DNA of 64,000 nt, from contig JAULBX010031591.1 in NCBI GenBank assembly GCA_032358255.1, positions 62,001-126,000 of the forward strand. Direction: 5' to 3'. Below the pieces are notes generated by a model. It was not told the DNA's origin. It saw only the letters and a list, made by a program, of their open reading frames with translations, and made no database searches. Source of the stretch: Heterotrichella gracilis (taxonomy: Eukaryota > Sar > Xanthophyceae > Tribonematales > Xanthonemataceae). The position numbers and the translations under genes are program-made. Shown here piece after piece: positions 1-64,000 of the stretch (positions within the stretch are counted from its first letter, which is position 1; the number at the start of each line of letters is the position of its first letter).

Positions 1-2136
1 TGGCAAGCTGTGGTGCAGAGCAAAGCCAAGAAGAATGCTCCCATCTGCTACGACTTTGTGAAGGGCATGTGCCAGAGGGGAGGCGACTGCCGCTACTCCC
101 ATGACCTCAACTCCATCGTCAACAGCCGCAACGCCGCGTCAAGTGGGGAGATCTGCTACGACTTTGTCAAGTAAGGGCTCGCTTGCTGCTGTACTGCTGG
201 AACACCTGTGAGTAACCAGCTAACTATATTCAGAGATACTGCATGGTACCCTGCATGGTACCCTACATAATGTTCCCCTCACAGTCGTGCCACTGACACT
301 GGTTTTGTCACCTTGACAGGGGCCGGTGCAGCAGGGGAAGCGGCTGCAAGTACTCGCATGACCTCAGGGCCCTGGCAAACCTCAACAACCTGGCCAACAG
401 CATCTTGCCCAGCGCCCTGGTGGCCGCAAGCCTCGCCACCAACGCTGCAAGTGCTGCCATGAGCCCAGCCCTGCAGAACTCTCTGCTGGGTAAGCGATGC
501 TCCAGTGCTGTGCCCTTGTCATCCTTACCATGTTCCACTGTGTGCTGCCCTGCCTGTCCGTATTTTCCACATCGCTGCTTGATGCTGCTGTAAGTTATTT
601 GCACTGGTCCCTGTTGCCTACTGAAAATATATATATCACTGCACTTGTCATCTCAAGTGAGAGGACGTCGAGGAAGGGACTGCCTGCTGAAACACTGACA
701 GCCTGCCCCATCCTTGCCTGCAGCCTCGGTCCCCAGGCGCAACTCTGGTGACCTGGATGGCAGGAGCCCACTGCTGTTCCCCAACTTGGCATCCGCCTCA
801 TTCCTGCCGGGAGCAACCCCTACCTTCCCAGCGGCCACTGCAGGGTAGGTTGCCCACCCACCCGCAATGGCTTGCAGCTTTTGCAGTATGCCTGTTCGCC
901 CATCTGCTGCTGCGTGATATTTAGTTTGAATTTTGCCTACTGTGGCACCTCTGGTATCCCCAGTTAAGGGTTCATGCCTGTTCCTGTTGGTCATGCCATT
1001 GTCTACCTTATGCTAACCCTCCGCTTGCAGGATGCTTTCCCCCGCCAACAACGCCCTGCTGGCCCAAGCCGCAGCGCTGGCGCAGGCGCAGCAGATGGCC
1101 ACCCCTCTCCAGCAGGCGTACATGCAGCAGCCCGCAACCCCGCTGACCGCCCATTCCATCCCTGGTGGGTATGGCAGCATGGTCAAGCAGCTGCAGCACA
1201 CCCACCTGTCGGATTCGGCGCAGAAGCAGTGGCACGGCGCCTCATTCGGCCAAGAAAACGCAGAGAACATTGAGCCCTACTACGGAAATTTCAGCACGCC
1301 GGTCGGCAAAGGTGCGCTTTTGTCCACAGCTACTCCTACCAGAAATAAACAAATTCACTCCTTGGCGCATTCTGGTGGAAGGCTTTCTGCTAACATGGGC
1401 GCATTGCTGGATTGCTTGCCAATGCTGTTTACCGCAACTGTGCATGTGCATCTGCATTCCCAAGGTCAACTGAACATGCAGATCTGATCCAGCCGCCTGT
1501 GTTTCACAGATCGGATGAGGCAGCCCATGGCCCTCCAGCAGCAGCACCTCGGCAGCTTCCAATCAGTCACACAGCAGCAGCTTGCCGAGGTCGCAGCCCT
1601 GCACCACCTGCACCCCATGTCACCCAGCGGCTACCAGCTCACGCCCAAGCAGGCGCCCCAGGACGCGTGGGATGCGCAGCGCACCCCGCTCAGCGACAGG
1701 AGGATGGCTGGGCTGATGCAGGAGCAGCTGGGCTATGGGTACTCCGAGGGCTACTCGCCGCCGAGGATGGAGGACCCCCTGGTACGCCAAACCCGAAACC
1801 CTAGGGTTCCTTCTTGATTGGGTTGTGCATTTTTAGTACCACCTAATTCAACATGGACAGTTGGTGTGCTGTTACCCCAGCGAATGCATGGATGAAGCGC
1901 ATCCAATAGATTAATTCTGCCTGTATACTTCACAATAATACAACCAGAACATATGCTGGGGTGCGTGGTGTCCTCTGCCTGTCCATGCCTCCGCCTTTGT
2001 TGCAATACTGACCTGTGATTTGCCTTGTTCACAGGGGTTTGCCAGCATGTCCAACTCCAGCCCTGTCCACCAGATGGTGAGCCCTGGCACACCCGCGCAC
2101 ATGCTCAGCCACATCCAGAACATTTGGAGCCGGTGA
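1..2136 (+). CDS. CCCH-type zinc-finger RNA-binding protein, 5' truncated
   Basis: The reading frame is open from the window edge, so the start lies to the left. Six exons join in frame: about 1-170, 320-489, 724-845, 1031-1310, 1510-1781 and 2034-2136 (TGA). Two near-identical CCCH fingers are visible, both with spacing C-x7-C-x5-C-x3-H: ICYDFVKGMCQRGGDCRYSH in exon 1, and a second, CYDFVKGRCSRGSGCKYSH, split by the first intron. After the fingers the protein is low-complexity, rich in Ala, Gln, Met and Pro (for example QQQHLGSFQSV), with no further recognisable domain. CCCH proteins of this kind usually bind mRNA; that role is inferred from the fingers only. The C-terminus is HIQNIWSR. Confidence 0.8.
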
Positions 2137-3876
2137 GGGTGCTGCGTTTAGGGTTCTGGGTTTAGGTTTTCCTCCTTTGAGCTCTGGGTATAAGCAGGGG
2201 TGGTGGTGCAAGGCGCAGAGCGCCACTGGGTTTTGCAGGGGTTGGAAATTATGTTCCGCGCTGGTCCATTTATATCTACAGCGGCATCGCGCTTGTGGAA
2301 TAACCTGGTTTGCGTGGAACCGGAGCCCGATTTGTTTTGTTGACTAGCCTATGCAGGGGGATGACCAAAAGTTACACTAGTCTGTTGCAGATGACACGGT
2401 AGTGCCCTTCTGTTTTCCATATTACATGTGCCCGCACGTCAGCTGCAGCTTTATCAAAAGACCTGCTTGCAATGGTCTCTATGCAGGGGCAAAGTTTGTG
2501 CAGCACATCATTTGCACGTGATCTGTACTGTGCTAGGTAGGCGTGACCAGGGTTCAGGTTTGATAGCGTCCATGTATGCAGCATGGCACACCTTTGTAGG
2601 ACGTAGTCGCGAGCCTCCAAGGAAGTTGTACAAGGAGATGTTTCACTAGTCACTAGTGGGGAAAGCAGGTTGAAATCAGCAGGTTAGCAGCAGTTGTATA
2701 CAATGACGGTTTTGAGTAATACTCTTCCACAAGCAGTATGCCGTAGTCTGACGTTGGAAGGATTCGTTAAAAGGACTGTCACAGTCTGTCTGAAAGACTT
2801 CAAGTTGAGAATCTTAGGAAAGCTTCAGTTTGACGATTTTCAGAACTAGACCATCTAGGTCAAGGCTTGCTTAGCAGGGTATTGCATTGCTGTGGTAGTT
2901 AAATTTGTTTTTCTGTTAATTATCAGTGCGCCTGGCGCACATTGGCAGGTTCATTTTGGGTAATACTCCCATCGTCTGACGATTGTTTTTGGCATAATAT
3001 GATTATTTTAATCCTGGCCCTCACCGCTTCTGGCGCACTTCTGACATTCATTGCCACATCAACGTGCAATTTGCATAACACCCCCATCAGAAGGCCCCTC
3101 TGTACCATGGTGCCACTGAATCAATGCTGTATATGTTTGTAATCAACGATAATCGGTAATCATTACGTATCAAGTTGCCAGTGGTCATTGAACAATCCAA
3201 AACCTTCGCCCATGCAAGGCCAGGCCTCCCAAAATAATTATGGATGGATGATTACAGGTGTTTTCAACATCTGACACAACTTCTAATCACATCAGGGCCT
3301 GCCAAGGCTCTACCCTGGGACAGTTATCCAGTCTCGTTTGACAACTATGGCAGCCACTAAGTCAACCTGTACAACCGCTGGGGCCCAGCTGCATGCGGTA
3401 CCCACAAGCGCACCCGCCGGGCAGGCTGCTGCAACTGGCTGCTTTGCGCGCCTCCTGTGCAGCCTGTAACACCGCGTGGCATTGGCAATGTCATGGTGCC
3501 TCAATCCCCCGTTCCTATACATGGTATTGCACCACCGGTACCCCCCCTGGCTGCTGCGGCAACTTGGCACCTCTACCCCCTGGCTGCCCTATAGGTATAC
3601 CCCATTGGCTGATGCACTCATGGTAATTACTCCCCTGCCTGCCGCACTCGGCCCAAGCACCCTGGCCCCCCTTCAAGGACCCCCATGGCTGCTGCACCTG
3701 GTGCCCCTATCACTCCCCGCTACAACCCCCTGACTGCTGCTCTGGATGTAGCGTGTAGGTTCCCTCCACCACCAACCACCAACCATCGCGCTGCGCCCCC
3801 ACGCTGTTGCGCACAATCCCCCTGTGAACCTCGGCCCTCCCAAACCCACCAATCCTGGATCGAACCACGGACCCCC
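2137..3876. other. Convergent intergenic region, 3' UTRs
   Basis: This gap lies between the 3' ends of the CCCH gene (+) and VPS23 (-). It holds only short ORFs without homology that I recognise. The part from about 3500 to 3900 is C-rich and pyrimidine/purine skewed. A TGTAA, the usual chlorophyte polyadenylation motif, occurs near 3136 but is far from the CCCH stop codon. Nothing else is seen. Confidence 0.5.
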
Positions 3877-6800
3877 TCACCCAGGCCGCACAGACAGCGG
3901 GTTGGCCAGCATGCCTGTGTTGATCCAGGCCTCCGCTGGGGTGGGGGGCGCGGCGGGTGCGGGGCCCCCGCTGGGGTAGGAGGGTCTCCTTGCGCTGCTG
4001 CCCTGCCGCTGCAGCGCCACGTGTCGCAGGCTGACCTTGGTGAGCAGCGCCTTGGCAAAGTACTGCCGGCGGCTCAGTAACCGCACCTGCGCCGCACACA
4101 GCTCGCGGGGTCAGTGCATGGGGCATAGGCATGGAATTTCGAGTAGGCAACTGGCTGCGCCGCAGTGACCCGACCTGCGCCGCACACAGCTTGCAGCATC
4201 TATACATGGGTATGCAGCGTCAAATTGGCAAGGGGCTGGCCGCGGCTGATTGTGACTGCGCCCACGCCACACACGCCTCATGAAACGAGTACTTGGGTAC
4301 ACTAAATAGGGGTCAACAGTATTACACAAGTACTGAAATGGGGGCATGTGTGTTGGCTGTATGTTGGCTGTATGTTGGCATTCCTGTGCTTGACCAGCCT
4401 TCCTGGCTGGCTGTGGTGCCCTGGTGCGCGCCAGTAGCCCCTAACTCCGCCTCTGTGAGTGACAGCTTTCAATAACCAACCAAACCAAACCAAACCAAAA
4501 TAGGAAAAATATCCACCTGCTTTAGGTAGGCGTCCCCATCAATCGCCCCTGCATTTGCCGCCCCCTCCAGCGCACTCAGTGCGTCCTCCAGAGCCAGGTC
4601 CTCAGACTGAGCAGCCAGCGCCATTGAGGCCAGGTCGGTGGCAGGCACAATGGCCTCATCGGGGTTCACGGCCTCTGCAAATGGACCAAAGAGATTACGT
4701 TACGTAAGGGGTAACTAAGAAACCCAACAATCAATTGTTTAAGTAAATATTTACAACCCATGGCCAGGCACGATAGCCTCATCGAGGTTTACAACCTCTG
4801 CAACGATACCAAGGGGAATACATTACTTTAGGGTGGGCTTGTGGCGTTGGAAATTACTACCTATGTCTAATTTACACACTATGCCCGGGGCACCAAAGCC
4901 ACTGGATTTTACTCGTGACCCTACATTTTGTAGATGTCACTTCATGCAGCGTGAAGCATGTTGCCTTGCAAGGGCCTGCACAGGTATGTTTCCCTGGGTT
5001 GACCCCCCCCGGTTTCACCTGTGAGCGCCTTCCCCCTGTTCTGCGCCAGCCACGGTCCAGCTCCCCTGGCTTGAAACCCAAAACCCTAAACCCTACAGGG
5101 TCTCACCTGTGGGCGCCTTCCCCCTATTCTGCGCCAGCCACCGGTCCAGCTCCGCCATCTGCGCAGACATCTCAAGGACCTGCTTCTCAAGGCTGTTGCG
5201 CTCACGCTGGAGCGCGCCAACCTGCGCAGGGAGGTCGGAGTTTAGGGTTCATGGCATGTATAGGGGTACTCGCCCTTTTTAAGTTGGAGAGGGCACGGTG
5301 CCCAACTGCAGCCGTGCATGCACCTGCCTCTCACTACCATTGCCCTTGCGCTAAAGCGCCAACCTGCAAACATTAGGTTACAGTGCCTGACACCAGCAGG
5401 TCATGCACAAATATCTACCAGTCAATCATGATTAACCACGCAATCCGCACCCCTTTGCTGCGGCACCCCATCCCGCTAGCAAAGCAGACCCTTAACCCTG
5501 TATCTTGGACACGCGAGCCGTACCCCTTGCTGCAGCATCTTGTCCCGCAAGTTCAGCTCCGCCTGTGTGCGCAGCAGCCCCTCCATCTCCTCCCCAACCT
5601 GCGTGTGCAGCTCAGCCATGCTGCCCTGCAGCCTCCTGGTAAGCGCCTGGATGGTGGTCTGCCGAAACACAGCCTGCGCAGATTGCAACACATTAGTACG
5701 AGTGTGTTATAATTAAGGTCATTTGTAGAAAGCGTTTTGGCTGCCAATACGCAGGGGCGTGCTGGTGGACGAAGGGAGGGGTGAAGGGTTTGGGTGGGGT
5801 TTGTTGCAGGGTGTGCAGCTCTGCCATGCTGCCCTGGAGCCTCCTGGTCAGCGCCTGGATGGTGGTCTGCCGAAACACAGCCTGCGCAACGATGAAACAT
5901 ATCTTTGTTATTATGTTATAACAAGTCATTATTATTTATGCTGATGACACCCATAATGACAAGTGAATATGCAGATTGGCTGTATGGTTCATGCAGACCA
6001 CCTGTGCGATCATGCAGGTTATCTTTAATGATCATGTATGCTGTGGTGGGTGGTGCGAGGCAACCCCTGGGAATCACAACTCAAACTCCTCTCTGGTTGG
6101 CCAAAACCCTAAACCCTAAACCGCACCTCAATCTCCTCCCTGGTGGCCCTCTTCACAGGTGGGGGTGTTGGCTCGGGAGGGCGTTGGGCGGCGGTGCCCC
6201 ACGGGATGTTGGGGTAGGGCGACTGCTGTGGAGGGTACTGGCCACTGCACACACACGCACAGCAAGTCCCTTGTCAGTACCTCCCCTGCGGTGAATGTGT
6301 GGCGATGTCCTCAATCCCACTCCCTGCCATGTCCTGCTGGTTGCTAGCGCATGGGTGCAATGCTGGGTGCATACCCTATTGCAGGGTCTTGCCTACCTCA
6401 TCAAAGATTGCAAGTTCTATGACGCAGGGTTTGCCTCCCTAGGGAGCCCACCACAGGGATGGCAAAAACCCTACAGCAGGGTTTGCGCACCTCATCATGG
6501 GGTTGGCCGCCTGAAAGGTGGGCCCCCCCCACGGCGGCCGCACCCCGCCCTGCGGAGGGTACTGCGGCGAGGGCTTCGGCGGCTCGTGGTACCCCGCAGG
6601 CTTGGTGAATAGCGGCGGGTCGGTCCCAAACTGGATGGACATGTCGTGCGCCAGCTCAAACAGCGTGCTGCGTGGGAAGGCCCAGTTGAAGAGGTAGGGC
6701 ACGCTGACGAGGCCCGAGGGGTCCACGAATGCGTGTCCCGGTTTGACCACCATGTCGCTTGTGGGGAGCACGTAAACGGTGGGGCGATCCCGGGGATAGC

Positions 6801-8242
6801 CCTCGAGCAGCCAGATGGCGATGGGGATGTTGTACTTGTGCGCCTGCGGGAGGGCCCAGGCCACAGGGCTTAAGGTTTAGGGTTTAGGGTTTGGGGTCTC
6901 TGTGCTTGTGCGCCTGCGGGAGGGCACAGGCCATCAGGTCTCTGTACGAGAAACTGGGTTGTGCTGCTGGGTTGCGTGGAGCTAACCAACGGACAATGGG
7001 GTTACAATGGGGGTGCTGAATACCACACCTTGGGCATGTGCGCCTGGTTCACATGTGCAAGTATAACTGTGCAAGAGCAACAAACGGTTCAACCGGCGCC
7101 AGGATAGGACTGCTTGGCGGTGGCATGTGCTGGTTGCTCACAGACAGTGTACTGGGGAGTGTGGAAGACTGACTGCTAATCTGGCTATTTTGCTGGAATG
7201 CATGTAACTAACTAACTAACTAAGTGTACTGGGGGAGTACGTGACTCCAAAGGAAGCTTCAAGGGAGCCGGACTGGGCCACAGACAGTACCCACACCCAC
7301 CCCATGCCCATACCGCCACCCATATGCAATTTGCACAAGCAGTGGCGTGTGCCCCTCAAGGCCCTGAGGGTTCTGTGGCCAACGTTTTGTATTAGGGTTT
7401 TGGGTAAGGGAGCCACGCCCACCTGGTAGTACATTGGGAGGGTGCCTTCAGCCACCAAGTAGTGCCCACTCCTGCAAGCAGGGGAGCAGCGGTGTCAACG
7501 CAGAAGGCGCTCGCTACACCTTCCCAAGCAGGGAAGCAACAGTGTGTCTTAGAAGGCGCTCGCTACCCCATTAGTGCACGCCCAACCCAAATATGGAAGC
7601 AGTGGTGTCATTGTGAAAGGCGCTCGCTACACTTTGTATGCACCCGCCAACCCAAACAGGGAAAACAGTGTGCCTGCGCTCCCTACACCTTGTGTGCATA
7701 CTGAAACTTAAACAGGAACACCATGTTTGAGAATGAGGCGCTTGCTGCACCTCCCAAACCCAAACAGGGGGAAAACAGTGTGTCCTGAGAACGTTGAGTT
7801 GCTACGCACCTGCCATCTGTATGCATATACTCCTTCAACTTCACTGACAGGGTGGAGATGTCCTGCGGTGCAATACACTGGGTGAGCGACGCCCCCACCC
7901 GTGCACACTGTGTATGGTGCTGGTGTTGCTCCAAAGCCTGGTGGGGCTGCTTGCCACCCACAAGCCCATAGCGCAGTGCATACATGTATGCAGTGGAGGA
8001 GTGAGCTGAAGCTATGTGGGCTCCTCGTGGCTATTGCTGCTGTGTTTTCCAGGACTTGTCTGGGCCTCTTGCCACCCACAACCCAAGCTGCACAGTGGCT
8101 TCTAGACGTTCGCACGCACCTGCACCAGATCAAGGAGGTGCTGGCGAATGGTCCACTTCACGTCTTCTGTGTACGCCAGGTCCCTTCTCCGGGACAAGAT
8201 GTCAGTCAGGAAATCAGCTGTGGCGTCCTTTGGTAACGACAT
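3877..8242 (-). CDS. VPS23: ESCRT-I subunit VPS23/TSG101 (plant ELC type)
   Basis: This is the ESCRT-I subunit that recognises ubiquitinated cargo during multivesicular body sorting. The start ATG is at 8242 (MSLPKDATADFLTDILSRRR). Exons include 8120-8242, 7810-7862 (DISTLSVKLKEYMHTDGR), 7423-7471 (LVAEGTLPMYYQ) and 6491-6843. Together these give a clear UEV domain: YNIPIAIWLLEGYPRDRP, then PTSDMVVKPGHAFVDPSG and the SVPYLFNW segment, ending near FGTDPPLF. A Pro-rich linker follows (about 6130-6240), then a coiled coil (about 5104-5230 and 5510-5680) and a C-terminal steadiness box (about 4525-4669 and 3877-4080, with VRLLSRRQYFAKALLTKV) that stops at 3877. Introns are long. Several exon edges are repeated next to the real exon (listed separately), so exact splicing of the coiled-coil part is uncertain. 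The family assignment is secure. Confidence 0.9.
4637..4815. repeat. Duplicated exon edge in VPS23 (steadiness-box exon)
   Basis: The block at about 4637-4692, which covers the 5' end of the steadiness-box exon and the upstream intron, is repeated with about 80% identity at 4763-4815. Both copies contain the run from GGCAGGCAC or CCAGGCAC through CTCATCG to CCTCTGCAA, followed by a similar intron tail (ATTACGTTACG versus ATACATTACTT). No telomere-like tract separates this pair. Confidence 0.7.
5023..5157. repeat. Duplicated 5' splice-site region in VPS23 with telomere-like spacer
   Basis: The stretch at 5023-5070 (containing GCGCCTTCCCCCTGTTCTG) recurs at 5110-5157 with very few differences. 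The repeated stretch includes the exon end encoding LDRWLAQNRGKAP and the adjoining donor. The spacer contains AAAACCCTAAACCCTAC, a CCCTAAA telomere-like tract. Confidence 0.8.
5573..5886. repeat. Partial tandem duplication of a VPS23 coiled-coil exon
   Basis: On the minus strand, the peptide AVFRQTTIQALTRRLQGSMA is encoded twice, at about 5615-5680 and again at about 5820-5885. The first copy continues into an open coiled-coil exon (VGEEMEGLLRTQAELNLRDK). The second copy runs into non-coding sequence after GSMAELHT. The pair therefore looks like one real exon plus an incomplete upstream copy that keeps the acceptor. Confidence 0.8.
6835..6934. repeat. Duplicated 3' splice site of the VPS23 UEV exon with TTTAGGG spacer
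   Basis: CTTGTGCGCCTGCGGGAGGG occurs at 6835-6854 and again at 6904-6924, each followed by a similar CAGGCCA stretch. On the minus strand this is the acceptor (CCGCAG/GCGCACAAG) of the main UEV exon. The spacer at about 6872-6892 is a run of TTTAGGG repeats. Confidence 0.85.
7161..7222. mobile_element. Small intronic insertion element, copy 1
   Basis: The stretch 7166-7211 is identical over 46 nt to 10969-11014 in a different gene. It contains CTAATCTGGCTATTTTGCTG and ends in ACTAACTAACTAACTAA. It is bounded by direct repeats AGTGTACTGGGGAGT (7146-7160) and AGTGTACTGGGGGAGT (7223-7238), which look like a target-site duplication. It lies in a VPS23 intron. No coding capacity is present. The family is unknown to me. 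Confidence 0.65.
7470..7815. repeat. Minisatellite in a VPS23 intron derived from a splice-site region
   Basis: There are about five to six imperfect units of roughly 60-70 nt, each with a variant of AAGGCGCTCGCTACACC and of AAGCAGGGAAGCAACAGTG. The last unit merges into the real exon-intron boundary at 7801-7820 (GTTGCTACGCACCTGCC). This suggests the array grew by repeated copying of that donor site region. Confidence 0.7.
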
Positions 8243-9266
8243 GGCGAGCGTAAACCCAGCCCCAGGAATCCTATAGGTGTTGGCCGCAGCCCATAAGGGG
8301 ATAACGCTACTGGGGGACGCACAAAGACAACTCTAGACGCAGGCCCTTGGCCCAGGTTACCCACCCACTAGGGGGTACACCAGGCAACAGAAGGCAGCGA
8401 CACATCGAGGCGGCGTTCCCATGGTGACAAGTGGCTCAACAAGACGGCTGGGTCACTGTTTTGCTGTGCGCATCGTCACGTACGGAGTCGAGGTTTGTGC
8501 GCTTTGCATGCATATATGCAGGGTTTGCGCAGCTCCTAGGACTGCACTGGGGATGGGGAGCGTCATATGCAAGAGTCGCGGGCAGGAAACCCTTTAGGGT
8601 TTTGATGAGTGTTCTTCCCATTGATCAAGCAGTGCAGTGCCAAGAGAAGCCCTTGTTTTGCTCAGTTGAGGGCACGCAGACCCACACCCATGGTTGCAAA
8701 GCATGCCTTATCTGGCAGGCAAACCACAAGGATTCCTTGGAATCCAAGCGGTATACCCACCACATCCACCACAAGGTTCCCAACGCCATGGCATGTCAAT
8801 GAGTGTTCGGACGGGTCCAGTATGCACACTACCCATGTTGCAAGCAAAGGGAAAAAGAGGACACACATCACAACCAGCACCAACATTGTGGGGGGAATGG
8901 CTGCCGTGAGATTGAAAATAAATTATTAAATATCAAACTACAGCTGCGGCACCAACGCCAAACTGGTAGTATCACGTGGGGTTCGTTTGGGAACACGTTA
9001 GAAGAGAAGGAAACAATCAATAACGACATGAGTAACTGGGCAAGTATGCTGAAGGGAAATGTACTAATTAAGAGGGTTGAAATACAAAAAAATCGAACTA
9101 AGGCAAGAAAGCAACCAATAACGACAGAGCTGCAGAGGTCTGAACAAGGTGCAAGGTTTTTGCATGTAAGTCTTCAAACAAAAAGCTTTCCTCTGTTCGT
9201 TCCCAACTCCCCTGCGGCATTCCAGGCTCGAAGCCACAATGTGGCCCAATAACGCACACCCCCTGC
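8243..9266. other. Intergenic region upstream of VPS23
   Basis: This region lies between the VPS23 start and the 3' end of the AP2-like gene, both on the minus strand. It must hold the VPS23 promoter and the AP2-like 3' UTR. The open frames here start from non-ATG codons or lack recognisable domains. No convincing regulatory motif is seen. Confidence 0.4.
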
Positions 9267-12200
9267 TCAGCTGGAGCTGCTGCCACCTGTCACTGAAGTC
9301 CCACTGGTGGCACCACTGGAGCTGCTGTCAGTATCACTCCCACTCCCCGAGACTGCTCCATCCCCCTCTCCATCCCCAGAGCTGCTGTCGGAATCCCCGC
9401 TGGAGGAGCTCGAGTCCCCACTTGAGGAGCCCGAATCGTCAGAATCCCCACTGGACGTGCCACTACCCACGTCCTGATGGCCAGCATCGTCTGATGACTC
9501 GCCCAGTGGCAGCAGCTCCCCATTGTGCTGCATCACCGCAGCGCGTGCCGCCATCGCCTCGACCACAATCAGGCCTGCAGCAAAATGCAATTCAAATAAT
9601 ATGTTTTTGTTATGATCAAAACCCTGCTGCATTGCCCTCAACTACTAACAGACAGTGAACATATACATTCATTACTTCGTTGTATTTCATATGCACATGC
9701 AATGCTTTTGGTAGAGTTCCTACGGCATTGCCCCGACCACAATCACATGTGTGATGACATGGTACTATAACCCTCCACATCTTCCCGGACCAACCACGTG
9801 TAGGGTTCATGGTGTAGCACACCTGTCGCCAGCAGCGCTTCATGGAACAGGCTGTTCAGGCGCCTGATGGGCAGCCGCTGTTTAGGTTTTAGGTTTTAGG
9901 GTTTCAAGTTGTATGTGTAGGGTACCTGTTGCCAGCAGCGCTTCAGGGGAGAGGCTGTTCAGGCGCCTGATGGGCAGCCGCTGGTGCGCGGCGTTGGCGT
10001 ACCCTTGCAACCCTAGGAGGGTTTCCAGCATGTAGGGGTGCAACAGCGGCAGCCAGGGCGCGGGGGCGCGGGGTGCGGCGCCAGTCACGCGCGGCAGCTG
10101 CATGGGGCGGAAGAACAGGGTCAATATATTACTACTATAAAATATATACATTTAGCATGTACGCTTTAGGTGGGGCAGGTGGTGGTCACTATTATTATGC
10201 ATTGGTGCAGGTGGTAATGCGTATTTGGTGCCCCCCAGCTCCACCAGCCCACTCAATCCCGTACGAAACCATGTGATAGAGGGAGCCGCATGCAGGGCAG
10301 TAGTGGCAACCAAGGCCCGTCCATTCTAACTGCGCACCAAATACACCATTTGCCACCCCAGTATTGCACCGCACCCACCGGTTCCCGCGCCATGTGCACC
10401 ATAATGGGGCACTCCTTGCTGGACACCACGTGGTACAGCGAGCCGCATGCAGGGCAGGTGGTGGAGATCGGCGCCCGCAGCGGCACCTGGCCCCCCTCCC
10501 TGCGCGCGTGGCGCGCCTCCGCCATGAGGTCTGGGTAGATGTGCGGGGCCCAGCTGCGCTCGTCCAGGGGCTCGTGGTTGTCGGCAAGGGGATTCCGCAT
10601 CGCTCCTGGAAGTATTTGGGCCAATTAGTAGGGTTCCATGGCCTTGGTTGTCAACGTACGTGGTGTTGGCTCAACCCTAAACCCACATTAGGTGCGCCTT
10701 TACCACGAGATCTAAGTAGATGTGAGGGGCCCAGCGTGGGAGGAATCGCAAATGATGACGAACATACCGCAGCAACAGATATAGAGAACAAGCTGAAGGA
10801 TTCTGGAAAGACAAGAGTACGCCTCATACACAGTTCTCTGTGTAGCGTTCAAGGTTTTAGGTGGCAGGGCATAAGGCCCACCTCCTAGGGTTTAATACCA
10901 GGGTATAGGGCATGACTGTTTAGGGTCCCTAAACCCTAAACCTAAACCCTAAACCCTAAACCCTAAACAGACTGACTGCTAATCTGGCTATTTTGCTGGA
11001 ATGCATGTAACTAAATAACTAACTATAGGGCATGACGGTCTCACCGTATCTCGGGCCCAACTCCTAGGGTTTAGGATGAAGGTTTTAGAGTATCTCACCG
11101 TAGCTGGGTCTTGACTTCTAGGGTCCAGGATTAGGATTCAGTATAAGGGTTTTAGGGTATCTCACCATAGCTTGGTCCCGACTCCAGCAGGTCCTCTTGG
11201 CACTGGCGCTTGTACTTGTGGGCCAGCGCGCGCTCAAAGTGCACATGGATTGCCTGTGACAAGGACATGGTGCCGCGTTTAGGAGAACAGAGCTTTTCAA
11301 GTCCTTCAGAGTAGCAAGGCCTAGGGCCTGACGTGTGTAAGGCCCATTTGGCATTGCCGGTGTGTGATGCTGGTGATCGTAGATGTAACTGTGACTGTCA
11401 TTGGCCCAGCCGCACAGGCGCGACATTTCCATCAGCCTTGCATCCTTCACATTTGCCTATGAAACCTCCAAACCCACCTGCCTCATTAAACCCTCACCCA
11501 CCTCCACCTGTTAATCACCTACCGACCACCCACCTACATACACCTTTCTATCCCCCTCACACCCCAGCGCCCACAAAATAACGATAACAAATAAGACCTT
11601 TTATAATCATATTACCCTTGCCAGCGCCGCACCTTCTCCCGCCATGCCCCCAGCCTGAAATCCTTCATATCTGCCCGAGGCACCTCCAACCCCTCATGCC
11701 CCTCTGCCCCATCGCCCACATCGGCCAGATGTGGAATGTCCGGGGGCCCGGTCTTGCCTGTTTTGGCCCCCTTGGCAATCAGAAGCGCCCGATTCCGCAC
11801 TGCCTGTGCACACGGCTGCGGAGCAGGGGTTTAATGTTTAGGGTTTAGGGTTCAGAATTCAGGGTTCGTTACTGCCTGCGCACACGGCTGCAGAGCTGGG
11901 GTTTAGGGTTTAGTGTTCCTTACTGCCTGCGCATGCGGCTGGGAAGCATGGGTCCACGGGTAGTTCATTAAAAGTGCAGGGTGTATCTTTGTTCACGGCT
12001 TTCGGGGTGGGCCACAGAGCAGAATGACTGGTGTCTTCAGTTTTACCTTATTTGGGATGAACTCGGCACTTCCCCACCCCCTATAACCACCCACCCGCTC
12101 CAACCCTAAACCCTACACCCTACACCCGGCACCCTGCCACCACCCACCTGTTCCAACCAGGGCTGCATGCAGGCCTCACACAGGCCGCACACCACATACG

Positions 12201-13932
12201 CGCCGCTGCTGCGCGCGATCTTCAAAAGGGCCGCAGCGCCATCCAGCCCCTGTGCCCCCATGGTGCGCTGCACTGTGTAGGTGCGAGCAAGCGCTGCCTG
12301 CACCCCGTGCCGCAGGGCGCCTGGGGTGGGTAGCCCGGGGTTGGCCGCCATGGCGTGCGCGTGTGCGTGGGTGGTGACGCCCCTGGGGACCTGGTAGTCC
12401 TGGGAGGGGGGGGGGAGGGGGGAGGGGGGGGTTGATTATGCATGGAGGAGGTGCAGTGACTGCTTCTGGGCAGGTGGTGGTGGTGATGGCGGTGCATGTG
12501 CCTGGAGTTAGTGCAGGGTACTTGGGGTGGGTAGGCCTGGGTTTGCGGCCATGGGGCGTGCGTGGGCAAAGGTGGTGACTCCACTGGGTGCCTGAATTCC
12601 TGGAGAGGCGTGCGGGGAGGGTAGTCCTAATGTGTTTGGCAGGCTATGGTGGGTTGTGAAATGCATGTGACCAAGGTGGGGGGGGGAGCAGGCTGTGGGT
12701 GGGTGTAGCAATGCACGTGGGACAAGGAAGGGTATATGGGATGTAATCTGATTAATAACATGCATTTCTTGTGTGTTTCAAGAATTACCTGTGGCGCAAA
12801 GCACCATAGCGGGTAGTTCATCTTAGTCTTCATGGGCAGCTGGGGCCCGTAATAGATGAGCAGCGCCCTGTCACGCACATGGGCGGCCTGTTCGGGAGTG
12901 TCGTAGAGAAGGAGGGGGCGGAAGGACCAGCCGGGCTCTGGTGAGAGGCAGACGGAGCAGGGGTTATATCTGGGATACTGGTAAAGGGTTCAAGGGGAGC
13001 GATTGTGGTGGTCACATGGTGGGAGTAGGCATGCGGGTCGCAAGGGCCGGGAGGGGGGTGCATCACTCTGTGCCAAAGTGCCACTGAACGCATTTGGGGG
13101 TTTCATGTAGGGTTGGCTCAGGGTTCCACGTAGGGTTCCGCTCACCTAGGTGCTTCCCACTCTTGTAGATCTTGTGCACGCCGAACATGCCGTTGGCGTT
13201 GCGCTCAATCCCAAACCAGGTGGTTGCAAGCCCCCGGAGCTCCTCAGGAGGTTCTGCATGTGCCTGCGCCACCGCCTCCCTTTGCTCTTGGTTGAGCCTC
13301 ACAAGGTAGAGGGAGGTTTGGTCTGGGGGGTGCGGGGGGCCGCCGGTGGGGGCGGGGCCCTGCGGTGGGTCCCTCGGAGGGTGCTGGTGGGTGCTGGTGG
13401 ATGGTGCTGGGTTGCTGGGGCGGTGTGGCTGCGTGGTGATGGCGGTGGTGGTGGTGGGGTCTTGTCGCTGGGTGGGGAGTGGGGGGTGCGGTTGCGCAGC
13501 GGTGGGCCGCTGCTGCTGGTGGGAGGGTGGGGAGTGGGGGCGTGCAGACCCGCCCTCAGCCTTGCCTGGTTGTTGCGCTGTGGGCCCTCGAGGGAGGCTA
13601 CGGTCACTGGGTGACGTGGACCTGGGGCGCTTCTTGCCACCAGCCATGACTGTGGCTGTGGCTGTGGCTGTGGCTGTGGCTGTGGCTGTGGTTGTGGCTG
13701 TGGTTACTCGGGGCTGTGCATCTGCCCCGCCGAGGTGTGCAGCATCCCCATGCCGCTGACCCCTGGGTATCCGCCTGGTTTGGTTCGCAGCTCGAGACGG
13801 GGCGTCCTCGTTGCTTGCGATAGGGCTTGTGGGTGCTTTGGACCGTCCACGTGCTGCTGCTGCACGGGTGGGTGTGGGGCTGGTGGCTGTTTGGAGCTTT
13901 GCCTTTTTGGTGGGCGACTGTTTCGAGCCCAT
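9267..13932 (-). CDS. Divergent AP2-like domain protein with acidic Ser-rich tail
   Basis: The start ATG at 13932 gives MGSKQSPTKKAKL. The first exon (13146-13932) encodes a long disordered region rich in Pro, Thr, Ala and His. Its end plus exon 12789-12937 reads WFGIERNANGMFGVHKIYKS, then PGWSFRPLLLYDTPEQAA, then HVRDRALLIYYG and MKTKMNYP. The DTPEQAAxxRDRA...NYP pattern matches the second half of an AP2/ERF domain, but the usual YRGVR core is poorly kept. A shorter similar piece (AVRNRALLIAKGAKTGK) lies at about 11620-11815. Later exons encode QAIHVHFERALAHKYKRQ (about 11168-11260), a possible Cys pair in TCPACGSLYHVVSS (about 10450-10600), about 9930-10110, and a C-terminal acidic Ser/Gly/Asp tract ending at 9267. 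A nuclear regulator is likely. The domain call is by eye and moderate. Confidence 0.55.
9825..9983. repeat. Duplicated splice-site region with TTTAGGG-like spacer (AP2-like gene)
   Basis: About 58 nt at 9825-9883 (GCCAGCAGCGCTTCATGG ... GGCAGCCGCTG) is repeated at 9926-9983. On the minus strand it encodes RLPIRRLNSLSPEALLATG plus the donor. The spacer starts immediately after the first copy with TTTAGGTTTTAGGTTTTAGG, a degenerate telomere-like tract. Confidence 0.8.
10497..10738. repeat. Diverged exon echo in the AP2-like gene
   Basis: Exon sequence at about 10505-10555 (ATGAGGTCTGGGTAGATGTG and GGGGCCCAGC) recurs in more diverged form at 10690-10738 (GAGATCTAAGTAGATGTGAG and GGGCCCAGCG). 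It is preceded by CAACCCTAAACCCACATTAG. The second copy is not open in the coding frame. Confidence 0.55.
10917..11025. mobile_element. Small intronic insertion element, copy 2, with telomere-like tract
   Basis: The insert consists of about six CCCTAAA units (about 10929-10967) followed directly by the element shared with 7166-7222 and an ACTAAATAACTAACTA tail. The 13-nt direct repeats TATAGGGCATGAC at 10904-10916 and 11024-11036 bound the insert exactly, as a target-site duplication would. It lies in an intron of the AP2-like gene. Confidence 0.65.
11040..11185. repeat. Triplicated 5' splice-site region (AP2-like gene)
   Basis: There are three copies of a 25-nt motif of the form CTCACCRTAGCTYGGTCCCG at 11040-11064, 11094-11118 and 11161-11185. 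The last is the real exon end and donor (minus strand ...GGACCAAGCTATG/GTGAG). Between the copies lie TAGGGTTTAGG and AAGGGTTTTAGGG spacers. Confidence 0.8.
11799..11951. repeat. Triplicated exon/intron edge with TTTAGGG spacers (AP2-like gene)
   Basis: Three 30-nt copies start with ACTGCCTGTGCACACGGCTG or close variants at 11799-11828, 11871-11900 and 11922-11951. The spacers are GTTTAGGGTTTAGGG-type tracts. The copy at 11799 belongs to the exon edge encoding QPCAQAVRNRALL. The other two are upstream in the intron. Confidence 0.85.
12402..12431. repeat. G-rich tract in intron
   Basis: A run of G interrupted by two single A's, next to the exon encoding DYQVPRGVTTHAHAHAMA in the AP2-like gene. 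It could form a G-quadruplex and could also be a spot of assembly error. Confidence 0.6.
13651..13703. repeat. In-frame TGTGGC hexanucleotide repeat
   Basis: About eight to nine units of TGTGGC lie inside the first exon of the AP2-like gene. Read on the minus strand they encode alternating Ala-Thr. Because the unit is six bases, length changes would not break the frame. Confidence 0.85.
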
Positions 13933-14409
13933 TGGAAGTATTGGGGCTGGAAGGGCTACTGAGTGACATAAAAGGATGTTCGTACGAGACAAAGCAACAG
14001 CATCTGAGCTCTCTGCGCGTCAGGTAGACAGCAAGCCCAACATTGCATGCATGCATAAAGATGCATGCACGGACTGTGAGGAGTTTGCTGAAACCCAAAC
14101 CGGGCCGGGGAAAGCTACGCCTACTGGCTTTTTACCACGCGTTATTGCAGCGTGCACTTCTGTGTTCCAGCAACTGGTAGGCTATGCTATCTGGCAGTCT
14201 GATATGCGGGTATGCGTTTTGAACGGGAGGGGCTGGGAACAGCCGAGTACTAAACAGGGGCGTCTACTTACAAGGTCAAGGCCTGGCCTGCAGGTGTGTC
14301 GTGGGGTTGCAGCGTGGGACGTTGAGCGCTGAAGATGACCAACAGCTGCGCACAGTGCGTCGGGTATGGGACGGAAAAATGGCTGAGTGCAGAATGCATG
14401 CATGCATGA
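13933..14409. promoter_or_regulatory. Divergent upstream region between the AP2-like and JMJD4-like genes
   Basis: This region lies between two divergently transcribed genes, so it is likely to contain both promoters. It holds a 118-codon ATG-initiated + frame (13976-14332) without recognisable homology and two clusters of alternating ATGCATGC sequence (about 14044-14068 and 14393-14408). No TATA box could be assigned with confidence. Confidence 0.4.
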
Positions 14410-17400
14410 GACATTGGCACCACTTTTGGTGACCAACGCCTGCGGAATGTCTCCTCGGCTATCTATCCACGTCTTCCTTTTGTGCCTGGTGGCAGTATTG
14501 AAGCTGCTTTACGGCTGCTGAGCGAGTGGAGCACGCTGAGCCAACCTGACCAACTCGAGGGAAACAGAGCCTCCACCATCCCAGTTCGACACGCCCACGA
14601 GCTTCCTTTCGAGCGCTTTGCCCTTGAACACCTCGCCCCCAACCTGCCAGTCGTCATCAAGGTGAGGAGAGCTTCTCACCTATAGCACTGCCTGGTGTGG
14701 TGTGGTGGGGGTTGGTGCTAGTGGTGCTGGTGTGGTGGTGGGTGCTGGTGGTGGTGGTGGCGTTGGTGCGGGTTCTGGTGTGGTGGTAGGGTGAATCTGG
14801 GGGTGGTCTTTGAGTATTGGTGGTTGATGCTGGTGGTGGTGGGATGACGGGGGTGCGCTAGTGTTTGGCAAACCACCCAACCCATCCTGTACCTTGTCCC
14901 ACCCCATTCCTTACCCTTCCCCAGGGCTTAGCAGACACCTGGAGAGCCAGCAAGAACTGGGTAGATGCCCAGGGAGTCAACCTGCAGTACCTGGCATCCT
15001 CCTTTGGACAAGCAGAGGTGTGCGTGACTGACTGTGCCTCCGAGGAAGGGGCGTGCGCCACAACCACCTTGGCAGAATACGTGGCTTGGTGGCAGGACAG
15101 GGGCGCACAAGCCGAGCGCCTGCGGTACCTCAAAGACTGGCACTTTGCCTCCAGCTATCCAGACTACAAGGTGGGGTTGGGGTCCAATAGCACTGTGCCA
15201 GTGTACGAATAACCTGCCGTGCAGAAGTTGCTGGTGTTGTGCTTTCTCAATACCTAAACCCCACACATCCTACCACATGTCCTGGCTAAAGAACCCTCAT
15301 CCCCACAGTGGGACCCCACCTCTGATCACAAACCCTGTCCATCCCCACAAACCCTCCACCCAGTCACACTGGTGCGCATAAACCCTACGCACAAACCCTG
15401 CGCATAAACCATCCCCGCAACCCTCCACCCAGTCACACTGGCGCGCATGCAGGCCTATGCAACCCCCGCGCTGTTTGATCACGACTGGCTCAACGTGTAT
15501 TATGATCTCAAGGCCAGGCGCCAGGTGGCGGCGCCAGGTGGCAGCCAGGCAGGGGCAAGCGCCACAGATTACCGCTTCGTGTACCTGGGCCCTAAGGTAG
15601 GGTTAAACTAGGCAGGGTGAGAATACGCTAGGCAGGGGTGTGAACAGAGCAGCGGTGTCCTCCTCTCACCGGCCAGGCAGTAATTTGCCACCTGGGACGG
15701 GGTACAGTTTGCATAAGATGGTTTAGCCGCCAATTCCTGTACCAAACTGCCGACAGATTTCTGATCCCAACTTTTCTCCAATCCCCGATCCTCAGACAGT
15801 CAGGCCCCCACTGCGTAAACCATCTAAGCCAATTGAACTGGCTCTACAGTACAGTAAAAATTGCCCTCTGCTCGGCAACTTACTGTCCAACCCCCAAGTG
15901 GAGATGTCTGCAATACTCCACTGCTTGCTCTGAAGTTTGCAGGTCGGTAAGTTTGCAGCGCATGCGGCAAACTTGCTGTACCCCAAACGCGAAACCCTAC
16001 ACCCTACACATTCCCACCCCTGTGCAGGCCTGGGCATACACCGAGCCCTCACCTCGACCCCAGCGCATCAACCCTAAACCCTACACATCCCCCCTGCGCA
16101 GAGTACGCACACAGCTTTGCACGCAGACGTGCTGCGCTCCTACAGCTGGTCCACCAATGTGTGTGGGGTGAAGCGATGGCGCATGGTGGCACCCCATTGG
16201 ACGCACCTCTTGTATGACAGACATGGGAGGGAGCTAGCGCCACATTTTGGAGTCCAGGCGGGGGATGGAGCCGAGGATGGTGGGGATGGGAAATTTCCAG
16301 GCCTGGCTGAGGCTCGGAATCATGTGGTGGAGTACATCCAAGCAAGTCAATGAGGGCGGAAGGGATTGCATTGAGACTAACATGGTCATGTTCGCTCTTG
16401 ATGCTTTATGAGGGGATCATGGCAAGTGATAATCGATTGCTTATGATTATGATGCGGCTTCGAATGAAGCTTTGCGCAACAGCTAAAGAAGTATGGTGAA
16501 AAATTTTGTGTTTGCTCATTCCTTTTCCCCCTTTTTACACTCATCCCCACCCACCCACCCCTGCGATATACCCTCTGCAGGGTCCAGGCGAAACCATCTT
16601 TGTGCCCAGCCTGTGGCACCACACCGTGGAGAATCTGGAGGACACCCTGTCCATCAACCACAACTGGATCACCCCCTTCAACCTGCACCTGGTGTGGGGC
16701 TACTTGGTGGGGGACATGAGGGCGGCAGAGCGGGCAATCGAGGACTGCAGGTGCGGGCAGGCATCCAAACTTCATGTCATGTATTATGTTGGTGATTATA
16801 AGTACTTTTTATGATTATCATGACACTGTCAAAATCGTTTTAAGGCACAGCTGTTGTCACTCTGCCATGGAATGTGAAGAGGCCTACGTCTTGTAGGAAT
16901 TAGTAGTTCTTGATCCATGGTCATCCTCCTTGATGTACATTCATGCTCTAGAAAATGTGCGTAGTCCTCGTGTAATCTGAATTGAGTCATAGTCTGGCTT
17001 ATACTGGGAAACTGTGCTCTGAGGAGGAGTGCAGCGCAACCAGATCATGAGTAACAAAGTGCATTTTGTGATAATCTTTCCAATTGGGTGCAGGGAGCTG
17101 TGCACCGAGGTGGAGTTTGATCAGCTGGTGCAGCGCAACCTGGCCATGAACGCAGGCCTCAACCTGGCCACCTTTGCAGAGATGGTGGTGTGCAACGCAG
17201 CGCGCCAGATGGACATCCTACTGGGGGCCATTCAGGCTGGGCGGACTGCTGCCGATGAGGGCGTCCCAGGGGTAGGAGCAGCTCATCGTCGGGATGCAGC
17301 TGGGGCCAGTGAGGGGATGCTGCCGATGGAGCATGCGGGGGCACCAGGCAGTGACCCTAGTCTGGGGTGTGTGGCAGCCAAGCAGGGAGTGGCACCATCT

Positions 17401-18480
17401 CGTCAAGAGGCCAGTAAATTAGTGAGCAAGGAAGTGGTCACAGCTGATCTTGATCATGAAGAACCACCCGGCAATGATCATGGGCATGGCCTACACATGG
17501 CACCATCCACCAGTGACGTCGTCATTGTTGCAGCAGCCAATCAGGGAGTAGCATCAACATGTGACAAACCAAGTCCATCAGCGGGTGGATCGGCAGCGCG
17601 GCCAGGCGAGAAGGGCTGCGCGCCCCACCCCACCCACCTCCACATCTCATGGGGTGCCCATGACAGATTGAGCAATCATCCAGCCAGTGAGCGGTGTGCA
17701 TGCAACCAGGGCCGCGTTGACAGGGCAGGGCCCTGCACCTGCCCAGCATCACACAGCTTAGCACCCTGCGACTGTCCATCGTCGCCCAGCGCAGCAGCAT
17801 GCCACTGCTCAGCCTCCCCTAGTGCAGCACCATGCGACTGCCCGGCATCGCCCAGCACTGGACCCTGCAAGACTCCAGCTTCCCGCAGCTGCGCCACGCA
17901 GCTCATGTGCTGCTTCAGCCTGCAGCGCGCACACAGCGCCCTGCGCCAGCTAATGGAACTGAGGGGGTCAGCGTCACAGTGGCAGGTGGACCAACTGTAC
18001 CACCCCCACTGGGATGGTCATCCGCAGTGCAGCGCGGCACCCACCTCCCACCAATTGCACCAACCCCATTGGCATTTGCAAGGCAGCGCCGCTCCTGCTG
18101 CCCTCCACAACATGGTGGCCAGGGATTACGATCATCCCGGTGATGCAGTCCCGGGGACTACACCCACAGACCAGGCGGATGGCAAGGAATGGGCGACCGC
18201 TGTCAGAGGCGGGATGGCCAGCGCCATTCAAGCCCTACGAGGGAGCGTGGACAACACCACTGGCCACCTGAAGCCTGGGGAGATGGGATCGAAGTCCAGT
18301 AGCAGCCTCCGAGGGGAGCTGTTTGATCAGCTGCAGGGCGCTTTGAGGAGGGTGCTCCAGCAGCAGCAGGTGGTGCTAGGGGACATGCAGGTGGCCATTG
18401 AGGCGGGCATGCTGGTGGTTGCGTTGGAGCAGCCGGCCCATGCCAACCAGGTCCTGTGTGCTGCGCCTTTGCTGCAATAA
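14410..18480 (+). CDS. JMJD4-like 2-oxoglutarate/Fe(II) oxygenase with long C-terminal extension
   Basis: The JmjC hydroxylase core is spread over exons at about 14410-14660, 14925-15170, 15447-15597, 16102-16346, 16581-16750 and 17095-18480. Diagnostic segments are YLKDWHFASSYPDYK, DHDWLNVYYDL, DYRFVYLGPK, TALHADVLRSYSWSTNVCG and ETIFVPSLWHHTVENL, followed by SINHNWITPFNL. HAD supplies the H-x-D iron ligands, and a later His is in the WHH segment. This arrangement is that of JMJD4, which in animals hydroxylates a lysine of translation termination factor eRF1; the same substrate here is an inference. The start is unresolved: the frame is closed by a TGA at 14407 and has no ATG before PFVPGGSIEA, so an upstream exon is missing. 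The last exon carries a long unusual tail with Cys/Ser/Pro repeats (about 17736-17880) and ends at TAA 18480. Confidence 0.85.
15353..15448. repeat. Duplicated 3' splice-site region (JMJD4-like gene)
   Basis: CCCTCCACCCAGTCACACTG occurs at about 15353-15372 and again at about 15421-15440, each followed by GTGCGCAT or GCGCGCAT. The spacer is rich in AAACCCT. The second copy leads directly into the real exon (ATGCAGGCCTATGCAACCCC). Confidence 0.75.
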
Positions 18481-19385
18481 TCATTATGCTGGTGCCCCGT
18501 ACTTAGTGAGCATTGCTGGATGGCACTTAGCCTAAGTGCCGGCAAGCGGTGTAGGGGCTTGCCGAGGTGCCGTGACTGTCTGCCGGCACTGGATAATTTA
18601 ACAATTATTGCAAGGATAAGGTGTGCACACGTGTACCCTGACTGGCATGGCACCAGTCATTCAGGCCGGCTAGTGGGCAATGCCATCATTCTGCATGCAA
18701 AATTGAACTTTTGCGTACTATGCCCTGCGCTTTTTTGTTGTTGAAAGCCTACAACTTACAGGCGTGATCCCTGTTTTATTGATGGCCCATACCATGTACA
18801 CAGATAATCAGGCTGCATGGCATTGTTCGCACTGACACTGATTGAATCTGAACTGCCAGCAAGCCTCTGAGAATCATTGCAAATTCCACAACAAAAGTCA
18901 GAACAGAATCGAGTGAATCAGTCACGCAGCTTATATGTTAGATGGGACAGTGGAAAAACCTACAGGTTATGCTATAGCAGAGGCTCACCACCTGGATACT
19001 ACCGGTAGACGTTGTCTTAAAGTTGATGTACATGTGATGACCATGGTTTGAAGCAGCAAGAGCAAAACGACACCAAGTTCCGTGATTGGAATTGCCAGCT
19101 GTCACAGGACCATACTGAATCTGATCCGGTCCCAGTATTGTCGCAAGCGCTGCAAACCTGCTGCAATCTATATTTTTATACACAAACCACATTTCCCGCT
19201 CTTTCCGCATTTTCCAATCGAGCAGCTATTAGGCGGAGAATGTGTTTTCGCATAACAATAAAGGTTGCAGCAGCAGGTTTGCAGCACTTCACACAAAGCT
19301 GGGACAGGCAGGCTGACCCAACTCTGCCAACAGATATCCAGACATCAATTACGTAAACATACCCCAGTCCCGCAAAGTGCCTTAA
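18481..19385. other. Convergent intergenic region
   Basis: 3' flanks of the JMJD4-like gene (+) and of the small unknown gene (-). A 90-codon minus frame lies at 18938-19210 but shows no domain I recognise. Nothing else is supported. Confidence 0.4.
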
Positions 19386-20581
19386 TTAATTGTCTTTCTC
19401 CTTTCCAAACCCAAACTCCCAGAAACGCCACCAAGAATTGCTATTGTCACTTGGAAGCGCGCTGGACACCTCTTTGCTCTTTTTTGCTTCGATGGCATCC
19501 TCCAACTCGGCCACTGTCGCCCATGGCGTGGCCTGCCCATCGAGCGTGTTGTGGCCCTCAGAGCCATCACTGTCTGCAAGACAAGGGAAACACTGAGGGA
19601 CAGGGCTTCAAAGATGGACCTTGTCACTATTCCAAAAAGAGGGAAATAGGCGGCATCTACAGAAACTAGCCCACCAACACCACCAGCCCAGGGTCGATAC
19701 AGGCTTGAACGGTACCTTGTACATACAGCGGCTCCCCAGATATCACCCAGGGCGTTTTTGCGGTGCCAGGGCCAAGCAGTGCTCGTAGCTCATGCCAGCT
19801 CCCGATTGTGTACCCTTCCTTGTCCACAATGCCCACCATGAACACTCCATGTACATTCTTCAGCTGTATGGAAAGAGGTTTCAGCTCAAATTGGCCAAGT
19901 TGACCCTGCCGTCGATCCAAAGAAACTTTCGAGCAGCAGAGTTGGGCTCCCCTTCGCGTTTTATGTGCACATCCCGAACATCCTCAGGTTTGCCGCGGCT
20001 GTTGGTACTACACTGCCTGCAAGACAAGGCAGTAAATGAGGGACAAGGCTTCAAAGATGGACCTTGTCACAATAGTAGAAGAGGACAAAAGGCGGCGTCC
20101 ACAGAATCTTTGTGTAAGCAATGCAGTGAGAAAGCAGTGCCTGTTTGTGCAGCTTACTTCAACTAGAAATAAACACAAATGCAGTCTGCAGCAAACAGTG
20201 GGAATGTAAAACAGAGCTGGGCAAAGGGTGGCGTCTATACAAGGCCACCAGCAGGGTCAATAAGGCGCGAGCGGTACCTGGTGCAACCAGCGGCTCCCCA
20301 GATATCACCCAGGGCGTGCTTGCGGTGCCAGGGCCAACAATTGCTCGTAGCTCTTCCCAGCTCCCCACAGTGTACCCTTCCTTGTCCACACTGCCCTTGA
20401 GGGGCACTCCATGTACATTGATCACCCGTATGGTATAAGGGTTCAGCCTAAAAGCGGCCAAGTACACCCTGCCGTCGATCCAACCAAACGCTGAAGCAGC
20501 AGAGTCGTGCTCCCCTTCCCGCTTTATGTATACAGTCCGAACATCCATGGAAGCTACTTCCTGCCCGTCAGGCTGATACAT
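19386..20581 (-). CDS. Unknown small protein, two coding exons
   Basis: Exon 1 (20278-20581) starts MYQPDGQEVASMDV and carries a compact domain with IKREGEHDSAASAFGWIDGR, then INVHGVPLKGSVDKEGYTVG and SWEELRAIVGPGTASTPWVI. It ends in phase 1 at a GTACC donor. Exon 2 (19386-19573) begins after CTTGCAG in the matching phase and reads DSDGSEGHNTLDGQ, then VAELEDAIEAKKSKEV, and ends WWRFWEFGFGKEKDN-stop. The spliced protein is 163 residues. I do not recognise the family. No signal peptide or membrane segment is evident, and the C-terminal part is acidic, then Trp/Phe-rich. A second copy of exon 1 lies inside the intron (19716-20016) but cannot be included in frame. That supports direct splicing of exon 1 to exon 2. 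Confidence 0.55.
19716..20016 (-). pseudogene. Broken tandem copy of the exon-1 domain
   Basis: This copy aligns along its full length with exon 1 of the surrounding gene: IKREGEPNSAARKF and LWIDGRVNLAN against the intact copy, then NVHGVFMVGIVDKEGYTIGS and LLGPGTAKTPWVISGEPL in another frame. One base is missing just after the segment encoding DGRVNLA, so the homologous frame hits a TGA. Its acceptor phase also does not match the exon-1 donor. The acceptor, donor and downstream intron sequence (CTTCAAAGATGGACCTTGTC at both places) are duplicated too. The event was therefore a tandem duplication of exon plus intron, followed by decay. Confidence 0.75.
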
Positions 20582-22139
20582 AGAGGGCTAGTAACTGGTT
20601 TTCAAGTGCGTGCTGCCAAGTCAGTGTTGTCAACCACAAAGGAATGACAGGAACATTACAGGCTCCCCAAGGCCTAGCCAGGATAAAGCGGCCCGGCTGT
20701 TGTTCCTCAGTTACTTGGAGACAAAACTATCCTATGAGGAGAGACTAGCTCATCCTCAGGCTCGCCAGCTCGCCGAGGGGTGCAGTGCAGGGCAATTTAA
20801 ACCCAACAAGGAGTGTGCCAAACGTCCAACCCTGTGTAAGTGCAAGAAAGCCGACTATACACCCGCACAATGCGAAGGTACACCAAGTTGTATCAGCAAC
20901 CAAAGGCTGAGCCTGGGTCAGATATCTGTGGCGTTATGCATGCATGCGTTTATTGACATGAGAAATGGGCTTAAAACCCAACTTAAACTGCCTTCAGACA
21001 AAGAGTGGGTTACCTATCAGGTCCTACCACGTAAATATACCTCAAGTGGTATTCCTTTCAGAGCTTTAGCCTTAATAAGGAGAACCGTAATTACCATTCG
21101 AAAGGTAAGTCACCCCCTTCCCGCCACTCCACCCACCTCGTTTCACGCTGCGCTCATCACTACTTCAAGAAGGAAGGAAGAACCCAGGGCCCACTATAAC
21201 GGTTGTGCAAACTCGCCAATCATTGGACATGTGTGTAAGCATGCTGGCATTGTGTGCCACTTACAAGTACACCACCATTTGTGTGCGTTGCCAGGCATCA
21301 CACTCACAAATTGATTGCCAAAGAACAAGCAGGCTGCCACACTTTTGAAAGCAAAGTAAGCCTCATGGCAAGTTTGAAGAGTTTCTAATCCAGACCTCCA
21401 AAATATTGGACTTGCACACCTTGGTGGTTGATGATGAGGAGCAGTTTAAAACTCGCAGTTAATGTATTTTACGCCCCATGGCAAATCGCGTCCATATGAC
21501 TGCAAAAGTCTCCTGCAGTGCAATAAAGAGCAGCTACACTTTGTGACATGTGCCACACAGCACAGCTGCAGCAAACAGGTAGTAAACAAAGCACAGGCAA
21601 GTCACCAATTCTACAGCACCAAATGAATCTGCTGAGCACTCCCTCCCCTCCCATGAGTCCCCATCCCCACCCTCCGCATCCCCGCATCCTGCACCACCCT
21701 AAACCATGTGTTCAAATCATCGGTGCCGCACCACATGCTGATGCTCACCAGCCACAATACCCCCAACAAACTGCTTATTCGGCCGCCTGAGTCGTAGTAT
21801 CTTGCCCAGATTCCTTCAGGTTGTGAAAATCTCATTGCTCCGGATTCAAGACCCGCGCCGCACCCGCAATATATCCACCAGCAAGCTGTCGCAAAGCCCA
21901 TCCAGCCACTGCTTAGAACTTGTGGTAAAGCAATCACCCACAAGCACCATGCCATCCTGCTGTATTCTAGGGCCATTATATGACCCTCATATCAAGGATC
22001 ACGCTCGACCACTGTGCCTCACAGCTCTGCTAAATGTGCTGCTGCAATATCAGACCTCCTCCCTTTGCCCTCCTCCTTCCAGTGCTGCAATTTCACCCCC
22101 ATGCCACAGCTGTGTCCATCAAAACTAGCAGTGCGTTGC
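20582..22139. other. Intergenic region, upstream of the unknown gene and downstream of FtsZ
   Basis: A long + frame (20610-21314) begins with GTG and has no ATG in its first half, so it is not accepted as a gene. It may be an upstream transcript or chance. Composition is mixed, with no other recognisable element. Confidence 0.35.
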
Positions 22140-25100
22140 CTAGCGGCCGCGCATCTTGCGTTTCCTCAAAAACGCAGGGATTTCGATGCCCAAATCCCTG
22201 GGAGGGGGGGCAGGGGCGCTCTCCACCGGCGCCGACCTGCGCTCCGCAGCCGCCACCCCCACGGTTTCTGTGCGCTTCTCCCCCTGGCCAAAGCCAGTGG
22301 CGATGAGCGTGATGCTGACCTGGCAGGCGCGGGGGCAAGGGGAGAAGGTGAGTGATCTAATGCAGAGAGGGCGGGTAGGACAGATAGTGGGATGCATGTT
22401 GCAGGTGGTTGAAGGGCAATTTTCATGGTTTAGGTGGTGCATAGCAGGCGGTAGAGGTCATGTGTAATGCAAAGTCGTGTGTGTGTCGGAGCGGGGAGCT
22501 GCAGTGTAAAAGCAAGGGAACTTGCGGGAAAAGCTATGCAGCAGCAACACCAAGTTAAATGCCTTTTGGGATGCACTAGGGTTTAGGGTTTGCGCGCAAG
22601 GGGTGCAGCAGGTCTCACCTCTCCCTGCAGCTTGGGGTCCACCACCGCTCCAAAGATGAGGTTTGCATTAGGGTCCACCAGGTCATAGATCACCTCAGCG
22701 GCCTCATTCACCTGCACACACGCAGAGGGGATGCGTCAATAATATGTGTATTGTAGTATACTATGTGTATTGTAGTATACGTATGTGCAAGCGGGGTGCG
22801 TCACAGGCACACATGCAAGGGGGGTGCGGTCACTCGCTTCTACTAGAATAAGGAGGTGGTCGCAAATGCAATCCCAAAGTATACAATCAGATTAGTGCCC
22901 GCCTTGCCCCCCGACTGCGAGGAATTCTAGCACACTGCGCACACCGTGTAAGCCATCCCACCAGCCTTACACAGGGTCGTGTCAGGGCCGCCATGAAAGC
23001 TCACCCAACCGCACGGTCACAAGCCATATTAATGCCTTACTAACCTGGATGTTCTGCTGGAACGCATGCAAGTTAGTTATTCAAATGCCTCGCCACCCAT
23101 CTTAAACAGGGTCCTGTCTGGGGGCCCTTGATGTTCCACACAATGCCATTTGCCCCCTCAACCCCAAAATTGAATTGATGCAACTGCCACCACACACGTA
23201 CTTCTGGCGCACCACCCACTGCACCACCTCGAAACCCCGGTAGCCCCATCAAACCAAACCTCAAAACACAAATCTAAATTACACTTCCAATCTCCCCACC
23301 CACCTCAAACAGGGTCATGTCTGGGGGCCCCGTGATGTTCCACACAATCCCGGTGGCCCGCTCAATCCCAATGTCAAGCAGAGGAGAGGAAATGGCAGCC
23401 AGCGCCGCCTCCCTTGCCCTCCCCTTGCCGGTGGCCCTGCCCTGGCCCATGAGCGAGGAGCCAGCCCCGGTCATGACGGTCTTCACATCAGCAAAATCCA
23501 CGTTGACCAGGCCAGGGACCTGCAGGGCGCAAAAATTCAGCACAAAATTGAGTCAAACAATGACTAGGTAGGGAATTTGCGGGCAAATGATTTCCAAGAA
23601 GACAAACATTGCTTTGTTTGGTGGAAACTAAGCCAATGTACAGTTGTTGCATTGGTGTAATCCACGTTGACCAGGCCAGGGACCTGCGGGACAAACAAGA
23701 TAAGGCACAGTTCAGTGCACATGAAGGCAGAACAGGATCCTGCTTTGTGTTGACCACGCCAGGGACCTGCAGGGTACGTTTCGAATGATGCAGAGATGTA
23801 GCCATACAATGACCAGGCCGAGGGACCTGCGGAATCAAGGGGGGTGGTTGTGGCTGCTTGCAGGGGAATACTGAGGTAATAGGCATTCATGGTGGATTGC
23901 CAACCCTACGCCTTAGCTAGGGTCTCACCGTCCTGAGGTCTGATATGCAGCACAGATCCTGACTATACCCTAGCCACTACCCGACAGGTAAAGCCGCCAG
24001 CCCTACTCTACACCCTAGCCAAGGGGCTTACCGTGATGATGTCTGAAATGCCGCGCACGCCCTGCCGCAACACGTCGTCCGCCACCCTGAAGGCCTCGGT
24101 GACGGGCAGGTTGGGGTCCACAGCTGCAAGTGACACAAAACTGTTTAGGGTTTAGTGTTTAGGGTTTAGATTGGGTTGTCCGCAACCCTGAAAGCCTCGG
24201 TGACAGGCCAGTTGGGGTCCACAGCTGCAAGTGACACAAAACTGTTTAGGGTTTAGGGTTTAGGGTTTAGGTTGGGTTGTCCGCAACCCTGAAGGCCTCG
24301 GTGACAGGCAGGTTGGGGTCCACAGCTGCAAGGGGGGAGGAAATCACGTGAGCAGTGGTGTCCGATAATATTCAGGTGGCACTGGTGCATGGAACACATG
24401 TCCTCTACCCATGCCTACTGCACTGCACACATGGAGTTGCCCAGCCCAAGCATGCATGTTGCAACGCTGCTTATGTAGGGCCTGCTCCTGGCTGCTAGGG
24501 CAATGCACATGCTTGGTATGCGGTGATGCGTGTTTGAATGCATGCTCAAATGCACGATGGGTGGCAGTGAATGACTTGATGAACCCTGTGCGATCGTGAG
24601 ATGCATGATCGCTTGCACAGAAAGGTGCGGGCCGCACCATCCAGCAGGCGATCGTTTGGAATGACGATCAGGGTGTCCACAGCCGATCGCAGCGCATCAA
24701 TCGCCTCCAGCGCCTGCGAGTTAGGTTAGGGTTTGCGGTTTACCAGGAGAAGGAGGTCGCCGCTGGTCACAGATTGTGGCAAGAGTGACAAGACAATCGA
24801 TCAGTGCAGAGTGGAGTGGAGTGGAGTGGAGTGGAGTGGAGTGGAGCGCATGCATGCAGTAATTGATTGTCCACTCAACAGCAGTTCTACAGGACGACTG
24901 AGCCCTCACACACTGTTTGGCCAAGCCACTCATGACAGCACAGTGCATGCATGCATGCTTGTTAAATGAGCGCTAACCTGTTGCACACACCAAACCCCAC
25001 ATCCTACCTGTCGCATGCGCAGCCTGCCCTCGAAGGAGAAGGGTGTGGTGACGATGGCCACAGTCAGGATTCCCAACCCCTTGGCCACAGAGGCCACCAC

Positions 25101-26360
25101 AGGTGCCGCACCACTGCCTGTGCCACCCCCCATGCCAGCCTGCAACGTTATGACAGCATTTCAACAGCATTTCGACGTCATTATGACAACAGAACGCCAG
25201 CATTATGAACAACAACATGACGATATCATGCCAGCCTGCAACTGTATGACAACATAGCGGTCAGCAGGTGTCACAGCACAAGGTGGATGGCGCAGGACGC
25301 AGTGGCTGATATGCACAGGGTTTAGGGTTTCTGGCGTCAACGTGTAGGGTCAGGGTGCGCTGGCCAGGGGTGCCATAATTAACACATTGCAAGGGAGGAG
25401 GCTGTGTCCCTAAATGCTGAACCATAAAGTCTTGTCCCAGTCCCAAACCAAAGCAGCGATTTGATGACGTTGGGTGACTGGCCAACCCACAAGTTGAAGG
25501 CGTCCAAAGGGATGGCTTTTGAGCAGGCAGCAAATCATCAGCAAGACCACGGGGGGTTCTTACCGTGACAAATATCATGTCTGACCCTTGTAGGGCTGCC
25601 TCTATCTGCGCCTTGCTTTCTGAAGCTGCGTTCTGCACCAAACATCCGGGGGCATGTGTGAGTAATCAATCAGGGTCTGGAGGGCGTCATCAGCGGTGCT
25701 AAAAGGGCAGTAAGCAAGCACACCAGGGCTACTCACCCCTCCAATCATTGGGTTGCCTCCTGCTCCCAGCCCCCTCGTCAGCTTGTTTCCAATCTGCAGC
25801 TTGTTACCATCGAGCACAGGGGACGTGGCTAAGGCCTGTGGCATGGACACATGGTCAGCATGCATATTCACCCTTTAAACCCGCAGGCTTGCAGCATCTG
25901 CAGGTGGAAAACATACCTGAGCGTCTGTGTTCACAACCCAAAAGTCCACACCCTTGAGGTCGCCTTGGATCATGCGGTTGACAGCGTTTGAGCCACCGCC
26001 ACCCACCCCCACCACCTGCGACACACATGCGCCCCATTACGCCCCGCATCGCAGGACCACACAGCGTGTAATGCCAGCCCACTTGCCTACCTTGATGGTG
26101 GCCTTGTCGTATCCCTGTTGATAGGGGCCTGAGGGTAAGGGAGCAGGAGTGGGTACGCCATTCGTGGTTGGCCCTGCGACAGCGATGGGAGCACATCGTG
26201 CCCTGCCCTTAGCCTGCACGACTCCCCTCGCCCTGTTGTGGGTGGGTAGGCATGAGAGGTGCGAGGGTCGGAGCCTGAAGGAGCAAGGCCCTCTCTTCAC
26301 ACCGCCCTGTACTGTGTCCCCCGAAGCCAGCACGCCCTGAAGGCCCGTGGCACTATGCAT
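22140..26360 (-). CDS. FTSZ2: Plastid division tubulin-like GTPase FtsZ (FtsZ2 type)
   Basis: This GTPase polymerises into the stromal Z-ring for chloroplast division. The ATG at 26360 ([20 protein letters not shown]) opens a basic, hydroxylated stretch typical of a plastid transit peptide. The core begins [20 protein letters not shown]. Later exons give [12 protein letters not shown], then [32 protein letters not shown] and the GTP signature [33 protein letters not shown] and [18 protein letters not shown] follow, then [33 protein letters not shown] and [20 protein letters not shown]. The C-terminus [15 protein letters not shown] resembles the conserved tail of FtsZ2, which binds ARC6; this favours FtsZ2 over FtsZ1. 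The stop is at 22140. Several exon edges are duplicated in introns. Confidence 0.93.
23090..23360. repeat. Duplicated FtsZ exon end
   Basis: The exon end at about 23300-23360 (minus strand [18 protein letters not shown]) has a diverged copy at about 23090-23165 ([15 protein letters not shown]). The GGGTC-TGTCTGGGGGCCC core is kept, but a frameshift breaks the copy. A still shorter relative lies near 22972-22990. Confidence 0.75.
23504..23835. repeat. Four copies of a 3' splice-site motif in an FtsZ intron
   Basis: GACCAGGCCAGGGACCTGC or close variants occur at about 23506, 23668, 23752 and 23812. The first is the real acceptor of the VPGLVNVDF exon; the others lie upstream in the intron. Intervening sequence differs, so the array is irregular. 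Confidence 0.75.
24079..24331. repeat. Triplicated FtsZ 3' splice-site region with TTTAGGG spacers
   Basis: Three 50-65 nt copies containing CTCGGTGAC and AGTTGGGGTCCACAGCTGCA or close variants lie at about 24079-24143, 24179-24244 and 24280-24331. The spacers at 24144-24169 and 24245-24270 are runs of TTTAGGG. The first copy is the real exon start ([16 protein letters not shown]). All three keep an intact CAG acceptor. Confidence 0.9.
24811..24845. repeat. GTGGA pentanucleotide repeat
   Basis: Seven perfect GTGGA units in an FtsZ intron. No coding or regulatory role is visible. Confidence 0.95.
25132..25256. repeat. Duplicated acceptor of the FtsZ GTP-signature exon
   Basis: CATGCCAGCCTGCAAC and a following TATGACA run occur at 25132-25158 and again at 25228-25254. 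The first includes the acceptor for [10 protein letters not shown]. Confidence 0.7.
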
Positions 26361-27450
26361 GGGTACGGTCCGGTGCCAATCACAGCACACGCCACCAGCG
26401 CGGCAGGAATAACAAACAGAGGATCTGGATATGGGTTGATTTACTTTTGCAAGGTGTCTAGCGCTGCGAGGTGGGCGCTATCTACTCGTGATGGGTCGCG
26501 AGGAGAAAGGTTTGAAACAGGGGCTCTACCACTCTTCAAACCCCTTTCAGCAACAACACAGCTAGGGCAGTATATCAACCCGCAGCTGTTACTGGGTACA
26601 AGCGTAACGTGAAAGTAACCGCTTGTGGGCGATGCTTGCTGTCATCAAGGGTAAAGGGGACCTCGACTTGGGTTCGAGCGGTGGTATGTGGAGCTGCACT
26701 CAGTGCCAGCTGGGGAGACAATATATTAAAAACAAAATGGGTGTGACCCCATGGGCAGCTTGTCTAGCAGTTGCCTCCATTAGCCAAGGCCAAGCGTAAG
26801 CGCTTCAACGCCCATATCATTGTCCAGCTATTAGTGTCTGGACTGGATTGGTGTATTTTGTACCATCTTGCCAATTGGACCACCGTGCCACAGTGCACCA
26901 GCTGCACACAAGGGGCCCCTGTTTTGACAGTGGAAAGGATGGTTACAGTGGCACCTCAACAGCGTACACACAGTACCCCATGATGGAGAAGAATGCTTTT
27001 ATGCTGAAGGTGCAAACACATTACCCACACAAACAAGGAGCTCTGAACTGGCCAAGCTATAACCTCAAGGCGCATGTGCGAACCCGATGCCCCATAACCT
27101 TGACAAGCTGGTAGTTCAAACCACCTACCACCATGCAAATGCTGGTGTGGGTACACATCATTTTGCAGTGTCAGAAAGACTATGTCAGTTCACAAAGAAA
27201 GGGACCTGCACAAAACCCCTGCTGCAAACCAATGCAGTATGCCACGCCACGAATTGCTACGGCAACGCCTGCCATCTGCGCCCCCAGCCGTGACTGCCAC
27301 CATAACCCTTCAGGACACCCCAACCCCACCAAGAAACAGCCTGCCATTGGCAGCTGGAGCACAACCTGCCACCCATTATAGGACAACCCTCCAGCACCCC
27401 CTCAGCGTCTGCTGATCAGCGCACATACAGATCCTCACCCAGCGGCCCCC
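26361..27450. other. Intergenic region, FtsZ promoter side and E1 3' flank
   Basis: Both neighbours are on the minus strand. Only short, unsupported ORFs occur. No clear TATA or repeat was recognised. Confidence 0.4.
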
Positions 27451-30400
27451 TCAGCGGAACTTTATGCTGACCAGTGGCACGTCCAAGTCCTCCCCCTCCT
27501 CATCCTCACACGCCACCACCACGTCAAAGTGAGAGCGGTAGTCGGGTATGTCGTACTTGGCCACAGTCTTCACCAGGTCTGACATCTTCTTGTCCATGCG
27601 CTCCTTGTGCTTGGGGAAGATGTTGTTGTACAGCAGGCTCTGGCCGCAGGAGATGCTGTACGCCTCAAGGCCGCGCGCCTGTGCACATTAAAGGGGGGTT
27701 AGATGAGAACAACGGCGGGAGGTGAGGGGGCCACATGTTCCATGCTTCAAGTTGGGGGGAGGGAAGGAGGGACGAGGTATAGGGGGATGAGTGCGGTGGC
27801 AGCAACGTGGGGTGCGGAAAGCAGGCGTGGTGACCTATGCATTCCATCGTACAAGTACAGTACAAGAAACTGAGGCAGCTTTAGCAGGAGTACACCAGTG
27901 AAAGAATTGCGACCAGACGAAATTTGTGTGCCCAACACGACACGTGCCAGGCCCACACTCACCCTCAACCACCCCAGCACCCCTAAACCCTAAACAGTTA
28001 CTGACCCTGGACCCTAAACCCTACATTACTTACCCTGAACCACTCCAGCACCTGCAGGACAGTGAGGTCCCCCTCCAGTATCCACCTGTCCCACAGTGAC
28101 CACTGCATGCCGTTGAAGGTGAACACCTTGGGGGGCACGGGCTCAGCCATGGCAAACACCGGGATGGCGATGTTGGCAAAGGTGTTGCGGTACTGCTCAA
28201 GCGGCTTGCGCTGGATGATCTTGTACAGCTCGAGGCACACCAGGCCTGGGGAAAGGGGGGAGGGATTTGTGAGCTGCCAGATCACATGCAAATTGCTGTG
28301 GAATGCATGCGACTGCCACTGGAATCTGTACATGCAATTGCCGTGGAATCTTTGCCAAGCTTGCGCCAATGGAGCAGCAAGCACAGACTCTTCAAAATGA
28401 GCGCCATCACCTTTACACCACCCTACTACACCGCCAACCCCTAATCCAACCCGCCCACGCCCACCTGTGGCCATGGCCGTGGCTGTGGCGATCGCAGGGA
28501 TGATCTTGCCCGCGATGAGCTTGGCCTGCAGCCGGTCCACCTCGGGGATCTTGTAGTTTCGCGCGCGCATGTTTGCCATGCCGGCGATGCACGCCATGTG
28601 GTAGTTGGTGTCATCGTCCTTCTCAAAGGTCACGGGGTTCAGCCGGAACTCTGGCCCAATTGAGGTGGAGGCGACCTGCGGAAAGCAAAAAGAAAATGAC
28701 AACAACTTAGCATGATATATTTCAATTGCCAAATGGCAGTGTGCACATGGTAAATGCATATATCGCCAGAAACAGCTGCCAGGCATTGTGCCTCACATGC
28801 CGACACGTGCAGTATCATGCAAAACCGTGGTCACAATTCCAATGTCAAGTGCCACTGCATTTACAGAGTTTAAAGCTTCATAACTTCCCACGCCACACAT
28901 AGCAGCGATAGTGCACCCCCGCACAGACCCACCTCCAGCTGCTTCAGCATGTTCTCAATCACCGAGTTGTCATCCGACGCAGTGTAGGCTGGCTTATTGG
29001 TGGCCTTGGGGTCCGTCTCGATCTGCACACCCTTCTTGGGCTGGAACTCAGGCACGTGCACCGCCGCTGCCGCCTGCGCCACCTTGGAAGCGTCCGCTGC
29101 CCAGTCAGGCAAGGCCACGCCCAGCACCTGAGAAAGAGATGCAAGATGAAGGCTCAACATCCCGTCCAGGTTGTTTCACTTTGGAGGAGACTCATGACAG
29201 GATGTTTGAATTTTCTCCCTTGCACATGCGACCAAGTTTTGAATGGAAGCAGACGAGAACAAGAGACAGGAAACTTAAAGAGCAGGGGTGGGAAAAGCAG
29301 GCACAAAACACAATACAACCACCAACATATCTCGAATTCACAACATTTTTACTTTTTTATGTAAATATATAAATTATTCATAAGAAAAGTACCTGTGCGC
29401 GCAGGATGGCGGCCGCCTGCACAAACGACACCATGGAGGCGTCCTCTGGTGAGAAGTCCAGCGGCTGGGGGAAGCGCTTTGGCGCCGACCAGAAGAGCGA
29501 GCCCGTGGAGGTGCGCGCGTCCTCTGGGAAGGTGTAGATGAGCTGCGCGATGCGGTCATGGAAGTGGTGCTGCACAGGGGGGCGCCACTCAGTTGTGTTA
29601 CATGCACCGCAAGCAGTGCCAGCCACATTAGTCACCATTGAGTCAAATGCCACCATGCGCAAGGTAAGTGGTAATAATTTATTTCAGTGGCTGGAAATGG
29701 ACACAATTTCCAGCCACTGAAATAAATTATTACCACTTACCTTGCGCATGGTCTATTACATGCACCCCAGCAACCATATTAGCAGTCAACACGCGCTGTT
29801 TACAAATGAGAAATATGGTGATAATCTAGGGGCACCCTCTACACCACCCACTCCCTTACCTGGAACTTGAACCTGGCCCAGGCGATGCACTCCTCAAAGC
29901 TGGCGCACTTCTCGGTGACCAGCAGCTCCAGAATCTTCTCCAGCTGGTCCCGGGCAGCGGCATCCGACGATTGCCTCACAGCCGTCAGGTACTTTTGGGG
30001 GTCGGCCAGGTAGGTGTTGGCCTCCTGGGGGGCCTTCTCAAACATGCCCTCGAACTCTGAGCGCGCGAAGGTGAGCGCGTGCTGGATGTTGTGCGGGAAG
30101 GAGTGCACCGTGCACATGGGGGCTGACTTCTCTGGGGGATCCCGGGAGGCACCTGCATCCCAGGCAAGGGCAGCGCAACTCAGAAAATCATCGGACAGCC
30201 ACGTCCTTGAAACCTAGACTCTGTGCCATTTGCTGCACTGGAAAGCCTCCCTGTACCATGCTTACTCCATGGTGCACATAGGCAGCACTTGCTGCATGGT
30301 GGCAATTTGCGCAACCCCATGCGATTCTAAAACAGGTACACGAACAAGCTGCGTGGTGCACATGGTACAAAGAACGAATGCTTCACTTGGCTGCCCTGCT

Positions 30401-33400
30401 GAATGCATGTCATGAACTAACCCAATGTGGCATGCAGCTCATGGCACCATACTGTAATTCTCTGCCATCTTAGGGTTTATGGTTCAGGGCACCGTACAAT
30501 AATTCTATATCATCTTAGGGTTCAGGGATCAGGGTTAAGGGCACCGTACCATAGTTCTCCGTCATCTTGGGCACGATGTTCTGTGTGTTGCACTTTGGCC
30601 CCAGCGTGCCCGACTCCAGCAGCGGCTTGCAGAAGTACACGCAGCGCGCGTCCACGTACAGCCGCGCGTTCACGTTGTCCAGAGCGTTGACCACCAGGTC
30701 CAGGCCCCCCCAGAAGCCGTCGTCAAACACGTCCTCGGTGTCGGGCGACACCCGGTTCTGCAGCGCGTTCACCTTGAATGAGGGGTTGATGGCGCTGGCG
30801 GCCTCGGCGGCCACGGTGGACTTGGAGCTGCGTGTGCAATAGGACCGCTCACATGCATTGTCAAGAAAGGGTCAATGTGATAATGCAGTACTTGTTGTAT
30901 ATATGCATCCATGTGTGAAAAGCGACAAAAGACAAAACTCTGTGCATGCATGATCTTGTAGCTCCACATGATGCAGGGCTACATTTGCATATGCATGCAT
31001 ATGTCCAATCTGGCCAAGGACAAGATGCTGCGTATGCATGCATATGTGAAAGCAAAGGACAAAATGCTCCACATGCATGCTAATGTGACAGGGCTGAAGG
31101 GCCATGTGTAATGTGATGGTGCAGCATATGTAAGAGTGATAGTGCCTTATGCATGTACATGCAAATTTGATAAAGTCACTGCAAATGCATGCATATGCGG
31201 ACCCCCTACCCACCTGCCAATGTTCCAGTCCCTGAACAGGAACTGCCTGCTCAAGTTGCTCTTCTCGATCACATCATCATCAGTGACCGTGATGTTTCCC
31301 CCCTGGCAGCCCAGCCCCATGAGTGCAAAGTTCTTCAGGAACTCGCAGCCCAGCGCGCCCGCACCCACCAAGAAGACGTTCAGGTTCTCCATCTTCTGCT
31401 GCAGCGTCTTGCCCAGCACCGCGATCTGCCCGTCGTACCTGGTGCCCTGCACAGGCATGGTAATTCTACCTCAGGGGAATCCTACCATGTGATACATGAC
31501 TCGTAATGTTTGTGAGAAGCACGTGACATGCCCTATCAAACTGGTGCCCTGCACAGGCACGCTGAGGAGGCTGCCGCCACATGGAATATACCTTGCGTGA
31601 TCTGGCAACACCCATATTGCTACCACATTCACAAAAACAGAAGCCGCAGCAAGAATTGAAAATGGTTTTTGCAATTACACCTACCTGGGGCAGGAACTCC
31701 TCCCGTGGGAGGTCTTCCTCAGGGAGGGACTCCACAGAGTCAAAGTAGAAGAACTGGAAGATGGGGTGGAACTTGCCGCTGGCCGCTTTGACCACCTCCT
31801 GCCCCACCACGCCACCGAACATGGCCGCCATGGGGTTGAGCACGCCCTGCGCTGTGTATGCCAGCTTCTTCACAATGTCCTCCTCCAGGTCTGCCCTGTC
31901 CTTGGCGTTCTCGTTGATGGACTTGGCGATGGAGATCACCTTCTGGGCGTCCTCCTCGTTCGCAGGCTCGGGCAGCCTACCCGTCTCCGCCTGCATGGCA
32001 ATATTACTTACTTATGCATTCCAGCAATGCAGTGCATCCAATGCATTTGCAGTTAGTCCTGTCCTAGCCCTGTCCCCCACCATGATATGTGACGTTGTAT
32101 AGCAATCAATTGCATGCAGAATTACCCTTTGAACCAATAACAGGTCAGCACTCCTTACCTGGAATGCGTCCAGCGCCTGGAAAGCCACATGGAGCGTGGC
32201 GGGGCGTGCAAACTTGGCAAAGTCGCTGAGGAGGAACTCGCCTGGCTCGTCCAAGGCCTGGCTAAGAGGCTTGAAGTTCAAGACCTTGCCCTCCTTTAAC
32301 TGAGTGACAATGCCCGCCTTCACATATGACCCATACCCTCGCACATCCTCCTCCAGCTCAAATGAGTGGGCCTGGGTGTTCACAATTGCGAACGTCACTT
32401 GTCATTCAAGCATGGATGCCTTGTCAGCGTGACGCACAACAGGGAGCAAATATCGGCACAGGAGTGGCCTTTGAAACTGACCTTGCAGTTCTTTATCTTC
32501 CTGGGCTTGCCGTCGTTCAGCTGCTCCAGGCCTTCCACCTCTTGGAAGGTGACCAGCTGCCCATCCTACACAGCCAAACCACCCGCTGATGCCCACACTT
32601 GCTTGACACAGACAGTGCAGATGCATTCACCAAAAGATGCTGTGGAAAGCACCAAGGTATGGCACATTGGTGAGGTACCTGGAACTCCAGGCGTTCATCA
32701 TCCACGCAGGTTACCAACGTAGGCTCCCCAGCCACAATAGATGCCACGATCCCGGTATGTGGATCCTCCCCTGCAGACATGATTGCTTCAGCTACCTGGC
32801 CAATCATGCATGACAAAAATTGGTTACCAATGATAGCAATCGAGACCAAGGAACAACTGCCTCACTTGCTTCTTGGCCCATTCCAAGCTGGCCACGCGCT
32901 GCCCCACCTCATTCAGGTCGTTCTTCACATCTTTGAACCCGCACACCAGGGTCGATGACCCTAAGGGTTCTATCTTAGTTTGCGGGTGAAAGAAGTGAAG
33001 AACAGATTGAGTGAGGTGGGACAGTGGCCAGCTTGGAAGGGGCCAGGAAGCAGGCAAGGCAGTGAAAACAGTGGTCCTGGACGGATTATTTTAGTTGGGT
33101 AACCAGCTGCTCACGCTTGAGTCCACCGCAAGGACTGTGCAGTGTGGGTTTGCGTCAATACCCTTGGTGAGCTGTCCTCAAGTCTGTCCACCACAGAAAC
33201 TCACCATCCACGTCAAAGACTGTGAAGGCTGGTCCAAAGTCGCAGAACACTTGGGCGAACACGCCCCTGATGTCAGCCTTGATGAAGGAGATGCCGCTCT
33301 TGTGGCAGAAGTCATCTACCCTGATTGCCTCTGCAAGGGTCATCTCCGTGCACAGCACCACCTGTGCAGTCCCACAGTGGTAGCCGTTGGTGCCTAGGAC

Positions 33401-33980
33401 ATAGATGGCTGCAATGCTAGTATGAAAGATGACTCAAGTGGCACCAACAGATCTTGGGACCCCTACCTGGAACTGAGACAAGAAGTCCTCTGTCAGCTGC
33501 GTTGATGTCGATGTGACAGCGACTGCCGTGTTCAGCTCCTGCAGCTTGTCCCTGCAGGCCTCAGCACGGTTCTTGCCAACATCTGCCTCTGTCAGGTAAA
33601 ACTGGCCAGACAAGTCCCTCAGCTGCACCTCCCCTTGGTCGTGCAAGGTTACAGACTTCACTCCAGCCAGAATCACGTTCTTGGCTGCAGGCACACGGCG
33701 TCCATCAAGGAGGGTTGGGCCCACATTGGACACATGCAAACATGCCTGGCACCCCTCACGCACCTGTCTCCACACCCAGCCCTGTGGCACCGCAGATCAG
33801 CACGTTCGCGGCGGCCATGCGCCGCATGGACTCCCTGCCATACACCGCCAGCTGTCTGCTATGCAGGTCTTCATCGATTTCGATTGGAGAAGGACCTCCG
33901 TTAGCAACAAAGCCATTCACCATTTTTGTTTTCTTGGCCAACGGCGAATCCTTCTCGGAGGACAAAGAACGTTTCGACAT
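27451..33980 (-). CDS. UBA1: Ubiquitin-activating enzyme E1
   Basis: E1 adenylates ubiquitin with ATP and passes it to its catalytic cysteine, then to E2s. The ATG at 33980 gives [20 protein letters not shown]. The first adenylation repeat follows: [30 protein letters not shown] and [19 protein letters not shown], then [19 protein letters not shown] and [20 protein letters not shown]. The second repeat shows [19 protein letters not shown], then [20 protein letters not shown] and [20 protein letters not shown]. The catalytic segment is [18 protein letters not shown], whose Cys matches the E1 active site. [16 protein letters not shown] and the ubiquitin-fold C-terminus ([20 protein letters not shown], ending VSIKFR) complete it at 27451. 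About 15 exons account for the expected length of roughly 1,000 residues. Confidence 0.95.
29652..29752. ncRNA. Perfect 47-bp foldback hairpin in an E1 intron
   Basis: Positions 29652-29698 and 29706-29752 are perfect reverse complements over 47 nt, with a 7-nt loop GGACACA. The stem begins ACCATGCGCAAGGTAAGTGG. It lies between the E1 exons ending near 29572 and starting near 29862. A perfect long stem of this size could be a small-RNA precursor, a recent inverted duplication or an assembly artefact. The ncRNA label is tentative. Confidence 0.4.
30443..30569. repeat. Triplicated 5' splice-site region in E1 with TTAGGG spacers
   Basis: Three 30-nt copies of the form GGCACCRTAC...TCATCTT lie at 30443-30472, 30488-30517 and 30540-30569. 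The last is the real exon end (minus strand [14 protein letters not shown]). The spacers are TAGGGTTTATGGTTCAG and AGGGTTCAGGGATCAGGG. Confidence 0.85.
30900..31200. repeat. ATGCATGCATATG-rich degenerate repeat in an E1 intron
   Basis: GCATGCATATG-type motifs recur about every 50-70 nt, with related flanks such as AAAGGACAAAATGCTCCAC and AAGGACAAGATGCTGCG. This suggests a degenerate minisatellite. No coding capacity. Confidence 0.5.
31439..31563. repeat. Duplicated acceptor in E1
   Basis: CTGGTGCCCTGCACAGGCA occurs at 31439-31457 and 31543-31561. The first is the acceptor of the [13 protein letters not shown] exon on the minus strand. Confidence 0.75.
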
Positions 33981-34774
33981 AAGCTGGGCCGTCCTCCGGG
34001 ACTCTCAACGGTTTACAAAGGTGGCACTTGATCAGCCAGTTGATGGCAACGTCTTAGTTTTCCAGCTGGACACAGAAAAACAGGGGACTCCGAACCATGG
34101 TGGCTGATTTGTATGCTCCCAAGTCCAATGAAGTGATGGACACAACACGGTCGATGTCACGGGGGCGTGATTTATTTACCCTAACCAAAACCCTACACCC
34201 TGCCGTGGCAATAGCCTTTAATGCAGTTCGCACTCACTGCCCCCCAGTGGCTGTACCCAGCTAGCAGCATCATGATACTCTAATGACCCGTGTACAGGGG
34301 TTGCCGCGGCCTTTGACAACGCCGAACTTCCCAAGTGCAGCAGGCTGGCACCATGGGCCTTGCAGCTCCAACCCACAACACAACCCAATATTCACACGGA
34401 ATTTGAACAGCATTTTCACAAGCACTGCACATTGAATCCAGCGTCAGCCCAGGATAGGAGCGCAATGTGGCCACAGCTGCATCACTGGTGGGTTGCTGGC
34501 CGATCATCCCAACCTGAAGTTTGGCAAGCAGCTGCAGCACTTCAAAATATTAACACAGAAAGATGGCCTCAAGTTTGTGCTCCTGCTGTGTTGCTGACCA
34601 CAACCCCGCCCATTAACATATTGTACACCACTCACAGCCCCGAGTGGTATCACAACCGTCTGTAAATGCTGACTGCACTGATGCCCAAGGGAATGCACCA
34701 CAACCAAACGTAAAATTGCCAGCATAAAGCCCCCCCAAATGCTGCCCGCCTGTACCCACAAACTCTGCCCCTCG
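33981..34774. other. Intergenic region, E1 promoter side
   Basis: Contains the E1 upstream region and the 3' flank of the methyltransferase gene. A CCTAACCAAAACCCTACACC telomere-like fragment is at about 34178-34199. No gene is supported. Confidence 0.4.
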
Positions 34775-36143
34775 TCAGCTCTGCAGCCCCCCCTTTGCAC
34801 CGTAGACCGCCCCAGGGATGCGCCCCCCCTTCTCCAGCGCCTCGTTGTCTTCCTGGGGGAGGCCTGTGCCCGTCACCTCGTTACCAACCGTCACCCAGTA
34901 GTCCCGCAGGTTGTTCTTCCGGCCGAAGATCTCGAGGTACTTGCCTGCACCACCACAGGGGTCCAAACAGCTCAGCGCAAAGGCACAAAACCAGAGACAC
35001 ATCTGCTTACATATGTGAGAGTTAAAACTTGTTTACAGGCTTCATGTCTCCCAGTCACTGCCCAAATCCCAATCCTAGGGGAAGAAAGCTGTGAAATGGA
35101 AAGGGTAGCAGCGCACAGGGCGCCCACGGCAAGCACACCCACTTTTGGGCAACAGCTCCTCCACCAGCTGGTAGACCTCCTCTTCACCTGAACCCTAAAC
35201 CCTAAACCCTGAACTGCAACAAGGACTTCACCAACGCCAAGTACAAGCCCAGGGCAAGCAGACCCACCTGTGGGGACCAGCTCCTCCACCAGCTGATAGA
35301 TCTCCTCGGGCTTCTGTGACTGGCCCCTGCGCTCGCTGTAAATGATGTCGCTGCCCACCCCCCGCTTGGTCCCCGGCGGGGTGTTGCCCTTCTTGCCCAC
35401 CAGGCACACCTCCTTGGCGTGTTGCAGGTAGTAGCCGTGGCTCTTGGCCATCCGCCGGTTCACCGTCATCTTGACCCATACAATCTCGTCCACCAGCCTG
35501 TGCAACACACACAGCAGTGGTGATACAACAGCTTTCAAGGGCTGAGTGGAACACAGTGAAGGTTGGAAATGTGTGCAAGGGAGGGAGAGACGTACTCGTA
35601 TCCCCACTTGTCAAACAGGTCCAGGGTGAACTTGTATTTGGCGTTGATGACCCACACAAAGAGGAAGCCGTCCTTCTGGAGCCTGGGGATCGGCAGGTTG
35701 ATGATGTCGTTGTCTGTGAGTTGGCTGTACCCCAGTGCCACGCCCCTGGTTGGGTTTGCGGTTGCAAGCTGCCATGGTGGGTCCATCATTATGACGTCGA
35801 AGGTGACTGTGTTGTACAGCTGCGACCAGTCATAGGTGGTGACGTTGGCGTGGATGGGCACACAGTGCGTCGGCACCTGCCATTCACTGGGGTCTAGGTC
35901 ATCCACTGACCCAACCATGTAGTCCACGCCCTCCACACCGAGGCCATCGTCAGCAGGTCCTGCCTCGCCATCCTCCTCATCCTCATCCCGAACATCGGTG
36001 GGCACTCCTAGCTCCTCTAGCTCCTTTGTTAGGCTCTGGATCTCAGACCGGTGGCCTTCGATCAGCTGTGCAAGGGCGGCATCGTCCAGCTGGTCCCAGT
36101 TGGGTTCCGAGGACGTCGCTGTCTCAGGCCCACCCTCAACCAT
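34775..36143 (-). CDS. Compact MT-A70 adenine methyltransferase, MTA1/AMT1-like (candidate DNA 6mA writer)
   Basis: The ATG at 36143 (MVEGGPETATSSEPNWDQLD) is chosen because the frame further upstream starts only at TTG. Exons 35596-36143, 35268-35497 and 34775-34944 join in phase to 315 residues. The catalytic motif is FDVIMMDPPWQLATANPTRG. GFLFVWVINAKYKFT, then WGYELVDEIVWVK, HGYYLQHAKEVCLVGKKG, IIYSERRGQSQKPEEIYQLV and YLEIFGRKNNLRDYWVTVGN follow. DPPW marks an active MT-A70 enzyme rather than a METTL14-like partner. The protein lacks the long N-terminus and CCCH fingers of METTL3. The DPPWQ...PTRG, INAKYK and NNLRDYWVTVGNE segments fit the ciliate/algal MTA1 class of DNA N6-adenine methyltransferases better than METTL3. 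The N-terminal region is acidic with a short predicted coiled coil (about residues 25-45). METTL3-type mRNA methylation remains the alternative. Confidence 0.8.
35118..35320. repeat. Duplicated exon end in the MT-A70 gene with CCCTAAA spacer
   Basis: About 70 nt around the exon-2 donor (35249-35320, encoding PEEIYQLVEELVPTG) has a diverged copy at 35118-35188 (EEEVYQLVEELLPKSG). AACCCTAAACCCTAAACCCT lies between them at about 35190-35209. The extra copy keeps a GC-rich donor-like edge and is still partly open. Confidence 0.85.
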
Positions 36144-36835
36144 CGCGGTCCCCTTTCGCTCACTGAGGCGTGGCAACCAACACAGATAAGCAGAGTTGTT
36201 AGAGTGTGCTTGCAGCAGTGCTTGTAACAGGCAGTCGGTTCGGCAAACCTGTCTCGCAGCAATGGAAGAATTGTATATGCATGCACCTGTTCAAATTTAA
36301 ACCCTGGTCGTATTCGGAACCCTAGGGTTTGTTCAGTCCGAGGGCCAAAACACTGGCAACAGGTGACGTTATGTTAAACGAGAAGAGGTTGGGAGAAACC
36401 CCTCCAACTTGCATCAAGCTGCCCAATTCGAAACCTTGCAGGCTGCAGTAAGAGTTCAGTAAACGGATAGTAAATACATCCGATTGAATCGGATATGAGC
36501 GTCCAACCAAGACGATGGCCAACTTGAAGTGGAAATTGTATGCCTAGACATCTTGGTACATGGGATAGCAGCTACTATGAAAACTTCAGATAGCATGCTG
36601 TAGATAACTTACTGTGTGAGTAAACTGTACAGGAAAAGGATGCGCTCTGCACAAGCTAGGCAAAGTCTGATGGTAAAAGAAAGCTACTGATTGTAGCGAG
36701 CTGCACATATCAAGCCAGCAAGAGCAGTTTTTTGACGCCCATTCTAGAATGCAAACACTCGAAGCAGGTAAACGCCACCCCCCCACATGCGCATGCTGCC
36801 TTCCATCTGCCATCGCACTGGCAGCCAGGCACCCC
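36144..36835. other. Intergenic region, methyltransferase promoter side
   Basis: Lies between two minus-strand genes. It is AT-richer than its surroundings and has no supported ORF or repeat. Confidence 0.4.
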
Positions 36836-39559
36836 TCACAAACTGCCCAACACTGTTGCGCTGGGGAGCTCCGGGCTGTGGCCATTAGCCCTGTCAGGCA
36901 TTGACCCGCCGCCAGCACCCGGCTGGGTCCACGGCATCAGCACGTTCTGGATGGCGGTCATGAAGTCCAGCGGGTTGTCTGCAGCTGACTCTGCATCCGC
37001 CTTGGCCGCAGCAGCTATGGCATGCCTCAAAAGGCTGTTGACATGCTTGTGCAGCTGCGCATTCTGAGCCAGCACACTGCCAAACATGGTCTGCACAGCC
37101 GCAGCTTCTGGACTCATACCCGACCCAGTGGCCCCATCGCCTGCTGCACCGACCTCAGAGAGCATGCGCGCCTGCGCCAGCAGGCAGTCGATGCGGTTGT
37201 CACTAGTCTCAACCAGGGCGATGGCCTCGTCGCCTGGGGGGAGCTCCGAGTTCCCCTCCAGCATGGCCTCGACGCTGCACTCCGACAGGCCGCGCATCAG
37301 CGCTGCCACCTCTGCCATGAGCTCCTTGTGGAGCGGGGCCTTGGGCTGCTGCATCTGCGCCTCCATGGCCTGCATCTGCGCCTTTTGCTCAGCCACCTGC
37401 TTCCTCAATTGCTTCACTTCCTTGGCAAGGACCTGCATGGCATCGAGTAGTTATTGATCATAAGTACAATACTTGCGGACCTGCATGCCATCAATTGCCA
37501 TGGCTCTGGTTCGTTATGGCAAATCACAGTGCAATGCCGGCTTCAGCAACCAGGCAGACCGCAATGCATGAGTTTGCTTTGCATGACGCAAAGCTGTAAC
37601 CTGCAACACCATGGCATGCACGGGCTGCACCACATTGAAGGCCCTAGCTCATCCACTCCACACACCTTGAGGTCTGACTTGTACTTGGCTTCAGCAGCGA
37701 CCTTGTCCGCCTTGCTGCCATCCACCGCCGCCTGGCCCTCCGCCAGCTGTTGCCGCAGCTGCTCCACCTGGTCCTGCAGCTCCGCTTTCTCCCGTGCAGC
37801 GCCTTCCGACTGGTCCGCACCGCAGGCACTGGAGTGCTCCTGGAGCTGCATGAGCTGCGCTTTCAAGGCAGCAGCCTGCTGGCGCTCCAGGGCCAGCTCC
37901 TCGGCCAGCACGCGGTTATTCTCCTGCTCCTCTTTCAACAGCTCCCCCGACGCATCCCCTGTGCCTGGCAGACATTGCACGCGTGTCAGCACACCGCGGG
38001 TGCATTTTGCAGGTGAAATGCACATAAAGCATGTGTGGATGCACATGCAGGTGTGCAGCCTGTCCTTGACAAGGCGCGTTGATAATTTTTTATTGATCTC
38101 AACCCATACCCATACCCATGCCCATGCACTGCTACCGTAAGTGTTCCCAAAGCCAGTATGCAATGGTCGTCCCAAGGACACAGCGCATGAGCGTTCACCT
38201 ATGCACTGCTATCATAACATGCTCCAAGATAGGGGCATGCAATGGGGTTTGAAGGTGGAGCGCATGAGCGAATTCACCTTGTGTTAGGCTGCTGACCCGC
38301 GCCTCCAGCTCCTTTATTTGGTGGAACAGCTCCTGCTTCACAGCCTGGTCCGTCCGAATGACCTCAATGCTGTCCGCAAGGTCCGACCCAACCGTCTGCA
38401 ACTGCTCCTTCAGCCTCTCAATCTGCTTGTTGACCGTCCCCCGCTGCTCTACCCGCAGGGCCAAGCGGGTGGCTGGAGGGGTGGTCCGACCGGACGCAGC
38501 CGCGCCATCGCTGTGCGGCGACAAGCGGGCACTGGTGGCTTCTGGGTGGGGCCGCGACGAGGCGGTGGAAGGGTCATGGGCTGCGCTTGCGGCGTAGGAG
38601 GTGGATTCGCTGTCGCTGTCGCCCTCCAGGAGGCTGTTTGAGGGGCGCAGCTGGTCGCTGAGGGATGCGGAGTCGGTGAACGGGTGGTCATCGGGTGTCA
38701 GGTGGCCGCTGGCGCCTGTGGGTCTGCTCCGATGCCTGGAGCAGGACGTATTGGTTAGGGTTTAGGGTTCGCAAGAACCGCCACAATTGGTGAGCGGGTC
38801 CACGTGCAAAAAGGCGCCGACTTTATGGAGTTGCACGGCAGAGGGAATGTAGGTTGTGGATATGAAATTTATTATACCTCTGCACCAGCCGCGCTGCGTC
38901 TGAGAGCTCCAGGAAGTTGTTGAGCATCCTGGACTTGGCCACGTCCGGGTCGCTGATGAGCAGCCACAGCCACTGCTCAAGCTCCTTGCGCCGCTGCTCT
39001 ATCAGCTCTGGCCGCTTGTTCACCCCCAGCAGCAGCCGCTTGGGCGGCAGCTCCTTGCCCAGCATCTTGCGTGGCCCAACCTCCTCTTTCAGCTGTTCAG
39101 CAGGTTTACAAGGAGGTTACCACGGGAACGGCTGGGCTTGCCAAGGTTGCACAGCAAGCAGGCAATCAGCAGCAGTGAAACATGCTGCATCGGTTGACAG
39201 CTGTGTTGAGGGAGGTTGCAACTTACCCGGCCGAACAGTTTGCTGAAGTGGCTGTACCTCCGCAAGACACTCCGGCTCTTTGGGTTGCCCTGTCCATCTG
39301 GTGGTTGCACCTTCACCTCCACTCTATAGAACTGCAAAAACAAAGTTCTGGGGTGCACATCACGCGCAAAAAGCTGCCTCAAGTTATGGCTGGATTGAGT
39401 GTCTGGGTGACCCAAGTGTCACTTGGTACATGCCCAGCAGATGGCAGACAGTCCAGCAGTCCAAGTTGAGTGCACCAGGCAGCGTACCACAGCAGTCTCT
39501 TCAAGTGTTAGTTGGGCTTGCGTCCAAGAAGGTATTGTTACGCTGAACTGCCAGCCCAT
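36836..39559 (-). CDS. PX-domain coiled-coil protein, EREX-like
   Basis: The likely start is the ATG at 39559 (MGWQFSVTIPSWTQAQLTLE), whose GW-x-VTIPSW motif also precedes the PX domain in plant EREX proteins. The next exon (about 39225-39329) gives FYRVEVKVQPPDGQGNPKSR, then SVLRRYSHFSKLFGR. The exon at about 38880-39085 gives LPPKRLLLGVNKRPELIEQR and FLELSDAARLVQR. Together these form a PX phosphoinositide-binding domain. After a Ser-rich linker come long coiled coils (about 38280-38500, 37665-37965 and 37250-37438) and a C-terminal helical region ending at 36836. Arabidopsis EREX binds RAB5 GTPases and acts in endosomal/vacuolar traffic; the same role here is inferred. An upstream exon is possible. 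Confidence 0.75.
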
Positions 39560-40796
39560 CCTGGCAGGGTATGCTGGTTTGTCCGTGGTTGGAATGGATG
39601 TTACCCCTTGTGTAGCTAAGACACTGCCGCACAAAAATGCGCGACTTGCGATATGTTTGTAACAAGTTAAACGGTATGGTGAGGAACGTAGGTCAGCCCA
39701 CACCTGCTGTGGAGCAATCACAATGCATGCATGTGCACGGTTAAGAGGGCAACCCAGCAGGGGAGCAGATACAACATATAGCAGTCGGGGTCCAATTAAG
39801 TAAAGCAAACTCAACAGCCGAACAGGCTTGCACGGGAGGTAAGGCCCAAATGGGACAGCATGCACGTTTTTGAACGGGTGCCTAATTTCAGTGAGTGACC
39901 GACCAATAATGCCTGTATTTGTGAAGACCAGTCTCTACACCACAATTGAAGCGAACTTGTGGTTGGCGCACTCACGGTGTGCGGCTATTAACGTACGCAT
40001 GTTTGTAAACATGCTGCTTATAAAAAGGCATTTAAAGACAATATGTTTACATTAACGGTTGGGGTGGTCACTTGCCCCGAATGTGGTACCAAACAATTTG
40101 GTTTGAGGACCCACATTCACCCTTCAGCAGCCCAGATTGCGTTCACAGGCTCTGGATAGTTGCAGTTCCATAGCCGACGTGAGCGGCTTCTCCTTTGGTT
40201 TCCAAAATTAGCAGCACTGGCATCTCCACATGTTAACATGCCCTACCAATCTCCAGCTCATTCCGCACTGAGTGCCCAGTATACAATGCAACAGCTGGTT
40301 GCTGGAACCACGGTAGGTCATGTGCTTTATTTCGTGAACATGCCTGCAGTTTGCAACCCAATTTTGAAGACACGCGGTGACATTTCAAGTTTGCTGGTTA
40401 CACTAGCGGACTGGTCTAATTCAAGCAGCAACTCCCTACTGAACACACTCTATTGTGCGCAGTACCAATTCTAACGTGTTCATTCAATCGATAGCTATTT
40501 GTACATCAAGGCCTTGACGGCCGTCGCAAACCGCATGCACAACGGTCAAAACCCTGCAGACAATCTAAGCACTGCCTACAGGTTCCTACTCAAAACTGTT
40601 TGTGTTGAGGACAACACTAACTACCTTGCAGCACAGCTGCACAACCCTCCCCCTCCCCTTGTCCCCATCGGCTCCAAATACCCCGTTGAGGGATCGCTTC
40701 CCTTGAGTAGCATTACGCCAGTGGCACGTCCCCACACACCCAACATGCCACGCGCCATGCTGTCCACACCATCAGCCCTGCTGCCTCTGCTGCACC
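39560..40796. other. Intergenic region, EREX-like promoter side and MFP 3' flank
   Basis: Two + frames of about 100-125 codons (40160-40474 and 40499-40879) have no recognisable domain, and the second overlaps the MFP coding exon in antisense. Nothing is supported. Confidence 0.4.
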
Positions 40797-43700
40797 TCAC
40801 AGCTTGGACGATGCCCCCACGCCCGCGCTCAGCTTGGTCCCGCTGCGCGCAGCGTCCACCAGGTACTGGCATGGCTTGAAGAAGCCGGACAGGCCAGCTG
40901 GCTCAAACTGCTTAGACAGCTGTTGGAGCTTGTCGTGGATGTACTTGGCGCCCACCAGGTCAGCCCAGAAGATGAGCCCACCCCTGCACACCCAGTGTTG
41001 TAATTGGTTGACGTGCAGCACAACTGTTGAGAGGTACAAGTGGGCGCCATTGAATGCAGGCCACGGAATGCTGGAATGCTGTGCGACCTTGCAGCAAGGA
41101 TGGCTTGCGATCCCGCGCCCACCAAAAGCAACTAACCCCATACAGGATGAGGTGGCGCAATCAATAGCGACAGACCCTAAGTTGAAATAATCACTTTTAA
41201 GAAAACTATCTGTCCGGATGTGTATAAAAGGTGGATGGCGGTATGGCAGTACCTGTAGGCTGGGAATCCCATTGCCAGCACCGACGCCACATCCAGGTCA
41301 GCAGGCTTCTCCACAATGCCCTCCGCAATCACACGGCACCCCTCGTTCACCACGGGGAAGAAGATGAACTCCACAATGTCCTGTGGAGACATCCTGGGCG
41401 GAGCAGAGAGGAAATGGAGATTAAAACATAAATATTAATAACGACTATCCCTGCCACGACTCTAACATGCAAAACCGACAAAAGAGCAATTGCAAGAGCG
41501 GCAATGCCCATGGCTCCTCCCCCAAGGGTCAGAATATCACATGCGCATACATCAGCACATACTGCAGGGGAGATGTGCACCGCACTTGTCGGCAGCCAAG
41601 GAACATCCACAATCAACCTAGCAAGTACCTCGGTGGCGGCGTGTTCTCCTTCATCAGCCCCGCGCCCTTGCGTGACTCCTGCAGCAGCGGCGCCAGCTCA
41701 GCATCTGGGGACATCTTCCTCCTGTTGTCGTACTTGTAGAACCCCTTGCCGGTCTTCTCGCCCAGGCGCTTGGTCTGGTTGAGCAGCAGGATGATGCGCG
41801 CGGCGTACACGCGCTCGGGGAAAGACTCCCGGAAGTTCTGGCCCACGTGAAGGCCCACGTCTGACCCCACGAGGTCGTTCAGCCTGCGGCATGCGGTGTG
41901 CAGCGTATGTCAGGTGTGCCATGCATGGAGGTCACACAGTACGATTGCTGATGTTATCATTTACGTGAACAGGGCGCAATAGCAATCCCCATCCTCAATC
42001 TAACCCGCCAATAGCATGCTCAAGGCGCAGTAGGTTCCAGGTGGGTACTGGAATGCATACATTGGGGAGGCAATGGATAACCTCTGAGCAAAACTACACA
42101 TGGATGGTGGATTTCAGCCCTGAGTGGGACACTGTCCATGCACCTCTTGTTCATCACTTGCCTGAAGGGCCCCATTGGCATGCCAAATCCAGCAATGACC
42201 TTGTCCACCATGAGAGGCTCCAGCCCCATGTCAGCCAGGATGCATGCCGCCATGGTGTAGGGGAAGAACACGCGATTCACCGCAAAGCCAGTGCAGTTGC
42301 CCACCACCACCGGCGTCTTCTTGATCTTGGAGCCGTACTCGATGGAGTCAAGGATAACCTGGAGGGATTGGCCAGACACTGATCATGCTTGCCACGAGTG
42401 CTCACCTCGTATGTTCATGTGTGCTGGCATGGCATGAATGGATGAAAGGCACGGGCTCATCTGCCAAGCGATGCCATCAATTGTACCCCGCTCCTCCTCC
42501 TGTGGACGTGCACCCCGTCACACCATACCTTGTGGCGGCACCAACCTCGCATTGCACTTGCACTTCCCTGTCATGCACCCCACATGCTCCGATCCATACC
42601 CAACCCATACCTGTGGGGAGGTTGACGCGGTTCTCACAATCTCCAGCAGGGGCATGATGTGCGCGGGGCTGAAGAAGTGGTTGCCGATGATGCGGTCCTG
42701 GCTGCGGGTGTTCTTCCCAATCAGGTCGATGTCAATGGTGGAGGTGTTGCTGGACAGGATGCAGTCGGGCCTGCACACGCGCTCCAGCTCTGCAAAGATC
42801 TTCTGCTTCAAGGGCACATCCTCGATCACCGCCTCGATGACCATGTCCACTGTTTCAAAGCCCTCGTAGGCTATGGTGCCCTTGACGAGGGACATGGCCT
42901 TCTCCGCTGCCTGCTGGCTCATCCTGCCCTTCTTCACCCGGCTGGCCAGGTTGCCCTTGATCCGGTCCATGCCGCCCTGCATTAGGGTGTTTAGGGTTTA
43001 GGGTTGGAAGGTGCAACCATGGGTGGGTAAGGTTTGATGCAGTTTCAGACCTATGTAGCATGGATGCACACAGGAACCTGCCAATTTTCCATCCCCCATT
43101 TTACTTCATGCATCCCTGTCCTTCTGCACAGCATGTAAAAGCAAGTGTGGTTGCTCAGCCCCGCAAAAAGCGTCCCTCGCGTCCAATTTACCTGCAGGAA
43201 CTTCTCATTGACCTCCTTGAGGACGACCTCAATCCCCACAAGGATGGAGGCGGTGGCTATGCCCGAGCCCATGAGGCCCCCGCCCAGCACCGCCACGCGC
43301 TTGATGGGGCGGGGCTTGAGGCCCTTGTCGGTCACGCCCTTGACCTTCTTGGTTTGCCGCTGCGCCAGGAACATGTGCACCAGGGCCTTGTGGGTGTCCA
43401 GGCTGGCCGCCGCCTTGAAGGCCTCGATCTCCTGCGTGTGCAACACATACACCGCTAAGCATGTGGATAAATACTCAGTTCTTGGTAAAAAAAGACTTGA
43501 ACACTCAAAAACCGGAAAAATGGCAAGTTATCCCCCATCCACAATAATTAATTTTACAGATAATTGTATTTTTAAAAAAAAGAAAGGAAGCTGGTGGGGC
43601 ACGCAACGGGGGGATTCCAGCCCAGTCTGTGAAGAATGTGTAGCCGATGGGTACCTTCTGCAAGCCTGCGGCCCCTCCGTGCTCCACGCCTGTCTGGATG

Positions 43701-44531
43701 GCATCCAGGCAGAATAAGGGGTGCTGCAGGTGTGGAGCCCGCTTCTTGGTCTGCGCCCTTGCAAAGTCCAGAACTGCCAGGGCCTCGTTCAGGGGCTCAA
43801 TCCTGTCAGTCCTGAACAGAGAATACATCCTTGGGCGCCTCCCCTCTGCGATATCCAGCGCCAGCTGCTTTGCTGCTGGTAGTAGGTGTGAGCTGGGGAT
43901 GACATCCTCCACCAGCCCCAGCTCCTTGGCCTCCTTGTCCTTGATAGGCTTTGAGGTGAGCATCATGGTGACTGCCTTTTGGAGCCCAACCAGCCTGGGG
44001 AGGCGTTGGGTGCCTCCAAAGCCGGGCAGGATCCCCAGGGACAGCTCTGGCAGGCCAAAGTTGGTGCCTGGGCTGCAGACACGTGCTGCACATGCGATGG
44101 CCAGCTCACAGCCACCACCCAGGGCGAGGTCCTCAACTGCAGCCACCACGGGCTTGGGACCGGACTCCACCAGCTGGCAGAAGGCTTCATTCGCTTGTTG
44201 GCTCACGTTACCACCGCCAGACTGCTTGGCAAACTCGTTGATGTCGAACCCGGCGCTGAACCTGCCCTTGGCACCGATGATAACGACAGCCTTCACGTCA
44301 GCTTTAGCGTGGGCCTCCCTCAGGTGGTCAGAGAGAGATTGGAGCACTGCAACGGGTGGAAGCAATCCGATTTGTCAGGATGATGGAAGGGTAAAGCCTC
44401 CGATGCATCAGCAGCAGGCATCGTACGACAGGCAGCAACGCTTCACCTGCAGGAGCCAGAGCGTTCACTGGCGGGTTCACCAGTGTGATAACGGCCACGC
44501 CATCGCGGCCAACGTCCATCGCTGTCGCCAT
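40797..44531 (-). CDS. MFP: Peroxisomal multifunctional beta-oxidation protein (enoyl-CoA hydratase / 3-hydroxyacyl-CoA dehydrogenase)
   Basis: This enzyme hydrates 2-trans-enoyl-CoA and oxidises the L-3-hydroxyacyl-CoA with NAD in peroxisomal beta-oxidation. The ATG at 44531 gives MATAMDVGRDGVAVITLVNP. The hydratase domain shows GRFSAGFDINEFAKQ, then DLALGGGCELAIACAARV and FGLPELSLGILPGFGGTQRL, where the two catalytic Glu positions fall. The NAD fold is KRVAVLGGGLMGSGIATASI. SSNTSTIDIDLIG, then GNHFFSPAHIMPLLEIV (catalytic His) and VVVGNCTGFAVNRVFFPY complete the dehydrogenase, followed by the paired C-terminal domains. Eight exons sum to about 720 residues, the usual plant MFP size. The protein ends GASSKL-stop, a canonical PTS1 peroxisomal targeting signal. 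Confidence 0.95.
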
Positions 44532-45491
44532 GCTGCCACGGAACTATCAAAACTGTGTCTTTTGTTGCAAGGTTGCAACGTGCATTGGCTGTTTTGTGGG
44601 CCAAAGAGCAAAGCTGCCGTCTTATATGACTGATCACGGGTTTCGGAGAGAAGGTTTCGAGACATTGCCTCCACGTCAGCAATGCATGCCAGGTGGCAAG
44701 CTGTGAGTGCTCCCATCAGATTGAGCTGCACTTGAACCCTTGGCAAGGGCCTTGGTCATGGTCATCAGCTTGAGATAGTATGGCAGCAAACGGCACTTTG
44801 CACTTCATAGGCAGCCAGGCCTGTTGCCTACTAGGCGTGCCTGATGGCTCACCAGACAGATACACCATGATGACCTTAGTGTTCAACGAGCAATTCGAAG
44901 AAATTACACTATGTGGCACAATCTGCTGCTGTTGACAGTGTGCACATACGACAGAAGAAATTACTGTTTAATAGGCAGTACCTCTCAGTCATCCCACAGT
45001 ATATATTAGGAATAAAACAAAGGCCAAATCAGGGTTGGCAAGCAAAACGCAGAAACCACTCGGCTGTCAGGGGACCGCACTGAAAATGGAAAGTCTAACC
45101 ACTCAACCACCTGTTGTCATCAAACTCTTTGTCAGGGAGGAAAATCGTCAATGCCAAGATGGCTGCCAGCGCGTTGATGCAGTTCACGAGAATCATTGGC
45201 ACACAACAACCATCAAGGACACTATCGTCAGAAGAAAAACTGCTGTTTGTTTGTCTGTAGCGCACGGAGTTTCTGCCACCAACTTGGTGCACGTGGTCCT
45301 GGGGTACCCCACATGGTGGGCCACCCTAATTACGCCAATGTATTGGGCCAATCAGCATCCAGAATGCGGCTCACCGCCCCTGGTGACATGCATTTCTGCC
45401 ATGTGCAAGAACCCCCTCGCACCGCTGATCACAAAGGGTGTCAAGCAGCTGATCACCCACTTGATCACTCACATAGCACCCAGCCGATCAC
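44532..45491. other. Intergenic region, MFP promoter side
   Basis: Lies between two minus-strand genes. Several unsupported + ORFs occur (for example 45035-45499). No clear promoter motif. Confidence 0.4.
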
Positions 45492-48400
45492 TCAGTTGAT
45501 GACCGAGTACTCTATCCCCAGGATGGCAAACGCCTGCTCCATCATCTCGGGCCACTGCGCATACTCCAGCCGCAGCCTGTCGTTCCACGCGATGTAGATG
45601 CGGTCCACCAGCAGGATGGACCCATCCCCAATGATCTTCTCCAGCACCTCGAACTCTGCCCCAGCGATGTCCACGTTGAGCACCACGTAGTCCTCGGGGC
45701 GCACGTTGCGCAGCAGCCACTGCCCAATGTCCATGCTCCGCACCTGGGCAACGAGACAAATTATGTGGTTTTCAAAACAGACCACACGAGTGCAAAATTG
45801 CAGAGAAGTGATATAAGGTATTTCAGGCGCGCAAGGTGCAGCAAGGGCATGGGCGTCAGTCGGGCCAGGCGTGCCTGGCGTCGTGAATGCAATGGTAATT
45901 GGGCTCCTTGCTCAGGCCAGGGATGTGTGTCACTAGATAACAAAATTACCAACCAATGGTGGATACTCAATGCCAGGACAGGGCTGGCTGACGCATGGCA
46001 TACACTTCTTTCCGGGTGATTGCTGCTCTGGCTCAATGACTACATAACAAAACTTATCTACCAATGATATGCTTTAGGGTTTAGGGTTTGGTGTACGCAC
46101 CGGGATGCGGCGGCCTCGGCTGGAGGGCGGTGTGAACATGCTGCCCCCCAGGGACCATGCCGGGCCATGGAGCTTCGATGACAGGAAGTGTGCCACACTG
46201 ATGCCAAAGCTGTCATCGGTGGTTGTGGTCTGGGAGAAGTCTGTGGGGGGGTCCACATCGGTGGACAGCTGGACCTGGTGGGTGTGGGTGTGGGTGTGGG
46301 TGTGGGTGTGGGTGTGGGTGTGGGCGTGGGCGTGGGTGTGGGTGTGGGTGAGGGTGTGGGGGTGGGGGCGTGGGTGGGGGTGGGGTGGGGGTGGGTGTTT
46401 GATTTAGAGGACAAAACGAATGGGGAAGTTAAACATGGCAAAGTGACGACAGAAACATCAAAACACCTCCTTTCAAACCCAAATTGTATGAAGTTGCATC
46501 AGAGTGCATATGGTGAACTGGACGATCCAGCAGGTCCAGGTATTGGGTTGGCTGCCATTGCAATTACTGCCCATTGCGTAAAAGTGCACCTATCACCCCA
46601 CCCCACCCACCCTCTTGCTCAAACCACCACCCCACCACCCACCTGCCCCTCCCGATCCCACGCAGCCGCCTCCACCACCCGCGCCCTGTCCCCCAGGTTG
46701 GCGTGGCGCAGGAAGGCCTTGAGCGCGGGTATGTGCGCTGGGTTGGGCTCAAACGCGTACACGTGGTAGGAACCAGCAGAGCGACTGGCCTGCGCAAGGT
46801 AGGCGCCGATGGAGTCGCCGCGCTTGGAGCCCAAATCCACCTGTGTGGCGGGGTAAATTGTTTGTGGGTATGGATTTTTGCCATCCATCGAAAGTGCAGC
46901 CCTATTAGGGCCCTATTAGGGTAGTCATACTGGGCCTAGTATCAATCCTGACGGCAAGCAATGTGGCGTTCATGCCCACAAAAGGGCCGGTTGCAAGGCA
47001 CAGGACACTTTCTTACAAACGCCTGCCGATGCACAACATTTCCCCCAGGACCACCACCAACACAGACAGCGGATTCACATGCGTGATGCTCCACACTCAC
47101 CAGTACATTGCGCGCTACTGCTGGTGGCTGGTCCTTGAGCAACGGCGCCGAGGGCGGCCTGGAGTGCCCCCCATGCGTGCCCAGTCGCATGGGCAGCATG
47201 GCCACATCAAGGTCTGAGGTGCCTGCATCAAGGGGGAGAGCGATAAGAGATTGCCAGGAGGATAGCAGGATGCAGGATAGTGGCAGAAACAACACGGCAT
47301 CAACAGGCACCCGTTTGCCCCCCCGGGAGTCACACATTACGCCAACCTCACAGCACCCACCACAGCCCCCACCACCGCACCCACCTGCCACATACAGCTG
47401 CCAGCCCTGGCTGCCGTGGCTGGAGTCAAACACCACGTAGCTCCCATCGGGGCTCCACAGGGGGGTGAGCCCATCGTCATGCAGCACACCCCCTGGGCTG
47501 CCTGGCAGGTACTCCCCCACTATGTGCACCGCGGCTGTCCACCTAAAACATACAATAATTTAGTTAGGGGCAAACATATTATTTCATGATCAAACTTTAA
47601 TCTACAACATTTATACACACATAAGTAAATATGTGCATTAGGGGTACACTAGAGTAGCCCTACAACATTTAGTTATGTACCCGTGAAAACAGTGGATTCC
47701 CGCAAGATTCAGCATCAGCATTGTGCACACGCGTTGTACTCAAATGCATTCCAGCAATCCAGCTGTAATAACAGCCAGCTGTGCACATTTGGCGCCAAGC
47801 AATTTGACCCTCGAACTGTTCACACCTTTCGTTGGTCTTGCACGATCATTGGTCAGGTCAGCGCTATGGCCCCTGGCCTATCGCCCACCACTCTCAAACC
47901 ACAACACTACCAGATTTTCAAAAGGAAGTGGGCTTACCTGTCCCAAATGAACAGCTTCTTTTTCGGTGAGGGTGCTGCGTCCACCAGTATGAAGCGGTTG
48001 TTGTCAAGGAAGTAGCGGCAGTGTTGGGCGGGCACCAAGGCGACTGCAGGTGGGGATGATGCGGTGAGACGGTGGGGTGGATGTGGTAAGTGCGATGCAT
48101 GCAGATGCGGCTATGTGGTGTGCACAAGGATCAAGCGGATGTTGGGCCACCACACCGGAAGCGGTCGGCCGGCGCTTGCACCCCCACCCCCGCTACGCAT
48201 TGTTTTCTTGTACTTGCAAAGCACGTGGTATGCAATGCGCGCCACTCAGCCTAACGCAGCTGCCCTGTGTACAACCATCTACCCATGCCTCCCCGCCATG
48301 CCTCCTACACCCATGCCTCCACCCACCCTATCCCCCCAATCCTTGTACCACCGCCACACACCGCTGGTCGGCGTTCCCAGGTGCACAACCACCTGCCCCT

Positions 48401-51400
48401 GCACCTTGTAACACCCGCTGCCATTGCACACCGCAATACCTTGATAGATGCGTGCCAACCACGTGGTACACATTCCACGCCACTCCTCCACACATACCTG
48501 TCCTGTGCGCAATCATTCACCCACGTATGTCCCTGCCCCTCCTTCCCCCCCACCCCACCACCACTCACCACTGGTTGGCACCTCCAGCTGTGCAACCGCG
48601 CTCCCCTGCACCTCGTAGTACCCGCTCTCATCGCACACCAGCAGCGCCCCCCCGCTGCCATAGCTATGATGCCCCCCCTTCACCAGCGGCACCCGCCACA
48701 GATTGGCCCCGTCAGACCCCACCGTCATGAGGTAGCTGTGGTGCGTCTCGGGGCTGGCGCTGCAGTTTGCGATGTGGTAGGAGAAGGCCACGTGGGTGGC
48801 CTCGCGATCAAACTGCGGGTGGTGGTGGTAGTGGTGATGGAGTGGGGTGGGGTAATGATGAGAAGTTGCAGCAACTGAGGGGTGGAACAGAGTGGGTCTG
48901 GTAAAGTAAATCGCCAGAATTTAATGGCTATAATTGGTGAATTTTTTTTAAAGCTGTGGTTCCAAATATATTTTTGTTAATGTTACTCATTTGTTCATTT
49001 GAATATTCTTACATCAAGGGCTACCTGCCATTGACAATGATTGCATATGACCCCCGCCCTCCTCCCCACTCACCACTGCGTCCTCGACCCAGTGCATGCA
49101 TGTGGCCGCATCGTCCGCCGGCAGCGTCTCAAAGTGGCGGTACGTTGCCCCAGAAACGGGGTCCGAGGGCCCCGCAAAGCGGGTGGACACCGCCACATAC
49201 AGCTGGCGGTAGGATGCGATAAGGGTTGCAGCGCCACTCAGCATGTTGACCACCCACAGCCCGTCGTCTGAGGGCATCCGGTCAGCCAGCACCAGGCGCA
49301 CTGCTGCGTCCCGCGCAGCGTAGCCGTAGCCTGCAGACGGATGGGGGATAGTATGTAAACCTTGAAAACAAAGAGCTAACACTTGCGGATATTATTATAC
49401 AAATCTGATTTTGAACATGTAAAGATATTTTGACAATTTTGAGTCACAATTTAGCAACATGAAAGAAGATCAGGATATCAATTCATTAATAAACACCACA
49501 CTTTGCCTAAGCAATGCAATATATACACAAGGGTGAATAAAGTAACTCCACCGCGCGCACCTGGCCGCGCCGCGTTCAGCCTGATCAAGCTAAAGTGCGT
49601 GGCCAGCCTGCCGTCCTCGCTGATCACATGCACCGGCCAGGGCACGCTGCGGGAGCGGGTCATCTGCTGGAGGTCATACACCGCGGTGCACAGCCCATCA
49701 GTGACCACAGGCACACTGGCATCTGGCGCGCAGCCTGCGTCTGTGAAGGCAAAGTAGCGGCTGGTGGGGCCCAGCCACTGCACCGTGGGGCGCATGTGCA
49801 GGTTCCATGCGGAGGTCATGTCCAGGTGGCGCCAGATCCACATGTTGTCTGCGGGGGGTTGAATGGTTGGTTCAGAATGGAGGTGGGCGGGTGGCAGGGT
49901 GGAGTGAAGGTGGCGGGGTAATGCATGGCGTATCGGGGTGATGCACATGCCATGGTGTGGTTACTGGTGGGACCCAACACTATGTGGTGTGACGCAAGCG
50001 CTAAAATGGCGCACCCCTGGCCAAAAGGGATGGTCATCTCACAATGAGGGAAGGCACATTAGCAATGCATGAAGCCAACCTCGAATAGCTGCATTGCATG
50101 AAAACAAAGAGGTGCATTTGATGCCTTGATCAGCCACATGCAGATGTTACACACACCTCTTGCCACCCTGAACAGCCCAATTTCTAGCCTATCCCTTAGG
50201 CGAGGCGCGTCGGCAGAGTGCACCTTGACCGCCAGCAGCAGCTTGCGCGAGCGGGACCAGGGGGAGTAGGGCGTGTTGGGCAGGATGAACTGGGACTTCT
50301 GGGCGTTCTCAGTCAGCCGCACCACCTGCAAAGGGTAGGGTTTAGGGTTCAGATTTTGGGGCTTAGAATGTTGGGCAGCAGGGGGGTGCTGGTGGCACAG
50401 GCGAGGGTACATTTTGATGCCAAATGCAGGGCTCGGGCCCAGGTCACAATGGAAGCCAGCCATGCGCCAATCTTCCACCATGCGACAGTGTTCCTGCTTG
50501 CATGGCAATGGACCATGGCAATGGAATGGAATGAAAGCATTGCCAAGCCATGTGCACCCCCATGCAGATGCAAATGCCTGCCTTGGGGTGTGTGGATGCA
50601 ACACCTATGTTGCATAGGGGCGCACCTGGCCGGTCTCCAGGAACGGCGGGGCGTCCTGGCGCGACGCCACCGACAGGTACCGCACCCTGTCCTGAATCCG
50701 CCTGATCTTGTCGCACTGGCTGGTCCTGCCCCCCAGCAGCAGCATCTGCTCCGGGTGCTTCACCGCGTGCACGATCAGCATCCTGTCCCGGCAGATGTCA
50801 AACTTGGGCTTCAGCTGCATGCGGGTGGGGCTGCCTGTGGTCCCCTTGGGGGGGTCCTCGAAGCAGCAGGAGGCCGCCTTGGAGAGCACCCGGGGGCTGT
50901 CTATGCGCCGCGCGTCCACGCTCATGAGCCAGATTCCCACTGAGATGTCCTCATCTGGCATGAACTTGAGCATGTTGTGGTCGTGGCCCTGTTTGTTGAT
51001 GCCCAGCACCACCTGGACGAGGTCGCTGGACAGCACATAGCCCCCGCCTGACATGTACGGGAGGTACTTGTTGAGGCTGGTGTGTTTGAGGTACTCGCTG
51101 CCCATCCAGCTGTGGCCACCTGTCGCTGTCACGCTGTTGTTGCGCACCTCCTTGCCAAAGTACATCCGCTCGTGGCTGCACTCCTGGTTCCTGCAGTGCG
51201 CTTTCAGCTCCAGGATGATCCCCGGGACGTCCACAAAGCTGTTCTCCTGGACCTTGAGGAAGAACTTGAAGTTGTCAAAGCTGTTGGTGGCGTAGTCCAG
51301 GGCATAATACACCTTGTGGACCTCGCTCTGCTCCGCCTTGGCCTTGCTTTCGGTGAACACCACGTCCCCATGGAGGTCGCTCTCCAGGGCTGTCTCTGGC

Positions 51401-51843
51401 GTGCGCTCGTGGCCAAACAGGAAGAACTTGCCGATGACGCTGTGGTTGCGCACCGCGGCGTCCAGCCACCCGTTCCTGATGGCCTGCCTGAACCCTGCCC
51501 CGTGGCTGCTGGAGAAGATGGCCACAAACAGGAAGAGGGGCTGTGTGAAGTTCTCCTGCTCACTGCCATACCCAAAGGGCTTGTCTGTGAACTCTGTCCC
51601 AAGGGTGCGGTCCCGCTCGGCCTGAAGGACGCTGTCCTCGTACCGCAGCTGGTGTATGCCTTCCAGCAGGGAGAGGTCGAACTTGGCGTGGGGGCTGGCT
51701 GAGTAGGTACACACATGGCTGACGTGGGTCCTGGACTTGAAGAAGGCAAAGTGGTACCACAGCAGCGCCAAGATGCTCACGGCCGCCGTGAAACTGAGGA
51801 TGAGCCTCTCTAGTCGGGTCTTGGCCTCCTTCGCTGTTGCCAT
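45492..51843 (-). CDS. GT31 galactosyltransferase-like / beta-propeller-like / FkbM methyltransferase fusion
   Basis: The ATG at 51843 gives MATAKEAKTRLERLILSFTA, then one membrane anchor (about residues 15-31), so this is a type II Golgi-like topology. Exon 1 (50629-51843) encodes a GT31-like domain: GFRQAIRNGWLDAAV, GKFFLFGHERTPE, then NFKFFLKVQENSF, YMSGGGYVLSSDLVQVVLG and PDEDISVGIWL. Splices continue in phase through about ten exons: 50166-50336, 49561-49851, 49074-49333, 48566-48815, 47940-48043, 47385-47545, 47101-47222, 46640-46843, 46100-46277 and 45492-45745. The middle part resembles a PD40/WD40-like propeller (GLTPLWSPDGSYVVFDSSHG, DDGLWVVNMLSGAATLIASY). The C-terminus is a SAM-dependent FkbM-type domain (VDLGSKRGDSIGAYL, YHVYAFEPNPAHIPAL, VVLNVDIAGAEFEVLEKIIG), ending YSVIN. 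The total is about 1,070 residues. The phase match at each junction I checked argues for one gene. Confidence 0.75.
46277..46396. repeat. GTGGGT hexanucleotide repeat
   Basis: A long run of GTGGGT/GTGGGC units in an intron next to the FkbM exon starting VQLSTDVDPPTDF. It is strongly G-rich on the + strand. It creates a spurious Gly/Val ORF that is not coding. Confidence 0.95.
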
Positions 51844-52499
51844 CTAAACCCTGGCCCCTGGGCTATTCACTGTCATAGGGCTGCCACTCCCCCACATACA
51901 CTGCCTGCCATGGAAACTGACACCATTTCCGCAGCCTTCGCCTGGTGGGCGAACGCAGAAACACCAAAGGTTTAAATACTTTGCCACCACCACAGCACTG
52001 GGACCCTTTCCGTTGTCACCCAGCACCCTGCCAGTTCAAACTTGAATATGCATGGGACCCCTCGGGAGGACCAAACCCGCCCACACTGTGTACTCTCAGT
52101 GGCAGTAAACACGCCAGACTGTCGGAACAGGCAAGCTCAAGTCCGATCAACGACCATGCGAAAAGTGGGGTGCAATCAAAGTACGGTTTTGCTCGGCTAC
52201 AGTTGGCTTTATAGGTGCACAGTGGCTTCTCTGAGCCCCTATTATCAGAGTACCCACCACACCCACGTGATATCAGTACTCGAATATCCTCCTCTGGAGT
52301 GAGTCACAAGGGTGCCCACGAACAGAGGGCTTTGTTCAGCCTGTTTTGCTATGGCTTGAAAGTGACACCACGCCAGGTATTGCCACCAATCGCCAGTCCA
52401 CGTTCATCCCTACTACCCGTGCCCTGCACGCTCTCGGTCACACCTGCTTTGGCTACCGTTCTGCAGGGCTACCAGTTATATGCAGCTAGTGTGCAAGCC
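51844..52499. promoter_or_regulatory. Divergent upstream region between the fusion gene and ISCA2-like gene
   Basis: Both neighbours start outward from this 656-nt gap, so it should contain both promoters. A GGCTTTATAGG stretch lies at about 52206-52216 but is nearly 300 nt from the ISCA ATG; it can only be called TATA-like. No other motif is assigned. Confidence 0.4.
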
Positions 52500-53308
52500 A
52501 TGAAAGGAGCTTTGCGACAGTTGCTGAAAGCCGCGGTGTGTGCAAAGCCGTACAGTAGCACGTCCTGTAGCCAACTTAGTTATAGCAAGCCATTCCAAAG
52601 TGCTCTCAAGCCATTGTGCTTTGCTGCGCTACACCCAACGCCACAGTCTTGGGTGGGAGGCTCCATTGCTCCAGCTTTTGCAAGGCATTGGAGCGCAGAG
52701 GCAGCAGAGGCAGCAGACTCGCTTGAATTGAACGTCACGCAAAATGCTATTGCGGTGCGTGAGGGCTGCCTTTATTTGTGCATGCCTCCACATACCTCTG
52801 GGTGGCATGTCAACCACTGGTGACCACATGTTGCAGAGGTTGAAGGCCCTGTCAAGCGAGTCCGACGACCCGAACACGTTCCTGAGGATATCTGTGGAAG
52901 GAGGTGGTTGTTCTGGCTTCCAATATGAGTTCAGCCTTGACACCACACTGAAGCCAGGTGACAGGTAAGCAAACCCTGCGCTGGCACCTCATCCAGGCAC
53001 CCAACACACGGTGGTGTTTGGGTGCTAACCACAGGAGCCATGTTTGCAGGGTGCTTGAGGAAAATGGTGTCAGGGTGGTTTCAGATGCAGTCTCACTGGA
53101 ATTCATACGGGGCGCAACGATAGACTTCTCCAGTGATTTGATGAGGTCGTCATTTCAGGTAAATTCGGGCAAGCAATGGAACAAGCCCTTTCATCCTGCT
53201 GCCCGTTGGTGACCCACTAACTCATTGTGCTTTGCCTTGCAGATTGTTGGGAACCCAATTGCAGAGACAAGCTGTGGCTGCGGGAGCTCGTTCTCTGTGA
53301 AAGATTGA
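52500..53308 (+). CDS. ISCA2: Mitochondrial A-type Fe-S cluster carrier, ISCA2-like
   Basis: This A-type carrier delivers Fe-S clusters to mitochondrial apoproteins. The ATG at 52500 opens a basic, acid-poor presequence ([20 protein letters not shown]) typical of mitochondrial import. Exon 1 (52500-52752) ends [11 protein letters not shown]. Exon 2 starts after GTTGCAG at about 52837 with [19 protein letters not shown], then [15 protein letters not shown]. Exon 3 reads [18 protein letters not shown], then [11 protein letters not shown]. Exon 4 reads [20 protein letters not shown] and stops at 53308. The three cluster-binding cysteines (GGGCSG and CGCG) are present. The spliced length (about 165 residues) fits the family with its presequence. 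Confidence 0.92.
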
Positions 53309-53873
53309 TGCGCTCGCTGCAGCTCCCATATAACCAGCCATTGGGGGGGATTGGTTCCACTTGCAGCACGGGGAGAGTTTTTCTGCTGCGCCAAAGTTGC
53401 TCTCTGCTTTCGATTTGCTAAGAACCAAGTGCTACTTTCTTAATATCAAATAAATATATGATTGGGCGGCAAAACTAGGTCGCCACACTGACCGACTTGG
53501 AGGCAATCATGCCGGTTTTTTGTTGCTTGTGAGCAGGGTGTTTCTTGCTCTGCACTGTAAAATTTAGATGCAATAGGTGGACACTGCAAAGTGTACGCAC
53601 AATGGGCTGTGCAACCCTCACTGGAAGCTCGGCGGCATCCTGAACATTGGGGTCCAAAGCCAAGCCAACCCAAATTCCAGGGCAATGCCAGCTGCCGCAA
53701 GCCCTGATATTGCAAGAGTGTGCTCTATCAACTGTGCATTCGTTCTGCTGCCTCGCTCATAGTTGGGCGCATTGCTACGCATGCATGCCATATGGCGAGA
53801 GGCTGGAGTAAGGTTGCAACAAAGCTTGTTACAGGATTGCGTGTCTGACAGGTTCCACAACCGTGTGAACCAG
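53309..53873. other. Convergent intergenic region between ISCA2-like and eL30
   Basis: 3' UTR sequence from both sides. It contains a TGTAA at 53556-53560 on the + strand, a possible polyadenylation signal for the ISCA2-like gene about 250 nt after its stop, and the eL30 signal listed separately. No gene is seen. Confidence 0.5.
53829..53833 (-). terminator. TGTAA polyadenylation signal of eL30
   Basis: TTACA on the + strand reads TGTAA on the transcribed strand, about 41 nt after the eL30 stop codon. TGTAA is the usual chlorophyte poly(A) signal. Confidence 0.6.
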
Positions 53874-54764
53874 TTAGGCCTCAGCACCGGGCATGGACTT
53901 GATAATATCAGAGTCACCTGCAGAAAAAAATCAGTCAGTAACTGCATGGTAGACACCAAGGCCGCAGCGCGTGGACAGTTCATTGAATGGAAAGAATAGC
54001 ATGACGTCCCCTTACCTGCGTCAGTGATGGCCAGCACGCACACCCTGTGAAGCTTACCACAGGCAGTGCCCAGGTCCACGTTGTCTGCACACACAGCACA
54101 GGGTCGTAAACGTCGGGAAAATCATCCACTTAATATTGACTGGCATGCAGGAGGGTTTTTGAATTGCCCAACCATGCACAGGCAAGACAATCGTGTATCG
54201 TGCATGCTGGAAAAGCATGCCAACTGAAAACGGCTATGGTATCAAGAAGCAGCGCACTGCTATCCCGCAGTGTACAGATATGCATTGAACGCCTGGCAGG
54301 GCGGTGTGACTGTGCAGGGTCAGGCACTTACTGCCGGAGTAGTGGTGCACGCCAGTCTTGGAAAGCATAGCGTAGTACTCAATCTCCGACTTGCGGATGG
54401 GCGGGCAGTTGTTGCTGATGATCACCAGCTTGGCTGCAAACACACATCTTGCTCATGCCATACGCATGCATGGGTATGGTATGCAGGGCTGCAGGTTAAA
54501 ACACCATCAGGCAAACATGACAACAGACTGCCTGCTCAAAGTGCAAAGCTCCCACCTTTGCCAGAGCGCAGGCACTTGAGGCTAGTCTTTGACCCCAAAG
54601 TGTACTTGCCACTCTTCATGACAAGAGCCAGGCGGGAGTTGATGTTCTCCTGGGACTTCTTCTACGCGAATAAGATGGTCTGCGTGTGAGTAAATGGCCA
54701 CAAATGCGTGGAAAACGTGGAGAACTGTCGAGCAGCTACTTACTGCTTTCTTGGCGGTCACCAT
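53874..54764 (-). CDS. RPL30: 60S ribosomal protein eL30
   Basis: A component of the large ribosomal subunit. The ATG at 54764 begins a short first exon MVTAKKA. Later exons give [20 protein letters not shown], then [15 protein letters not shown] (about 54560-54685), [20 protein letters not shown] with [14 protein letters not shown] (54333-54436), [20 protein letters not shown] (about 54016-54083) and [14 protein letters not shown], stopping at 53874. All diagnostic eL30 segments are present, and the length is near the usual 110 residues. The gene lies head to head with eS25, 372 nt apart, which suggests co-regulation. Confidence 0.95.
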
Positions 54765-55136
54765 CTTGACTAACGTTCCTCCTTCTTAGCCTGGAAGCAC
54801 AACCCAAAGTCAGCTTAATACCAACATGTAGAGAGACAGAAGGGTCCGCTGCAAAGCACCTCACCTGTTGGCTCCAGAGGTTCGTGGAAGTGGGTTGGAA
54901 AGGGCGATTGGGGAGCCTGCAACTGTTCAAGTGCAAAACTTTTGGGGAGCCTGCAAACTGAGCTGAGCCGCCGCAGCGGCACACTTCATCAGGGGGTAAA
55001 AGCAAATCAGCATGAACGAGCAAGTCTTTGTTGGCGGCCAGCACTCGTCGAAGTGCAATACTGCTTTATAAGCCCGTTCCGCCGCCCGGTTCTCCCTCTT
55101 TCAGTTCGTTGGATTGGAGCAGGAACAACCTCCACC
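54765..55136. promoter_or_regulatory. Bidirectional promoter of eL30 and eS25
   Basis: This 372-nt gap separates two divergent ribosomal protein genes. On the eS25 side, TTTATAAG at 55065-55072 is a good TATA-like box about 65 nt before the ATG. A pyrimidine tract TCTCCCTCTTTC at 55091-55102 resembles the 5' TOP tracts of ribosomal protein mRNAs. No clear TATA is assigned for eL30. Confidence 0.6.
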
Positions 55137-56071
55137 ATGGTACGACGCCGTTGGGTTGCGCGCCGACCCCCATGCCTCGCCCCCACTGTCTGACCCACCC
55201 CATCTCGTGCACCTGCAGGCTCCCAAGGAGCAAAAGTCGAAGGAGGCCAAGGCCATGGCCGCGGCCAACTCCAGCAAGGGCAAGAAGAAGGCAAGTGGAG
55301 CTTGACTTGCAGTTGATGCATCCTTTGTGGAGCTGTGTCGGTGTTTTGGGTATGCATGGTGTTGTGCTGACACTCGTGGGTTGTCCTGTACAGAAGTGGT
55401 CGAAGGGCAAGCTCAAGGAGAAGGTGAACAACCTGGTGCTCTTTGACAAGGTATGTCCAACTATCATCTGCATTGGCTGTGCTGTGGAGGTGCACGTGCA
55501 GGTGCCGTCACAATAGCCATACACACATCCACTCTTGCATATGCATGGGCTGCCCACTTCGATGCACACTTCTGGGCTTTGTGGGCATGGGTTGTTTCAA
55601 ACTAGTACATTCACAGTTGGATGTTTGGGTGGTTGGGCAGCTCTGTATGAATTTTCACCTGGCAGCCACTCCATAACTGCATCTTTGCACCATGGAGTGA
55701 CAGTTGATGGGTTTTGCCTGCAGCCCACATACGACAAGCTGTTGTCCGAGGTGCCCAAGTACAAGATGATCACCCCTTCAGTGCTGTCTGATAGGTTGAG
55801 GGTAAGTGGCGCATATGGCAGCATATGCATGGCACTGCTGTGGATTTTTTCAAGGTTTCATGCTGGTGGGTGCTGCGCATCATATGGTATGGTGCTCATA
55901 CCTGAGCATGCCCTTATCTTACATCAATGCGTTTTGATTTAAATTTTGGTTCCGCAGATCAACGGCAGCTTGGCACGTGCTGCCATCAGGGAGTTGGTGG
56001 AGAAGAACTTGATTCGGTGTGTGGCCAAGCACTCCACACAGGAAATCTACACACGCGCCACCAACCAGTAA
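55137..56071 (+). CDS. RPS25: 40S ribosomal protein eS25
   Basis: A component of the small ribosomal subunit. The coding part of exon 1 is only the ATG (55137-55139), followed at once by a GTACGA donor. Exon 2 (55220-55290) reads [20 protein letters not shown], then GKKK. It is followed by GCAAGT, a GC-AG donor with perfect consensus otherwise. Exon 3 (55395-55450) reads [19 protein letters not shown]; exon 4 (about 55724-55800) reads [20 protein letters not shown], then LSDRLR. Exon 5 (55958-56071) reads [20 protein letters not shown] and ends IYTRATNQ. The length is about 107 residues, normal for eS25. Using the nearest GT instead of GC at exon 2 would break the frame. Confidence 0.95.
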
Positions 56072-56094
56072 CTTTGTGCTGGACAGTGGTTTCA

Positions 56095-56099
56095 TGTAA
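56095..56099 (+). terminator. TGTAA polyadenylation signal of eS25
   Basis: TGTAA lies 24 nt after the eS25 stop codon, the expected chlorophyte poly(A) signal. Confidence 0.6.
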
Positions 56100-56302
56100 C
56101 TGATTCCATCCCCTATGCGAGACCGTCTCGAGTGCCTCCTGCCGCAGTGGCACAACCCTTGAGTCTTTACCTCTGGTGGAGCACACTATGGGTGTGTCCC
56201 CAGCAAACGCATGGATAGTTTGGAAGCGTTGGGCATGGGGAAGGGGCCATAGCCAAGGGGCACCTGGTTGGTTTGCATATATTTGCAAAGCTGCATGGAT
56301 AT

Positions 56303-56336
56303 CCACCATCCATACCATCGATGGTATGGATGGTGG
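56303..56336. repeat. Perfect 34-bp palindrome
   Basis: CCACCATCCATACCATCG and its exact reverse complement meet with no loop (centre ATCGAT), 232 nt after the eS25 stop. It could form a cruciform or a terminator-like stem. Confidence 0.9.
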
Positions 56337-57565
56337 CAAGGGCTACGGCAGTGTATGGCCATGCATGAGCGTGCATCTGCCGTTACCTGTAGGGGATTGC
56401 ATCTTCGCAATAAGCGAGTGCACTGGGGGCTATGGGGCCTGATGCACCCTCTGAGGATCCACATAAAATCTATTGGGACAAGGATGTGTCACTACAATAC
56501 ATGTGTGCATTGCAACCCTCCACAGATGCATAAATACCAGGCGGCAAGTAACCTGCCATCAGATGATTCTCACGAGACTTGGTAAAGCTACATCCACTTC
56601 TGATGCATTGTAGAGCATGCGTCACTGCTGTGGTGGGGCTGGAATTGCTGCCAGGACCTGGTGTAGCGTATGCCAGTTGGTGTCGTCCATCAACCCCCTG
56701 GGAGGCAACCTGAGCAGTACGACGTATATTTTTACAAAAAAAGTAGACTACAGCACACATATTCCTCTCAAGTGAAGACAATGCTGTCAACACGTTCGCC
56801 ACTTTTGGTGGTGTGCAAAGACAGTGTGGTCACCACCACAGTCTGCGGCAGCACAATAGATAAATCCAACAGGTGCCTAGGCACTTTCCAACAGTTGAAC
56901 TAAGCAGGACCAATAATGTCGTGCAGAAGCAACTGCAAGACAGAAGAAAAGCTGTTGTCATATGTAGACCTCCTACAGGGAAAAAAGTAACATTTGTGCA
57001 AAACATCGCAGCCCCCCAGGTTAAACAAATTGCCTTCCATGCAATGCAAGACCACAAAACCCCCCTAGTGAAGCAACACACACTACCTAGTGAAGCAATA
57101 CACAAGAAACTTTATTCACCCACTCGTAAAACACACAGAGCCTTTCAAAATGGCCACCACCCAAGCTGAAACACAGACGCGGTGCGCGTGCAGTGTTTGC
57201 AGAGTACGTTTGAAAAGGTACCACCGAGGACTGGCAGTGTGCCCGTGGGTAAAAGCCTGCAAGGCGGTACAAAACAGTGGCAAACTCTTGACAGTGACAG
57301 CACCTCAAGTTCATGGCTTACCAAGCGGCGAGCTACAGGGGGCAGGCAACATATCAGCCGCCTGCCAGCCAGCAAAACGCAAAAATCCAGACACAGGAAC
57401 AAGCTCTAAGTACACAACTGTGCAGTGACAAGTGCCCTACAATACCCAAATGCTCCGCAAGCGCTCTCTCAAAGCAGTTCTCCTGACATGTGTACATGCC
57501 ATGCCGTGCTATAGTAACTATCGTTGAAAGGGTTCCAGACACCGGATGAAGCCAGCATATCAGCC

Positions 57566-59536
57566 CTACACCGACTCATTGAGGCGCCTTGAGGGCACCA
57601 GCACGCCCGCACGCATGCGCGTCGCATACTTGCCCTTTGACTTCCCGTTCACGCTCAGGTTGAGCAAGATGTTGGCCACCTCCGCCATCTCCGTGGGCTC
57701 GTCGGTGTCCATCTCCATGGGACCAGCAAACAGCTCCTCCTCATCCAGCAGCGCGTCCTCCGAGCTGTGCCCATGGCTGCCCGAGCTCATCCCCGAGGCA
57801 GTGGGCGCAGGGGGCCCCATGAGGAGCGCGGACTGGTCCCCATACACCTCGGGAGTGGCTGGGCCCTCGGGGAGGCTGGGCAGCCTGTCCCGCCCGATCA
57901 GCCCCTCCTGCAGCGACCCCCTGCCATCCGCCAGCAAGTGTGCGGCCTCGTGGTCCCCCAGGCCCATGTCCTGGGCGCTGGTGATGGGCTCGCCCCGCGC
58001 CAGGGCCTGCAGCTGCGCGTGGAAGCTCTGCGGTATGCTCCGCAGCATGGTCTCGGTGACCTCCGGCGTGAAGTTGCAGATGGCGCTGGTGCCGCGTATC
58101 CTGCGGGCCGCCGCGTCGTACGCCAGCGCCGCTTCCTCGGCGGTGTCAAAGGTGCCCAGCCACAACCTGGAAGCACAACGTGAGCAATAGTCAGCAGCTG
58201 GTAAAACGTCACAGCAACCCCATCCAGGGTTGACACCTGTAATTGGACGTGTGCCTCGCAGCAAAACAGCAGAAGCAGCAGCAAACAGCACCGTGCAGGT
58301 ACCGTGCACCTTGCGGTGATATGCTAGAAAACAGCCCCACACATGCTCACCTGCAGCCCTTTGTAGGGTCCCGGATCTCGGCCGCAAACTTGCCCCACGG
58401 CCGCTGCCTCACCCCCCTGTACTTCACTGCCCCGACCTTGGAGCTCAGGGGCGCAGGCGGCTTTGGGGCGCTGCTTGACCCGCTGCTGCGCTTGGTGACC
58501 CCAGACGAGGCGGCTCCCAGGGATGGCGATGCCTTCTTCCCAAAGGACCTTGATAGCTGGGAGGACAGGCTGCCCACGCTCAGCTTCCTTGTGAAGGGCA
58601 CATCCACTGGCGCAGACCTGGCAAAGTCGTCCTGCAAGGCGCACAGTTGGGTTGGCTTAGCTGCAGTGCCTGCTTGCAAGGCGCAGAGTTGGGTTGTCTC
58701 AGCTGCAGCGCCCCACTTGCAGGCATGATTGCCTGGGCATTGTCTCATTCCACACTCAATTGGGTAGCTGAGCCGCCATTGTTCAAAAAATAGGTGCTCT
58801 CAACCTTGCACCCCTTCAGGCGGTGCCCTACCTGTACACGCCCAGCGTTGTTGGATGTCCTGAGCACGCGCACACCGGGCCCTGGCAGGGATGCATTGGA
58901 GGGCAATGAGCCAGAACCAGGGGTAGGCACTGAAGATGGAATGAACAGGGGGGCGATGGTGAGGCTTGGGGAGGCGCCCAGCACCCGAGGCGTGGACCCA
59001 GCCACTGAGCTTGAAAATGAAGCTGCCACCAGGCCTGTGAAGTTGCTCTGTATTGAGCCTGAGTAGTCTACAGAGGTGCGGCCGACCTGGGCCCCGTTGC
59101 TAGCCACGACGACCACCGGCGCGGGGGAGGGTATGTTGACTGGGACAGATGGGCTGCAGGATGCAGCTTTCGAATATTCAGCGTGACTCTCCTCCTTCAC
59201 GCCAGTTCCTGCGTCAACAAGGTGTGTGGTAAGGATTCCTTAGAAATTGCTTGCGAGGAGCACGTGGGCACCTAAGCAATTAAAGCCCGCGGCTAGTGAG
59301 GGACCTTCGCCGTACTTCCTTGCCATTACCGAAGGGCAAGCGAAATGTGCATGGCATGGGGACAGGCGGGAATGGCCCACGTGCGTACACATGTGCCGTC
59401 GCGAACGTGGCATCTCACTGACTAAACCAGCGCCCGGCGTACCTTTGAATAGCTGCAGGCCTCCGACGTCCAAGCTGCTGATGCGAAATACCGGTTCAGG
59501 CCCCAGTTGGCTAGAGCTCTCCAGGTCAGCCATCAT
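57566..59536 (-). CDS. AP2/ERF-family transcription factor
   Basis: A plant-type DNA-binding regulator. The ATG at 59536 gives [20 protein letters not shown]. Exon 2 (about 58836-59206) is Ser/Pro/Val-rich and disordered. Exon 3 (about 58351-58633) ends [20 protein letters not shown], then TKGCR. Exon 4 (57566-58166) continues [20 protein letters not shown], then [12 protein letters not shown]. Together this is a complete single ERF-type AP2 domain of about 58 residues, including the [10 protein letters not shown] and [12 protein letters not shown] hallmarks. The C-terminus is acidic ([20 protein letters not shown]), like an activation region, and ends NESV. Total length is about 447 residues. 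Target genes cannot be inferred. Confidence 0.93.
58628..58735. repeat. Duplicated acceptor region of the ERF gene
   Basis: TGCAAGGCGCACAGTTGGGT (58633) recurs as TGCAAGGCGCAGAGTTGGGT (58675), each followed by TG-CT-AGCTGCAG. The first copy is the acceptor of the exon beginning [11 protein letters not shown]. Confidence 0.75.
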
Positions 59537-61837
59537 GGCAACTTTTCAGTCTGAGAACAGCCCGTTCGGCGCTAGAAAGGCTGCATTCCACGCAGACGGA
59601 AAGCCACTACCCAGTCCTGCGCAAACCGCTGTTGATGACGGCACGCTGATGCCCAACAAGAGGCTGTGCTGCACACGCCAGCTGTGTGACCGTTACAACC
59701 CAACCCAGGATCTGCCACGAAGCAGACTGCGTCTACCGCAACGGGCCCAAAATGCCAGGGCTCGGCTACAACGCGCAGCCAGCGGGATACAGAACGAGTC
59801 GCGCAGCCTGTTTGGAGGGCTAGGTAGGCAGAATAAACGTGTGCGTTGAATGGCTCGCCACCGCGCAGCGGAGGGCACAGACCGGCAGACTGGAGCACAA
59901 TGTGCAATGCAGGACGACAGCACTACGGAAAACGTTGGCCCGAAACGAAGCCGAGACACTGTTATGAGCAGCGATGGTATGAGGCTGAGCCAAGGAAGCG
60001 GCACCTTTGTACCGATAAGCGTTTGATACAGTAGGCCTCTATTTTCAAATCTGACGAGGCAGCTTTCAATCCTACGACATCGCAATCCCCATCCCCATCA
60101 CCCCCACCTCACCAGAAAAAATGCAGTTGGCCACCACCCCTAAAATAGTAGCCATATTTGAGCCATGGCCTGGTCTCACCTCTGATCAGGTGGTATCTCC
60201 AGTAGGTCTAATGTCAACAAACAGTGCTAGTCGCCAGTAGCAACTTTGCAAAAGAGCAGGCATTGGGCGTGTGACACATAATGGATGGCACCATGATGCG
60301 GGGCGAATTGCAAGGGTGACACCTTCAGTGGAAGCCAGCTGCATGATGCCATGGCATCCCATTATGGGGAACCCGGGGTGAAAGCACCTGTATGGTTCGT
60401 GTTCAATGCCAACCTGCAGACCCGGCGGTAGGTAGGCTTGGTGTGGTATGGCCTTGTGTTGGCTGCCGCCTTGTGCTGGGCTCGTGAGTGACATTTGAAT
60501 GCATAGCGGCACACATATGGTCGTTCCGGCAAGCAAGGGTGCCCAATGGGTTGAATCGTGGGATCGTGGCCATAGCAGCTGGACGCCTGATCAAACCATC
60601 TGCTACCGCTGTGGCCACTGACTTCAGCCATTGGCGTCTACTAGAGTGACATACTGCCCTCAAGCCCAAATTCGAGTGACGGAAGCTCCAGCGTATGAAT
60701 CAGTCACTGGGTGGTTATTGCAACACGCTTGCGTACGAAGCACCATGCTCCAGCATTCTGCCGGGTCCTCTCCACACTGCCCCACACAGGTCCAAGTACA
60801 CTTTCCGCATGGCATTGCTTCACAAGGGCATCACTGCTCAAGGGTGTACCGTATGCCAGCGTTCCTCAAACTGGGCACCAGTCCAAGTTGGCTGCACCAC
60901 ACATATACAGCGAGTGCAGCCAGGGCCCAGGGCACTCAGGGTAGGGTGCTGCTAAAGTGTCCTTGCAGCTGTTAATACCAAGGGGTACAGAGGGCAGTTT
61001 GGTCAGGACACAATCAAACAAAATACAATGGTGTCACATCCCCTCCCACCTCACCCACCCACACTGCTCAAATGCAACAAACAAGCAGTTTGCTGTTGCT
61101 CCACCATCCTCCTCATATGCTAGCGCCGGGTCCTAAGTCAACACGTACCGACACTGTCGCAACCATCCCTCCCCGCATAGCTCAATATATTCTGCACAGT
61201 AGCCAGGCGAGCAACAAGGTGACCTGTCCTGTCCTGAAGTGCAAGACCCTGTACAGGTTGAGCACCCACCACTGGGATCCCCATACTATCACGCACAGCA
61301 CTGCAGCGACGATGACTCTCCAAAGGACGTGTGCATCTGCCAATGGACGTGTGTGCTGCTCAAGTACACTTGAAACAGCGTGTGCCTCGCCTTGTGTCAG
61401 CACACGCCAGACACCGTAACAGTTGAAGATGCATGCATGCAAATATAAGTGACCAACCCACAGCAAAGCTGAGAGTGTTGACCAACTAGCAACCCACAAT
61501 CAAAGGCAGAATTCTGCACGGCCTCGCTCAGGCGCTTTGCTTTGCCCGAAAGCACCACCCCTCAGCTGACTGCCCTGAAAACAGACTGGACTTGGCAGCA
61601 AGCGCATATATACGAGCGTCCACAGTATTTGTGCAAAGCGGAGTGCTAACGTTAACAGGGTGATATCAGTGTCTGGTGTGCTGTGCCCTTTGCACAGTTG
61701 CGACAGGAGTACGGTATTTTATGTTGCTTACCTTCCTAGCGACGTATCGTGCATGGTGACGAACGTTGGTGGCAGCGCTTAAAGCGCATGCCCGAGCCGT
61801 ATAGCACCGTATAGCTCTGTAATACCAAGGTAGCAAC
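59537..61837. promoter_or_regulatory. Divergent upstream region between the ERF and XPG-nuclease genes
   Basis: A 2.3-kb gap with both genes pointing outward, so it contains two promoters. An ATG-initiated + frame of 104 codons (59535-59849) overlaps the ERF start on the other strand and is followed directly by a 58-codon frame (59850-60026). Neither has a domain I recognise. The stretch from 60100 to 61800 shows no coding signal. Confidence 0.35.
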
Positions 61838-63962
61838 ATGGGGATAACTGGGCTGTGGAAGCTGCTACAGTCCGAGCAGCTGGTCCAAACGCTGCATGCC
61901 GAGCAGTTTGACAACATCGTCGAGGAGGTAGAGGGAGGGGTGGTGGCTGTGGACGTGTCCCAATGGATATGCCAGGCGAACAACCAACAGGCCCTGGTGT
62001 CTCTGGAGACTTTCTCCTCTCCCTCGTCACGAGCACTCAAGGTGGCTTTCGAGCGGGTAGGTGCAGTCAATATGCATGCATACACACATGCATAAGTCAA
62101 CCACGGGAGATGGTCAGACAATCTGCTAGTATTCACTCCTTGAAGTGGTGAATCGTTGCTTTGATTGGATTGAGTTCAACCTGGACAATAATATGTGCCT
62201 CTGTAGGCGGTCAACTGGGTGCGGTTCGGCTGCCTGCCCATTGCAGTGCTGGAGGGAGAGACGCCGCAAGCAAAGCTGCAGACTCTCAGGCGCAGGTAAG
62301 AGACAAGTGCTCATTTTCATTCACTCACACAAGCAAATGACTGCACCCATTGCATGCTCGGTTCCGGCGCCGGCATGCGACCACAGCATGCACAGCGTGC
62401 AAAGCACCTCTGTGGGGCACCAGGCGTGAGGAAGGGAGCGTTGTCATCCATCCATTGCTTCATCTGGATGACCATTGGTGTGCAGGGTCCAGACGCTACA
62501 TGGCGTGGAGGGTGGTGGTGGTGGCTGCCACTCGTTCAACCAGGCTGCACTGTCCATTGGGGAGCTCTTTGAAGCACTGGTAGGGCCAAACATAAAATAA
62601 ATAAAATCAAAGAAACAAAGAAGAGAATGTTATTAAATTAAATGAATATATGATCATGCTTCTCATCTCAAAGGGGCAAATACCTCCCTTTGCTTCCTGA
62701 GAATCCCATTTATTGGGCGCTGGATCTGACACGTGGACCTCACACCTGCATCCCACCTGATGCCCGCCGCCACCATTGTTCCCTCCGCACACTGCCCCTG
62801 CATGCCAGGATGCACCCCATGTGCACCTCTGTCCAGTACCCAGCATCCCCCCCAAACCCTAACTCCCTAAACCCTAAATGCCATGCAGGGATTGCCGGTG
62901 CTTGCCGCTCCCGGGGAGGCGGAGGCAGCATGTGCATCCCTGAACCAGCGGGGTCACGCCAGCGCCTGCGCCACAAGCGACGCCGACGTGCTGCTGTTTG
63001 GTGCGGAGAGGTGCTACCACACTGTCAGGCTGCAGGTAAATATCTGCATTCCAGCATTGAGCCAGATTACCATACCGGGGGGTGCCCTCATTCCAGTCCA
63101 AGAGCCAAACCTGGTGCGCCGCGCTAAACCCTAAACTCGGGGCTTGAATGCACCTCGCTTTGAGGCATGCGTGTCACTGGTTTTTGAATGCATCTGCCAC
63201 CCCGAATCATTCCACCCACCCCACCCTACCCCCTCCTGGTGAATGAAAGAGATGGTCATAAAGGTGAGGAAAAGCACTACATTCTTTGGTAAAATCTACT
63301 CCCTACCCCAAAAGCACTCCAACTCACACCAAAAATTACAGCAACTATACCCACAACAACACGCCCCCCACCCCACACCCCAGGTGAACGAAAGGAAGCA
63401 CTGTGAGATGGCCATAGTTGACATGGCCCACGTGCGCCAGACAATGGCGTGCGGCATTGCCAGGGGAGGGGAGGCAGCCCTCACCGTGTGGGCGCTGCTG
63501 GCGGGTGGGGACTACAACATGCAGGGGGCGCAGAATGTGGGGGGTGCGGGGGCCACACGGGTCATCCGCCACCTGCTCAAGGGGAAACAGGTGTGCGGGG
63601 TGTACTTTTTGTTAGGGTCTTCCATTTGGTTAGGTTTTTCTTACCGCCACATCAATTCTATGCAAAATCACTGCAATTGCTACGAGGGGTGGGCCGTACT
63701 TCTTTTCTAACATGGCTACCCGTCGCGGCCCCTCCCCTTGCATAACCGACCTGTGCTCCCCTAATATAAAATGCTTGGAAAAGAATATACGTATTTAATA
63801 ACATGTCATTATTTCTAACAAATCAAGATTTGCTGACCTGCTTGTGCCCTCCCCTTTGCCTCATCAGGACGACTCCTCCCTGCTTGATGACCTGGCTGTG
63901 CTCTTGGCCACACCCCTGGATGCATCGCTAGAAGCAATCACAAACTGCACGGGGTGCCAAAG
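61838..63962 (+). CDS. XPG-family Holliday-junction/flap nuclease, GEN1/SEND1-like, 3' truncated
   Basis: A structure-specific 5' nuclease of the FEN1/XPG superfamily. The ATG at 61838 gives MGITGLWKLLQSEQLVQTLH. The XPG-N domain continues VVAVDVSQWICQANNQQALV, then AVNWVRFGCLPIAVLEGETP (exons 61838-62050 and 62207-62294). Exons 62486-62579, 62889-63035, 63384-63590 and 63868-63962 follow. The XPG-I domain shows SFNQAALSIGELFEALGLPV, then LAAPGEAEAACASLNQRGHA and TSDADVLLFGAERCYHTV, with the acidic metal ligands (E-x-E, D-x-D). LLAGGDYNMQGAQNVGGAGA is the helix-hairpin-helix entry with a further Asp. The start-proximal MGITGLW and the GGDYN variant point to the GEN1/SEND1 subgroup rather than FEN1 or XPG. 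The gene continues past the window edge. Confidence 0.88.
62850..62878. repeat. CCCTAAA tract next to an acceptor in the XPG gene
   Basis: AAACCCTAACTCCCTAAACC lies about 10 nt before the CATGCAG acceptor of the XPG-I exon. It is one of many telomere-like tracts beside splice sites in this window. Confidence 0.85.
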
Positions 63963-64000
63963 GTAATGGGCAGTGCGACAGCCCTAGGTGCATGCAGCGT

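Follow-up and report, generated by a model that had tools for sequence, protein, structure and literature searches.

The existence of echoes, i.e., direct duplications of exon-edge sequence separated by tracts of the telomere repeat TTTAGGG, is confirmed in the stretch of Heterotrichella gracilis DNA analyzed here (64,000 nt, hereafter the window), and they extend beyond it: the duplications listed in an earlier note on this DNA are present, and the same pattern recurs elsewhere in the genome. Probably, they stem from staggered breaks, often situated just past a splice donor, at which telomerase lengthened the 3' overhangs before fill-in and joining.

Telomere-repeat tracts between direct repeats

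The telomere repeat of this genome (an assembly of 68.5 Mb in 903 contigs) is TTTAGGG, since 11 contigs have (TTTAGGG)7 at their end or no more than 200 nt from it, and the unit inserted in the interstitial tracts is this same repeat of the organism. The repeat is termed ancestral to green algae in PMC8226300. A search for plastid rbcL found no match. At C626, there is a gene encoding a telomerase RNA-binding domain. The 834 telomeric 21-mer matches in the genome (overlapping, contig ends counted in) make many long tracts available for study. Within the window, 22 telomeric 12-mer tracts were counted vs. 0.03 in first-order Markov shuffles (n = 30), and when the telomere heptamer is ranked with its permuted forms (20 classes in all), the runner-up is represented by a single tract; hence, the window tracts are not a product of chance. 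The loci in the window are as follows:

5011–5064 and 5099–5153, minus strand: two copies, 92% identical, around a CCCTAAA tract (5081–5095); exon end with the donor-like motif CAG/GTGA in a putative VPS23 gene (the name given by the earlier note).
6831–6870 and 6901–6941, minus strand: two copies, 90% identical, around a TTTAGGG tract (6874–6892); the left copy is inside a UEV-domain frame.
9812–9880 and 9915–9983, minus strand: two copies, 89% identical, with a donor-like motif, around a degenerate TTTAGG(G) spacer (9881–9914).
11799–11845, 11871–11917, and 11922–11968, minus strand: three copies; tracts at 11827–11852 and 11899–11913.
24074–24376, minus strand: FtsZ exon start (acceptor side), a 101-nt unit present ~2.5 times from 24077; tracts at 24143–24169 and 24244–24271.
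27957–28051, minus strand: a stretch containing ACTCACC (the minus-strand donor GGTGAGT), present twice at the edge of an E1 SCCH frame; tracts between the copies at 27981–27995 and 28011–28023.
30427–30571, minus strand: three imperfect 48-nt copies bordering a ThiF (E1) frame; weak telomere match.
35122–35182 and 35247–35307, minus strand: two copies, 86% identical, downstream (on the minus strand) of an MT-A70 frame (35535–36290); tract at 35191–35210.

Seven of the spacers had been described as telomeric tracts, and clear tracts are present at most of these sites, but the spacer of the 9812–9983 echo is degenerate (TTTAGGTTTTAGGTTTTAGGG), with an exact telomere match of just 10 nt, and the one at 30470–30535 is the weakest of the seven: the outer copies share 69% and 79% identity with the central one, there is no telomeric 12-mer, and a single 10-nt match was seen by eye. 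The 27957–28051 pair scores 33 (21/24 identical), under the threshold used for the counts below. A donor, CAG/GTGGGT, was spotted by eye in the right-hand copy of the 35122–35307 echo. Of nine window frames compared with Pfam, four had a family above the cut-off (UEV, ThiF, MT-A70, and E1 SCCH), one had a match below it, and four were without a match; FtsZ was confirmed separately from this frame set. The accompanying claim that one copy is the real exon was upheld in the window for FtsZ, where the exon edge was checked by homology; the same check was made outside the window for DHAD (its best PDB match is a chloroplast-type DHAD), RlmN, and pyruvate formate-lyase.

The anticipated enrichment of the heptamer between duplicated edges is evident as well: a telomeric 10-mer occurs in the spacer of 7/14 filtered local duplications of the window (0.64 expected; none of 5000 permutations reached 7), and 42 of the 116 fetched interstitial tracts, taken in contig order among the matches listed rather than drawn at random, sit between direct repeats called at a score of at least 36. 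The first 68 tracts include 27 flanked ones and 14 abutted on both sides, vs. 74 and 1 of 2735 random positions, all of them from this one window and avoiding telomeric words (Fisher p ~6e-23 and ~9e-23, respectively). This excess supports insertion accompanied by duplication of the target, of the kind staggered breaks produce. Among GT repeats used as another control, 1/18 was flanked; for abutting repeats (0/18), this control alone is weak (p 0.07). The clean duplications span 10–77 nt (median 27), and in the young cases their copies are identical or nearly so (L143, 39/39; L138, 18/18; L153, 19/19; L186, 23/23; L068, 33/34). The footprint of break repair (duplication, filler, microhomology) is found at the junctions. 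A DNA search with window positions 9000–13000 for a second haplotype as the empty site returned only copies of a LINE-like end (see below).

Slippage or minisatellite expansion, whereby telomere-like words would have arisen or grown within locally duplicated exon edges, is highly improbable in the light of these figures. Arrays of at least three copies do occur at several loci (the FtsZ 101-nt unit, L003, L075, and L137), but both copies lie within 10 nt of the tract in 19/116 loci, a configuration almost never met at random positions and absent from the GT tracts, and no permuted heptamer is nearly as common in the window.

The remaining 74/116 tracts, lacking a flanking repeat at the threshold, may represent blunt, deleted, or old events, or tracts of other origin. 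Conversely, there is no telomere spacer in 7/14 window duplications and in 32/70 over all sequence scanned, a mostly tract-selected set with BLAST-defined edges from which pairs were dropped if they were of low complexity or if a copy itself contained a telomeric 10-mer. With about half of the local duplications being of this kind, duplication does not require the telomere repeat. The telomere repeat as filler is enriched relative to the controls.

Tract orientation and the source of the inserted repeat

Inverted tracts are arranged head-to-head at 33 distinct sites and tail-to-tail at five (p 4e-6); for those with longer arms, the numbers are 12 vs. 1. G-strand synthesis from both 3' ends of a single break would lead to such an excess, and the head-to-head tracts suggest healing of both break ends. 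One of them, L143, lies within a perfect 39-nt duplication. Among the 12 longer head-to-head sites, a flanking duplication reaches the threshold at two (L138 and L143) and is weaker at two more (L137, score 24; L147, score 29); at the other eight, no duplication was found. Some head-to-head sites (C223:99900, C258:8383) are near-perfect palindromes, for which hairpin processes could be an alternative source.

Telomere DNA captured ready-made, as fragments or as excised circles, and serving as filler at staggered breaks with no telomerase synthesis there is an unlikely source, albeit one that would yield most of the observed pattern. The tracts are short, and fillers are equally frequent at both sides, as capture would have it. 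Two captured fragments, however, should produce head-to-head and tail-to-tail arrangements equally often, in conflict with the counts given above, and the LINE-like insertion L110 has a target duplication whose final GTTTA matches the phase of the telomere repeat.

Other features of the junctions bear on the same choice. Non-telomeric filler is frequent there, and filler-free junctions were recorded at the edge of presumed telomerase priming in 19/46 events and at the opposite edge in 21/46; therefore, these counts yield no priming signature. The phase of the tract ends is non-uniform in the any-phase set (107 tracts, with contig-end loci, head-to-head loci, and ascertained core tracts left out) but probably confounded by slippage variants like TTTTAGGG. 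An initial count had been biased by a phased search pattern, and tract-end phase was dropped as a sign of telomerase. Fragments of telomerase RNA as filler are seen in rodents but are not obligatory. In the present genome, the non-telomeric 9-mers lying up to 40 nt from a tract each occur in at most 3/116 loci.

If telomerase acts at staggered breaks as proposed, a clean echo would be the scar of a single break with the strands cut 10 to ~80 nt apart. TTTAGGG repeats would be added to one 3' overhang or to both, telomerase being the simplest agent; the complementary strand would then be filled in, presumably by the C-strand machinery, and the ends joined. As a result, the sequence of the overhang would be present twice, with the telomere repeat between the copies. 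Extension of the left end would give TTTAGGG, that of the right end CCCTAAA, and that of both ends a head-to-head tract. The breaks would prefer positions just beyond splice donors, so the upstream copy would retain the full exon end with its donor, and the tract and the second copy would turn intronic. Three or four copies may result from later tandem duplication or from new breaks in the same intron.

A broader proposal is possible but doubtful: telomerase together with C-strand fill-in might be a routine way of healing breaks that arise in gene bodies during transcription just past donors, the scars might be a main source of intron growth and spare donors, and some LINE 5' ends might be healed likewise. 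If the staggered-break reading itself is right, the genome sequence alone records the sites of gene-body breaks and the mode of their healing, the tract marking the join and the duplication giving the cut width. Within a single organism, it would also link break position and intron lengthening to the action of telomerase off telomeres, and it would offer a testable reason for long introns with decoy donors in such genomes. As to intron birth, 50 events were joined exon-to-exon in search of open frames; the best one (L116, 38 nt; a single Pfam match, below the cut-off) can equally be an ordinary downstream exon. Since L116 is also readable as an ordinary intron start, no new intron is claimed.

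LINE-like insertions and proximity to splice donors

One tract in the window is associated with a mobile element:

10904–10916 and 11024–11036, plus strand: target duplication TATAGGGCATGAC of a LINE-like 3' end (~10969–11023).

Here, the left duplication is followed first by TTTAGGGT, then by a CCCTAAA array (10927–10968), and then by the LINE-like element, making this a retroinsertion with a telomere repeat at its 5' junction. The same arrangement, with the repeat inside the target duplication, was found in a second LINE-like insertion (L110). The element is high-copy and features an (AACT)n tail and target duplications of ~9–15 nt. These properties, along with the two repeat-bearing copies, speak for a mobile element, be it an introner, a LINE, or a DNA transposon, that carries telomere-like sequence and leaves target-site duplications, an explanation that is nevertheless extremely improbable for the tracts at large. 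The duplication length varies over 10–77 nt, and the non-telomeric surroundings of the tracts do not recur (see the 9-mer count above), so neither the common insert nor the fixed target-duplication length characteristic of transposons and introners is observed. A LINE end is present in the fetched stretch of only 3/128 tract loci (600 nt distant at L003), which speaks against the LINE as a general tract carrier. Likewise, of 20 LINE sites fetched irrespective of tracts, 12 are internal, 10 of which have the 5' junction within the printed 150 nt; by eye, a tract is present at 0/10 of these junctions.

Closeness of the echoes to splice sites, as claimed previously, applies to donor (5') sites: donor motifs are enriched 5–14 nt from tracts (2.5 per nt vs. 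0.9 expected; 23/116 tracts), but acceptors show no enrichment near tracts. A donor motif is also found near the duplication edges in 22/50 events, and these edges cluster 4–12 nt past GT (25 in 9 nt vs. 2–10 in other bins of 8–15 nt). The signal is weaker with BLAST-defined edges, amounting to 9/38 telomeric and 8/32 non-telomeric duplications. Isolated acceptor cases were seen by eye at L002, L077, and L195, in addition to FtsZ.

A selected regulatory role, with tracts acting as telo-boxes (known from plant promoters, PMC10167121) or splicing enhancers, is very unlikely as an explanation of the tracts: relative to the donor motif, 15 tracts are TTTAGGG-sense and 10 are CCCTAAA-sense, and tract length and number vary.

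As far as the donor question alone is concerned, survival or detection bias deserves more weight and is a possible answer, though less likely than not. It implies random breaks, of which the exonic ones were lost and those spanning a donor kept one conserved copy and remained detectable for longer. Exonic copies are presumably constrained, and therefore duplications of exon edges should decay more slowly. On the other hand, such a bias predicts edges all over the intron start rather than the cluster 4–12 nt past GT, a similar donor cluster emerges without the use of duplication, and acceptors should have been favored too.

Relation to known systems

The closest counterpart is represented by mammalian short interstitial telomeric sequences inserted at double-strand breaks (PMC2246262, PMC7215372). 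They, too, comprise short telomere-repeat inserts with microhomology at the break; some loci have direct target duplications ascribed to staggered breaks, and a rearranged locus in the horse contains head-to-head stretches. Duplication is rare there (6/130 rodent and 4/25 primate loci), deletion being the commonest outcome, whereas 42/116 tracts are flanked here; the mammalian figures are based on empty sites and the present ones on flanking repeats alone. The share of human insertions in introns fits random insertion, unlike the donor proximity reported here. Insertion as such is thus known in mammals; its frequency, the duplication length, the donor proximity, and the double-healed junctions look new. 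Telomere repeats between duplicated splice sites are unreported in the titles and abstract openings among the literature matches listed, a set largely outside the subscription literature.

Fill-in of 3' overhangs by CST-guided Pol alpha-primase, leading to small tandem duplications (PMC8355091), is similar in that a complex also active in telomere fill-in duplicates a 3' overhang almost in full (43 and 49 nt are named), but telomere repeat insertion is not described in the excerpts of that report. In Daphnia pulex, staggered-break direct repeats accompany new introns, and repeated rounds lengthen introns (PMC4202315). The exon-shared repeats measure 4–12 bp there vs. 10–77 nt here, and the string "telomer" occurs nowhere in that text; in the present case, introns are lengthened and none is shown to be new.

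Direct repeats are likewise associated with introns in the introner elements of Amoebophrya (PMC7789003). The latter form repeated families with inverted repeats and direct repeats of 3–5 nt at exon/intron borders, in contrast to the echoes, where only the telomere repeat recurs. Finally, direct repeats of 4–30 bp were claimed near intron borders and related to break repair (PMC11782384); those repeats are situated at opposite borders, whereas in H. gracilis both copies lie near one border around the telomere repeat.

Telomere-repeat tracts between duplicated sequences

The exon-edge duplications described by the earlier note were recovered in the window by sequence comparison. So were the telomeric spacers at these echoes (exon-edge stretches present again in direct orientation nearby), except at 30470-30535, where the telomeric match is weak. 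Overall, the window harbors 22 telomeric 12-mer tracts, against a mean of 0.03 in 30 first-order Markov shuffles and a single tract in the next best of 20 classes of permuted-heptamer control. The suggested enrichment of TTTAGGG in the spacers was borne out as well: a telomeric 10-mer is present in the spacer of 7 of the 14 filtered local duplications of the window (0.64 by random placement), a count reached in 0 of 5000 permutations. A flanking direct repeat with an alignment score of at least 36 (the threshold used for flanking repeats hereafter) accompanies 8 of the 22 window tracts, within 10 nt on both sides in 3. Among nine window frames, those of UEV, ThiF, E1 SCCH and MT-A70 were confirmed, and four gave no result in the same family check; the FtsZ exon was also confirmed. 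A longer local duplication at 19568-20546 has a spacer without telomere repeat; its stretches measure about 100 and 305 nt, share 81% identity and are 443-565 nt apart.

In the whole assembly (68.5 Mb, 903 contigs), of which the window is C896:62001-126000, exact arrays of at least seven TTTAGGG units with the G-strand directed outward are located at, or within 200 nt from, the end of 11 contigs; hence, TTTAGGG is the telomere repeat of this genome. The (TTTAGGG)3 pattern matches 406 times on one strand and 428 times on the other (counting overlapping matches and those at contig ends), and its backwards-read control has none genome-wide. A telomerase RNA-binding domain was detected at C626:23723-24513 as two separate matches, presumably representing two exons.

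Outside the window, 116 internal tracts of at least 21 nt, taken in the order of the match list and not at random, were assessed by aligning 150 nt from each side with telomeric words masked. A flanking direct repeat was found at 42 of them, with both copies within 10 nt from the tract at 19 (27 and 14 among the first 68 tracts, 15 and 5 among the next 48). The corresponding figures were 74 and 1 for 2735 random window positions, and 1 and 0 for 18 GT-repeat tracts of the same genome. The GT control is weak by itself, since its comparison with the 116 tracts gives p 0.012 for any duplication and only 0.07 for abutting ones. In 26 clean events, including three head-to-head sites (see below), the duplication is 10-77 nt long (median 27). 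Several loci (L003, L075, L137) possess three or more copies. The copies are identical at L143 (39/39), L153 (19/19), L138 (18/18) and L186 (23/23); as judged from the sequence, these duplications are young.

Telomere-repeat insertion at breaks, sometimes with direct duplication arising from staggered ends, is already known from published accounts of rodents, primates and horse (PMC2246262, PMC7215372), as are staggered-break repeats at introns, described in Daphnia (PMC4202315). The rodent and primate accounts give 6 of 130 and 4 of 25 loci as duplicated, scored against empty sites, whereas the 42 of 116 obtained here come from flanking alignment. The Daphnia repeats common to exons are given as 4-12 bp, in passages that do not mention telomeres, unlike the 10-77 nt duplications around telomere tracts reported here. 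No account was found in the literature searched that combines such a frequency and such long duplications with donor proximity, double-healed junctions and telomere repeats at the ends of retroinsertions.

Tract orientation and the proposed repair

Extension of the two 3' ends of a single break with the G-strand, followed by joining, should give a product that reads TTTAGGG then CCCTAAA (head-to-head) rather than the reverse (tail-to-tail). A whole-genome search with 10-nt arms and a gap of up to 25 nt returned 33 distinct head-to-head sites (42 overlapping matches) against 5 tail-to-tail sites (7 matches; p 4e-6); with 14-nt arms, the ratio was 12 to 1. Among these 12 longer head-to-head sites, a flanking duplication above threshold was present in two (L138, L143) and a weaker one in L137 and L147, the lower of whose scores, 24, is reached by 8% of random positions; it was absent from the remaining eight. 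Hairpins could be an alternative explanation for a few of the head-to-head sites, which form near-perfect palindromes.

The clearest head-to-head case is L143, where a perfect 39-nt repeat flanks GGGTTTAGGGTTTAGGG-A-CCCTAAACCCTAAACC. By eye, this insert sits within an older echo of an exon end of the pyruvate formate-lyase (PFL) gene with a telomeric spacer of its own (L216, C203:43000-46200). The PFL intron therefore seems to have been hit twice. The sole tail-to-tail match with 14-nt arms is at L137 (C33:134950-135480), which contains three target copies and two inserts; here, a head-to-head insert appears to have undergone tandem duplication along with its target copy.

Tracts between duplicates, their excess over controls, the head-to-head excess, donor proximity and a piece of a telomerase gene were seen directly. 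In the proposed mechanism, a staggered break would leave 3' overhangs, telomerase would extend one or both of them, and fill-in and joining of the ends would follow. The fill-in step has a precedent, since CST-guided Pol alpha-primase, which also fills telomeres, is described as acting at breaks whose 3' overhangs are 43 and 49 nt long, with tandem duplications resulting from this fill-in (PMC8355091). A priming signature was absent from the junctions, 19 of 46 events being filler-free on the primed side and 21 of 46 on the other.

Proximity to splice donors

The exon edges of the real copies were checked by homology in three genes outside the window, DHAD (L073), RlmN (L114) and PFL (L216); in all three, homology stops at the GT of the real copy or within two residues from it. 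In 22 of 50 duplication events, the GT of a donor-like GGTRNG is located 4-12 nt inward from the edge of the duplication. The density there is 2.8 hits/nt, compared with 0.2-0.75 elsewhere and an expectation of 0.39-0.77. Counted around the 116 tracts irrespective of duplications, GGTRNG reaches 2.5/nt at 5-14 nt from the tract edge (0.9 expected, 0.67-1.12 farther out; p 9e-6) and AGGTR 1.9/nt (0.67 expected); two control motifs give 1.2 (0.75 expected) and 1.3 (0.96 expected). Acceptor motifs are not enriched near the tracts. The proposed closeness to splice sites is thus supported for donors but not for acceptors; the spare splice sites remain putative, as seen in sequence alone.

With BLAST-defined edges, the donor signal is weaker and alike with (9/38) and without (8/32) a telomere spacer, which would suggest that donor proximity is a property of the break rather than of telomere repair. 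It may also reflect a survival or detection bias favoring duplications that span exons, but such bias alone should neither set the edges so near the donor nor leave the acceptors out. Breaks at donors might, speculatively, stem from an RNA-DNA hybrid that covers the end of the exon and terminates at the point of donor binding by the splicing machinery.

Telomere repeat at retroinsertion ends

A LINE-like element that is present in high copy number and ends in an (AACT)n tail produces target duplications of about 9-15 nt in this genome. Two of its insertions bear telomere repeat:

10904-11036 (window), LINE-like copy: the left duplication is separated from the truncated element by TTTAGGGT, then a CCCTAAA array
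L110 (elsewhere in the genome), LINE-like insertion: the target duplication ends with GTTTA, running in phase into TTTAGGG repeats, then the element

Both fit telomerase action on the 3' ends left open in a retrotransposition intermediate. Among 20 LINE sites retrieved regardless of tracts, 12 were internal, and 10 of these 12 had the 5' junction within the 150 nt inspected; by eye, none of these 10 displayed a telomeric tract at the junction. A LINE end was present in 3 of 128 tract loci, that of L003 being 600 nt distant. Telomere repeat on retroinsertion ends is rare.

The 57-nt 3' end of the element occurs in the window at 7165-7222 and 10969-11023 and also at loci L117-L136, with at least 39 further near-full matches for one window copy. 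The full element seems to interrupt the assembly, because many contigs (e.g., C278, C249, C39, C153) begin or end within it. The reverse-transcriptase domain matches listed genome-wide number 58, with 47 above the family cut-off and several in long open frames.
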